Source: Echinarachnius parma
Taxonomy: Eukaryota > Echinodermata > Echinoidea > Clypeasteroida > Echinarachniidae
Assembly (NCBI GenBank): GCA_037951105.1
Contig: JBAMJV010009725.1
Location: forward strand, 1-64,000
DNA length: 64,000 nt
Reading direction: 5' to 3'
Shown piece after piece: positions 1 to 64,000 of the stretch. A program made the position numbers and the translations under genes. Positions within the stretch are counted from its first letter, which is position 1, and every line of letters begins with the position of its first letter. Below the pieces are notes generated by a model. The model was not told the DNA's origin. It searched no databases and saw only the letters and a list, made by a program, of their open reading frames with translations.

Positions 1-1170
1 GGTTTGGAGTGAAATATGTTCCAAATCTTAGACATAATATTAATAATGTTAATGATTTTGTAAAAGATTTATTGCCAAGCGATAATACGTAACCAAGTGT
101 GTGATTACTAATATTTTACATATATACGAAATCACAGGCTTTGCCATTTGCCCCCCAATGTTACCAAGTATACTAATTTTTGGCAGTGCCGATTTGGACA
201 GTATGTGACGACAACTGACTACATGATATTGCTACTTACCTTGTGTAGAGGAAGAGAAGAGGCATGCCAGTATTAATATCACCAGGAACGAAGAAGGCTT
301 TGCTTCCTCCATTGTCTTTAAGAACCAAACCATTTCCAATCGAAACCTCGAAGGGGAACTGAATCATACATTCATAATCATACAAAGTCTCCATCCACCC
401 AAGCATTGAAATACGGTAAGACACTAAGAAACAACAAAAACTAAAGTCGCTTTATACATTACTAATTAATGTATGTTTATTAAAATCACATGATTTTACT
501 GGCTACCAAAAGACTTCGACCGCATTATGAAAATATCACTTGAGACCATTATCTAGATATCAACAGAAAATTTATTTGGATTTCTCCTTGTTATAGCGCA
601 GCCATTGTTGACTGACTAATTACAACTTACACGAACCTCAAACATGACAAATGTTCCTTAAAAAAGCCCCTTCATAATCATACATGTTTTATCACGAGTA
701 AGATTATAGTTATTAAAACAAATTCAGACTTCGATCACAGATACGCAAAAAAAGATTATCTTATCTTTATGTAAACACAAATATAGATAGATATATAGAT
801 ATATTTTATTTGATCTTTAAACATACAAATGTAACAAATAAATGTGTCATCTATTGGCAAGAGAACGCAATAATAACAATAATGTACTTCATTACCATTC
901 TACAAACATTAACAATTACTTGTAGGCATGATAACTTGTATGCCTACATAACAAGAAATAATTATACCTATTTGGTTGCATCCGGTCACTGGACTATTGA
1001 ACTATATAGTATATAGTATATATATATACCATTATGTGATTACATTATTACATACTCCTAAAGTGCATTGTAGAAAAGGCCATGGTGGCATACAAAGTGT
1101 TTAATTAATACAGTATATGAACATGACTGTCTTATTATTGAGTGCTGCCTTCATGACAAATTTACCATAA
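1..1170. repeat. Segmental duplication, copy A (first exon plus upstream flank)
   Basis: Near-identical to 46,291-48,110 in the same orientation, including signal exon, 5' flank and short AT-rich stretches. Copy A lacks the TTAA MITE present in copy B: the site here reads acgaacctcaaacatg. Homology on the right ends near 1,170 / 48,110. On the left it runs to the window edge. From 1,171 to about 1,610 nothing is recognised. Confidence 0.85.
240..312 (-). CDS. Exon 1 of a second, paralogous sushi-avidin-type gene (signal peptide)
   Basis: The same 24-residue signal peptide and the same CAAG|GTAAGTAGC donor as at 46,528-46,600. ATG at 312-310. The rest of this gene would lie to the left of the window. 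The surrounding 1-1,170 is a direct repeat of 46,291-48,110 apart from a MITE insertion and small indels. The two genes are therefore tandem, head-to-tail duplicates about 46 kb apart. Whether the missing part also encodes CCP and avidin modules cannot be seen here. Confidence 0.75.
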
Positions 1171-1617
1171 TTTTAGGTCATTTTAAATGCATGCAAAAAT
1201 GCACTTAAAATTGAGACAGTAACAAAGATATACTCTTCCCTTTCATACATTTTTTTTAATAAAAAAAAATCGGTCAAGTGGTTGCGAAGATATGACCAAT
1301 TAATTATCAAGAAGTATACCCTCGCTTTGTTGTTTTAGTTCTTTTGTTTTACCTTGTTTAGACAATGGCACCGAAAGAGTGCCTATTATTTCAGTTCCAG
1401 TTATTTCAAATGCATTTTATTTCATAATGGTTCGGAGTTTGCGATAAAAATTACTGGATAGCATGCTGACAAGACCGTCTTCGATTGTGTCAAAACAATT
1501 TGTAAAAATTATTAATATTTTGAAAGATATGAATATGAATAGTCATAAAAATCATATTTGTAATGATTAGATTAGGGTGGTTTAGTTCAAATTTTTCTCT
1601 GGGATGTGAAAATCAAG

Positions 1618-1772
1618 CAAACACACACACACACACCCACCCACTCACACAAACACGCACATGCACACATATACACACATACACACACACACATACACAC
1701 TAACATATACACATATACATTCACACACACACACACACACTCACACACCCACACACACACACACACACACGC
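1618..1772. repeat. (CA)n microsatellite
   Basis: About 150 bp of CA/CACACC dinucleotide repeat. The long cysteine/valine-rich reading frame across it on the minus strand is an artefact of the repeat. Confidence 0.95.
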
Positions 1773-1956
1773 ACGCTGACGCCCAATCACATGAACACGT
1801 ACTAAAGATGCACTAATAAAGTATGTTATAATTATAAATACCACCATCCCATAATGTAATAGTTTGATTGGGGTCTTGATTGGGGTCTCCTTCCCCAATT
1901 CTACATGCTACCGTAACGAGAGGACGTGTTTTCCGCGAGCTCCCATCGCTACCATA

Positions 1957-2015
1957 ATGAGCCGAAAATCTCTACAATAATGAGCCGAAAATCTCTACAA
2001 TAATGAGCCGAAAAT
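1957..2015. repeat. Three tandem copies of a ~25-bp unit
   Basis: The unit aatgagccgaaaatctctac recurs three times directly 5' of the non-LTR ORF1 start at 2,039. It could be part of that element's 5' UTR. Confidence 0.8.
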
Positions 2016-2038
2016 GTGCACAGTGCTTATGCTAAGAA

Positions 2039-2953
2039 ATGAGTAATACTATAACGCCGTCGTACAACCTGAGATCGAGAAATTCTAGCAAGAAACCCAG
2101 CAGGATGTCGCACGCATCGCCCAGCGTATCTTCGAACCCTGTAGCTGGCAGCAGTGGCGGTAACGCTGATCACGTGACCACGCAAGGCGCCAACCCTGAG
2201 CCCGTTCAAAACAATAGCACCACGCTTGAAGCCATTAAGGGTATGTTTATACAGTTAACGCATGATATGAATGCAAGATTCGACACCGTCAGTAATGACA
2301 TCGGGCTAATTAAACGTGATTTAGCAGAAATGAGGAGGGCAGTGCATGATTTGGAGACGAGTGTTAGCTACAACGGAGATAAAATCAAATGTATTGAAAA
2401 GGAAAGCATACCCAAAGTAAGGGAGGAGTTAGACGCTACAAAGAAAGCATTTGAAGAAAAAATCACCCTTCTCGAGCTCCACAACAGGAAGCAGAACCTT
2501 TTGGTTTACGGCGTGAGTGAAGTAAACAACGAAAATCTATATACGACCATCAACGATGTTATCTGCCACTTTCTACATATCACGCCAGCTGAGGCCGCTA
2601 CAATACAACTCGTCAACGCTCACCGACTCCCGGCCCCCCAACACGCAAGTAATGATACCGCTCCTCGTCCCATCATTGTTCGTTTCGTCAAAATGTCGGA
2701 TCGCGACCGCCTTCTCGAAGCCTTTGAACGTCGACGCCGCCCCCCGCCCTCCAGTCAACCGATTGTTCCTGGCCTTCACACCCAGCCTCTACAAGCTTCG
2801 CAGCTAGCCGCCGAACCCCCGCAACTAGCCGTTCAACCTCCAGATCGCTTTGCCAGAGCCACCCCTGGACATAGGAGCTGCCGCTTGCGGCAGCCCCATG
2901 GCGAGGCAGAGTACAAATCTCTCACATTGTCTCTCATTCTCTGTGCACACTGA
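2039..2953 (+). CDS. Non-LTR retrotransposon ORF1-like protein
   Basis: 304 codons. The N-terminus is Ser/Asn/Pro-rich and basic (SYNLRSRNSSKKP). Residues about 60-150 are heptad-rich, probably coiled coil (MNARFDTVSNDIGLIKRDL). An RRM-like block follows with RKQNLLVYGVSE, NAHRL and RPIIVRFVKMSDRDRLLEA, the pattern of L1/CR1-type ORF1 RNA-binding proteins. After about residue 230 the sequence turns low-complexity (RRRRPPP, LQASQLAAEPPQ), probably from a frameshift near the C-run at 2,736. GC content is clearly above the flanks, suggesting a young insertion. Whether it belongs to the CR1-like ORF2 starting 4 kb away is not shown. Confidence 0.7.
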   Translation: MSNTITPSYNLRSRNSSKKPSRMSHASPSVSSNPVAGSSGGNADHVTTQGANPEPVQNNSTTLEAIKGMFIQLTHDMNARFDTVSNDIGLIKRDLAEMRRAVHDLETSVSYNGDKIKCIEKESIPKVREELDATKKAFEEKITLLELHNRKQNLLVYGVSEVNNENLYTTINDVICHFLHITPAEAATIQLVNAHRLPAPQHASNDTAPRPIIVRFVKMSDRDRLLEAFERRRRPPPSSQPIVPGLHTQPLQASQLAAEPPQLAVQPPDRFARATPGHRSCRLRQPHGEAEYKSLTLSLILCAH

Positions 2954-4645
2954 TTTATTTTTGTCTTTTTTCGTGTTTTTTGCAACATTTGAACATTTTC
3001 AACTACTGTGTATCTTTACAGAGTTTAACTACATATAAAATGCTTTTCAAATATGATTAAATGTTAAAAAATGACAAGTAATTCGTGTAAAACTTACCAA
3101 ATTCTTGCTAGCAGTTCTTCGTGTATTCTTATAATCGGCATGTATCGCTGCCGTATGACCCCGGAACCGGAAGTTCGTAAACCATCGATCATTTCGTTCC
3201 CCAAGTAGTGACAGACCGCCGTTTTTATCTCCGAACAGTAGAGGGAGACGTGTCATTATTTTTGGGACATCACCTAACGGTTGCCAATATAAACAAAACG
3301 GCTGTACATACAGTCTAACGTGATGTAGCGCTTGTATTTCGCAATGACCGATCAGAGGGAAATTCAATGAAAATCAAAACAAATGGTGCATTGTTACCGA
3401 TAGAGGGCGGACTAGAGGTCAATCTCCGCACGACATTTTAAAATTCATCACTTACAAGGACTTCTTTCCATATTAAAGTGTAATAATTCGACGCAAAAAG
3501 CAGTTTTATGAGGAAAAAACATCCAATCGTACCCAAAGGAGTGTCAAGACAAGATACAAGACCGAAGAAGAGGGTTGGTAAGTTGCATTTCAGTAGTTAT
3601 AAGGGAAACCAGTGATCGTAATATACCTTGTAGTGTACGGCCACGGGTAGCTGCATAGCCTTTGTACACACGGAGATATTCGTACTAAAATAATGATAGG
3701 GGACCTCTCTGGGGTGTGCCAGAGCCACTATACGGACAGATCTCCCATCTGAGATGAAGCGCGAACGCGGACGGCTGGCCACACTCGCCTACAAGATTCG
3801 CAAGGAAAATAAGCTGCTCACCAGAATTCGCATCAACGGGACTAAGCTGTACCTGCAAACTCGTCGACCAACAGCAATTGGAGCACCTAAAACAGCCTGG
3901 ACCAACCACCAACTGGGATAAGTAACAACCTTCATATCTTCATCAAATTCAATTTTTGACTCCTATAAACTGGATCGCCATTTAGTAAAACTTTAATTTT
4001 GAAAAAAACTTGAATTGTTGATTATCATAAACAATATCACAATTCGTACAAATTAACTGACATTCATTTTTTTTACAAACTTATTTTGTTTGTAAATTAA
4101 ATTTGAACTCTGCGAATAATCAATTATTCGATAAGTTGTTTGGTGTTACGACACTTAACGGACTCTGGAAAAAATATCCAGCACACAGACTCAAGTTATT
4201 AGTATTAATTGTGTTTTTTGCATCTTTTGATGAAGCAGTCAAATAATGCACATATATAATTTTTGATAAATATGTTTGACACTCTGCAGTCAAAATATTT
4301 GTATTTTTCCTAGATAGTATGTATACTAATTAATTTCTATTTAACCCGATCCTTTAGCATATATGTGATTTATTTATTTGTATCACTATATCGATCTAAT
4401 GTATCTTTAGCCCAAGCACTTTCATTTCCTGACACGCAGCTGTAATGCATATCATAACTATAGTCTTTTATTCCAATCATTCTTTGAGTTGCAGGCAGAT
4501 CTACTCATTCATTCTCTTTCACAGGGTGTGCTTACATTTATACCGTTTATTCCTCATGTTAAAATGTTGAAAATAGTTACAATCTAATTAAGTGGTGAAG
4601 CATAACACAATACTTAAATCATTGAATATAAACTTTATTCTTTAC
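2954..4645. other. No gene recognised
   Basis: AT-rich sequence with a GC-richer patch at about 3,090-3,930. Short frames on both strands show no family motif and look like chance. A donor-like gtaagttt on the minus strand near 3,096 is not supported by coding sequence. Confidence 0.6.
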
Positions 4646-6290
4646 TGATGTCCATTTTATGTTGTTTCCCATGTATTTGTACATGCCGAGTACCGAAGCG
4701 ATGGCGTCACACTTTTTCCGTATGCCTTGATACTATTTTGAATAACTTTGTTTTTATTTTGAGCCCTTTTGTTAGGATACAATGTTTGTTTGCCTTCTTG
4801 GCATGCGATCTATTATACATTCTTGCTTGCCTGACATTGTCTGGGTCCAGCTTTCCATGGCGACGAAGAGTGTGACGCCACACGCTGTTGCTCTATTATT
4901 TTGCATAATGCTCTATAGTGACATGTATTTAGTCGCCTTTCTATGCAGTGTTCATGTCCTTTCATTTAGAGCAACCTGGTTTCGCACTCACTTTAATAAT
5001 TACTGATGTCTATTTTATGTTGTTTCCCATGTATTTTTACATGCCGAGTACCGAAGCGATGGCGTCACATTTTTTTCCGTATGCATTGATAACATTCTAA
5101 ATAACTTTGTTTTTATTTTGAGCCCTTTTGTTAGGATACAATGGTTGATTGCCTTCTTGGCATGCGATCTAGACTATAACACATTCTTGCTTCCCTGACA
5201 TTGTCTGGGTCCGGCTTTTCATGGTGACGCCAGGGTGTGACGCCACACGCTGAAGCTCTATTATTTTGCATAATGCTCTAATGACATGTATGTAGTCGTC
5301 TGTCTATGCAGTGTTCACGACCTTTCACACAGAGCAACCTGGTTTCGCACTCACTTTAATAGTTAGACCTTTAATATTTTTTAGATTATGATATTCTATA
5401 TTTGCATTTATTTTGAATCAAAATTGTTTTGATTTATTTTCCTTAAGCACCCAAAAGGTCTCCATTCATGGAGTATCACAGAAACCAGGTCAGTTCTTGT
5501 GACGAGTTCTCTTTCATTTTGTGATGTTTATACTTTTGAAAGCTTTGCCATTACTTTATATCTATTGAATACACGGCTGATTTGATTGATGTTAGTAAAC
5601 TTGTAAATATTGAAATTGAATGATTATGATTAGTTGCAATTTCATATTACTTTCAATAATCATTAATGTTTCAATGACTTTATCGATTCATAATTAGGCA
5701 GTTATAATGTATATACTAGTTGTTTTATTCCATGCAATATTCTTGTGATATTCTGTTCGAATTTCTATAATAAGTTATAGTAAAGCATCACACATTATGC
5801 GTAATTATTTTGGTTTACTTATGCCTTCTTTTTGTTATCCCGCTCATTTACTTGAGCGCAGAGTGTCGAAGTGACGTCAAGCTCGTTTTGCCTTTAGTAG
5901 CAATGGTTTTTAAAACACCGACTTTTGGTTTGAGGTAGGCTGATTGTTGTCTGAGCAACCGATCAATCACACGTTTTAGGCTTGCCCGACTTTTCTTTTC
6001 TTGAATTAAGCTGCCCATAGCAACGATGAGCTGTGACACCACACTTCGTTGCATTATTGTTTCGCATGTATATAACTACGTACTCCATGCTTCACTCTAT
6101 TTTTGTTAAATAGACTGACCTGATTTCGCACTCGCCGCAATCTATTGTATACCTTTCATTTGATGTTTGTTACTCTTTATGTTGTTTTGAAAAGGAATTT
6201 CCTTTTATGAAACGATTAACGACGTCTCCATTATTTTCCTTTTGCTGAAATCAGGTCAGTTCTTACTGTCGGTCATTCTTTAATTTGAAA
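4646..6290 (+). repeat. 5' tandem monomers of the CR1-like element
   Basis: A block starting tgatgtccattttatgttgt is repeated at 4,646 and 5,006 (short unit about 360 bp). A diverged third copy lies at about 5,825-6,140. Shared landmarks are tgccgagtaccgaagcgatgg, the CACACGCTG block and tggtttcgcactcactttaat. A second shared block (accaggtcagttctt) follows at 5,485 and 6,252. Tandem promoter monomers are known in some L1 and CR1-like families. Confidence 0.75.
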
Positions 6291-6789
6291 TTAGTAATGG
6301 TTTTGAAAGTTGTTATCGCATTTTATTCACTTTATTATAGTTACGATTTATTCGATTGAATTTGAACTATTGGTATTCTGTTATTTGGCTATTATACTTA
6401 TTCAAATTAGATTTTTTATTTTCGCGCAATATTCAATATTTAATTTTTAAGCTACGATTTTCCTTCAACAATAATATATTTTCCAATGGGTGCCTCGCTA
6501 TTGGAATATACTGTACCGTCATTATTTTGTTTCCTCTCGCTCGTTCGTCATGCCAACAGTGTCTCAATGTGTGTTCATGTCCATTTTGTATTCGTGTTTT
6601 TGTGTTTCCCTTCCTACCTACTGCAAGTGGTGGTTTTCATTGTCCTTTCTTGAGCTCTCTGTGTCTCCAGCGATTATTTTCTTTTTAAGTCATTATCCTT
6701 ACGTTTATATGCTAGCGCTGCGTATGTTTATTGATTATAATATGCTTTTTGGTTCTTGTTACTCAGATTTTGTGTTTGTACAATTATTA

Positions 6790-6950
6790 TGGCTAATTTA
6801 GATCACCACTTACCTTTTGAGTCTGTGAGCGACGATGACCTTCTTGATGTATTAAGCCCCATTCAAGCTAACAATCAATTTTTTGTTAATCGTACAGGTA
6901 TTTTTGATGAAACTGCAGTTGAAAATATAAACTTGAATAAACTTGAATAA
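6790..6950 (+). CDS. Short leader ORF of the CR1-like element
   Basis: ATG at 6,790 opens an acidic peptide (ANLDHHLPFESVSDDDLLDV) that ends in TAA after NKLE. The next frame (6,953) begins the endonuclease. It may be the original N-terminus of ORF2 cut off by a small indel in the TTGAATAAA repeats, rather than a separate ORF. No known domain. Confidence 0.5.
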
Positions 6951-6952
6951 AG

Positions 6953-7720
6953 TTGAATTTGAATTTAGATCACGATGATCCAGCACAACATTCTTTTACA
7001 AAGTATATAACAAATGCACAGTTTCATAATATTATTAAAGATTTTAATAGTGATACATTCTCTTTATTGCATTTAAATATACGAAGTTTAAATAAACATT
7101 TTGATGAAATGCAATCATTTTTAGATAACCCTTCCAATAAACAGCTTTCTATAATTGGCCTAACAGAAACTTGGTTATCCCATGATTCTAATTTACCCTT
7201 CTTAATCGATAATTATGATTTTGTCTTTAAAAATAGGCAAGGGAGAGTCGGTGGTGGTGTTGCTTTATATGTGCTTAAATCTTTGAATTATGTTTTGCAT
7301 GATAATATTTCAATAATGAATATTGTCCTTGAGACTCTCTTTATTGAAATTATGAATCCTGGAGGTAAAAATACAATAGTTGGAGTCATTTATCGACCCC
7401 CTAATAATAACCCTAGAGAATTCTTGACGCAATTCTCTGACTATTGCGAAGTCCAGCGTTTATAAATAAGGATGTCTTTTTAATGGGGGACTTTAATATA
7501 AATTTATTAAATCATGAACATAATAATTTGTCACAAGAATTTCTCGAGACTCTCCTCTCTGCCTCTTTTTTACCTCTTATTTCTAAGCCCACTCGTGTGA
7601 CAAACTCCTCTACCTCATTAATAGATAACATCTTTTCAAATGTAATCCCCCACCCTGACTCTTATATTGTTTCATTCAGAAATAACTGACCATTATCCTA
7701 TTGTAACGCATTATACTGTA
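6953..7720 (+). pseudogene. AP-type endonuclease region of the CR1-like ORF2
   Basis: Endonuclease/exonuclease/phosphatase motifs in order: LLHLNIRSLNKHFDEM, IIGLTETWLS, VGGGVALYV, VIYRPP, then after a frame shift near 7,465 MGDFNINLLNHE, and after a second shift near 7,685 TDHYPI. These are the catalytic Asn, Glu, Asp-Asn and terminal Asp-His of the target-nicking nuclease. Two single-base frame changes break the domain, so it is scored as a pseudogene. Confidence 0.8.
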
Positions 7721-7844
7721 TTTAAATCTAATTAATAATTATGACCCACGTTCATTTAGACGTAAAGTCACTAATAACAAATTAGTTAGTCTTGATTCTA
7801 GTCTTGAACATGTAGATTGGTCTCCTGTTTATGGTGTAGATGAA

Positions 7845-9906
7845 GTGAATTTTTCTTACGATAATTTTTGTGATATTTTGAATAATCAATTAGATACTTG
7901 TATTCCTAAACAAAGAGTTAAAATTAATGATTATAAAAAAACACCAAGACTCCCTTGGATCACTAAATCAATATTACGTTCTATAAATAGGACAAATAAT
8001 TTTGTTTATAAATATAAATTAGATAGCACAGAAAGGTTGAAAATTAAATATACATCTTATAAAAATATTTTGATTAAGATTATTCGTTTGGAAAAGAAAA
8101 GGTATTTTGAAAATATGTTGGCATTATATAAACATGATATAAAAAATACTTGGAAAACGATTAAGCAGGCAATGAATGTTATTAATAATAAATCTAACAT
8201 AACAAAAATTAAGTTTAATGATGAGATTGTTGAGGATCCAAGGGACATAGTAAATATTTTAAATAATTACTTTTCTTCGATTGGTGAAAATCTTGCTGCT
8301 AATATCCCCCCATCAAATAAGCATTTTGTTGATTTTTTGGGCCAGCCCAATTCAAACTCTATATTTTTTGTTCCTACTCATAGATATGAAATTTTAGATA
8401 TTGTTTCGAAATTTGATTCTAAGAAAAGTTCAGGCCATGATGAAATTAATAATTTCATTTTAAAAGGCATTATATCTTCCGTTGTGGATCCTCTTGTTCA
8501 TATTTTTAATTTGTCTTTATTATATGGCCAGGTACCAAACTCTATGAAAATTGCTAAGGTTATTCCTTTGTTTAAAAAAGGAGATAAATTAGATATAAAT
8601 AATTATCGACCGATTTCTTTATTGTCCTCTTTTTTCGAAAATATTAGAAAAAATAATTTATTCTCGGACAGTATCCTTTTTGAAGAATAATAATATTTTT
8701 TCTAATCTCCAATTTGGTTTTAGGGAAAAACATAATACTGTACACGCATTATTGTCTTTTATTGAGAAGGTAGCTCATGCAATCGACAAATCTTCTCATA
8801 CGATAGGCATTTTCCTGGACTTCTCCAAGGCCTTTGACACAATTAATCACGACATTTTACTTTATAAACTTTCACATTATGGTGTACGTGGGATGGCCTT
8901 GGAGTGGTTCAGGAGCTATCTTTCGGATAGAAAGCAGTATGTATCTTTAAATGATAACTCTTCTGCTCCCCATAATATAAACTGTGGTGTTCCACAAGGT
9001 AGTATACTAGGCCCACTTTTATTTATTTTATATATTAATGACTTTTGTCGATCATCCGAAATGTTGTCTTTCGTACTTTTCGCTGATGATACGAATTTTT
9101 TTTTTTCTCATAATGATTCTTATAGACTAGTTGAAATTATTAATATTGAAATGAGTCATATTTTATCGTGGATCAGAGCGAACAAATTATCATTGAATCT
9201 CCAGAAAACGAAATATATGTTGTTTAGTAAATCTATAGATTCGTTACCTGCTGACATAGTTTTTGAAAACACCCCTTTGGAGTGTGTTTCATTCATTACA
9301 TTTTTGGGTGTAACGGTTGACAATAATCTTACTTGGAAATTTCATATTGATAATATTTGTAAAACAATTTCTCGTAATATTGGTATAATTAATAAAGTGA
9401 AGACATGTCTTCCTTTTAATTCATTAATTATGCTTTATAGTTCTTTGATACTCCCATACTTGAATTATGGTATCTTAGTTTGGGGTAACACTCATGAAAC
9501 TTTATTGGATAAAGTGTTATTACAAAAGAAGAGTATTCGTATTATTTGTAATTCCCCCTTTCTCTCCCATACAGACCCCTTATTTTTTGAAAATAAGATA
9601 CTGAAGGTAAAAGATCTATATTTATTTCAACTTGGTCAATTTATGTATAATTATGATAAAAATATGTTGCCATCTGTTTTTCAAGAAATGTTTTTTAAAA
9701 ATAGCTCAGTCCATAATTATCCAACAAGACATTCTGAAGAATTTCGTTTACCTCTCTTGCGGACCCTCCTTGCTCAAAATACATTTATATATGAAGGCCC
9801 CAAATTATGGAATTCTTTAAGTACTGAAATAAAAAATGCTCCATCGATTAATATTTTTAAGAAAAAATTTAAATTGTTTTTATTACAATCTTATGTACAT
9901 CATTGA
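7845..9906 (+). pseudogene. Reverse transcriptase region of the CR1-like ORF2
   Basis: Two frames separated by one extra T in the run at about 8,631. The first (7,845-8,690) has KKSSGHDEIN and NYRPISLLS. The second (8,680-9,906) has GIFLDFSKAFDTINHDILL, GVPQGSILGPLLFI, the catalytic FADDTNFFF and LSLNLQKTKYMLFS, then the C-terminal FLGVTVDNNLTW, PYLNYGILVWG and HNYPTRHSEEF blocks typical of CR1/L2/Jockey elements. Correct frame for the junction reads FSKILEKIIYSR. Stop at 9,906. All catalytic motifs are intact apart from the slip. Confidence 0.87.
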
Positions 9907-10593
9907 ATTATATCGCTCATTTACTCTTTCCCCGTCCGTACGTCATCCTGAACAAGGTCTTTCTTTACTCGCAGACTCAAAATGTAATCTGATATGATAT
10001 ATTGTGCCTTCTCATGCATAGCTCCTTTCTAAGCGAAACTCTTTTTCCTCATTTTCAGTTGAACCCCACATGTAGCTCATCCTTTTGTACTACTGATTAT
10101 ATTTGTACCCCCGATCCCTCACTTCCGTTTGGCAGTGTCTAATTGTTGTATTGTATCCGTCTTCTCCTATTGTTGTCAAATTCTCTCTTGTCCCATGTAG
10201 GTCTCTGTTGGCACCCCTTTTTTCCTCTCTATACTTTGTTGTAGTCTAGAATGTGTTAATTTAAATATATTCCTAACTATTATTTGAGGGGTCCACAATT
10301 GTACAAGCATTGCTTTTTAGTGGACCCCTCTTGTTTCCAATATGTATATCTCTATTTTGTATAAATTGTAATAATTCATTTGTAATGTTTTGTTGGAAGC
10401 AAGAATAAAATTGAATTGAATTGAATTGAATTGATCATACTTGAAAGATATTTATAATTGATTTCCATGAAATATACCTTTTTTTCTCTTTTTTTTGTAT
10501 ACAATTATTACTTTATGTATGTTCATGATTACTTTGAAGAATGAACAATTAAAACAAAACATAACAGGAAACTTCCTTGGAGCATGTAATCAT

Positions 10594-10935
10594 TGACGGG
10601 ATCTAGTAACTGTGTTGACGTGTGCACACACTTATGGAGGGTGTGATGAAAGCTTGTGTGATCTGATATGTCCACTGATCAGCAGATATGAATTATGTGT
10701 GAACATTCCGAGGTAATGACATGACATGTTTCCGAGTAATGTGCGAATTGCAACTTGAAATTCCCCTACTCATAACACCAACGTCATTCACAGTTGGAAT
10801 TCTCCAATAGAGACTTTCGAAATTTAAACACTTCAAGCGTACATATTTTCATAACAACATAGACGTTTTTAAAAATGCAACGAGGTATGTGATAAACACA
10901 CGGAAGTTTGTGGACAATGTTACTAGATCCTTTTT
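10594..10935. repeat. Degraded MITE (GGGATCTAGTAA family)
   Basis: Ends gggatctagtaactgtgttg and ggacaatgttactagatcc match the better copy at 52,559-52,945. Terminal TTAA is lost. Confidence 0.6.
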
Positions 10936-11239
10936 CAGTAATTTATGAGTCTGGAAGTTAAGTAGACACAAGCAAAAACATATACAAGCACTATTCAGAT
11001 AAAACATTACTTCTGTTTAATGTTTGGGAGCCACCCCCACAATTATCGACTCTCTAACATGCCACTTACAAATAAACATACGCTGTTGCCGAAAGTTTGT
11101 GGATTGATACATATTAGTGCTTTCAGTTTTTGTCTAAACAAATTTCTTGACTAGAATTATATTCATAGCACAGCTATAGGTAAATATGTCCAAGGTATCG
11201 ACCGTCTACCAAATACCGGATGTGCTTAAGTGGGTAGAT

Positions 11240-11690
11240 ATCGCATCGCTCGAGGGCTATTCGGTCTTGATTCGGTTTGGTATCGGTGAAGTTGCGGGCA
11301 TCATTCGGGTGGAACATTTTCATTCTTTTTTTCTTGCGGTTTCAGTTCGGCCGAATCCAAATGGCATCAGAACCGAACCCAGCCCGAATGTTCACCCCGA
11401 CACCCTGATGGTATCCACTCCGAATCCTCCCCGCATTCCCCGAACCGTCCCCAACACGACCCCGACACGTCCCCGCAAGCACCCCGATCATTTGTCGGAG
11501 TTGGTTCTTTCGAGCACGCTCGAAAGAACCCACTCCGACAAATTCGGAGTCCGAACTGGACCCCGACAAGAGACCGAAAATTCCGATACCACATCGACAC
11601 CAAACCGCTAGCACCCCGAGCGTCCCCGCAACGTCCCCGAATTATTCGGTCTCGTGTCGGTTTGGATTCGGTTTTGCGGTGTGACTGGGG
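11240..11690. repeat. GC-rich repeat with a central perfect hairpin
   Basis: A CCCCGA/CGGTTT-rich block unlike its AT-rich flanks. At 11,491-11,542 a 25-bp stem (TTTGTCGGAGT and GGTTCTTTCGAGC with one mismatch between) pairs across a 2-nt loop. Similar motifs (attcggtctygtgtcggttt) occur at both ends (11,260 and 11,645) in the same orientation. Open frames here on both strands are composition artefacts. Confidence 0.6.
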
Positions 11691-13383
11691 TGTAAGGGAA
11701 GACGCGCGCCTCCAAGATTAAGATATGTGGGCGCGCACATTTTCCCAATATTGTAAAAACATGCCTTTTTTTAATCGGGCATAACTTCTTTAAAAGCAAG
11801 AATATCACCAAATATTGTTTCATATTCATAAAGAGCATGAGTTATAGATACGATTTCATAAATAATTTTGGCTTGTGGACTTTTCTGACGTCATTATATT
11901 GCAGGTTGAGGTTAAGACTTATAATTTTAATTGAATTTGCTCGATTTTGTAAACGAACATCTCGCTAATTATTAATCGATTTCAAAATATGTGGTAGCTG
12001 AAGTTTTCCTTCAAGATTAACTGCAATACATATTTATTTATCATGTTTATATAACGGAAACATGCCTAAATTGACGATAAACGTCAATACATATTATATT
12101 GTAGGGTAAAGTACGTATCACCTAATTCGGCAAAGTGACGAATTCAAGTCTAGTTTATTTATTATTTCTTTTATTTCTTCCCAATTTTGTCCGTCCCATA
12201 TCTCAAGAATGGATGAATGAATTATCATGAAATTTCATTTTTCAATTGATTGATAACAATAATAACTTTTCACCCAACCTTAATGGTAGTGCAATGAGTT
12301 AGTACCTTACTTTGCAGTCTATCGTGGCAATATTATATGTACTGACGTAGACAATTACAATTAAATGGGTTCTATCAATAATAATAATAATGCATTTATA
12401 TAGCGCATTTTCCATATAGAATGTTCAAATGCGCTTAAATAACTATTATCTACGTTTTAAAAAGAAAGACATATGTTGCTATTTCATGAGTATAGTTTAA
12501 AGATAATGCAAGGTATGTAACTCTGTATACAAAATATGAAAGATGATTAACTCTTCATGCATCGGTGAAAGCGCACTCCAATAGATATAGTCCGAGTACT
12601 TCGTGCAAATTGACACCAATGGCAGAGCATGCTGTTAAAGTGAACCAATAACTTTGTCAAATTAAACCAAACTCACTTGGAGCTTTCACAAATGTCTTAT
12701 ATCGTGTTATTTGGCTTACGGTAAGAGAAAGGTTAAATGGGTTTGAATTGCTTAAATGTGGAGATATTTAAGATTAAATTAAAAAGAGTTTCGGAAAGCT
12801 TTTCAATTGTAGTCCAAATCAATGGGTAGTAGGTGATACAATTTAATATAAATGTAAATTTTTTCACTAGGTAAACAGTATTATTTTGATGCGAAAGTTT
12901 CAGTCATCATTCATAAGAATTGTCCGATTATATTGGTATACGATACAAGTTAAAGGGGACCACCAGGCAAAGAACAACACATTATTATATGTTTTGGTAC
13001 CGTTTTGTGATATCAAATATATACCCAACATTTTGCAAAGGGTTGTGTAATTCATAAACAAAGCAATTAATGTCCACCACTTACGGAACCACTACTATTT
13101 CCTGGTTCCATACGGCCAACCATTTGCGAGTGCGCCAATGCTATTCAACAATAGATTGTCGGGCGATTCGTTCGCTCTGCACACATTAGCCTTCGCAATT
13201 CAGACCACATGAACGCATGCTTTATAATGGTGATGCGTTTTCCAATTATATATTTTTTTTCTGGAAACATATTTTTGTGAACTTGTTTATGGAATGGAAT
13301 ACTAAAGATGATACCTTTCTTTTATAAGAATATTATTTTTGGGAGGTGGTACCCTTTAATGGATCACTTTAAGAGTTGTTAGT
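11691..13383. other. Intergenic sequence 3' of the sushi-avidin gene
   Basis: AT-rich, no gene recognised. An ataataataatgcatttatatagcgcattttcc block at about 12,377-12,420 is the reverse of the 3' tail type seen at 34,880 and 22,110, so a truncated SINE or non-LTR tail is likely. Confidence 0.5.
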
Positions 13384-13444
13384 TTATGGGATTGGTGCTG
13401 GGGCCTGGCTCTGCTGGTACCGGGTCCACTTTTCCTGTCCAATC
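13384..13444 (-). CDS. Exon 9: avidin-like domain, last strand, and stop codon
   Basis: Acceptor tacttcacag|GATTGG joins in phase 2 to exon 8, giving HATL-IGQEKWTRYQQ. This corresponds to avidin ATRVGINIFTRL, with Gly kept, Asn118 replaced by Glu and Phe120 by Trp. A proline-rich tail (APAPIP) then ends at TAA, 13,386-13,384. The short exon is below ORF-calling size and was found by looking for the missing final strand. A possible ATTAAA polyadenylation signal lies about 25 bp downstream on the same strand. A 165-bp-arm hairpin sits in the intron just upstream. Confidence 0.8.
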
Positions 13445-13511
13445 CTGTGAAGTAGAGACAAATCAAACATACATTGCATTTAATATGTCATTACAAAATA
13501 GAAGTACACAT

Positions 13512-13842
13512 TTCTTTGCCCAGTTTGCCACTCAAAACAAAATGGGAGCAGAACTATAACCAGGAAGTATTTTATCATACTTTTTAATACTGAAAACGCT
13601 TCCATTGTGTTGAATTAAGACATACCCTTATAATTTGTAGAAAAGGTTTTGAATCAAACTTGCACTGCTACCATGTTCACGTAGCAGTGCAAGGTTGATT
13701 CAAAACCTTTTCTACAAATTATAAGGGTATGTCTTAATTCAACACAATGGAAGCGTTTTGAGTATTAAAAAGTATGATAAAATACTTCCTGTTTATAGTT
13801 CTACTGCCATTTTCTTTTGAGTGGCAAACTGGGCAAAGAGAT
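13512..13842. repeat. Near-perfect ~160-bp-arm hairpin in the last intron
   Basis: Left arm 13,512-13,671 and right arm 13,681-13,842 are near-perfect inverted copies with a 9-nt loop (catgttcac). The central stem is GCACTGCTAC / GTAGCAGTGC. It lies about 70 bp upstream of the acceptor of the final avidin exon. The rest of the intron to 14,470 holds nothing recognisable. Confidence 0.9.
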
Positions 13843-14473
13843 AAGCGTTTACCAGGTGCATCCATACATTTATATGAAAACCATTTAACACAATTATTTT
13901 TCAATGTTAAAATAATTGTTTCTTAAATAAGCCTATCAGTTTTGGATATTTATCAAAATTATAAGAACATTTATTAATTAGATAATTCAATGTGGACATG
14001 AAGCCTGATTGACCAAATGAATGACGGACTGTTGGACCGTTGTAAAGATATATTATGATTTAAAAGAACATTCTAAATGATGACTTGAGTACTTACTGAA
14101 CTAATCAATTGCTAATTATATTAATACAAGTCACTGAATGAATAAACGGAAGATCGATGAAGCATCATTTAAAGGAAAGAAAACATAACAGGCTAAGGAA
14201 GAAAGGAGGGTACAGAAAAGTATCAGCAAAACGATATACTGCATAGAGAGAATGAATTATTGAACGGGAAAAAAGAACGAATTAAGTGAAGTGAGCGATA
14301 CTGAAATGGAAGCTGGAAAGAGCAAAAAAGGAATTCTAAATATTTTGGAAAGTGTTTGCCGAGGCTGTCTTGAAATAGACACTACAAATCAAATGTCAAA
14401 ACATTCATATGTTTAACTCTTTCGAAGTCTACATCTCTCCTCAACATAATATTAAGTCTCTTAAACTACTTAC

Positions 14474-14660
14474 AGAGTGGCATGCTTGATGTCCGCACAT
14501 GTGGTGACTCGGTTGGTGTTGGTCCAGGTCGTGTAGAGCACCTCCTCCCCTCCGCAGAACTTACTCTGGCCGGACCAACTTGTTGTCGACTTGCCGTTGT
14601 CACGCGACACCACGAACCCAAACGTCGGGAAGTTGCAATAGCCAACGAGCACGGTTGGCG
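14474..14660 (-). CDS. Exon 8: avidin-like domain, central part
   Basis: 187 nt, begins phase 1 (acceptor ctttcag|CGCCA) and ends phase 2 (CTCT|GTAAGTAG). The translation contains FPTFGFVVSRDNGKSTTSW followed by SGQ and VLYTTW, a clear match to avidin PTFGF...STT...TGQ...VLKTMW. Avidin positions Ser75, Thr77 and Trp97 are kept and Phe79 is Trp as in streptavidin. The Trp70 position is Arg. The Trp110 position appears to be Ile (ADIKHAT against DDWKAT). Read straight through, the donor sequence gives a stop after HATL. Splicing to 13,444 instead restores the missing last strand, so the donor is preferred. Confidence 0.87.
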
Positions 14661-15960
14661 CTGAAAGAATAACACGCACATCAATCTCATTACTCGTATC
14701 TACCTTGATATTTGCACAAGTTTAATTTCGAAAGAAATATTAACGCAATTAAATATTATTTTTTAAATAAAGGAGCACAGGTCATCCTTTAGAAATTGAT
14801 ATATTGTCAATATGAGCATTAAACATGTTGAACCGATCTTCAGGATGTTGCAGTTCTGCTGCCGCTGAGAAATTGAGACGTACAAATGTTACTACCAGTG
14901 TTAATCTCGAAGTTTATTTTGTTCTAAAAAAATAACACGTTTATCTTCGTCTTTTTTGTGAGACTACAAAGGGTTATTAAATATTCCAGAATAATGATCG
15001 CAAAACCAAAACCTTAAATGTAGCAGTATTGTTGGCACTCAGGTGATGATAAACTAAGACGTCCAAACGGACCAAGTCAATTCATTGCCTAAATGTATCG
15101 AGTAAGAATTTTAAGTTGGCATAAACTACAACATAAATACTGTCCCACGGAAATGGAAACCTAGAACCTTGAAGTGATAATCCCTATAGCAGCTCACTGG
15201 AACATTAAATAGTAAAATATCGAGGCATGGGCGTCGATCACGGGGGGGGGGGGGGGATATGGGGGATATATCCCCCCCCCCCCCCCAATATTTGAGGTGG
15301 GGGATGACCTGTATTATCATCCCCCCAAAAAAAAATATATATATATTTAGGATTCAATATATCTAAGTAAAGGGACATTGTCCCTATCATTCATTATGTG
15401 AAAGTTGATACAATTTAAACCACATCTTGAGAGTGCTAATCTGCCCAAATCCAAGATCTTCTGGGGGCTATGCCCCCTGGACCCCCATTATAGTAATTTG
15501 ACCCGGTGCCCTGTACACGTATAATAGTTATATTCAGGAGCTCTCGATATGCCCACTAAAATTTAGCTTATTATAATATATCTAATTATATTCCACATAC
15601 TAAGAATCTTGCTCTACGATTGGTCAAAAGTTAATCACGTGATGAAACATAGTTTCGCCCATCATTGATGGGAGAAGAAAACTTCGTTACACTGTGTAGA
15701 TATCTTGGGCGAAAGTGCGTTGCACTCACTAGATAATTGGTAAAGTACTATCTACACTCCGCGGTTGCATTGAATTTAACGTGGTGTGTGTGGCCACTCA
15801 AATTCCGTACCGGCGCGATAACTCTATGCGCGCGAATTACAAATTTAATTGTATTCGTTGTGCATACGGTAGTACACTGCACGCTATGCACTGTACATAC
15901 GTATTGTACATTACACCCTATACTGATTACACCGTTTGCTCGTTCTGTTGCTCTACTAAA

Positions 15961-16587
15961 ATGGCGGCCACAAGCGTAAGGTTTGAGCTTTTTGATGAGG
16001 ATGAAATGGACAAGTTTTTACTTGAGAGTGAAAGTAAAAATACAAAGCGACAACTTAAGTTCAGCCTGAAAGTGATCCAAGATTATTGCGATGCTGGAAT
16101 CATACATTTTGACAAACTGTCTGACATGGACTTGAAATCACTAGACCAAGTGTTGGGGAGATTGTATGCTGGTGTGAAATCGCGAAATGGTGAGTCATAC
16201 AGTAAGAAATCTCTACAAGCTTTGAGGTATGTGGTCTGCAGAGACATTTTTTGAATTTGCGAGACATAGACATTATCAAGGATACCAACTTTGCGAAACC
16301 TGGTCGAGTGTTCAAAACTGTTCTTACCCCCCCCCCCCCCCCCCCCCCGGGGGAAACTCAAGGAAGAGGGGAAAGCCAATGTAAAACATCATATACCTGT
16401 CAGTGAAACCGGCATGAACACGATTCAAGACAGTCTGTCTAGTCTAGACCAGGTCCAGGACTCTCCTTGTGCACTACAACGTAAAGTTTTCAATTTCATC
16501 GACATTATGACCAATTGTGCGAACAGGGGTGAAAAGAATTTGCATGTTGAACTGTTATGGAATTGTCATGGAATAACATATTGGTAA
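15961..16587 (+). pseudogene. Crypton-type tyrosine recombinase / DUF3504-like N-terminal fragment
   Basis: From ATG 15,961: FELFDEDEMDKFLLESESKN, NTKRQLKFSLKVIQDYC, LDQVLGRLYAGVKSRNGESY and SLQALRYVVCRD. This is the core-binding pattern (NTK..., LxxxLxxFxxxVRxxxGxxYxxxSL) of Crypton recombinases and their domesticated relatives (KCTD1, ZMYM and QRICH1 type). A slip in the T run at about 16,245 changes frame to RDIDIIKDTNFAKPG. After a poly-C tract, KLKEEGKANVKHHIPVSE and VFNFIDIMTNCANRGEKNL follow in a third frame. The catalytic C-terminal domain is absent, so this is a dead fragment. Confidence 0.75.
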
Positions 16588-16667
16588 GTAGATCAAACCT
16601 AGTAACACAGTAACAGTAGACTAGTACTAGATCTAGAAGACCTAGAAGATGAGGAATATAAAGCAAA

Positions 16668-16830
16668 TAATCACCTTATGGTTTCAGGCGATGGCAAACT
16701 ATCACTTCCTCGGCGATCTGAATGTATACGCTATCTTTCCTCAGCTTCGCTTCGGAAAGATAGCTACATCCAGATTGCCTCGGAAGTGATAGATTGTGCC
16801 ATCGCCTTTACCAACGGTAATTATTTGCTT
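16668..16830. repeat. Imperfect ~75-bp-arm hairpin
   Basis: gcgatggcaaactatcactt (16,689) pairs with aagtgatagattgtgccatcgc (16,785-16,806). The centre is CTATCTTTCC / GGAAAGATAG around 16,731-16,765. It lies just after the Crypton fragment. Confidence 0.8.
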
Positions 16831-17879
16831 ACTACATGTATTTAATAGCTAACTATATTCCTATTTAAATCTGGGCAACATATTTAGTTCTGTATAGCAA
16901 AATGCTCAAAACCAAAAGTTTCCGGGGGCTGCGCCCCCTGGACCCCCATTAGAGTCATTTGACCCGGTCCCCTGTACACGTATAATAGTTTTATTCACGA
17001 ACTCTCGCCATGCCAACTCGAATTTAGATAACTACATATCTAACTATTTAATAGCTAACTATGTTTCCTTTTTGAATCCGGACAACATCTTTAGTTCTGT
17101 ATATCAACCATTCAAAAGCTTCCGGGGGCTGCGCCCCCTGGTCCCCTAATATAGTAATTTGACCCTGTCCCTGTTACATGTATAGTAGCTTTATTCAGGA
17201 ACTCTCGCCACTATGCCCACATAAATTGAGCTAACTATGTAATAGCTAACTATATTTCCTATTTTAATCTGGACATCTTTGGTTCTGCATATCAAAAATC
17301 CAAAAGCTTCCGGGGGCTCCGCCCCCTGGACCACCATTGTGATTCCAGGGTTCCATTAAGGTGCTTGCAATTTGCGCTTTATAATCTTCAAATTTCTTAA
17401 CAGCTCAATCCAAAAGTTTGTGACCCCTATACCCCTCCCCCCCCCCCCCACCCCCTCCGGTCATAAAATCATAAAACTCCCTCGCTGAAGATGGTCAAAA
17501 TGACTTATCATCCCCCCAAAGGCGAGAAGAAATCGACGCCTATGTCTCGAGGTACTTTCAGAAATTTGCAGGGTTTGCAGCGCCATTTGAAACGCACACT
17601 TCTTATTTGTTAACAATGTTGAAGCTACTTATTTGCTAAAGACACCACAAAAATAATGACTATGTTCGCAGATGGTGAATTGTATTTGGTGCTGCTGGTT
17701 AGCAAAACACCAACGGCCGTTTTATTATAAGAAATTAGCAAATGTTTTATTTCACTACAAGCAGCACATCAAATATATAGACAATGCATGCCATGGATTA
17801 TACCATGGTTTACATAGATATCCTTTGTCAATGTAAGCCTTAAATTACACATGGAGTGCGAAGAAAGATAAGGCCTTAC

Positions 17880-17999
17880 CTGACATGCCAGTCAGCAATT
17901 CCGCGCTGTTCATGTAGTCACCGAGGATCATGCCAGTCGATGTGAGAGAAATGGTGATCTGATCGTTGCACTCATTGTACCAAACGCCTTCCATGTCAA
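17880..17999 (-). CDS. Exon 7: avidin-like domain, first part (strands 1-3)
   Basis: 40 codons, phase 1-1, acceptor gttttccag|TTGAC, donor GTCAG|GTAAGG. Translation GVWYNECNDQITISL then GMILGDYMNSAE matches the avidin N-terminal pattern G-x-W-x-N ... M-T-I ... G-x-Y. Compared with chicken avidin, Asn12 and Tyr33 positions are kept, Ser16 is Asp, Thr35 is Asn and Leu14 is Cys. The domain continues in the next two exons. Avidin domains form eight-stranded barrels, usually tetrameric, and sit at the C-terminus of sea-urchin fibropellins. Confidence 0.85.
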
Positions 18000-18039
18000 C
18001 TGGAAAACAAAAGAAAATACAAAAAACACAAAAACAGTT

Positions 18040-18185
18040 ATAATTATTATAATAATAAAGGTATAAATAATAACAATATTGATGACAATAATAATAATTA
18101 TATTAATAATGATAATAATACTACTACTACTACTAATAATAATAATAATACTGATTATAATATTTGTTTGTTTGTTTGTTTGTTA
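18040..18185. repeat. AT-rich and (TTTG)n microsatellites
   Basis: Runs of TAA/TAC trinucleotides followed by gtttgtttgtttgtttg, inside intron 6 just upstream of the first avidin exon. Confidence 0.9.
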
Positions 18186-18629
18186 AACACAGAATACACG
18201 GCCAAGTCGTATGGCTGTTATTGACAACAGTAAAACAGATTAACGAATGACATAATTTACAAAAGTACCAGATTAATTGACAGTACGATCTAACAATCAG
18301 AATTATCTAAAAATATATCTATATTATATTTTCGGAAAGAAGAATAAATAGCGATTCTATACATTAGACTTATTTCGGCTCAAAAATAAAACTACGTGTC
18401 AACATTTGAGTTGTTTTCAAAGTTTTGTCTTTTGTAAAAAACACATTTTGAACGTGGAAGTTAAATAATTAACAGGTATCCCATGACAAATATTTTGAGA
18501 TATTCAGTAACTACAGACATTTATTATGATATTGCAACAAAAAGAGCGCAAAAAGTGCTAAAATAGAGGAGATATTGTCGTTTGGAAATGTGCCTTCTCG
18601 GAGAGCTCTACGGTATGTGTTAAAGGTAT

Positions 18630-20300
18630 GGTGAAATCCCGGCTTTGATTCAAGTTTATAGCTTTAAATATGTGCCTATATTGATATACCACACTCCTTT
18701 TTTCAAAGAAATCCTTAAAGGAGGGGTGAAATCCCGGCTTTGATACAGGTTTATAGCTTTAAATATGTGCCTTTATTGATAAACCACACTCTTTTTTTCA
18801 AAGAAATCCTTAAGTTGGGAAAAAAAGGGAAATTTCACGCAACTTTTTTGCTTTATTACGCATCGGCGTTCCATGCTCCTAAAAAAAGTCATTTATAGCA
18901 GAGCTGGAATGTGCGCACGTGTCACCCGATTCATGACATCACATGCAGACCGCAACGCGGAGGAATGTGCATTGTTTACATGCAGAGCCTATGACTTGCT
19001 TGTAAAACAAACTCGTTTTTGCTTGTAAATTGAGGTTTTACTGAAAATGCTTAAGAATTGCTAAGAAATGAATTGTAGCAGGATGCAGCTACACATCTGA
19101 GTGTATATCGTCCATGATATAAACCTGAACAAATGTTTGCAAATATTGAAACAAATGGAAATAATATATCTGTGTCAACGTGAGTATTGCACTCAGCGTG
19201 TACGCCTATGACCGAGCTAAACTGCGATTGCCTGCAGGTGACGTCACAAAGATGACGTCATTTTGTGTTCGCCCGGGACTCAGTTTTTTTACGGGGGTTC
19301 CGAAAGTGAATTTACAAGTTGATTTTTTTATTTTACCGGGTTTTCCCACGAGGAAAATTTGTTTGTATTAGTAATCTTCATGAAAATCTACCTTAGATAC
19401 AGTAAAACCCAATTTTGAGGCAGATTTCTTGTCACCATACCTTTAAGTTGGGCAAGAAAGATAAATTTCATGCAACTTTTTTGCTTGTTTACGCATCGGC
19501 GTTCCATACTGCTAAAAAAGTAATTTACAGCGGAGCGGGAATGTGCGCACGTGCAACCCGGATCCTGACATCACAGGCAGACCGCAACACGGAAGAATGT
19601 GCATGGTTTACATGCAGAGCCTATGATTTGCTTGTGAAACAAACTCGTTTTTGCTTGTAAATTGAGGCTTAACTGAAAATTCCTAAGAAATGAATTATAG
19701 CAGCTTGCAGCATCACATCTGAGTGTAGATCGTCCGTGATATAAACTTTAACAAATGTTTGCAAATATTGAAAAAAATCGAAATAATATCTCTCTGTCAA
19801 CGTGAGTATTGCACTCAGCGTGTACGTCTATGACCGAGCTATACTTCTACTTCTACTTCTACTTGGGTACTCGACAGGGTCCATCAGTCAGGACGTAGAG
19901 TCGAGGGGAACCGGTGAGGTGTCCCATTAATTGCCGATTGAGGCAACTGCTCCCGCAAAGGCTCCTAGTGATGTAGAAGCCAATATATTATTGGGGAGCG
20001 CATTCCATGCTGTTACAGTTTGTGGGAAGTAGGAGTTCTGGTAAAGTAGGAGTTCTGGAAGTAGGAGTTCTGGTACTGCGATTGCCTGCATGTGACGTCA
20101 CAAAGATGACGTCATTTTTCTTCGCCCGGACTCAATTTTGTTACGGGGATTACTAAAGTGAATTTAAAAGTTGATTTTTTTATTTTACTGGGTTTTCCGA
20201 CGCGGAAAATATGTTTTTATTAGTAATCTTCATGACAATCTACCTTAGATACAGTAAAACACAATTTGTAGGCAGTTTTCTTGTCATCCAACCTTTAAAC
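18630..20300 (+). repeat. Tandem duplication with an internal retroelement insertion
   Basis: A 92-bp block beginning gtgaaatcccggctttgat is duplicated at 18,630 and 18,724. Next comes a ~640-bp unit at about 18,810-19,440 (cgcatcggcgttccat, tgtgcgcacgtg, tgacgtcacaaagatgacgt). It is repeated at about 19,446-20,300, where it is interrupted by 19,841-20,075. Each unit ends in CTTTAA. Short frames here are not genes. Confidence 0.85.
19841..20075 (-). mobile_element. 5'-truncated non-LTR retrotransposon (RT C-terminus plus 3' tail)
   Basis: Absent from the otherwise matching unit upstream, so the insertion borders are clear (gagcta | ... | tactgcg). Minus-strand translation reads YFPQTVTAWNALPNN and SLGAFAGAVAS, the conserved end of Jockey/CR1-like reverse transcriptases. 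After a stop and a short 3' UTR it ends in GTAGAA repeats, which appear as cttctacttctacttctac on the plus strand. Confidence 0.75.
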
Positions 20301-20394
20301 CGGAGTCGGTACGCTGTAGATTATTCTAGACGTGATTTAACACGCCTGAAGATTGGCTGGGTTATTATAGATAGCCATACCATTGTTGGAATCC

Positions 20395-21530
20395 ATACCA
20401 GGCAGTGCAGCATGTTGTTAATCACTGCCATATATGATGTTTCCCTGATAGTTTTACTTTAAAGGGATAGTTGAGTATTGGTCAAACTTAACTTTAGTAA
20501 TCAAAACCTGCACCATTACGGTACAAAGTAATAGTTATAACTTCACCATGCTCGAAAAGTATACAAAATTACAAACGGCTAAGTAAAACCCCTGTTATCA
20601 TTCAGAAAGAGCTGTTACAACTCCAGGGCGCTATTTAAACAAAATCATTGGTTTTAGCCTTTTTTCATACAAAATTGTGCATTTAATGTTTGTTAAAATA
20701 ATGATTCAATAGAGATATCATCAACGACTTTTTAAAAACCTGTTCTAATTTTTTACAAAGTAGTCTTCGAGCATTTTTTGAAATTTGTCTAAAAAGTCTA
20801 ATATCGCCCGGTGATTGCCGGTGAAGAACATTTTGAATACATATATATGGATATTTCAGTCGTTTCTGAACCTATTTTGATCAAATAAAGTTTATTCTGT
20901 CTTTAAAATTGTATGTTCTTTCGAATTTGACAGTCAGTTTTTCATTATCTCACAACAAAATATCGGGCACTTCGGAAAATACCAATACTCAACACAACCT
21001 TTAAGGGGACTATTCAAACAGCAAAAGCTGCTCTGACCTGGCTTTCTCATCCTAGGCCTGACAATACGAGACTATGAATCAATTTAAACATGGAAAACTG
21101 ACCAGAAATCTATGATATAAATATATGAATATAATGTAAATGAAAATGATTAAGAAATGTGTGCTTCACTGGGAATCAAACCAGAGACCTCTGGTTTACT
21201 ATACCAGTGCTAGTGATGATTGTCCATCCCAGACGTCCTGTACTATGGTCGTGCTAGTCAGAAGCTGTACACACCTAGTACAAACTTGAAGGATATTGAA
21301 AGCAACTTAGGAGTATATGCAAGGGATCACTGAGGAGATTCAGACTGTAAATGTATGGGATGGACAATCATTGCTAGCACTGGTCTAGTAATCTGGAGGT
21401 CTAGGGCCTAGGATTAGAAAGCCAGGTCAGAGCAGCATTTGCTGTTTGAATAGTCACCTAAAAGTAAAACCATCAGGGAAACACCATAGAGGGCAGTGAT
21501 TAACAACATGCTGTACTGCCTCGTATTGAT
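20395..21530. repeat. Nested foldback repeat with MITE insertion
   Basis: Outer arms: ccaggcagtgcagcatgttg (20,398) pairs with caacatgctgtactgcctcg (21,506), continuing through tccctgatagttttacttt / aaagtaaaaccatcaggga. Inner arms: ttcaaacagcaaaagctgct (21,013) pairs with agcagcatttgctgtttgaa (21,432). A TTAA MITE (20,459-21,004) sits in the outer left arm junction. Confidence 0.75.
20459..21004. mobile_element. piggyBac-like MITE (AGGGATAGTTGAG family), copy 1
   Basis: TTAA at both ends. Left end AGGGATAGTTGAGTATTGGT, right end accaatactcaacacaacct. Internal sequence (tgctcgaaaagtatacaaaa, gaacctattttgatcaaat) matches the other copies. Confidence 0.75.
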
Positions 21531-22730
21531 TGCAAGTGTTATCAGAATTCTGATCCTATTCTCTTCGAATAAAATCTTTGGTCAAGTCTATGTTCAGTGT
21601 GTTATAATCATATCAAACTTTCCTCTGCAGACCACTTGGAGTTTGTTTAAACTTGTTTGAGTGTTCTTTTCAGTGAGCAATATAGTTATTCAGATCAATG
21701 TATGCACTATGCGGTAACAATTTTGTATTTGGATTTTGCGCCTGTTTTTGTAATGCAACACAATTCTCCCAATATATGATGAAAGGGTATGTACTCATAT
21801 TGTGATACTGATTGGAGGGGTTGTGGATTTAAGAAACAGGAATAATATCGAGGGCACACCTTATGTACACAATTGTGTTATTTATGATAGTTATGTATGT
21901 TATCTATAATACCATTTTTCACATATTATTAGGGGGGTGTGCCCCCAGGCCCCCCCCCCCCCTCCCTTTAGTACACTACTGAATAACAAAGCATAATATT
22001 ATTTTGTGTGTGTATGACGTGTTTCTGTAGGAGGGGGAGCACACAACTTACTGGGGGCATGTAAGTTCTATGATTTCTTGATTCTTCCTATTCACGCTAT
22101 TTGTAATAATATCACTGTAAAGCGCTTATAGATGATTATCAATCATATTAGGCGCTATATAAATCGAGTATATTATGATTTATTATTTGTATTTTGTTGT
22201 TAATTTATTGGGGGGGGGGGGGGGTGCCCCAGGCCTGTTCCCCCTGGATCTATGCCACTGCCCACAGACATACATTATGTCGTTATCTGTAGCCTATGTG
22301 TCTTATTTGAATACATACATGCTTCAAAACATAGAAGTTCTAGTGTTATCACCTAACATAGATGGCGATCATTTTGGAATATGTTCATATGGCATAATAA
22401 GTGGTCAATGACCTCTTACCTTTATCCTTATGACCCAGAAATATATTCATATGACATTTATTCCTAAAGTTACATATATGTACTATGTTTGCTGCCAATT
22501 TATTGAATGGTTCTCAAGATATGCCAAACAATGATTTTTTTGCATATATAATTAGTGTTGTGACCTTTGACCTCATAACCTCCAAATTTCACCAGATCAT
22601 TGCCTAAGTGCATTCATACAGGGAACCAGATTCGTTCAAATCGGCCTACTAGTTCTTGAAATATAGCGATAAACATAACACACTGGCAGCCATTTTTTTA
22701 AAGGGCGCCCATGGTCACCAGAGGCCATGG
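21531..22730. other. Intron 6 sequence with repeat tails
   Basis: No gene. A poly-C tract (21,943-21,964), gtaaagcgcttatagatgat at about 22,117 followed by ggcgctatataaatcgag (a common SINE/non-LTR 3' tail form), and a poly-G tract at 22,209-22,224. Confidence 0.5.
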
Positions 22731-22731
22731 G

Positions 22732-22832
22732 CCTCGATCTGTAATTGATACCCATTCATCAGGGGGGATGATCTATTCATTCATCCCTCCCCCTGATGAA
22801 TAGGTATTACGTAAGTATCGACGCCCATGCCA
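22732..22832. repeat. ~100-bp hairpin element (GGCGTCGAT family)
   Basis: Left arm ttgatacccattcatcagggg (22,747), right arm cccctgatgaataggtatta (22,791), inside catgggcctcgat ... atcgacgcccatg ends. Sister copies lie at 52,350-52,440 and 61,029-61,131. Confidence 0.8.
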
Positions 22833-22954
22833 GAGGCCAATTCCGAGGTGGCTCGATATCTTAATTTTGCTTAATAATTACCTAGTCTTCATGTATGCTC
22901 GGTTTCATGCTTTTATCATCAAGTGGACAATTCGCCTAAATGTGCCAGCTAATC

Positions 22955-25900
22955 TGCCCCACTATAATTAGTAGGGGAGGAATAGGGGGTCCCATGCACC
23001 CAAAATATATATTTTTTTAACTTACATTTTTGTAATCCTGAATGTGTCTAGTTAAAGAATTTTGATGTTACCAAGACCAAATCGTGTCCCATGGGTGTGT
23101 TTGGCGGCCATCTTGGACACCATGTTGGAGTTCAATGGAAAAAAGTGTAACTAACTTAAAATGTTGAATAATGGTCCATAACAAGAGAATTGAACATGTA
23201 TTTAGGGATAGTTGGCAACGAGGGATTATTTTTAAATAATATTACTATATTTAAACCAATCTGAATACGTAATTTAGCGACGATCGTGGTGGCCATCTTG
23301 AATTTTGACCAAAAAAGACGATTTTCTAATATATCTCTTGGAATATATATAATAAAAAGACTAGTAGACATGATTGTTCATGAAATGCATCATGGAATAT
23401 TTGATCAATATGTTCTTGTTCATAATTCAATCATATACATTCAAACAGGGGGTCTTGGCCGCCATTTTGTGCCACTCTTGGCCACCATGTTGGATTTCAT
23501 TGAAATACGTGTAAATGGCTTATGTTAGAAGTAGGGTCATACAAAGACAAATTAACACATTTTTATATGGGTGAAATGGCAACGAGGGATTAGTTAAAGT
23601 ATAATTATAATTATTCAATCAATTTGAATGCATAATTCGGCAGCCATCTTGGATTTTGGTGAAAAAAACATATTTGTATACATCTTTTGGGATTAAATGA
23701 AATAAACAGAAAGTACAAAATAAATTAACTTGCTTTTTGATAATTTCGCAACTAGGGATGATTACAAAATATAATTTCTGTTATTTGTATGCCTGCCATC
23801 TTGGCAGCCATCTTGGATTTTAATGAAAAAAGATATATGTACGGTGAATAAATTATCTTTCTAAATAAGTACCGTAAATTCAAGTCAAACAATCACATTT
23901 TCTGTATGATAGTTTATTGATGTATGATCTCAGAATATACAACCCCACATACGGGTTTTGGTAGGCACTTTGGCGGCCATCTTTGACTTAACTGATCTCC
24001 AATCATCTGCTTAAGCAGAGCATTAGCAGATTTTTGCCGTGCCTTGAAATACATCGGACATGTGAATTGGCTGAAGGTGGGCTGAGTGAAGTCAGATCCC
24101 TCTGGAAAGTTGGAACCGACCATAAATGTACACTGGACCAAGAGCCCAGAGTGTATCCACTTTCAGTTAAAGCTTTACCTTCAGCGAACGTACCATACTT
24201 CTCTTGTACGAAGGAGGTGTCCAATAATGGTTGGTGGAATCACAGATAGGTTTCACCACCTGTAGCATGATTCCACCTGTGCTGTTTACTTCATTTTGAT
24301 TCATGCAAGTTTGTCATTATGTCGCTATTTGTAATTTGTCATTATTTTATCCTCATGAATAATGACTTCCAGGGAGTCATATAATCTATGCCAGGATTCA
24401 AAACTTACATGTACGTCTAACCCCTGTATCACAAATACATACGCACTGACCCGCACGAATCCAACAAGGTGTGCAAGAGCCTGGGATAATTGTGTAGATG
24501 ACACTCCTAAGCCACCTCAGCAAGAGAAGAAAAATTGAATCCACAAGGTCGCTGATGTAATACCTTATAAACGCGTAAGGTGAGGACATGTTCGCATCTG
24601 TTTGAATGTTAATGATTGCACATTACTGATCAGCGACCATGATGCAGAAACACCTCTAGTATCATGGGACCGTACCGGACTGGCAGTCCATCACAACACT
24701 GTCACACCAATGGCCTTAACCATGTTCATGTACAATCCATTGTAAAAAGATGTCTAAAAAGCACATGTCATGAAACATCACATGATTTCTAACTCCTAGC
24801 CCTGCCTATCAATGTAGAGGGTCTAAATGACAATGACTCATTGATACTGACGCGAGACTCAAAAGAGGAGCACAGGCTGAAACCTACACAAAAATTACAA
24901 AAAGTACACACTCATAACCCTAGAATCAAGTTAGAAGAAGACACTGCGAAGCCATCTGTGAATAAGATCCTGATTCTACATTGGCCATGTTGGCGGTTAT
25001 CGTGAGACAGACCGGTCGACTTATCATGCTGGCAGTGGCCATGAGTGACCAAGACTATACCGCTGTTCTACACGAGCCCTCTTTTCAATCAAATGGTTTT
25101 GCAATGGCCACAAGGTTTTACAATGGCCACAAGGTTTTACAATGGCCACAAGGATGCATTAATATGAAATCAGGTTCAATGAGACCTGAGTTACAGATGT
25201 TGAACTAAAAGACCACCATTAGTATTGATTCGGAACATGAAACATACACAAAAACAAGGGAAAACATGCCAGAAATCTAGATCAAATTCCAATCTATCGT
25301 GACCCTAGCTGCACTCTACATCGGAAAACGGAACTTGGGTTGTTACGTTCCATCATGGTTCCGTCCTGGGACCTATCCTATTCACCATTCAAACTTAACC
25401 TAGGGACAGTGCAAAGCATCACGACGTGAGTTATCATCTCTACGCAGATGATTCTCCACTCTAAGTTGCCTTCAAGCCATGGCGTTTCAGACATTGCTGC
25501 ATGCCAGAAGATCTAGGAATGTTTGACTGAGATGCATATGTGGATGGACAGTGATTTCCTGTAACTGAACCATAATAAAACATACATTCAACTTTCCTAG
25601 AATACATTCAAGACATGTTGATTGAAGAACATTAGATAACTGTCAGTCTTCCGCCCCTTGCATGTGATCCCTTGTAGTTGTGTTTCATGTGCCGAATCAA
25701 TCATAGTTGGAGTCTTTTGGTTCAACATCTGTCACTGAGGTCTCACTGAACCTGATCTCATCTTAATGCATCCAATTCTAGACCATTTGCTTGAAGAGAG
25801 CTAGGCTTGTCCAAAAGATCGTTAATCTTGGTCACTCGATCATGGCCACTGTCAGCATGATCAGTCGACCAATTCGTCTTACACCTCTCATCTTGAAGGG

Positions 25901-27740
25901 TCGTTCCAATGGTCTGATAGGTCACAATAACCGCCCACGTAAAAGCAGGATCATGTTCCCAGATGGCTCCGCAGTGATTTCTTCCAACTTTATTCCAGGG
26001 ATAGGAGTGTGTTCTTTTTGTCACATTTGTGTAGGTTTCAGCCTTGAATATTCCCAGACGGTGATGCCATCATGGATGTACTCGCCTTTGGGGTCTCTCG
26101 ACAGTGAATTGTTAGTGGCTTGGACGATGAAAATCACTAAAGATGCTATGTTCTGCCTACAGAAATAGCATTACACCAATGAGCCATTGTTCTTAGACCC
26201 TCTCAATTGATAGGCATATCTAAGAGTTAGAAATCATGCGATATGTTTCATGTGATTTTCGGACATCCTTATGAAATGGATTGCTAAGACCATTCATGTG
26301 ACAGGTGCGGTCAGGTTGTGAAGTCATTGACCAACCAATACGTTCCCATGATACTAGATGCGTTTCTGCATCTTGGTCGCTGATCATGCAATCGTTGACA
26401 TCCAAACAGCTGCCAACTGGTTCTCACCAGTCCTCACGCGTCTATCAGCTATTGGACACCTCATTTGTACAAGAGAAGTATATGGCACTTTCGCTGAAGG
26501 TAAAGCTTTAGCTGAAGGGGGATACACTCTCGGCTCTTGGCCCAGTACATATTTACGGTCGGTTCCAAATTTCAAGAGGGATCTGACTTCACTCAGTCCA
26601 CCTTCAGCATGTTCATGCAATTCACATGTCTGATGTATTTCAAGGCATGGAAAAAGTCTGCCATGCTCTGCTAAAGCAGATGATTGGAGATCGGTTAAAT
26701 CAAAGATGGCCACCAAGGTGGCTACCAAATCCCAAATTGGGGGTTTTATAATTCTGACATCATGTTTCAATGCTATATCTATCAATAACTATCATACAAA
26801 AAATGTGATAATTGGACGTGAATTCACGGTACTTATTTAGAAAGATAATTTATGTACAATATACAATGTTTAAAATTAAAATCCAAGATGCCTGCCAAGA
26901 TGGCAGGCATACAAATAACTTAAATTATATTTTTTTATCATCCCTAGTTGCGAAATTATCAAAAAGCATGTTAATTTGTTTTATATTTTCTGTTTATTTC
27001 ATTTAATCCCAAAAGATGTATAAAAAAAAGTTTTTTCACCAAAATCCAAGATGGCTGCCGAATTATGCATTCATATTAATTGAATCATTATAATTATACT
27101 TTAACTAATCCCTCGTTGCCATTTCAACCATATAAATAAGAGTTAATTTGTCTATGTATGACCCTATTTCAAACATGAGCAATTTACACGTATTTCAATT
27201 AAATCCAACATGGTGGCCAAGAGTGGCATAAAATGGCGGCCAAGACCCCCTGTTTGAATTTATATGATTGAATTATGAACTAGAACATATTGATCAAATA
27301 TTCCATGATGCATTTCATGAACAATCATGTCTATTAGTCTTTTTATTAGATATATTCCAAGTGATATATTAGAAAATCGTCCTTTTTTGTCAAAAATTCA
27401 AGATGGCCACCACGATCGTCGCTAAATTACGTATTCAAATTGGTTTAATTATTGTAATATTATTTTAAAATAATCCCTCGTTGCCAATTATCTTTAAATA
27501 CATGTTCAATTTTCTTTTTATAGACCGTTATTCAACATTTAAGATAGTTACACTTTTTTCCATTGAACTCCAACATGGTGTCCAAGATGGCGGCCAAACA
27601 CACCCATGGGACACGATTTGGTCTTGGTAACATCAAAATTCTTTAACTAGACACATTCAGGTTTACAAAAATGTAAGTTAAAAAAATATATCTTTTGGGT
27701 GCATGGGAACCCCCCATTCCGACTAGACTAAATGGGGAAG
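22955..27740. mobile_element. Giant foldback: ~2.2-kb inverted arms around an RT-bearing centre
   Basis: Left arm 22,955-25,270, right arm 25,660-27,740. Pairing examples: caccatgttggagttcaatgg (23,119) with ccattgaactccaacatggtg (27,560); tgaaaaaagatatatgtacgg region with its inverse near 26,830; atgatttctaactcctag (24,783) with gagttagaaatcatgcg (26,223); ctgatcatgctgacagtgg-type matches at 25,025 / 25,850. The arms carry many gccatcttggattttg blocks. The ~390-bp centre holds a reverse-transcriptase scrap. It occupies nearly half of intron 6. Confidence 0.8.
25320..25480 (+). pseudogene. Reverse-transcriptase fragment in the foldback centre
   Basis: Translates as HHGSVLGPILFTIQT (at about 25,349) and, after a short gap, YHLYADDSPL (at about 25,435): the GxxLGP and catalytic YADD motifs of non-LTR reverse transcriptases, in the correct order. 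It is broken by stops and far too short to act. It may be the remnant of the element from which the palindrome grew. Confidence 0.7.
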
Positions 27741-28020
27741 GAAACCTATCCTTTTAACTTATATAGTGGATGTGATGAGATCATAGCATATATATATCGT
27801 AACCCGCTGTTGTGTTCTCCACCTTACACGTCATTTCCCCGCGAGAAGTTGAAGGATCTCATGTGTGGGCATTGAAAGGAGACGGCAGTGGTCCATAACA
27901 TATGTATTAGTTTCGTTATTGGGAATAATCAAGAGGAAATAAGTGATTCGTAATGACAGGAGTTATGCTCTTATCACATCCATCCAGTAAGTCAAAAGGC
28001 TAAGATTTCCTTCCCATTTT
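27733..28020. repeat. Diverged inverted repeat next to CCP5
   Basis: aaatggggaaggaaacctat ... tagtggatgtgatgagatca (27,731-27,792) pairs with gctcttatcacatccatcca ... gatttccttcccatttt (27,967-28,019). The right arm ends about 25 bp from the CCP5 donor on the minus strand. Confidence 0.65.
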
Positions 28021-28043
28021 AATTGTGTATATGTATATCTTGC

Positions 28044-28214
28044 CTTCTATTTCTTCACACTGAACGACAGGGCTCCACTCTCCGCCATCGCACGTAGTCT
28101 GTTTAGCGGGGGATCCATCGTCTAGCTTGTAATCACGATTGCAAGAGAACGTGACGATATCAGCATAACTATAGCTGCCAGTACCATTGGTGTTCGCTGG
28201 GGCACTACAGCTTT
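28044..28214 (-). CDS. Exon 6: CCP/sushi module 5
   Basis: 57 codons, phase 1-1. Acceptor is ttttgcag|AAAGC. The donor is GAAG|GCAAGA: a GC donor, since no GT donor keeps both phase and frame at this point. Cysteines are in ESCSAPANTNG, FSCNRDYKLDDG, TTCDGGE and VQC, with Trp in GEWSPVV: a complete short-type sushi module. There is one potential N-glycosylation site (NGT). This is the last CCP before the avidin exons, about 10 kb downstream across an intron occupied by a 4.8-kb foldback. Confidence 0.85.
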
Positions 28215-28309
28215 CTGCAAAACACATCGGAATGTCATCATATGATTGATATGCCTTTGGAAATGGTGCATTATAAAATAAACGGTTCCATTACACAACA
28301 TGAACGAAA

Positions 28310-29110
28310 TATTCAGCATAAAAGTGATCAATTAACTTCATTTTTTTTCCAAATGTACATTGTATTTGAAATTTCATGTCAATCATAGAGAAATACGATG
28401 GTATGACCATTCTGAATGATGTATGGACTATTTGATTGATAAAGAAAATTGTTTACTAGTGGAAAAAAATCAGAATTGATGCCAGATTTAATCACCTACC
28501 GCCCACTGCTTTTGACTGCACTCGGAAGACGTTCCGGAGCGCTTTTACACTCAATCATAAATATCTCCATAATTATATTAAGGAGACATTTGAAGAACAA
28601 ACATTTCATTCTACAATCCCCATTTTTCAAGCAACAATATACTATAGAAGTGTAAAAGCCCCAAGTGATTTAGGTGAGTTAATGGATCACTTTTGAAATT
28701 GAAATTAAAAAAGGTTAATGACAATTATTTTACAAAGATAATACATACTTTAACTAATTTAACTTATAGACGAGGAACTCCGTACGTTGACAATTAAATA
28801 TTCAACATAACATACATGGTACAAAAGGTTCAGCATTAAAGTGATCCATTAACTTAATTCTTTTTTTCAAATGTACATTGTATTTGAAACTTCATGTCAA
28901 TCATAGAGAAATACTATGGTATGACCATTTTGAATGATGTATGGACAATTTGATTGATAAAGAAAATTGTTAACCTAGTGAAAACAAAAATCAAAATTGA
29001 TGCCAGATTAATAATCACCTACTGCCCACTGCTTTTGACTGCACTCGGACATGTCGGACGGCGTTCCGGAGCGCGTTTACAATCAATCATAAATATCTCC
29101 ATAATTATAT
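28310..29110. repeat. Direct duplication of a ~270-bp unit in intron 5
   Basis: The block caaatgtacattgtatttga ... cataaatatctccataatta occurs at 28,350-28,578 and 28,867-29,110. It begins with a tgatccattaactt motif also seen at 54,591, so it is probably another dispersed MITE. Confidence 0.75.
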
Positions 29111-29119
29111 ACATTTTTA

Positions 29120-29345
29120 CTGTTTTATAGTGTACACTTCATTCCGGGGAGGAGCCTTCGACAGGTCAATGGCCTTTCTTCATCCCTCCACACTGTGATT
29201 GAACTTCCTGTATTGCCTCTTGTGCTATATTCGATATATTTTACGTGTTGTATTATTGCTATACATTGTTTTACCATGTAAACTTTATATTTGTATGTTT
29301 TATTCAAGTTGTGGAAATAAAATTAATTTGAATTATTACACACAA
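29120..29345 (+). mobile_element. Truncated non-LTR 3' end
   Basis: Short stretch with a poly-T/TG-rich UTR (gtgttgtattattgctatac, gttttattcaagttgtgg) ending aaataaaattaatttgaatt, as at CR1-type 3' tails. The rest of intron 5 to 30,004 has nothing recognisable. Confidence 0.4.
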
Positions 29346-30004
29346 TCAATCATAAATTTATATGAGTTATATTATGAGTTGAGTAAATACTCCGTTCTCT
29401 TTAACTACCGTCCTAAAAACGAAAGCTCGCTATAAACGTTGGACCGAGTGCGCCAATTCACGGCAATAAAATAAGTGACGACATACACGTATATGTAAAC
29501 TGCTGGTTTCATAAGCGTGTGATATTACGATTCAAAATTGTACAAAGATATATATAAATATACATGTACCATTATGACATAGCAGCGATTTGAAATAATG
29601 TTTATTATAAATGTTATATTAACTTTACAACAACGCCAACTTAAAGTCGATCCCATTCAATGATCATTTTTAAAGAGAATTGCTAATATAAATATACCTT
29701 ACTGTGATAATTAAAGAAAAAATCAACGACGTTTTTGTTGTCTAAGATAATGAAAGCTCAACTGTGAAAATATACCATGTTAACATAATCATTAAAACCT
29801 TTGAATTAAACCACATGATTTAAAATATATTATCACATATCAAATACAAAACTAATGAGAAGCTACATTTAGTAATTTATATTTTTGTAATGGTTGCTAT
29901 GTGCACCAGTTTTAGCCTCTTTGAAACACAACCACCTCGGCGGATCGAGGGCTTTTTCTAACGTGCGTAAATAAATAAAATAAAACAAACAAGGAATATA
30001 TTAC

Positions 30005-30196
30005 CTAAACATGTCGATAGGTTTGAAGGTCTCCATCTCCCGTCCTCCCCACATGTGGCGGTTTCTGGTCCTTCGATAGTGTCCCCCTCAACACTGCATG
30101 TGAAATCGATATTCTCATATCTGTCGTATGTAGACTTATCTGGTGTGATTATTACATCTGGGTCTGTGACGTTGGGCCTGGAACACTGGGCCGCAG
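30005..30196 (-). CDS. Exon 5: CCP/sushi module 4
   Basis: 64 codons, phase 1-1, acceptor tttccag|CTGCG, donor GTTTAG|GTAATA. Four cysteines (AQCSRPN, FTCSVEG, ATCGEDG, STC) and Trp in GRWRPSN define a full sushi module. Potential N-glycosylation sites are NVT and NLS. It is the sister of module 2. Modules 2+3 and 4+5 look like a duplicated long/short pair, since modules 3 and 5 are also sisters with the same GC donor. Confidence 0.87.
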
Positions 30197-30386
30197 CTGG
30201 AAAGATGAAAAAGTAAAAACAATTATGAACACTGACAGTATACCCATATGCATATACTGTATATATACGTTTAATGCGTACATGGTATTGTCTGGAGTGA
30301 TGGAATTAATGACCCAAATACGTGATATTTGATATTTAAAACAAGAACTGAAAGTGGTTAACTTGATAGAGTTGGAGACACAAATA

Positions 30387-30480
30387 AAGGGATAGTTGAG
30401 TTTTGGTAAAGAGAGTACAGTTTCGACGTTTCGAATAGGTTGACTATCCGTCGTCGGATAGTCAACCTATTAGAAACGTC
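30387..30480. repeat. MITE end joined to a short hairpin
   Basis: aaagggatagttgagttttgg is the TIR of the TTAA MITE family. It runs into a 28-bp-arm hairpin: cgaataggttgactatccg / cggatagtcaacctattaga around CGTCGT. Confidence 0.7.
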
Positions 30481-30504
30481 GAGTCCCTCCTACCATCCAC
30501 CCTC

Positions 30505-30912
30505 TCCTCGCAATACCGACAGTCCTTTCTAGGACTATCAACAGTCCTTTCTAGGACTACCAACTGTCCTTTTTAGGACTCTCCTAGAAAGAATACCAAC
30601 AGTCCTTTTCAGGACTATCCCAACAGTCCTTTTCAGGACTATCCAACAGTCCTTTCTAGGACTAACAACAGTCCTTTCTAGGACTACCAATTGTCCTTTT
30701 TAGGACTCTCCTAGAAAGAATACCAACAGTCTTTTTCAGGACTATCCCAACAGTCCTTTATAGGACTACCAACAGTCCTTTCTAGGACTATCAACAGTCC
30801 TTTCTAGGACTACCAACAGTTCTTTTTAGAACTCTCCTAGAAAGAATACCAACAGTTCTTTTCAGAACTACACCAACAGTCCTTTCTAGGACTACCATAG
30901 TCCTTTTCAGGG
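30505..30912. repeat. Minisatellite of ~20-22-bp self-complementary units
   Basis: About 18 units of the form caacagtcctttctaggact followed by a few variable bases. Each core AGTCCTTTCTAGGACT is an imperfect palindrome. A higher-order block (AATACCAACAGTCC ... CTCCTAGAAAG) recurs three times. It lies in intron 4 between CCP3 and CCP4. Confidence 0.92.
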
Positions 30913-31220
30913 CTTACCAATCCACCCATCTCACATGGTGTACCCGTAAACCACACGTATTATATACACCACCATGGAAACCGATACTTACAAGCAACAT
31001 TTATACTAATCTTATCGCGCTCAATATCTTCATTAACTTTATTTAATTACGTAGTACGTATATGAGCATATTTAAATTAATAGAAAGTTGATACATATTA
31101 AACATACTCAAAAATATGAATTTAAGAAATTGGAGCGTAAATCGCATTAGCGTATAATTATCAACATTTAAGACAAACGTATTAAACTATAATCAAATTT
31201 AAGAATACCCGTGTATAGCT

Positions 31221-31391
31221 TGTCACGTCCCAGACACAGTATCCTCGACAGTCCAAAACACATCCCCAAACCGCACCAAAGTCAAAGCAAAGATACGAAA
31301 ACGGGAGGCCAATGTGAGTTAACGAAAGTCTACGACGCGAACTTTTTATTCTCCACTTAGTATCGATCAAGGCGCACGCAGGCGCGTCACA
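31221..31391 (-). mobile_element. Ty3/gypsy-type 3' LTR with polypurine tract
   Basis: On the minus strand AAGGGAGGAGG (a polypurine tract, 31,402-31,392) is followed by TGTGACGCGCCTGCG, and the block ends GGGACGTGACA at 31,221: a 171-bp TG...CA LTR with an AATAAA-like box inside (gagaataaaaag). No 5' LTR partner in the window. Confidence 0.65.
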
Positions 31392-31589
31392 CCTCCTCCC
31401 TTAAGAAGGAAGTTATAAAATAACTTTCTTTTCAAAATGCATAGGCATGATGATTTTTCATGCTGGTAAATGCATAGATTACTTAAAACATGGAGAATAT
31501 TAACATCATTATCGTATTGATATACATGTGGTATATAAAGAATTAAACAACGATTATAAAGCATGTCTTTGCTATATGTTCCTTCACAG

Positions 31590-31738
31590 TTTTGTCTTCA
31601 ATCGTCCTGAAGCAGCACACCACCGGCACCGATGTCGCCAGCGTCCACCACCAGGATGGACGATGGAAGTGATGGCGCTGACAGGACTGGAGCAGTAGCA
31701 AGGGTAGCCTTCAGCCGTTCAAACGCTACCTGACATTT
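31590..31738 (-). pseudogene. gypsy-type RT/RNase H connection fragment
   Basis: The minus strand translates as VAFERLKATLATAPVLSAP, then ILVVDAGDIGAGGVLLQDD and a stop: the conserved 'F..LK..L...PVL......L..DAS..G.G.VL.Q' block at the start of Ty3/gypsy RNase H. It lies 5' of the LTR above on the same strand, with the rest deleted. It starts about 35 bp past the GC donor of the broken CCP3 exon. Confidence 0.75.
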
Positions 31739-31771
31739 TGTTTGTATTAATTATTAATCTGTAGGACTTGC

Positions 31772-31932
31772 CTTCTCTCTCGATACATTGAATCGCAGGG
31801 TCCCATTCTCCATCAACACACCGAGTAGGGCTTTCGCCGACTAAGGCGAATCCACTATCACAAGCGAACGTTAAGACATCTTCATGGCCGTACCGTCCAG
31901 TATCATTGCTGTTGGCGGGGGAATGCAGCTTC
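31772..31932 (-). pseudogene. Exon 4: CCP/sushi module 3 with a 1-nt frameshift
   Basis: The acceptor tttgtag|GAAGC and a GC donor GAAG|GCAAGT bound a 161-nt exon. The paralogous exon at 28.2 kb is 171 nt, and any symmetric phase-1 exon must be a multiple of three. Past the CCCCC run the exon reads as a good sushi tail (FACDSGFALVGE, TRCVDGEWDPAIQC), but the first cysteine (GSC) is in another frame. Alignment with the 28.2-kb exon places a one-base deletion in the C run. Either the module is dead and skipped, which keeps frame, or the base is missing from the assembly. A gypsy-like fragment starts 40 bp beyond the donor. Confidence 0.75.
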
Positions 31933-32292
31933 CTACAAAGTATATATATATATATATATATTCAAATATAATACATCGGTGATCATGGTGATGGGATCTA
32001 TATGCTTGATGGCATTGTCATCGGAAAATACAATGGTATCATTGACAGGAGTACTGTCCAAACGTAAGTATAAAACTAGACTTCCTCTGGCCAGATTGGT
32101 TTGTTACACAACATAATCATTTGTCACGTGATATTTTATTTTATTTTTTTTGTGTATTGCTTGACATAAACAAATATATTTTTTATAATAAAATTTTCAG
32201 TTAGGTAAACATTATATACCGTACATGATTGTGAATTGCAAACATCCAGTTGTCATGGTAGTGGACCGGCCAAAACAAAAGAAAGGGCAACT

Positions 32293-33828
32293 AGTCCAGT
32301 CAATCTAGCATATATAAGGGGGTAACCTCGGCAAAATTGCTAACACGGGATTTTTTTTCGGAATTCTGTTCAGGAAACTCCCCTTAACAACCAAAAAAAA
32401 GTCCTAAGAAATCGAAGTTGCGGAAAGTGGTTTAAAGGGCATTATAAAGATAATTAGCAAATTTGCATAATTGTGAAACAAGGTCAGGGGTCATTTTCTA
32501 TCTAGGAATAGTACACTAGTAATTAAAACAAATATTCTAAGGTATTTTGGGGCAAGGAATCTATTTCCGGTGCTCGTTTGCGAGTGCCATATGGGCAAAA
32601 CCCTGAAATCCAAGATGGCTGCTTCCTAATTTGCATATTTATGATTATTATTGGGTTTTAGTGGCTACAGCCTCTAATAAGCAATACTTATAGGGTTTTT
32701 TCTTTAATCATGTTCTAAATGTATATCAAAGATACTTCAGCTTGATTGCCGCATTGGCAACCTCTAGCAATGCATATAATTCGTATAATTTTATACCTAA
32801 TTTGCATATTCCCCCAAATTTAGTTTATTGGGAACCCGGAAAGTCAAAATGACAAGAAATACCACTTTTCCAAGGTTTTGGGGGGCATGAAGTCCATTTA
32901 TGATACCTAATTCGACGTATCACCTTGGCAACCCACATAAATCCAAGATGGCCGTCTTTGGCATTTTAAAGGAGATAATGCTATTTGCCACTTTAACGGC
33001 ATTTTTTTTGGAGAGCATAATTTGTTTACTGTTAGCAACCAGCTACAGTGAAATTTAAGTATTCCAATTGCTAATTCCAATAATTGCGAGTCCAAAAATT
33101 GAAATATTGTTCTAATATAACCGAATGAAGTTGTGTATCATTACATGTGATATTTGTGGAGCAGCCATCTTGGATTTAAGAAGGTTGCCATGGTGCTATA
33201 TGGAAATAAGTATAAAAAATGGACTTGTTGCCCCCCAAAACCTTGGAAAAGTGGTATAACTTGTCATTTTTACTTTCCGGGTTCCCAATATAATCAATTT
33301 GGGGGAATATGCAAATTAGGTAAATAACCCAATAATGCAAATTATATGCATTGATAGAGGTTGCAAAGGTGGCAACTAATCTGAAATAGCTTCACTAAAT
33401 ATTTAGAACATGAATGAAACATAATAATCTGGAATTATTGCTTATTACAGGCTATAACCACTGCAAACCACTAATATTCATAAATATGCAATTTAGGGGC
33501 AGCCATCTTGGTTTTTAGGGAGTTGCCTATACGACACATGCAAATGAGCACCGTTAATGGATTCCTTGGCCTAAATTACCCTAGCATAATTGTTTTTATC
33601 AATATTGTACTATTCCTAGATAGAAAATGACCCCAGAACACATTTCAGAAATATGCAAATTAGCTAATTATCTTTATAATGCAAATTAAACCACTTTCCG
33701 CAACTTCGATTTCTTAGGACTTTTTTGTTGTTGTTAAGGGGAGTTTCCTGAACAGAATTCCGAAAAAAAATCCCATGTTGCAATTTTGCCGAGGTCAAGA
33801 CCCTATATTGACTGGACTAAACATGGAC
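32293..33828. mobile_element. Foldback element with ~670-bp arms
   Basis: Left arm 32,293-32,960, right arm 33,158-33,828. Pairings: agtccagtcaat (32,293) with attgactggact; tcggaattctgttcaggaaa (32,359) with tttcctgaacagaattccga (33,744); ttccaaggttttggggggca (32,868) with tgccccccaaaaccttggaa (33,230). No coding sequence seen. Located in intron 3. Confidence 0.85.
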
Positions 33829-35270
33829 ATTTCCTTAGCTGGCTAGACCCCCAACAGGGGCCGATTAAACTCGGATCCCTGCACCCCATCCGTTCAAATC
33901 TATAGCATTTGACAAATCGCTCGCCAAAGCGCGCTAAAATATAATTAGATTAAATATATTCATTCTTGAAAAATCAAAAATGCTTATGCCCAAAAGCTTC
34001 TTCGGGCTCCGGCCCTGGACTCCTGCAGAGGCATTATCAAATTCGGGTCAATTGGTCACGTCCACTAAATTATAAATGTTATAATTTGATATGGGTCGGG
34101 TCCCTGCACCAACAAATTCAAGACTATTTCCAAGTCGCTCGTTAATACCATGCGCGCTAAAACAACCATATAAAATAAACCCCTCAAAAAAAGTTCGGAA
34201 ACTCAAGTTTGATCGATCATATCTCTCGTATTTTTTTAATAAGAATACTCGAAATCGGTGACACAATAAAGCCTCATTATATACCTTTCAAACGGTGCAT
34301 TATGTGTAGTGATTATGCAATTGGGGCGATTGCAGTATCCCAGAGAATAGGGGAAGGCAGGAAGTGAAATGTCGCAAAATGGCCCTAATTCATTTAATTT
34401 ACGAGTGCATGACTGTGTTGACCAGTTTTCTAAAGGTTAACATTCTATTGAATACTGCCACCCTTTCCATTCATCAAAATTGTTGAATTTGATACCATTT
34501 TAATGGAAATTATCTCTTCATTACGATGGCATATTAATCGTAAGGATTATGCAAATGGGGTGTGTGCAGCGAACCGGAATATGGAGATGGGTCGAGTGTG
34601 AAATCAGACAAAAAAATATGGAGTTGACAAAAAATCAGAGCGTTGCATTTTTTTTCGAGCTTTTGGGAGGATTTTTTAGCATTTCAAATAAAATATTCAA
34701 GATTTAAATTGATATCCACGGAAAGCCCAACAACTCTTCTGTATGAAAATGTGAAATTTATAATGATTTTAGCAAAGGGCGGCTGCAGGGAGATAAACCT
34801 TTTTGTAAAGAGATAGTACTTTTGAATGTTTTTGTTTGTTTTTTGTGTAGTGTAATATAGCGCCTTGAGTATTTTTTTTTTATATATAAGTGCGCTTTAT
34901 AAATATGTTATTATTATTATTATTATATATATGCAATTATTCTAAGTTTATCGATAAACAGTGAATCGTGATCATAATAATCTTACACACGATGCAGTAC
35001 TAGTATATAATCTATTTAGTTCAACGTATGAGGAAACTGTTTGAAATTGCATTATAATAAACAAATTGTGTACAAAACATTTGTCTGAAAAATTAATTCC
35101 CCATTAAAACATAAAATTATAGATCTTTCCATATTTGTAGACGTATCCTACATCAATCGATATTTCCGAGATTTTCCCCATAATATATTCATCTTCTGAT
35201 AAATAATTATAAAAAAAACGCTTTTAGTTAGCATTGAAAATAATAATATTCCGTATTTCCTTTTGCTCAC
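33829..35270. other. Intron 3 sequence, no gene
   Basis: An aagcttcttcgggctccggccctgga block (33,993) is a diverged copy of the repeat seen at 15.4-17.3 kb. A taagtgcgctttataaatatgttattattatt tail at 34,888-34,925 is a non-LTR/SINE-type 3' end. The remainder is unrecognised. Confidence 0.5.
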
Positions 35271-35453
35271 CTGAACAGGACGGCTCAGTCACAACGATCC
35301 ATGTCAAATCTGGATTACAAGTGGCCAATACCGAGCCCTCGATGACCCCCTCGTTGTCGCAGGTGAACTCAACGTTATGGTTTTGCTCGTAGAAGGACTG
35401 GTCCGGCATGAAAATGATGTCAGGGTCAGTGTAGTTTGGCTTGGAGCACATGG
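35271..35453 (-). CDS. Exon 3: CCP/sushi module 2
   Basis: 61 codons, phase 1-1, acceptor tcaaaag|CCATG, donor TTCAG|GTGAGC. Cysteines occur in MCSKPNYTDPD, FTCDNEG, ATCNPD and PSCS, with Trp in LTWIVV: a complete four-cysteine sushi module. The motif TDPDIIFMPDQSFYEQ closely parallels TDPDVIITPDKSTYDRY in module 4, so the two are sister modules. A potential N-glycosylation site (NYT) is present. An in-frame ATG at the exon start is an internal Met, not a start codon. Confidence 0.85.
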
Positions 35454-35837
35454 CTTTTGACAAATTTATAATAATTATACAGATATTGATTAATTATTAT
35501 GCTATTCATCTCCTGGGACAATGTAATCATTACAGTGTTCGCATTTAGGGCCAGTATCTACATCGGTTTACAGACAATTATGGAAAATAAAATACTATTA
35601 TCAACACACAGAGAACAAAATCAACGGTCGTTTGCAAGCATTATCTAAAATAATGTTTACATTAATAGGGTCCTCTTACTCTGGTCACACACGCGAAACA
35701 AAAAGAGAAAATGAAAATATAGTCATGATGGTCATATATATAGTCGTATTATTACGGGGCAACAAATTGTAATACTGGTCTAACTTAGTGTTAGTCGCCA
35801 AAACTGTGTGTTGTCATTGTAGAAGCAATTATTAGTT

Positions 35838-36080
35838 TAGATTACGACGCTGTTGGCATTCAAATGGCAGCCATTAAAAAACTAAGGGCGCTCTTTAGAC
35901 AACTGAATCTTTCAACCATTTTCCAGGCATGTGAGGTCGTGGGTTCGAACCCCGGCCGGATCATACCAAAGACCATAATTTGTAAAATGGTACCTTATTC
36001 CTTCTAGCCAGGCGCTCGGCATGTAGAGTGGAGTAGGGTACTACTAGTATACAAATATACCATGCCTTGAGAGGCTGTAG
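35838..36080 (+). mobile_element. tRNA-derived SINE
   Basis: A B-box-like ggttcgaaccccggccgg at 35,942 preceded by a T-arm-like ggtcgtg. It is followed by a non-tRNA body (accttattccttctagccag, cgctcggcatgtagagtgg). No acceptor stem or full cloverleaf, so not a functional tRNA. Lies in intron 2. Confidence 0.6.
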
Positions 36081-36499
36081 TTGAAGATATGGGCTCTGAG
36101 GTAACGTCAATAGTTCTTTTTTCTGAGGGGCACAGCCTCGAAGGAAATAGCACTATTGAAGTTACCTCATCTAAAACTGTCCCTTTTTTGTTCAGAAAGA
36201 AGGAAGGAGGCAAGGTCCATAAATGAATGAAAGTTGAAACATCATTCGTCCTATCCTAGCGAAGGCAAACTTATTATCTTTGAGCTTTTCAAGCGCCTGA
36301 TCCGAAACTAGCACCATGCAATCACAAAAGAGCAGCCCAAAACCTGGGCAGGCTGGCTCCTGACCCATGATATTAATCACGAGCCAAGTAATACATTTGC
36401 GTATGAAACCGTGAACCACTGGCTCATCCTGAACATGTAAACATGGTAAATGAGATTACAATTGATTTTACTTAACTAAACCGCTGAACCGCTCTTTAA

Positions 36500-36650
36500 T
36501 TTATGCTAAAGACCTTTCGATTGAAGTTAAAAGCACATGGGCAAAAAATGTTCTATGATAATAAGGACACACTCACTACAATCCTAAACAGACACCAACT
36601 AAATGTAAATCTTACCAAGACCAAGATTGCATGTATGGACCACCAGTGGC
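36500..36650 (+). pseudogene. Reverse-transcriptase scrap
   Basis: Frame with KDTLTTILNRHQLNVNLTKT, resembling the 'LNVNLTKTK' motif C-terminal to the catalytic box of non-LTR reverse transcriptases. It is cut by the poly-G repeat that follows. Confidence 0.5.
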
Positions 36651-37060
36651 ATACCAAGGATTTTTTTTCAAGGGGGGGGGGGGGGGTTTATTTCGTCAGA
36701 AAAAATTCTGGCAGCGGGGGGGGGGGGGGGGGGGGTGGGGGGGTAGTCGTAGAAAATTGTCGAAGCCGAGACCAAGTACCTTAACATTTTTCGAGACCGA
36801 GACCAGGTACGGTCCAAAATGTTTGAGGCCGAGACCAGGACCCACTGGTTGAGAATCCTGTAAGCGGGGCGGGGGGGGGGGGGGGGGGGGGAGGGGGTAG
36901 TCGTAGAAAAAATTCGAAGCAGAGACCGAGAATTGTCGACATTTCTTAGACCGAGACCAGGTCCAGTCCCAAATTTTAGAGGCCGAGACCAGGACCCACT
37001 GGTTGAGAATACTGTAAGCGGGGGGGGGGGGGGGGGGGGAGGAGTCGTAGACCGCGGTTC
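36648..37060. repeat. Poly-G element: three tandem ~170-bp units with long G tracts
   Basis: A unit with poly-G, gtcgtagaaaa, cgaagcxgagacc, gaggccgagaccagg and acccactggttgagaat is repeated three times. G tracts reach about 16-20 bases. Its start (ggcataccaaggatttttttt) matches the head of another copy at 52,436. Proline-rich frames on the minus strand come from these tracts. Confidence 0.85.
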
Positions 37061-37079
37061 TTCGCACATCAAAAATGAC

Positions 37080-38700
37080 GGGTACGCCTATGTGGACCAC
37101 TCTGTTGGGAGGAGCCTGTCCCTGTCGCGGAACGGCATCCATCGTAACATATATAGTAACTTTCACTTTTATACAATTCCGTGCCATACTGAACAGCATT
37201 CTCATACAAGCTCCAGGAAAAGACCCATCTACAAGAAAGAGTTACAGACCGGCTTTACTTCTTGCAACACCTTCAAGCTGTTTAAGCGACTAATTCTGAC
37301 GCGCCTATAAAGTGCAGTTGTAGAACCATCTCTGATGAAGGGGCAAGCAGGACTCCGGCCTGGGAAGTCTTGCACAAGCCAACTGCTCAAACTTATACAC
37401 CCATAATAGAAGATGGTTTGCAGCAAGGTGTCTTAACTGGAGCTGTGTTTGTAGACCTCTCCGCAGCGTATGATAATGTCAACCACCACAGGCTCCTACA
37501 CAAACTACTGAATGTGAACAACATGCACCTGACCTACATGGTGAAGAACCTAATTGAGAATAGACTCTTCTTCGTCGAGCTGTCTGGAAAGAAGAATCGT
37601 TGTCATAGGCAGAAGAATTGCCTCTCCCGAGGGCGCGTTCTGGCCCCAACTCCGTTTAACATAGATCTATGTTAACGACCAGCCTATCTACTATGAGACC
37701 AGGAGCTTCATCTATGCAGACGACTTTTGTATCACCACCCAACGTGATGAATTCCCTAAGGCAGAAGCCCCCTTGTGCGAGGGTCTTACTAACATATTCT
37801 CATACTACAAAGAGAACCGTCTGAAGGCTAATCCAACGGAAGCTGAAGATCACTGGAATGGAACTAGACTGGAACACCGTGACAGTCCTGTCTACCTAGG
37901 GATGACCTTAAATATATATTTGAAATACAATGTTCATATCACCAAGCTCAAGGGGAAGGTCAGCTCCAGGAATGCCTTTCTTGGCAAACTGAACACATCC
38001 AAGTTGGGAGAAAACCCGACAACAATCAGAGCTACCGCTCTAGCTCTCTGTAACTTTACTACATAATATGCCTGTCTGGTTTGGGAACGCTCATCACGTA
38101 CATGCAAATAAGATTTATCCTGTGCTTAACACAATTAAGCTGCCGTTACATCACAGGATGAATGAGACCAACTAGGAATAATGTGCTCCCTGGCATCGCA
38201 CCCCCTAAATTAAGGAGAGCTGTCGCTAGCCAGAATGACCGACTGAGACAAACATAATACCAAAGGCATCCCCTCCATGACCACCCACTGCATCCACGGC
38301 GCCTTAAGTCAATGAAAAGCTTCCTTTCATCTGTTGAGCCTCTGGCCTGCAGTGTGTCTTCAAGAAGGCGTAAACTCTGGGAAGAGAGACTGGAGGAGAT
38401 GCCAGTAGACAAGCGTTTGCCTATGCAGCCATCAGATAAACTGCCAGAAGGAACTAACCAACCCCGGATGACTTGACTTAGCCTAAATAGGCTTCGGTCA
38501 GGCGTGTGAAGATGCAACTCCAACATGTTGAACTGGGGATACATCGAAGGTGCAGCAGAGTGCGAGTGCGGTCAAACCCCTTACACCAATGACTACCTGC
38601 TTATATAGTACATGAAATGTGCAAAATCGAAGATCTGGCAGACACTAACAATGTAACGTTCAGGTTTGCCCGCCATTGGCAGGAAGTTGTGTGATAATAC
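37080..38700 (+). pseudogene. Decayed non-LTR reverse transcriptase
   Basis: Motifs in order through several frames: KSYRPALLLAT (37,233), GAVFVDLSAAYDNVNHHRLL (37,440), ENRLFFVELSG, then FIYADDFCITTQ (37,708, catalytic box), YYKENRLKANPTEAE, DSPVYLGMTL, and a C-terminal ECECGQTP zinc-knuckle-like end near 38,555. This is the typical layout of an invertebrate non-LTR RT family. Stops and frameshifts throughout; no endonuclease part seen. Confidence 0.8.
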
Positions 38701-38769
38701 AAAATGATAAATTATACAAGCTACAAATTGCTATTTATAAGGTGAAATAAATTTTCGAGACCGAGGTCT

Positions 38770-39000
38770 TAAAAGCGGCCTTGTTTTGTTGTGATAAAAA
38801 TGAGACCCTGATTAGGAGCGGCGATCGGCCTTTTAAAATATTATATGCAAATGGGACCCTTATAGGAACGGCGATCGGCCTTTTCAAAATAAAAATGGGA
38901 ACCTTAGGAGCGGCAACCAGCCTTTTTGATGAAAATGAGAATCTTATGAGCAGGGAGTGGCCTTTAAAAGAAATGAAAACTGGACCCATATTAGGAAGAG
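38770..39000 (+). repeat. ~60-bp tandem repeat (GGAGCGGCGATCGGCCTTTT)
   Basis: Four to five diverged units of gagcggcgatcggccttttt ... aaatgggaccct. A further short copy is at about 54,088-54,160. The open frames across it have no other support. Confidence 0.75.
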
Positions 39001-39079
39001 TCGAACCGGCTGTGAAAACGGGGGTCTTTGAAGCGGCTCATATCACCGTTTGGCAAAATGTATACACAAACCCCCTACC

Positions 39080-41950
39080 CCCGGATACTAGTTAGCTAAT
39101 TAAGAATTAAGACAGTATGGCAGCTGAATGAAGGAATGTCCACTCAGGCGATATAACATTTGGATGTCGTCAATATTGGATAAATAAAACAAAAGGTCTA
39201 AAGTATGCATTGCACGGCGAATAATTAAAGTCCATTGTAATTAATATAAGAGTTCAATTGGCCTGAACTGAAGCCAACTGCCATGTTTTTCTTGAGACGG
39301 TTACTGATTGTTGTTTTTATTTTCGTGAAGATATTACTTGTACAGTATCTGTCACTCTTCATCTCTTGTGTTCAACAAGAGCTGATAACAAACATTGTTT
39401 GGTGTAATGTTATAGTATACGTCCAGTGACTTATTGGGGTCATTGATATTGTTGATGGTTGACCACGGTTTCTTACTCTTTTTGATCGACATGTCCACAT
39501 TGATTTTCGCAGCTCATTTTCGCTGCCATAGGTATCTCAATCTCCTAATGAGTTCAAGGGATATTTTGAAATATGGTGTGTATCGGTACTAAAAAAGAAA
39601 AGGCGTTTAAATTAAAAAAGTTCAACAGATATGTGAGTTGCATCCTTCGTTGTTATTGAACCTTAAATGAGACGTATTAAGCTCTTCCCTTTTCTGAGAA
39701 AAGGGGTTGTCCAAGCAAACAAGTAATACAGAACATTTTTTTAAAATCTGGCTAGATGTATTAAGAAATTTAGTTTGTTATGCTTTTATTTGATATTCGT
39801 AAATATATTTAGATATAAATATCTCACTCAGTGCTAGATTAACAGGGCTGAAAAATAGTACGTGAACACATTATTATGTAGCGCAATGTATTTTCCTAAT
39901 TAATTTCCAAAGGTAACGTTTAGACATTTGTTGTCTAAATTAGACCAGACAACAAATACAATACTATACATACATGTCCTGAAAAGTATGCACAAAAATT
40001 GAGTTGTCTACACAAAACGGTCAGTTTGAGACAAAAACTCATAATTGGGGTGGGATCGAATAATGAACTGTCCACATAACATATTAATTTGTTCTCTTGT
40101 CCGAAATGTGATGCCAAAAATAAGAATATTACAAATACTAAAAAAACTAATTTCTGATCAGAACTTTCCCCTAATAATTTGCTTTTACTTTATATTTGTT
40201 GATAAATAGGCCATCGGAAAATCCCTATTGCACTTTAATGGTAACATTCAGATCAGAAGGAGTAAGGCCTGATTTAGACCTTTAAAAAAATTAGGTACAA
40301 CATAAACGTCGAAAAGTAAATTTGTATAATAATACAAGCAAAATATCAAAATTTATATACAAATCAGACAGTTAGAGAAAAAAAATCATGATTGTCTGAA
40401 TTTATAGGATTTGTAATGTATTTAACTAATTTCATTAAATAGCGCCTTATATGATGACCTTTTGCAATTCTACTTATTGTAAACTGAAAACCCCCATTAG
40501 ATTTACAGATGTGCCACATATGAGAGTGATTGGCCCTCAAATAAAGAAATTAAAGAGGAACCAATATGTACCAACTTGTGCCCTAGATAACATGGCCATT
40601 ATATGCCTTAAGGTTGCATAATATGACGCATGGTGATTACGTAATCAAAAGGTCCCTTTTGAACATTATATTCAAGGAATAATCACGTTTCTGATTTAAA
40701 TACACTTCCACTAGTAGACATCATAAGTTTAAGCTCACTGCCATAATTTTCATGATGAAAAAAAAAAAAACTGTATTTTTAATGAACATTTTTTACCGTT
40801 TTGTTCATACGCCAATTTAATGACGTCATAAAATTATGAAGCAAATCAAATATGACAACGAAAATTTGTTTGTACTTATATAAACATGGCTATCGGCAAA
40901 GTTTAGTTGATAAAAGACATTATGAAATGAGAGCATTAAATGCAATCTCAATTTTCACCAACCATAAGAAATGTAGCAAAACATGAAAAGGTGCTATTTT
41001 TACATACCTCCAAAAAAGTTGTAAAAAACATAGTATAAATGAGTTTTTCTCTTGTTAACATTTTGTTTCTAACATTGGACATATCAATGGACCAAATGAC
41101 ACCCAATTCGGAGGATCATAGAGGGGGGGGGGGGGAGCGGTGACCGGTAGGCCCCTCTGGCCCACAGACTACTATGGCAGATAGTAAAATGACGTCATGT
41201 AAAATACATAGTAAATCTATTTTTAATCACATGACGTACTATTTACTAATCGCATGGCTAGAACATTCGTATGAGGGATACAATAACATGTATGTTATGC
41301 AGGACCCGCTGGAAGATAAGTGTTTGTCACTGAAGTGGCTACCTTGAAGATAAGTGTTTGTCACTGAAGTGGCTACCTTCGGTAAATAAAACATTATTAT
41401 CATTGTAATTATATCTTAAAATGTAAATTATGCATATCTCGCCGTTTATGAACGGACTGTGATATATATACAAAAAACCAAAATGTTTTGTTTAGGATTA
41501 TAAAATGTGTTCTATTTATGTTCTCTTACAACTTTAATATCAGTTTTCCTCTACCTCGCAAACAAAATATCTACCATTACTTTACTATCCTTTTAAAATA
41601 GCTTATACAGAGTGTATATACCAAAAAATAAGGTAATCGACGTTCAAATATCAATATTTTTAAGATGTTACATTCTCATAATTTCAATCAGGCGTTGATG
41701 TAAAGAGTAGTTATTCAACTTTAATTTGACACCTTTCCTGAATCAGCAATGTCATGCATCGCTGATTTCTTTGTTGTTGAAGGTGACAAGCGCATAACCA
41801 AAGTTTTGCAAGTCTGGGCTTAAAGTGAAAGCTTAAAAGTAAAATAATAGTGCCACAAAAAAACATCAACTTGAACCATTTTTGTTGGGTTTGCGAGTTA
41901 CTGAATCATTTAGCTGAATACATTCACCGATATCATGCATGATTAAGTAC
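39080..41950. other. Intron 2 sequence, no gene recognised
   Basis: AT-rich. A poly-G tract at 41,123-41,136 and a direct duplication of gaagataagtgtttgtcact + gaagtggctacctt at about 41,311-41,383 are the only clear structures. Confidence 0.6.
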
Positions 41951-41953
41951 ATT

Positions 41954-42527
41954 TTAAAGGGATAGTTGAGTTTTGGTAGAGAGGGCGCTACACAAACTAA
42001 TTTTTTGTGAGATAATGAAAAACTGAGTGTTAAATTTGCAAGAGCATACAATTTTAATGGCAGAATAAACTTTATTTGGTCAAAATCGGTTCAGAAACGT
42101 CTGAAATATCTATAAACATTACCATTTGTAATAAATGTGGGGCCCCACAAGTATTCAATAATTTTGAACCAGCCGTTAAAATTCGTTTTAAAATGCTTCC
42201 TCTTTTCAAAAATGTTTAAAAGAGGTTTTTAGATAGTTGTTGATTATCTCTCTATCGAATCACTATTTCTACAATACATCACATGCACAATATTTTATTT
42301 CAAATGGTTTAAACAAATTCGTTTTTTGAAAGCGCCCTCTTTCGTTTAAACAGCTCTTTTTGAATGATAACATGCTTTTTACTAAGTCGTTTGTAATTTT
42401 TGTATTCCTTTTGAGCATGGTGGAGTTATAGCTATTAATTTGTAATGTAATGATGCAGGTTTTGGTTACTAAAATTCAGTTTGACTAAAACTGTACTATC
42501 TCTACCAGAACTCAACTATCCCTTTAA
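41954..42527. mobile_element. piggyBac-like MITE, full-length copy 2
   Basis: TTAA target duplication on both sides. TIRs AGGGATAGTTGAGTTTTGGT and accagaactcaactatccct, imperfect by one base. Internal gcgccctct and gtttctga blocks match copies at 20,459, 46,930 and 54,817. 42,530-43,090 beyond it holds nothing recognisable. Confidence 0.85.
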
Positions 42528-43100
42528 TTGAACATGAATATACGCTGATCTGCCATCCACCAGGATTCAATTCTGATGTTAAAATATCAGTTGTAAAAAA
42601 GGGATATCTTGGATAGCAACTTTGAGGAAGGTCAAGTGATTGGGCCATTTTTCTTCAAAGGAATTAACATTAACTGGGAACATATGTACCTTCCGATGAT
42701 ATTTCAGTTGGAGGAGCACATTATGCGACAGGTCCTCTGATTAAATTTTTGTTTTACTTCTTCCTTTTGGGAGATTTGAAGAACAAGGTGTGTACATCTT
42801 CTCATGACCTGGATTATTTGCAGGGCCGCACTCGACATGAAGTGGATGTTTTAGCCAACAAATAAAAACTAGCCAAAACTTGCAAAAAGTGGGTTCTTCA
42901 ACAACAAAGAACTCAGCGATGCGTGACATTGTTGATTCAGCAAATGTATCAAATTAAAGCTGAAAAGTTACCCCTTACATCCATATCTCATTTATGGTGT
43001 GAACGTATATAATTTTGAAATAATTGACCTTTGAACTTCGATTAACTTTTTGTATACACTTTGTATGTATATTTTTTTATTTCCTGCATTTTCGCTTTAC

Positions 43101-43298
43101 CTGTACAAGCTGTATCTGACGGGCCTGGATTCCAGTACTCGGGCGTGCCATTGTAGTCTGAGCTGCAGTAGAAGGTGGTATATCCTGAAACAGCATACCC
43201 TGGCTCACAGGACGCTGTGTAGAGGATCCAAGTCCCGTATGAGGGTTGGTCTGGTTCGATTATCACATTGTCTTGCAGGTCTGTGGGTCTGGCGCATT
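43101..43298 (-). CDS. Exon 2: CCP/sushi module 1
   Basis: 66 codons, phase 1 at both ends. Acceptor is gaattag|AATGCG and donor is ACAG|GTAAAG. The module starts ECARPTDLQ and has the four CCP cysteines (EC, ASCEPGY, FYCSSDY, DTAC) and the tryptophan in EYWNPGP between Cys3 and Cys4. It is the first extracellular module after the signal peptide. It resembles the 'long' CCP type at 35.4 and 30.1 kb (shared pattern P-N/D-V-I-I-x-P-D). A foldback transposon begins only about 160 bp upstream, in intron 1. Confidence 0.85.
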
Positions 43299-43457
43299 CT
43301 AATTCAGAACACAATACACTTATAAACCATTCTGATACTAAAATGTCAACTGTTAAGCTGTTCCCTATATGATTTTGCAATGCACATAGAGTTTATATAG
43401 AGTCCACCAGGTTCCCATAGGCATTGTGATAATTATGCATACATCGTCCTACGGACT

Positions 43458-45732
43458 TATGGCAAGCCGTTTTAACATTTATTCCTATTTCTTGATATCA
43501 AGAATTGAATTCTTGATATCAAGAATTCGACTTCTTGATATCAAGAATTCATTTCTTGATATCAAGAATTAATTTCTTGATATCAAGAATTACCATTGCT
43601 TTACAACAGAAAATCATTTCTTGATATCAAGAATTGATTTCTTGATATCAAGAAATCAATTCTTGATATCAAGAATTCATTTCTTGATATCAAGAAATCA
43701 ATTCTTGATATCAAGAATTCATTTCTTGATATCAAGAATTCAATTTTTGATATAAAAAAATAGAATTCATGATATCAAGAATTCAATTCGTATTTCGAAC
43801 GCAAGACTATTGCAATAATTATTTTGATATCGAGCGCAAAAGTAATGCAAAAATTCACAATTGATTTCGAGCGCAAAAGTAATGCAGAAATCCATTCTGA
43901 TTTCGTGCTCAAAAGTTGTGCTAAATTCATTGTGATTCGATTTCGAACGCAAAAGTTGTGCACGAATGAATCCTGCCTGAGTGGTGCGGTGTCGAAAGTC
44001 AATGTATCGCGAAAATTCAACTAATGCAAGAATTCATGTTGCCAGTTTGCAGTGCATTTACTGTCTCTGTGATATTCCTTGTAGAAAATTTTCATTTCAT
44101 ACTGTTTGAACATATGTTTTTTAGACAATTGATTAATGTTACATTGCAAATGTTGGATGTGATTTTCCAGTTTAATTACTTGTTATAAAACACGCGTCTT
44201 TCAAAAACGTCAAACGGCAACATATCAAGAAATCATTTCGTGATATGTTGCCAATAGACAATGCGCAAACCTGTAGCAAAGATTACCCCGTGTGTAATAA
44301 TATATTCACGTTTTTACTGCGCAATTTATTTCAAAATATTTTTGATCACGTCAGTTAAAATAATACTGTCCGATCTGATCATTTTCAGCAAAAAGACATC
44401 TAAATTGACTTACAAAACACGCATTGTAAAAATGATAAATTGGCAACATATCAAGAATTCATGCGGAACTAATGAATTTGTGATATGTTGCCAAATTGTG
44501 CATTTACAATGCGTATTTTGTAAGTCTTTTTAGGAGTTATTTTGCTTTAAAAATATCACATCTGACGTTACTATTTCAACTAAAATACAAGTATATTTTA
44601 CAATTGATCATTCAGAAAAACACGTGGACATATTTATTGCACAAGGGACAATCTTTACAACAGGTTTACGCAACGTTTATTGGCAACATATCACGAAATG
44701 ATAAAAACGCACGTGGCCGATATTTGGGCTCAGACTGCAGCAGTTATGTTTACTTAGGCTCTAGGGCGGTGTACATGTGTACACAGCTCTATGGTGTGTG
44801 TTCACAAAGCACGTCCTGAATCTGGACTAGAGACTGCGGCAGTTTTGTGAATAGGCTCTAGCGCGAGTCGTATAGGGCGGTGTGTACATGGTGTGTGTTC
44901 ACAAAGCACTTCCTGAATCTGGACTAGACACCGCACCGCTCAGGAGGAAATCGTGCAATACTTTTGCGTTCGAAATCAGAATGTAATCCTGCTCAAATCT
45001 TGCGTTAGAAATCAGAATGTAATCCTGCTCAAATCTTGCGTTCGAAATCAGAATGAATACCTGCACAACTCTTGCGTTCGAATTCAACTGTGAATTTATC
45101 CACTACTTTTGAGCTCGATATCCAAATGAATTCTTGATATCAAGAATTGATTTCTTGATATCAAGAAATCGAATTCTTGATATCAAAAAATAAATTCTTG
45201 ATATCAAGAAATGAATTCTTGATATCAAGAAATCGAATTCTTGATATCAAGAATTCGAATTCTTGATATCAAGAAATGAATTCTTGATATCAAGAAATCG
45301 AATTCTTGATATCACGAAATGAATTCTTGATATCAAGAAATCGAATTCTTGATATCAAGAATTGAATTCTTGATATCAAGATTTACCATTGGTTAACAAC
45401 AGAAAATTATTTCTTGATATCAAGAATTCGAATTCTTGATATCAAGAAATGAATTCTTGATATCAAGAATTCATTTCTTGATATCAAGAATTCAATTCTT
45501 GATATCAAGAAATGAATTCTTGATATCAAGAATTGATTTCTTGATATCAAGAAATGAATTCTTGATATCAAGAAATGATTTTCTGTTGTAAAGCAATGGT
45601 AATTCTTGATATCAATAATTGAATTTTTGATATCAAGAAATGAATTCTTGATATCAAGAAGTCGAATTCTTGATATCAAGAATTGAATTCTTGATATCAA
45701 GAAATAGGAATAAATGTTAAAACGGCTTGCCA
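43458..45732. mobile_element. Foldback (FB-like) transposon with arms built of palindromic satellite units
   Basis: Flanked by an 8-bp direct repeat TACGGACT (43,450-43,457 and 45,733-45,740). Ends tatggcaagccgttttaaca and tgttaaaacggcttgcca are inverted. Each arm has an outer array of AATTCTTGATATCAAGAATT-type palindromes (11 good copies left, about 21 right) and an inner array of ~37-bp units with ttcgagcgcaaaagtaatgc (left) or its inverse (right). The central ~850 bp carries smaller hairpins (ggcaacatatcaagaa / tttcgtgatatgttgcc) and no transposase. Lies in intron 1. Confidence 0.88.
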
Positions 45733-46527
45733 TACGGACTATACATGGACTTTCAATGATCCAGTAATGCTAAAGGCATAGCATACTTTGTAACAAATCT
45801 AAACGTTATTGATTGAGGGAGTGCTAGATGTGCTGTAGAATGCAGTAAAAAAAATATATGAACATGAAAAGTAATTTGTAAATTCGTTGTCACTTGATGC
45901 AAGAAACACTGGATGGTCTAATTAAATTTAAATATAATTTAATTTTGGTTTATCCAAACGTTTTGAATCAAAAGTCCTAAGACTAATAAATGTCATATTC
46001 TAAAGTAAAACTAATTTTTATGGAAACAGTAATCGGTACGTTAATTCATTATGATATTTCAATTCATTTCATTTCATTTTATAAGTTATATTATATTTTA
46101 GAATACCTATCACATTATGAATTTCACAAGTAAATAAGTTTTATAATGTCCATGTTTGTAACGTCTCTAAAAAACTGTTGTATGATTAGTATTGAATAAT
46201 TTATATTTTTGGTCAGTTTCTCCAGATGTTTAAAATAGTTTTGGAGATGATATGAGTGAAATCAATACAAATAAAATGAAATTAATACGTGGTTTGGAGT
46301 GAAATATGTACCAAATCTTAGACATAATATTAATAATGTTAATGATTTTTGCAAAAGCTTTTATTGCCAGGCGATAAGACATAACCAAGGGTGTGATTAC
46401 TAATATTTTACCTACGAAATCACAGGCTTTGCCATTTGTCCCACAATGTTACCAAGTATACTAATTTGTGTCAGTTTCAGTTTGGACAGTATGTGACGAC
46501 AACTGACTCCATGGTCTTGCTACTTAC

Positions 46528-46600
46528 CTTGTGTAGAGGAAGAGAAGAGGCATGCCAGTATTAATATCACCAGGAACGAAGAAGGCTTTGCTTCCTCCAT
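46528..46600 (-). CDS. Exon 1: start codon and signal peptide
   Basis: ATG at 46,600-46,598 opens a 24-codon exon: an acidic/basic N-terminus, a hydrophobic core (FLVILILACLF) and a small-residue cleavage region (SSSTQ). It ends CAAG|GTAAGTAG, a strong donor, in phase 1. The product would be targeted to the secretory pathway. A longer overlapping reading frame on this strand is in another frame and lacks the signal-peptide pattern. The exon and its upstream flank are almost identical to 240-312, which supports selection on the coding part. The first base of the next codon is G, which joins AA of CCP1 to give Glu. Confidence 0.85.
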
Positions 46601-46929
46601 TGTCTTCAAGAACCGAACCATTTCCAATCATAACCTCGAAAGCGAACTAAATCATACATTCATAATCATACAAAGTCTCCATCCACCCAAAAAATGAAAT
46701 ACGGTAAGACACTTAAAAAAATTTAAAAAACAATAGTCGCTTTATACATTACTTATTACTATATGTATGTTAAAATCACATGATTGTATTGCCTAACAAC
46801 AGACTTCGACCGCATTATGAAAATATCACTTGAGACCACTATCTAACAACCAACAGAAAAACTATTTTGATTTCTTCTTGTTATAGCGCATCCATTGTTG
46901 ACTGACTAATTATACAACTTACACGAACC

Positions 46930-47597
46930 TTAAAGGGAGCGTTGAGTATTGGTATTTTCCGAAGTGCCCCCCCCCCCCAAAAAAAAAAATAAATAAATAA
47001 AATAAAAATAATTGTAACTGATTTGGTTGATTTCAATTCCATGTGAAAGATCATTAAAAAAAAACATGGGAAATAATAATAATTCCCATTCAAATGCTCT
47101 CATTGTTGTGAAATTTGCTTTCAAAATATTATATAAAAGTAATTGACGTCCGGCTATCACTTTTAGAGAATGCTAGCGCGAAGCGCTAGCGTTCTAGGTC
47201 CTCCTATGCTAACCGCGCATGTACAATGTGTATCGCAAGCGCCGTTCGCCGTTCGCATAGGCGGCCATCGCGATCATCTTTCGTTCAAAATCTGTTCGGA
47301 GTCGCGCTAACACACGGAGAGAAGTCGAGGAGGCGCATAAATCACTGATTTTTAGCGGAATGGAGGGAAAAAACATAATTTTAATCCAACCGATAGCGCG
47401 CTAGCGTACTCTAGAGTTAATTTGACTATTTGAGTTGTAACGGCTCTTTTTAAAATTATAACAGGGGTTTTACTTTGTCGTTTGTAATTGTGTATACTTT
47501 TCGAGCATGGTGGAGTTATAACTATTAATTTGTACCGTAATGGTGCAGGTTTTGGTAACTAAAGTTAAGTTTGACCAATACTCAACTATCCCTTTAA
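46930..47597. mobile_element. piggyBac-like MITE, copy 3, with GC-rich insert
   Basis: TTAA on both sides, ends AGGGAGCGTTGAGTATTGGT and accaatactcaactatccct. The matching site in copy A of the duplication (645-650) is empty and reads TCAA, consistent with insertion at TTAA. A GC-rich ~250-bp block (47,155-47,410) with the hairpin gctagcgcgaagcgctagc is not part of other copies. Confidence 0.85.
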
Positions 47598-48527
47598 ACA
47601 TGACAAATGTTCCTTAAAAAAAAACCTTCATAATCATACAGTTTTATCACGAGTAGGATTCTAGTTATTAAAACAAATTCAGACTTCGATCACAGATACG
47701 CCAAAAAAAATCTTTATGTAAACACAAATATAGATATATATATAGCTATATTTTATTTGATCTTCAAACATACATGTACAAATGTAACAAATAAATGTGT
47801 CATCTATTGGTAAGAGAACGCAATAATAACAATAATGTACTTCATTACCATTCTACAAACGTTAGCAATTACGTGTAGGCATGATCACTTGCATGCCTAC
47901 AAAACAACAAATAATTATTCATATTTGGTTGCATCCGGTTACTGGACTAATGAACTTTATACAATAATATATACCATTATGTTATTACATTATTACATAC
48001 TCCTAAAATACAGTGTAGAAAAGGCCATGGTGGCATACAAAGTCTGTCATTATTACAGTATATGAAAATTTCTTATTATTGAGTGCTGTCTTCATGACAA
48101 ATTTACCATCAATAATTTCTAGACAATTGATAAGTTTATGATAGATTTTAGTAAACTAAGTATAAAGGCACAATGGGAACATATAAGCAGTGGTGTATAG
48201 GAACTTTTACTTTTTTTAGCATGGTTAGGGAAATAGCAAATTATGACATGTATAGTGGTGGCATGGGTGTACGGAACCATTTTTGTTGGGGGTTGAGCTC
48301 TTCTCCGGCCCGGTGGCACCTGTGGGGAGGGGGGAGGGCACGTATCCTCCAGGCCTCCCATAGCTACGCCCCGGAGGTGTTCATGTTTTTTCCATGAAGC
48401 ATACGCGTCAAATCGGCGAAATCGCGCTGGTAAGCGAAGACTAGCGCCGCTGCTGTAACGTACATTTATATATGCATCAAACTCTGCGACTCTGCGACAT
48501 CGGTAGCTAAGACAAGTTCAAGGGCAA

Positions 48528-49436
48528 GGGTGACCATATATCGACAAATCTATCGCTTTCATGACCTCTTTGACATTATTATTATCATTTTCACTGTCGG
48601 CATTCTAGCGATAGACGCTACTGATACGGTCGTCGGTGTGATCCACAAAGATCCTAAGTTGAACTTAGCACTAAGTTGGACTTAAATATTATGGAAAGCC
48701 TTGGAATACAATATATTCCAAAGCCCCCCCCCCCCCCCAAAAAAAAGAAAAAAAAGAAAGAATTTTAGACTTTTCATAAATGTTGCATCAAGAACATAAA
48801 AGCTCCTTGATAATAGAAAAATATTAGCGATTTGAAACAACATTTTATGCCTTTTAAAAAGGACTTTTACATTTTTTGTTTCAAAGAAACTAATGGCTTT
48901 CCATACTTTTTAAATCCAACTTAGAGTTAAGTTCAACTTAGGATCTTTGTGAAACACCCCCTGGTTCTGTATAGCAGCTTTGCAGCGCTGTACCATACCT
49001 AGCTGCCTAAGTTTCTGAAAAAGTATTCGCGCATGCGCATACAGATGCATGCATTACATTGTATGAAGTTCGAAAAAAAGGTTCAGCGAAAGACCCGAGG
49101 AAAAGTGATGGAAAGCGTTGGAAAATCCCCCAAATCGCCGAAATTAAGAGCTGACATGAAGTAAAACACATGAGATTTGTGAGTTAATATATCATAGTAG
49201 CTCGAAATATATTGATCGGACTACAAATTTCGCGCAAAGTACGAAAATATGTTGTTTTTTCAGTCGAAGTCAACTGATTTTCCCCCGAGTCACTTTAACT
49301 GCAGACTTGTGGTGTTCTTGGATCGCACCGACGACCGTATCAGTAGCGTCTATCGCTAGAATGCCGACAGTTAAAATGACAATAATAATGTCAAAGAGGT
49401 CATGAAAGTGATAGATTTGTCGATCAGGGTGACCAT
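48528..49436. repeat. Inverted repeat of a ~120-bp block with coding character
   Basis: ccatatatcgacaaatctat ... tgatccacaaag (48,532-48,648) is inverted at 49,318-49,434. Both translate in one frame to FHDLFDIII-x-I-x-TVGILAIDATDTVVG, a hydrophobic stretch flanked by charged residues. Between them is a further inverted element at 48,644-48,955 (gatcctaagttgaacttagc / gttaagttcaacttaggatc). Confidence 0.65.
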
Positions 49437-50360
49437 TATTAGTGGCCGATCTCGATGTGGACTTCGACCACGACGATGCGACTAGGAAAGTCATATAGGT
49501 GTAGATACATCACACTCACAGTCATCATGGTGTGTGAAACCACGATTTTATTGAGAAAATGGCTAGGCTTGCGTTTAAATCAACACACGCGAGCTAGTCT
49601 TGGCTTACCAGCGCGCTTTCACGGGTTTTTGAGGAAAACGAAATAGACGCGCCCCGGAGCAGAAGTGGCTAATGCCTACATCACAAAATTCCTATATTCG
49701 GGATAAGGCGCCCGTACGATGCCACTTTTAGGGGAAATCTTACGGGAATCTGTAGATTAATTGAAAACCGACAATAGTTGAATTAAACCTTTACAGAAAG
49801 CTTAGATCATGCAGAATATGTTTCTTTCCACGCACTCACTCATGCATCAGAGGAAATTTAAAAAACGGCAATATATTGAACCCCGTTTGAACACCCGAAT
49901 CAAGCGACAAGTTTCTTAAACTTTTTTTGTTTGTTTGTTAAGAAAAGGATACAAATATTTGTGCAATCTTACGAACCCTTTTAGGTCGATTGGTATGTTT
50001 GTCTCCCTTTATACTGTTTAATTTGGATTATTCTTATTTTGTCAATAAAAGGTCAACATTATGTAAGTTTGTTTGTATGTTCACCGAAAACGGCCTTCCA
50101 TTGTTTTTTTTTATTTTTTATTTTTTTTATTTTTGTATTTCGCGCTCTTATATCGCGTATACCAAAGACTATACTTAGCGACTTAATGGGTTTTACCTTT
50201 TTTCTGTTTTAACTAAACTTCATTGGAAGCAATTCCAAATCAGATGTACAATTTCATGTTTATCTTAAAAGTATATTTCAAAAGTATTTTTTGATTTGTT
50301 TATGAAGTATGATTTAATTGCTTTATTATTAATTGATGGGTCCACAATAGACAAGCAATT

Positions 50361-50941
50361 TCTATACCCGCGTACCTTTGGAGGCAATTTTATAGGCACA
50401 GTGGATCTCTCCATTTCCAAATATATATTATTAACTGTAAATGATTCTATTTAATTGTACTCAGCTAGTTTAATTTGACACATGTAAACTTTGTTTTCAC
50501 TGGAAATATACACTCATCACATCCAACTACGAATCTTGGAGCACTGTTATAAACGGTAACTAGTTTAATTATTTGATACCAGAACACAACAAATGTTAGC
50601 TGAAAATTATTCCACATGATGCATCTTACCTTTACATAATATACAAAAATGTAAATATAGCCTAATATAAACTGAGGATCCGTGTATAACCTGTGATAGT
50701 ATACATGTATTTTGACTTAAAGGGTACTACCATCCAAACATAGTATTTTTTTTAATTACACGTAATAGTTTTAGTACTAAGTCGTCCATTCCACCAACAA
50801 GTTCAAAAAATTGGTTTCCAGGAAAAATACAAAGTTTGAAAACCAATCACGATACTATAATAATTGTTGATTGGTCTGCAGACGACGACTACGCGTATAC
50901 CGTGCCTATATTGCCTCCAAAGGTACGCGGGTATAGAATTG
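50361..50941. repeat. ~40-bp terminal inverted repeats 580 bp apart
   Basis: tatacccgcgtacctttgg + aggcaattttataggcac (50,363-50,400) is inverted at 50,902-50,938. No coding sequence between. Probably a nonautonomous DNA element. Flanks 49,440-50,360 and 50,945-52,030 hold nothing recognised. Confidence 0.6.
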
Positions 50942-52039
50942 GCGCACTCGTAAAGGTTTAGCGCTTACGGAACCATCGGCCCTGTTGGTTCCGTGAGCTG
51001 TGGTGATTAATTGCAGCGTTTATAACACAACCCGTTGCAAAGTGTTGAACATCTATTTGATATCAAACAACAGTACCAAAGCATATAACCTTGTGTATTC
51101 TTTGCGTGTTGGTCCCCTTTCAAATGGTAAATTCACACCTGTAAACACACTCATAACAATCAATAAGCAAAAGCATCTTTTAATAGTGGTGTAACACATT
51201 TGCGTCCACCAAACCAGGTGGGAAAACTAATCTTGTAACTTGTGGGCCTGAACGAAACCATTTAATTTACTTGTCCCTTTTAGATCAGGTAAGAGAAAAA
51301 TCTATTTATTTGTTATTTATTTACTTTTTCAAAATCCCTAAACGTCTAGGCTAGACTTTCAGGGGTAGCTACACACGTCGATCAACTCACACATAAGTTC
51401 AATATAAAATGTGACCGACTGCAATGGCAATGCATTGACTTCCGAACACAAGGATCCATGGAACAAAGGCTCTCACTACCCTAGTTGCTTAGCAACAGAA
51501 CAACTTTTGTACCTGGTCACTATCATTAGCTTGCCTACCATACCGTAGCACTGTTCCACACAAACCTCCTATTTCTATATCAACATAGTCTATACCACAA
51601 TGTACACTCAATACAATGTATAGTGTGCATACCGAACTACTAAACAACTGACTTAATAACTTAACCCACTGCACGTTACTCCCTATTCAAACTACTTTCA
51701 ATGTGCACTGCAGTGTCATCTGAACCTAACATTATACTAGGCATATGTCATCGATATCGATGGTACGTGTATAACCACGTTCTTTTCTGTGTGTGTCGCT
51801 GTGCAACCAACGTATTAGTATCGACTAATCAAGTGCCGAATTATCCAGACGCTGAATTATCTAAAGCCATATTTTTCCGAAGTAAAATAGAAAGATATTA
51901 AATTCGTTTATTGAAGAAGTAAGGGTTCACTTGATTTGATATTTCTCACACCTTTTATTAACATCATTTCCTAGCTACATGCACATTTTGAGAAAGATCA
52001 GCGGTGTTTGCATATGTGTTATGCCCCTGTGACACTTCT

Positions 52040-52215
52040 CCGCATTCATGAATCCGCCTGGTTTCCGACTTGACCGAAACCATGCGGGACGGATGCGTGG
52101 CCCGCATCGTCACGTCATGTTTCCGCCCTGTTTCCGCCCTGTTTCCGACACATTTCGGCACTCTTCATGCATTGTCCCGTCATGTTTACGCCACCTTTCC
52201 GCATTCGTCGTTTTG
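52040..52215 (+). repeat. Dispersed repeat, copy 1 (TTTCCG-rich)
   Basis: ccgacttgaccgaaaccatgc ... catttcggcactcttcatgc ... tccgcattcgtcgtt. An inverted copy is at 60,745-60,920. Both are GC-richer than the flanks. Confidence 0.75.
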
Positions 52216-52349
52216 GTCATTGTTCTACGATACTTCTTTCAACTGGTCACCGTTGATCGGTCACAGTGTAGAAATCATTCATATAAATGACCAGGAGTAT
52301 AAATAGGCACATCATTTCATATGATCTCCAGATGCATTGTGACCACCGT

Positions 52350-52440
52350 CCATTAATACCTATTGTTCAGCGGGGAATTAATGAATAGATTACCCCATTC
52401 CAGTGAACAGGAGATCAATTACAAATCGACGCCCATTTTA
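52350..52440. repeat. ~100-bp hairpin element (GGCGTCGAT family), diverged
   Basis: Begins acctattgttcagcggggaa, has tgaatagatta in the centre and ends aaatcgacgcccatttt. Compare 22,732-22,832. Confidence 0.6.
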
Positions 52441-52545
52441 TAGCGTACCCAGGATTTGAAGAGGGGGGGGGGGGGGGGGGGTTGTTATTTCGTCGGTAAA
52501 CATTTCCGAGGCAGAGGCCGAGACCGAGAATCGCCCGGGGTTAAT
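52436..52545. repeat. Poly-G element copy
   Basis: tagcgtacccaggatttgaag, a 20-base G tract, then ttgttatttcgtcgg and gaggccgagaccgagaatcg, parallel to 36,648-36,780. Confidence 0.75.
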
Positions 52546-52558
52546 AGTCACATAACCG

Positions 52559-52945
52559 TTAAAGGGATCTAGTAATTTTGTTGACATGTGCAAAAAGTGA
52601 TGATTGGTTGATATAATGTATATTGTTGTTATTTATTATGTCCACAGGGTATTGTGTGAACATTTCAAGTCAAATAGATGCCAAATGGCCGAGTAATGAG
52701 CAAAAATGCAAAGTGATATTCACTAACTCACAGCACTCACTTCGTTCACGGTTTCGAAAATCCGACGGATATTTCATTATCTGAAAACTTCAATCGTTCA
52801 TAATTTTGTAACGAAAGGGAAATTAGAAAAACCGAAATCTGTCTCATGCTTTTTTTTGTTAATACGAACAAAACAAGATATGAGAAAACTGCTAGTTTTC
52901 CAATTGGATTTTAAGGATTTGGACAATGTTACTAAGTCCCTTTAA
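52559..52945. mobile_element. TTAA MITE (AGGGATCTAGTAA family)
   Basis: TTAAAGGGATCTAGTAATTT at the left, gttactaagtccctttaa at the right: TTAA target site with ~14-bp TIRs. A degraded relative is at 10,594-10,935. Confidence 0.75.
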
Positions 52946-53159
52946 CCGTATGTCCATGGAAGAAAAACACAAACACGTCCAAATGACAGTGCTGTTTTTT
53001 GTTTCAAGATATATAATGGTTGAATAAATTAGTAAGGAAAGAGATCATCACAAATATATCAAAGCGAAATCCACCGTGTTTTTTCAGCAATGCATAGGAT
53101 TTATAAATACATGTTATTAAATAAAGTTGGGCCTAAACAATTATTCTTATTAATCGCAT

Positions 53160-53245
53160 AATTATATTGATGAATATTTCCGCTGTTTCTGATCCGGTTT
53201 TGATCAAATTGTTTATTCTGTCTTTTAAATATGTGCCTTTTTTCA
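53160..53245. repeat. MITE fragment just 5' of the MADF exon
   Basis: tccgctgtttctgatccggttttgatcaaat ... ttattctgtctttt corresponds to the interior of the AGGGATAGTTGAG MITEs (compare 20,858-20,910). It may have replaced the original upstream part of the gene. Confidence 0.6.
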
Positions 53246-55864
53246 AAAATTGTGCCCAAGATACCAAACTACGAGTGGACTACCGATGTAGAGGGGAAAA
53301 TTGCAGAGTATATACAGGAGAGACCGATGCTGTACGACAAGAGGGCGAAATAATGGTTGAATGTGGCCCTAAAAACGAGAATATGGGCCGAACCTGGGGC
53401 ACAGCTTGACCCACCTGCTACTGGTAAGAAGTCTACTGCGGCCCATGTGATGAATCCTTCATATTGCATTTACCCCACAGTTGCTACTCAAATAAAATAC
53501 CCGAACAGTTTGGTAGCCACATATTGTATTCATGACATAACGTAACATTTCAAGATGAAATGTGCAATGTATAATTAATATACAATATCATCCCTGGCAT
53601 TGTGATATGGATGCCTAGTACATTCGGTCTTTAAAACATGATGAATTATATTCAATTACGTAGACGGTATCTTTTTCGCTTCTTTCAACAATTTTGTTTG
53701 CAAATTTCTAGACTAGGAATATAGAAAATGTATGAAAGTAGTGTCGCCATCATCTCTAACTTTAATATGTTACGTTTTGGATTTTAGGCAACCAGTGCAA
53801 GAAGCTGTATGAGAGCATGCGCACTAGGTTGGGCAGGATCAGCAGAAAGGAGACAAAGAGCGGGTCTGGAAGATCATTCAGAACTGCTAGAGATGAGGAA
53901 ATTGTCAGCCATTGGCAGTTTTAAAAAAAACACATGGTGCGTGGGGAAACTTATTCAAGTGACGTGGTAGGTAACCTTAGGTAAACGGTCAAAATGAGTT
54001 CATTTAAATATAAAACTTGTAATTATGTGTGTGCTAATAACAAACATTTTAAATTGTTCTCTGTCTGTGATCTGACAGATAAAACCGTTAGGAGCAGCGA
54101 TAATTTGGTATGGAAGTAGGGAACAGTGATCGGCCTTTTTGATGAAAATTATACCCTAATAGTAACGGCCTGTATTGCCAATGTACATGAGTACCCACCC
54201 CCCCCCCCCCCCCCCCCTCACCCCAGACATAAAGTGAACATAGAATGTTGTATGGAATGAACCATTGTACTTATGTTTGATTCATTGTATTATCAATATG
54301 ATGCAGTTTCCCGCCAGACCAGGGACATCAAGTACCGAAACACCAATAGAGGTTAATGAGGACAACAACTCATCTTCAGATGACTCGGGATCGGAGGAAC
54401 TTGAATCCCATGGGAAGGGTCCAGCCCCAGTCAAGAAAAGACGTCAACAAACGCCCAGTATCTCAGGATCAGAACTGCAGAGTAACCTCCATGATGCTCT
54501 CCACCAGGTAAGACATCTCGATATGTTTTATTTTTAGTATACGTCATATTAACATTACTGCATTAATTGAACACATGTACTATATCAAAGTGATCCATTA
54601 ACATTATATTTCCCCCAAAGTGAAATCTGATAGCCTACTTCAATCATACACCAATATTATTGAAAGATTCTTGAGAATGATAATAGATCGATGTTTGATT
54701 TCATCCCGATTATTCACGTGAAGTATCCACATTTAAATACTACGGAATAATTCAAAATTTGATACAATTGACTACGGTCGGAAGCGTCTACAGAGCTTTC
54801 AAAAATAATAACATAATATAGGGTAGTACAGTTTTAGTAAGGCTAAACTTTAGTAACCCAAACCTGCACAGTATCAATTAAAAAGCGCCATTAAAACACA
54901 AGAAGGCGCTCTCAAATAAGGCATTGGTTTTTTCCAGCATTTTGTATACACAATTAAGCATGTGATGTCTTGTTAAATAATGATAAAATATAGAGATCAT
55001 AACAACTATTTAAACAACACTTTTGATAATTGTTGATAAAGTGGAAGCAGTTTTTTAAATTTTTGGAAAAATCATCTAATTATTTGGGCCCCAAATAATT
55101 ATCAGATCGGATATACCTTTTAATATTTCACGTGTTTCTGGACCGATTTTGACCAAATAAAGATTATTCATTGCATGTTCTCTCAAATTCGACACTCAGT
55201 TTTTCATTACCTAAACAAAAATTGTGATGTGCAGCGCCCTCTCTACCAAAACTGAACTTCCCCTTTAAACATCTCCTTAATCATGGAAACATGTGAAAAT
55301 TATAATAAATTTCGTTTTTAATACCAGTAGCAAAACAACAAGGAACAATAGGAGTATGCAAACTCAAAATGATTTTTGATGAATTTTGGCATGGATCACT
55401 TAACCATTTGCATTAATTCGTTTCAGATCCTCTCCAAGGCAGAGAGCCTGGGCAATCCTGCCACCCTATCTGGTCACACAAAGATCGTTCACGATTTTGC
55501 TTGTCTCTTAGAGGGCCACATGCTCACGATTCCAGAAGAATCTTGGCATAACTTTGAACTAGAAGCCTTGAACCTAGTAGAGAGATTCAGACAGTCCCCG
55601 CAGCCATTCTGGCAGCAGCAACCAGTGCACTGGCAGTCTCCACAACAGTGGCCTTCTACCAGTCACTGGTCCGGTCAGTGGCCACCTGTGAACCAGGGAT
55701 GCCAGCTTATGCCGCCTGCCCCTTCAGCAGTACAAATCCACGGACACTCCCCTCACCATCCTCCAGTCACTGAACCGCTGATGACCTCCTCCAGCAGCCG
55801 TTCTAACGAACAAATTAGTTCAGTGCTGCATGATGAGCCGCATGACGTTGAGGGGGATGACTAG
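53231..55864 (+). pseudogene. MADF/BESS-type DNA-binding protein gene, four exons, two nonsense codons
   Basis: Exons 53,231-53,423, 53,788-53,966, 54,307-54,507 and 55,427-55,864 join in phases 1, 0, 0. Exons 1-2 encode a MADF domain: NYEWTTDVEGKIAEYIQERP, LYDKRAK, LKTRIWAEPGAQLD, then NQCKKLYESMRTRLGRISRK. Exon 3 is acidic/basic linker (NEDNNSSSDDSGSEELESHG, KKRRQ). Exon 4 has a BESS-like helix region (IVHDFACLLEGHMLTIPEES) and a Gln/Pro/Trp-rich tail. TAA at 53,351 and at 53,922 interrupt the MADF domain without shifting frame. The start is uncertain: sequence upstream of exon 1 is MITE-derived. AATAAA at 55,916. Retained introns argue against a processed copy. It could derive from a Harbinger-type transposon's MADF protein. 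Confidence 0.75.
54817..55268. mobile_element. piggyBac-like MITE, copy 4, in the last intron of the MADF gene
   Basis: Right end ctaccaaaactgaacttcccc followed by TTTAA. The left end gggtagtacagttttagtaa has lost a clean TTAA. Interior matches copies 1-3. Confidence 0.7.
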
Positions 55865-56754
55865 GATAGCAGGATAAGAGAAATGATTCCTTCTTTTCGT
55901 CGTTTCTTCCCCATTAATAAACATTAAAGATCACCTGCTTTTCGAAGTCTATCTTGTTTTTGTTTGTTTTTTCTCCCTTGAAGAAATATAAGGGAGTATA
56001 AAATATTTCTTTTATTCCCCGTAAAGGAACATTTATAGAGAAGAGAATATAAAATGTATATATTTCGTTTTCTTTCTTTTTATTCCCTGTCAAGGAATAT
56101 ATAGATAAGAGAATATATATTCGGTGGTATTTTTTATTTATATATACCGTAAATGTTTGACTAGAAGCGCTATGGTACATGGCTCTGTAAAATAGCGTCA
56201 TCTGAGTCCAAAAGTATGAAGTTTCCCGAGACGTTGAACGCAATTTAAATGTGAATGATAATGAATATTGATGATGAATAATGACTACTAAATGTAAGTT
56301 GGTTTACAGGTAGCTTGCGATTGAAATAAACGATTGTATCAAAAAGGGTATTATATAACAGATTACTGATTCAAATTCCTTAATAGATGTTCAAAGCCAC
56401 CACTTTCAACAAAGGCTAATTTAAATGGGGCCTATAGACCTCTCTTGCAGGTGGGAAAACATTTACGTTCCGAGTAAAATTTGCATTGGGAGGTATACAT
56501 GAGATTAGTGTTTCGCATCCACACTTTCCGTGATTTAAGTATTTATGGAGAAAATAGTCAGCCTCCATAAAATTGATTATCAGCTCCGTCACTAAATTTC
56601 CTAGACTCCTTGATTTTCTAAAATGAGAATTGCGGACAACAAATATTTACATCGGATATGAAAACATTATAGGTGAAACTTAAATGTGCTAATAATATCA
56701 CACCGCATTTCGATCTTTGTAAAATTTGATCTATGTACATACAAAAATGATGTC

Positions 56755-57045
56755 TAGGTTAGGGTTAGGGTTTGTTTTTGTCGAGCCCACCGTAGGTGGA
56801 GGGAGACTAAGGGATTCAAATTGCGTCCGTCCGTCCGTCTGGTTGTCCGTCCGTCTGTCCGTGACGCTTACGAAAATTTGAATAACTTTCCAACCCTGCA
56901 TCTGTTTGTAACCAAACTTGATTGGTAGATGCCCTACATTGGCCTCCATGATATTCTGGGGTCAAAGGTCACATAAGTAGGTCAAAGGTCAAATGAGGTC
57001 AAGTGCGCGCAAGTGGGCGAGACACTTTACGGCTATCGCCTTGTT
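56755..57045. repeat. CGTC-containing dispersed repeat
   Basis: gagcccaccgtaggtggagg, then tccgtccgtccgtctggttg, ggtcaaaggtcacataagta and cgagacactttacggctatc: the layout of a common invertebrate repeat. Not coding. Confidence 0.6.
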
Positions 57046-57639
57046 TGGATTGTTTTTGTTATATAATGTTGTATAATGATCAATTATTATTAGTGCATTT
57101 TTATATTCATATGAATTTTCCCAGTTGAGAATAGGGATACTCATCTTCGAGAAGGCATGCCCTTAGTACAGGAATATAAGAAATAACAACAAAACACTGT
57201 TTATATTCATGCAATAACGTTAAGACTGGAGGCACAATAGAATCACGAACGTGTCTTTCTTGAATTCCATCTATGATTATACAATATCATGGATTCTTGA
57301 ATAAAGGCTGTTAATGGCAACAATTGATGCTTGCCCGCTCTCCATTCAGCTTGCCTGGCGGAATAGCAGCTGACTGGTGCAAAATTTGGTCTTTCAATGA
57401 TTAACAAAAGACAAGCAATGATTCGCTAAGTACTTATTCACGATCCCATTGTATGACAATAGATGGAATAGAATTTCCCCCTGCTTGAATATCAAGTTAA
57501 ATCGGACATCATTGAATTTCTTTCGTTAATCGTTGACAGAATACATTCTGCACCGTCAGCTGCTATTTCGTCAAGCAAGCTGAATGTATGTCGGGCAAGC
57601 ATCAATGGTTGCCAAGAACAACCTTTATTTACGATTCAT

Positions 57640-58843
57640 TTAAAGGGAGAGATCCACTTTTGCAAGCAAAAATTCAAAAGTTGCGAGGTTATTGTCTTAT
57701 ATGAAAGGAAATGTCATTTAATAGCATGCCTGAAAAAATTAGGGCTTGAAATCTCTTTTTCGTGGAGTTATAGACCTAAAACTGAATAAACTGAGGGACG
57801 TCGGTTAATTAGGTACATACGTATTTTCGGCCGGTGAGTAAGTTTGTACATAGATTTCACGGAGTGCCAGATCGGTATGCATGACCCCTACGTGACCCGC
57901 GCTAGCTACGTGACTCGCGCATAAGTACTAATGTGTGAGCGTTTACCAAGCAAAATACCCAAACATCGCTTAAAGGGGTAGTCCGGGCCTGATAAAACCA
58001 TTCGTTATTTGAATAAGCAGAATAAGAGGCATAATTGGTGAAAATTTGATCAAAATCGGACAAGAAACACGGGAGTTATACCGATTTGGACATCATGTAG
58101 TAATGAGCGATCGTTTCAAAATTGCCGCCATATGCAACATCATTGACGAGCAACTCGCCATGCCTTTAGTACATGAAAATACACTTATTTCTCATTTTCG
58201 TTGCTAAAAATTAATTTTTCTCTGCTTGTTTTCACGAATTCATAGAATAATATCGATGGGCCAACCTCTTTGGAATTTGTAAGCTCATACATTTGCTTTG
58301 TTATTAAGAAAATTTAATTTTTTTTAAATGTCCATGTAGAAGTCAAAATGGCTGCAGCTCGCAAGTGACGTCACGATCGATAGCAATTGCGAACGATACT
58401 AAAAATCGGAGCAAAGTTCATCCTGTCATAACTTTTTTATTGCTCCACCGTTTTGACTCAGATTTTCGATCATGATTCTTCATATTCACTTCATTTGATA
58501 GCAAACATCACATTTCTGGGGTGGAATTCCCCTTTAAACTGACTACATGTAATTATATATTCTTTCTTTTTGAGATCTTTTTCCATGACATACGTTAACA
58601 AATGTCGGCTTCACAATACCTTTACGAGAATTAGTACTATATCGTTGTAATATTATGCTAAATCAGTTGAACTCCTTTATTGACCGATATATAGTTTAAA
58701 TGGAGGGACGCATTCGTTTTTCATTCGTAGAATCCAAATTCGAGGGCTGTTCGCTCTGATTTTTTTTTTGCGTGTTACATTGATCCCCATCCGTCAACTG
58801 AAAGCTGTTCAGACGTTTTGTAAAAGTGGACCTGTCCCTTTAA
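57640..58843. mobile_element. TTAA element (outer), with another inserted inside
   Basis: TTAA at both ends, TIRs AGGGAGAGATCCACTTTTGC and the inverse of AGGGACAGGTCCACTTTTAC. No transposase frame. An inner element occupies 57,970-58,537. Confidence 0.75.
57970..58537. mobile_element. TTAA element (inner, younger)
   Basis: TTAA at both ends with AGGGGTAGTCCGGGCCTGAT at the left and ggggtggaattcccct at the right. Nested in the outer element, so it inserted later. Confidence 0.7.
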
Positions 58844-59660
58844 GGTATCATCATATGGAATAAAAGAAAGAAACATTCGCGATTCTAGTAAACGATTCGC
58901 TCGTTTTTGTTTTCTATATACTGAGCTGAGGGCACGACTTCTCGATGATGATTATCCCTATATTCAACTCTGGGGATTCATCTAAATATACTGTTACATA
59001 GTAATTGAATTAATATCGGGTGTTGATATTCTATTGTCTGCATGGAGTCTAAATCTCCTTAAAGAACTAAAAAATGTAACATTGAATTTCATATACATTA
59101 AGATGTTGACTTAATTTATATATGACTCTTGTTGATGAGACCCATCATAATATCCAATGTGTTATTGTTTGCCATTCATTTGAAATTTCATTTTTTAAAT
59201 GTCTCACCCTCTTGCTACTATCTATTTTCTTCATAAACACTCAGACCAAGGGAAGTGCGAATGCGAAAAGCTACTTACAAGTACATACTTCCCTATGAGC
59301 ACGTAAAGCGAAACATTGTTTTTCCACAATCATGCAGTAAAGATAATAGTCCCGATACAAGACTTAGCCTTTGTTAATAGTGGTGGCTTAGAACAGCATT
59401 ATAGTAAGGAATTCGAATCAGTAATCGCTTATATAATACCCTTTTTGATACAATCGTTTATTTAAATCGCAAGCTTCCTGTAAACCAACTTACATTTAGT
59501 AGTCATTATTCATCATCAATATTCATTATCATTCACATTTAAATTGCGTTCAACGTCTCGGGAAACTTCCTACTTTTGGACTCAGCTGACGCTATTTTAA
59601 AGACAACGTACAGAGCCATGTACCATAGCGCTTCTATTCAAACATTTACGGTATATATAT

Positions 59661-60744
59661 ATATATATATATATTTGTTTTGTTGGCTTTCTGGTAATTT
59701 TCCGTGAAGAAAGATTGATATATAATGGAGTAAAAACGATCACCTTTTGCTCGTTTCCAAAGATGAAATGAAATAGCGTCACTATACCGTTTGAGCATTG
59801 TTGAGATTATATTGTGTTGCAATTCTGTTTGAACAAAGTTGAGATTATTTGTTTGAACTTTAAGGATATAATTCACAATAGAGGTTTGTACAAACCATGG
59901 TTTGACGATGGTTTACATCTATCAGCTGCTTGTAAACTCCACTTTTCACCATGATAACAAAACCATTCAAAATAACGATAATCTGTTGTTATTTATTTTA
60001 ATAAAGTATAGATTCCAACATTCCGCTTCATTGGAAGAAAATAAATAAGGTTACATGATATCACACAATTTCCGGTACATTGAGATATGACGTTTTATAA
60101 TAATGTTATTGCCGGTAATCTAAAATGGTGCACACTCCGTAATTTAGTCAATCTTGCTCGAGGTTGGTTTGTGAATGGTTTGGAATGTCTACATAACAGA
60201 ATAACGAACTGTGTTACATATAAACGAAAATGAGAGTGGTCATCAGCACTAATTATCCAGCATCGTTACAATCAAATGTTTATAAGTAACTCAGAATAAG
60301 TATCAACATATAGAGTACAAACCTCAAATTGTGTTGTTTGTGAATAGTCCCTAACTTTGACACCTTTATTATTTTGCTTTTCAAAAAAATTGGTTAACTG
60401 TATGCACATCAAAGAACGGGATACGTTTATGAAAGTGAATCGTTTTGTTAATGTTTGTATGAGGAACTTACAGACTCCGCCATTTAATGTGTTTTCATGT
60501 TTTGCTGTGAATAAACATCAAAAGTCTTTTGTTGAAAGCAGTCATTTATTTCTTTCTTCATCTCCTCTTTACTGGGATAATAACAATAACCGGCACAAAA
60601 ACATATATCAAATGCGAATCTTATCGAATAGTTGAATCAGAGTCTCGTTCAACAGACAAAATAATATTAACATATGAATCAGTTACTTTTGGAAAGAATG
60701 GCGTTCAATTCTTTTAAGATACAGACATCTTTTTGATTTGAACT
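59661..60744. other. No gene recognised
   Basis: AT-rich sequence following a (TA)n run at 59,653-59,674. Short frames (for example near 60,360-60,635) show no motif. Confidence 0.5.
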
Positions 60745-60920
60745 CGCCAGAAAAGAACGACGAATGCGGAAAGGTGGCATAAACATGACGGGACAATGCT
60801 TGAAGAGTTCCGAAAGGTGTCGGAAACATGACGTGATGATGCGGGCCATGCATCCTTCCCGAATGGTTTCGGTCAAGTCGGACACCATGCCGATTCATGA
60901 AGTCGGAGAAGTGTCAGGGT
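60745..60920 (-). repeat. Dispersed repeat, copy 2 (inverse of 52,040-52,215)
   Basis: aacgacgaatgcggaaaggtg ... tgaagagttccgaaaggtgtc ... ggtttcggtcaagtcggac, the reverse complement of the earlier copy. Confidence 0.75.
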
Positions 60921-61028
60921 AGCTTTACACGACCTGTAATAGGGCACTGCGATTTGAATAGTATATTGATTTGTGGCAGAAAGATTCCAACTTACAAAGC
61001 TATGCACATGTTTGAAAAGTATACTTTG

Positions 61029-61131
61029 CACGGGCGTAGCGAGTAATGTAATACCTATTCAAATGTGGGGGGGGATGAATGAATAGATCATCCCCCCACT
61101 TGAATGGGTATCAATGTCATGTCTACGCCCG
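61029..61131. repeat. ~100-bp hairpin element (GGCGT family), copy
   Basis: ggcgtagcgagtaatg ... acctattcaaatgtgggggg / cccccacttgaatgggtatc ... ctacgccc. Stem of about 40 bp with tgaatgaatagatca at the tip, as at 22,732. Confidence 0.8.
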
Positions 61132-61605
61132 TGATACTTTGTATTGAAATATTACTCCGATTTGTTGCATGTTCCGCCACACTCGCTTGCATGTGACACC
61201 CAGTTGCCATATAGAATACACGTAGAAATGTATTTGATGGGACCTGCACTACAATACAATACCAAAAGGCGCTATATCCACTTTTTCAACTTTCGAGGAA
61301 AACAGGTTTCTTTGCCCAACTTTGTACACTTGCCTATAGGAATATGAAAATAGAACTTTCCATATTTTGATTTTGAGTGAGTAATTTGTCGTAAAATGTG
61401 GATTCCTAGATAGCTACGTAGCTTAGAAATGTAGATATATCGTTTACTCAATTTGTATGGATAGTGGATTTAGCGCCTTTTGGAAGTGAGCTCTTTAAAT
61501 ATAGTGGCTTAATGAAAGAAAGAAAAAAATTCAATTGAGTTGTGGTATGTCCTGCCTCTGTTGCTTTTAAAGGAGACAGGACATTCGACCTGCTTATTCA
61601 CTACA

Positions 61606-61718
61606 TCACTCTATCCACTCAAGCCAATCCTCCAATTCGATGGGAGGTAGATACACCTCGATAGTGTCAGGTAGATTCGCCCGGATTGCGTCAGATAGAC
61701 CCTGGAGTCTGTCCAAAG
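61606..61718 (-). CDS. Possible last exon of a small secreted-protein gene
   Basis: Acceptor cttttttgcag|CTTTGG, 113 nt, entered in phase 1, reading LDRLQGLSDAIRANLPDTIE then VYLPPIELEDWLEWIE and TGA at 61,608-61,606. The peptide is acidic and helical-looking, not low-complexity. It splices in frame to the signal-peptide exon at 63,798-63,888 (91+113 = 204 nt, 67 codons plus stop). No family recognised. Confidence rests on phase match and splice signals only. Confidence 0.4.
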
Positions 61719-61858
61719 CTGCAAAAAAGCAAAACATTTGGAATATCTAATATGTAGACAATACGATAAAATGTAACATACATGCATAGAAGTATAGATG
61801 ATAGACCGATTTAAATACATTAACATTGTCAAGCCTTAGAGCATAAATTTTAAATATA

Positions 61859-62200
61859 CTGGGCTCAAAAAGAAACATAATTTTTCACATGGTCATATTT
61901 TAAAATCCTGTCGATCAAAATAAACCAAAATGACACACCGGATTACTTCAATACTCTACTCTAAACACATGTCAGTAGCAAGCAGTTGTCCAACTGACAC
62001 AACAGCAAAAAGCACCGACATGGAACAGCTTCCGGGACCACATGTCACAGCAAGGGACAAAACACAGAGCAGCTCTACAGGAAGAGTGGAACAATCTCCC
62101 CCAAGCCTGTATCAGAAACCTGGTGAACAGCATGCGTAGCAGATGCACTGAATGCTTCCAAGCACATGGTGGACAATCTAACTATTGATGCCTTTGTTTG
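61859..62200 (+). pseudogene. Tc1/mariner transposase C-terminal fragment
   Basis: Reads ALQEEWNNLPQACIRNLVNS then MRSRCTECFQAHGGQSNY and stop near 62,186: the C-terminal 'EEW..I....I..L..SM..RC...I.A.GG.T.Y' of Tc1-type transposases. A tgggctcaaaaagaaacata block at 61,859 resembles a Tc1 end. The catalytic DDE part is missing, so this is an internal-deletion derivative. Confidence 0.75.
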
Positions 62201-62239
62201 GGTAACTGACATTACCTTCATTCCAATTTGTTTTGACTT

Positions 62240-63190
62240 CCTCACGTGCCTTAAAGCCTCTCTGACATGGAAATAACTTTAAAAATGAAATTTAGCCTTC
62301 CAGGGGTAGTTTTTCACGTCGTTCCGATTGTAACACTAATATTTTTCATGAAAAGTCATTTAAACAAAAAATCAGCTTGAAAAGAACGCCCACAAAGAAT
62401 GTCCAACGCCACCGGTATTGCGCCATAGCTCGTGCCGTCACAGGCAAAATGAGCGATGAGTTCATGTCGCTTTGCCTGTACTATAAGACACTCACTCCCT
62501 TGATTCGCATCATGATATGAGTTGAAATTAATTATAGGATCGGTACTCATTTGGATTATTTAAAGGCAAGATATACAAAGAATCATATTCTGAATAGGAG
62601 AACTGAAAACAAATAAAAACTCCTAAATGATTATTATGATGATGAATCGTCAAAATTTGTCGAATTGGTGTGATTGTAATGACTAATGATCATGATCATG
62701 TAATTATTTTGCGCTGAATTTGTGACCCAGAAACCACATCAAGTCACTGTTTATTCCTTACGATCCAGATAGGCATGGGCAGGGAATCAGGATGAATATA
62801 ATAAAATGATTGAATAATTATATTTTTTCGGATTTTATCGGATTTTTAATTTTATTTTTTTGGTTAAGGGATTAGTTGCTCTGGCCAGTTCCAGGAGAGG
62901 AGTGGTGCTATAATATGCACTGCTTGAAGCTGAGCGCTCTCCGAGCGTTCGCCCTCGTTGAGGGCTGCATTCGCTACCGCTAGAGGTATTCTGAGAGCTG
63001 GATACTAATATAGTATGACCTTGCCCTTTGACTTTTGACCTAGACAATTGAATGGGTTCTATTCTAGATGAACACGAAGCATATTGACTCAGCAGCTCTA
63101 AAGGCCCTTTTCTCGCGTCGCGGCTCATATAAGTCTTTTGTCATGCAATCTACGGAACATTTATGTTTTAAAACGTAAAATACACAATTA
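62240..63190. other. No gene recognised
   Basis: Short minus-strand frames at 62,356-62,550 and 62,835-63,128 have varied composition but no start context, splice pattern or motif that supports them. Confidence 0.5.
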
Positions 63191-63648
63191 ATCAATCACG
63201 AATTCCTATGAGTTATATTATATTTGTGGAGGTGGGAGTAGTAATGTCAGATAACGAGACATTAAGGGAGTGTATGGTGCATATGACAAACAAGTTCTTA
63301 CAGCCCATCGCGTTAAGTGCAGACTTTGTGGATTGCTGCAGTTGTTATCTTCGAACAGATATTTCCAGTAATTTAGGCGCTCTATAAATCAAAACACGAG
63401 ATTGGCTCTTACCGAAGCGAGACAAAAAGATTCAAAACATAACATTTGAGTATCAGTTTTATACGATGGTGTTTTCTGATTTATTTGTTTTTTATAATCT
63501 ATATTATTCAAAGATAAAATGAAACATTTATAGCTATCCGTCGGTCAGTGGGAACAATAAATCTCAAGTGATGCAATCTATAGAACATTTATATTTTAAA
63601 ACGTTTAATACACATTTCAATCATAAATTCCTATGAGTTATATTATAC

Positions 63649-63675
63649 CTGTGGAGCTGGGAACAGTTGTCGGTG
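63649..63675 (-). CDS. Possible 27-nt mini-exon
   Basis: tttgattcag|CACCGACAACTG ... CCACAG|GTATAATA, phase 1-1, coding APTTVPSST. It copies the end of the signal-peptide exon at 63,798-63,824. If included it adds nine residues to the same frame. Confidence 0.3.
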
Positions 63676-63797
63676 CTGAATCAAAGCGTATTCAAAATAA
63701 GCACCACTGATTAGGGTTAGTGGTAAAAATAAGAATATTTTTATTTTAAAACGTATAATACAAAATAAATCATAAATTCCTAAGAGTTGAATTATAC

Positions 63798-63888
63798 CTG
63801 TGGAGCTGGGAACAGTTGTCGATACTAAAGATGATACGAGATGAAAGAGAACATACAAAAAACATAATAATTTTAGAAAAGGAGACAT
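63798..63888 (-). CDS. Possible signal-peptide exon of a small secreted protein
   Basis: ATG at 63,888-63,886; SPFLKLLCFLYVLFHLVSS is a classical hydrophobic signal, followed by a Ser/Thr-rich STTVPSST. Donor CACAG|GTATAATT, phase 1. Upstream sequence is partly duplicated at 63,235-63,370, where the matching ATG frame is broken. Confidence 0.45.
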
Positions 63889-64000
63889 TAAGGTGCATAT
63901 GTATGGTGCATATGTCAAACAAGTCTTAACAGCTAATCGCGTTAAGTGCAGACTATGTGGATTGGTGCAATTGTTATCTTCGAACAGATACTTTCCAGTG

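Follow-up and report, generated by a model that had tools for sequence, protein, structure and literature searches.

Exon structure of the window gene

The window, a 64,000-nucleotide stretch of the Echinarachnius parma genome (contig JBAMJV010009725.1), carries a predicted minus-strand coding sequence (13384-46600) in which eight exons join in phase to encode a signal peptide, four CCP (sushi) modules and an avidin domain divided among three exons, giving 1185 nt, or 394 codons and a stop. All window features described here lie on this strand. A bindin match and an echinoderm-type mitochondrial code agree with a sea-urchin source. The signal-peptide exon (46528..46600, judged by eye) begins with an ATG at 46600 and ends in phase 1, and its product is 95.8% and 87.5% identical in amino acid sequence to those of exons at positions 181998 and 158790 of contig C5500. 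Four usable CCP exons follow, each with phase-1 borders: CCP1 (43101..43298, 198 nt), CCP2 (35271..35453, 183 nt), CCP4 or B (30005..30196, 192 nt) and CCP5 or C (28044..28214, 171 nt), the modules holding 16 cysteines, four in each. The avidin exons are AV1 (17880..17999, 120 nt, phase 1-1), AV2 (14474..14660, 187 nt) and AV3 (13384..13444), which in the spliced model contains the TAA stop; entry is in phase 1 for exons 2-7 and in phase 2 for AV3. All splice sites follow GT-AG except the CCP5 donor, a GC (AG/GCAAGA) that recurs at the equivalent exon of C5500 and of a further contig, C6957. A second signal-peptide exon (241..312) encodes the same 24 residues and belongs to another family member truncated by the contig end.

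A first-pass annotation made from the letters alone had proposed this in-phase series, with four to five CCP exons, and profile searches of the joined translation bear it out. The Pfam avidin family (PF01382) scores 83.2 bits (cut-off 24; 2.4e-23) over residues 275-382, covering profile positions 2-116 of 116, and the sushi family (PF00084) scores 46.3 bits (cut-off 20.7; 5.7e-12) with three stretches passing; CCP2 by itself remains below cut-off at 14.1 bits. These scores and the agreement of phases rule out chance open reading frames. The fifth CCP-like exon, CCP3 (31772..31932), measures 161 nt against 162 nt in two sister exons, the missing base falling within a C run. An in-frame piece scores 28.6 bits as sushi, but the shortfall makes the exon unusable in frame as assembled, so that the 394-codon model leaves it out.

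The nearest matches of the CCP exons are spread over several loci. The best other matches of CCP1 are on C6957, at 35091 (74%) and 107332 (67%). CCP2, of a type known from CCP-only sister genes, lies in a 607-bp segment with 95.4% nucleotide identity to C6957:117.6k (L032), while the DNA nearest to CCP3 is found at C6957:121982 (84%) and C4916:72262 (76%), both in genes that are CCP-only as far as read. CCP4 resembles both gene types about equally, with 87% DNA identity to C5500:183755 (which, as far as read, is CCP-only) and 85% to C6353:59013 and C5500:160549 (CCP-avidin), and the CCP5 region is 95.7% identical to C6957. Between CCP3 and CCP4 lies a dispersed repeat (30452..31003) that matches dozens of other places, mostly at 89-99% identity (40 of 2895 candidates scored). 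With this repeat removed, all matches of the CCP3 side among the 40 of 56 candidates scored were to repeats or to CCP-only genes (C6957:122k, C4916:72k), the CCP4 side matched six places in the family (40 of 669 scored), and in neither set were the two sides adjacent on any other contig. These matches make the window copy another mosaic, known from a single contig; its assembled sequence offers four usable CCPs, and a fifth should the missing CCP3 base be a sequencing error.

Related copies and a probable fibropellin-like parent

CCP-avidin loci occur on five diverged contigs (the window, C5500, C6957, C6353 and C4916) in the same order and orientation. Two of the five are intact: C5500:158790-170916 and C6957:17447-28543 hold open frames of 332 and 333 residues over 12 and 11 kb, respectively, each encoding avidin behind a signal peptide and three CCPs and using the same phases. 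The remaining three carry frame lesions. Those of C6353 include several one-base insertions in the signal-peptide and CCP1 exons, which in our judgement look like assembly errors, and C4916 has a TGA within a CCP1 exon 8 kb upstream, before which a signal-peptide exon was sought and not found. The CCP-avidin architecture proposed for the window gene is a recurrent gene type of this genome, and its avidin is fibropellin-like. The intact paralogs have three CCPs rather than four or five. Pieces of the CCP-to-AV1 intron are collinear and 77-95% identical in the window, C5500, C6957 and C6353, so that the CCP-avidin linkage predates the split of these four copies. Sister genes in the same clusters share the first three CCP exon types and continue with CCP exons D, E and F, being CCP-only as far as read. 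These sister genes, the mosaic nature of the window copy, and the parent gene, capture event and junction described below were all beyond the first-pass annotation.

The origin of the avidin part can be traced to a gene of the kind found on C1491 and C12898, in which EGF exons lie upstream of the avidin exons. In a tree of the avidin exons all five CCP-avidin copies cluster together beside C1491/C12898 (support 0.873), and the window protein is 92% and 84% identical to that of C1491 in AV1 and AV2, the AV2 protein sequence being the same in the window, C5500, C6353 and C6957. The stretch of fibropellin-like origin in the window (12230..18321, with outermost bases set by its match to C4916:10836) contains AV1-AV3, their introns, 3' flank and later insertions, and its pieces are 69.5-91.5% identical to C1491:139239-142665. 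The left junction is kept in C4916, at approximately 10745-10748, where TGTA is common to both sides. To its left, 173 of 188 positions are identical to an intron of a C5500 CCP gene (no avidin in the part that was read); to its right, the sequence matches C1491 from 139146, inside the last EGF exon, with about two mismatches in the first 73 bases, leaving half of an EGF exon as a relic. In the other CCP-avidin copies C1491 homology starts some 90 bp further in, and no second contig with the C4916 junction was found among 40 of 853 candidates scored. An EGF-like pattern, which gave 12 open reading frames in C1491 as control, was not found in the window, C5500, C6957 or C6353. On the right, C1491 homology stops at 142665 in the window, C4916, C6957 and C5500, and the flank beyond is common to all four.

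The C4916 junction and the shared right boundary together indicate capture of about 3.5 kb of a fibropellin 3' end, an event that, on these sequence comparisons, would most simply have happened once. The captured piece would start inside the last EGF exon, take in AV1 to AV3 together with some 0.75 kb of 3' flank, and have landed in a tandem CCP gene, in the intron that follows its third CCP exon. As CCP exons, EGF exons and AV1 all have phase-1 borders, splicing would at once yield a signal peptide, three CCPs and avidin in phase, with the EGF remnant skipped. Duplication and recombination would then have spread the avidin module through the tandem CCP genes.

A probable assembly domain, and competing readings

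Alignment to xenavidin places arginine and lysine opposite its two tryptophans at positions 70 and 110 (chicken avidin numbering), so that the Trp70/Trp110 pair of biotin binders is absent; the EGF-bearing C1491 gene has the same Arg70/Lys110. According to PMC8033661, biotin is not bound by fibropellins, and avidin loses nearly all of its biotin binding when W110K is combined with W70R. PMC10336842 and PMC8092661 cite the fibropellin avidin domain as one of assembly or dimerisation. With fibropellin-type Arg70/Lys110, the predicted domain is thus unlikely to bind biotin and more likely to act in assembly. The fusion protein would be secreted, its biotin-free avidin barrel assembling subunits so that several CCP arms would be shown from one core, with binding left to the variable arms and assembly to the conserved core.

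This arrangement differs from known systems in several respects. Sea-urchin fibropellins share the phase-1 modular exons and a C-terminal avidin domain bearing Arg70 and Lys110, but are characterised by EGF repeats and a CUB/C1s-like domain, in contrast to the three to five CCP exons found here without EGF or any CUB seen, the patterns sought around the gene being CCP and EGF; fibropellin I is about three times as large as the CCP-avidin protein. Pfam and a PDB sequence match (xenavidin, 9e-8) tie the protein described here to vertebrate avidins (chicken avidin, xenavidin, zebavidin) through its avidin domain, yet it is multidomain and has both biotin-stacking tryptophans replaced. Complement regulators and similar CCP-only proteins likewise begin with a signal peptide and tandem one-exon CCP modules, but end in more CCPs instead of avidin.

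It is quite unlikely that two neighbouring transcripts are involved, with the CCP exons part of a CCP-only gene and the avidin exons an orphan fragment. The clustered sister genes that begin with the same three CCP types, the CCP-only affinity of the CCP2-CCP3 part and the 10-kb CCP5-AV1 intron of the window would fit such a reading, but the avidin exons start mid reading frame with no signal peptide, phases agree in the spliced copies, and no match to exons D, E or F lies between CCP-C and AV1 in the window, C5500 or C6957 (E 0.01). The compact genes of the last two, of the same type and with open frames, largely settle the first-pass claim that both ends belong to one gene. It is scarcely credible that assembly joined unrelated DNA: uncorrected one-base errors are apparent, and the C4916 junction and window mosaic each occur on a single contig, but the order and orientation of the parts recur on five diverged contigs and the right boundary on four.

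We also consider it improbable that the fusion arose only to decay, leaving the window copy a pseudogene. In its favour are the three lesioned loci and a CCP dN/dS of 0.68-0.90, near neutral; against it, C5500 and C6957 remain intact at a CCP dS of 0.20, and the CCP exons of these two and the window show no stops versus 2.9-3.8 expected per pair (P of seeing none 0.020-0.056, the pairs not being independent). Indels not divisible by three occur in the collinear intron at 6.7 per kb in C5500 (22 in 3271 columns) and 9.3 per kb in C6957 (34 in 3663 columns), whereas none were found between the exons of the three copies; the probable assembly errors in C6353 further weaken the case for decay. The avidin exons give a dN/dS of 0.20-0.22 between the window and C1491/C12898. 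Among the window, C5500 and C6957 the value is 0.33-0.46, or 0.39-0.87 with slightly longer segments, and these two ranges both come from 2-5 synonymous changes per pair. A structural role, as a shorter component of the apical lamina or extracellular matrix, deserves more serious thought, although we do not favour it. The avidin domain derives from a fibropellin-like gene, and fibropellins form the embryonic apical lamina according to PMC10336842, but EGF exons are missing and the CCPs diverge between copies far more than the avidin exons, which is a better fit to recognition. Our main reading, that the window gene is a member of a young gene family born when a CCP gene captured the 3' end of a fibropellin and encodes a protein built around an assembly core, is given a probability of about 0.7.

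The proposed birth of a domain architecture

No description of CCP joined to avidin was found in searches of the open-licence literature. Tentatively, and with less than even confidence, the family may represent sea-urchin recognition proteins of a new class, of recent origin, in which a fibropellin 3' end with half an EGF exon was joined across a four-base match into a CCP gene. A conserved avidin core that does not bind biotin would here assemble several rapidly changing CCP arms for multivalent binding, and the tandem clusters would still be reshuffling these arms, with the window gene as one outcome. Exon shuffling is mostly inferred long after the event. Here one genome shows the parent gene, the type of recipient gene, the product, and a scar with its cut EGF exon, and since these can be read together the birth of a domain architecture becomes open to direct study. 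Avidin, re-used as an assembly module in EGF proteins, would take up that role in CCP proteins as well, raising the testable question of whether arms that differ but share one core also differ in what they bind.

Avidin-bearing genes of the genome and the structure of the window gene

The window gene (13384-46600, minus strand) comprises eight exons that splice in the model to 1185 nt, or 394 codons and a stop, with exons 2-7 entered in phase 1 and AV3, the last of three avidin exons (AV1-AV3), in phase 2. The first-pass annotation had proposed a sushi-repeat (CCP) protein ending in an avidin domain, and an HMM check of the joined translation bears this out, recovering Pfam Avidin (2.4e-23, residues 275-382) and Sushi (5.7e-12, three stretches); the signal peptide was called by eye. 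The best PDB sequence match to the avidin part is xenavidin (9e-8). In place of GT the CCP5 donor reads GC, and so does that of the corresponding exon on C5500 and C6957 (C-numbers denote other contigs of the assembly). Elsewhere in the window, non-LTR retrotransposon-like reading frames occupy 2036-9906 on the plus strand (reverse transcriptase, 2.6e-34; L1 RBD-like, 2.8e-5; endonuclease-like, 2.2e-4, under the cut-off).

Cytochrome oxidase I can be translated without interruption on one contig of the assembly when TGA encodes Trp, and of the two codes compared the echinoderm one yields the conserved stretch PRMNNMSFWL and the general invertebrate one does not. Bindin, a sea-urchin sperm protein, gives a match of 126 bits, and the host is accordingly taken to be a sea urchin. 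A Pfam Avidin profile search of the 1.20 Gb assembly (14,790 contigs) returned 31 matches, of which 22 were counted as core (AV2) places and the other nine were AV1 exons or partial repeats. Within the upstream DNA read, where EGF and CCP exons were called by pattern and eye rather than by HMM, CCP exons immediately precede avidin at five of the 22 places (window, C5500, C6957, C6353, C4916), EGF exons precede it at eleven (C1491, C12898, C4254, C2227:67k, three on C6366, C1280, C141, C4127:145k, C7281), and neither appears at three (C3447, ~3.4 kb read; C4127:120k, ~4.4 kb; C5442, only ~0.1 kb). The remainder are two places on C2227, which fall outside the upstream reading, and a fragment on C11085. 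Since C5500/C6353 and C1491/C12898 are probably allele pairs, genes are fewer than places. A divergent avidin gene (C3447:14586-17132 and C5442:26371-28285; loci L002, L003, L040), with additional partial AV2 copies in tandem, keeps Trp 70, Trp 110 and Ser16 by eye, and is possibly a true biotin binder.

Two further CCP-avidin genes, C5500:158790-170916 (332 aa) and C6957:17447-28543 (333 aa), splice in the window's phases to a stop-free signal peptide, three CCPs and avidin. On C6353 the avidin exons and the CCP exons of types B and C (those of window CCP4 and CCP5) are open, but single extra bases occur in the signal-peptide exon and in CCP1; on C4916 B, C and AV1-AV3 are open, but a TGA interrupts the CCP1 exon, which lies 8 kb upstream, and no signal-peptide exon turned up ahead of it. 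The same clusters hold tandem CCP-only genes (C5500:182k-189k and 193k-209k; C6353:79k-84k; C4916:22k-29k; C6957:104k-125k) that have the signal peptide and first three CCP exon types in common with the CCP-avidin genes, and then run on with exon D, followed in some genes by E and F, and no avidin as far as read, their 3' ends lying outside that stretch.

Probable capture of a fibropellin-like 3' end

In a tree of avidin exons from nine loci the five CCP-avidin copies form one group (0.873) adjoining C1491/C12898, fibropellin-like genes with EGF exons ahead of avidin. The dS between this group and C1491/C12898 is 0.13-0.25, against 0.053 between the latter two, which puts the separation of the groups a few times further back than that of the presumed alleles. 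The join itself is visible on C4916 at ~10748: to its left the sequence is 92% identical to the intron that follows exon C of a different CCP gene (C5500:207040); to its right it matches C1491 from 139146, within the last EGF exon, the first 73 bases differing at ~2 positions. The two sides have TGTA in common, and a dispersed repeat of ~75 bp (C4916:10668-10744, L021; ~30 others among the matches listed) ends at the junction and was possibly involved in the fusion.

In the remaining four CCP-avidin copies, similarity to C4916 starts at 10836, directly past the EGF exon equivalent. On the right, homology stops at C1491:142665 in the window, C4916, C6957 and C5500 (C6353 was not covered), and these four also have the flank beyond in common. 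Two separate captures would have had to arrive at an identical right end and are the less likely course; a single capture, followed by a left-edge change in the window-type copies, fits the sequences best.

Mosaic history and maintenance of the reading frame

The window copy is itself composite. CCP2 and CCP3 belong to the type present in CCP-only genes, the CCP2 region being 95.4% identical to C6957:117.6k over 607 bp, and the CCP3 side, repeats aside, matching only C6957:122k and C4916:72k (40 of 56 candidates scored). CCP4 is about equally close to a CCP-only copy (87%) and to CCP-avidin copies (85%; 40 of 669 candidates scored), and CCP-avidin likeness starts at CCP5 (95.7% to C6957 around that exon). 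A dispersed repeat (30452-31003) lies between CCP3 and CCP4. Among the same scored candidates on the CCP3 side (40 of 56) and CCP4 side (40 of 669), no second contig was found with this mosaic. At 161 nt the CCP3 exon lacks one base, in a run of C, relative to two sister exons of 162 nt; as the C6353 insertions suggest one-base errors in the assembly, the shortfall may be either an error or a real lesion.

Among the window, C5500 and C6957, the CCP exons show dS of 0.20-0.31 and dN/dS of 0.68-0.90, whereas avidin shows dS of 0.027-0.069 and dN/dS of 0.33-0.46 (0.025-0.064 and 0.39-0.87 with slightly longer segments, few changes being involved either way); window avidin against C1491/C12898 gives dN/dS of 0.20-0.22. 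The two gene ends thus differ in history, the CCP end reflecting older splits or faster change and the avidin end being young or homogenised. Randomly placed CCP substitutions would create 2.9-3.8 stops on average and none is observed (P = 0.027, 0.020 and 0.056 for three pairs that have sequences in common). Exon lengths in these copies differ by multiples of three only (window CCP2 and CCP3 having no counterpart), whereas indels of other lengths in the collinear CCP-to-AV1 intron number 6.7 per kb between the window and C5500 (22 in 3271 columns), 9.3 for C6957 (34 in 3663) and 8.3 for C6353 (29 in 3482). Reading frames have therefore been kept in the window, C5500 and C6957, under weak CCP constraint.

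A putative oligomeric protein

By eye, and relative to the fibropellin of C1491, window-type avidin lacks three residues including a cysteine (GYC) at the AV1 start, four (ANQN) ahead of PTFGF, and the first cysteine of CQLC. The two cysteines, gone together (AV1, 17880-17999; AV2, 14474-14660), perhaps formed a disulfide.

Aligned to xenavidin, the window protein places Arg and Lys opposite the two biotin-stacking tryptophans, as in the fibropellin template. According to PMC8033661, biotin is not bound by fibropellins, and introducing the same Arg and Lys into avidin virtually abolishes its binding; passages in PMC10336842 and PMC8092661 cite the fibropellin avidin domain, after Yanai et al. 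2005, as an assembly or dimerisation domain. Searches of the open-licence literature found no description of CCP combined with avidin, and within that scope the gene type would be a previously undescribed form of fibropellin-type avidin mosaic. From the fibropellin-type residues and the cited assembly role we infer that the gene, if transcribed, would yield a secreted oligomer in which an avidin core carries CCP arms that may serve in binding.
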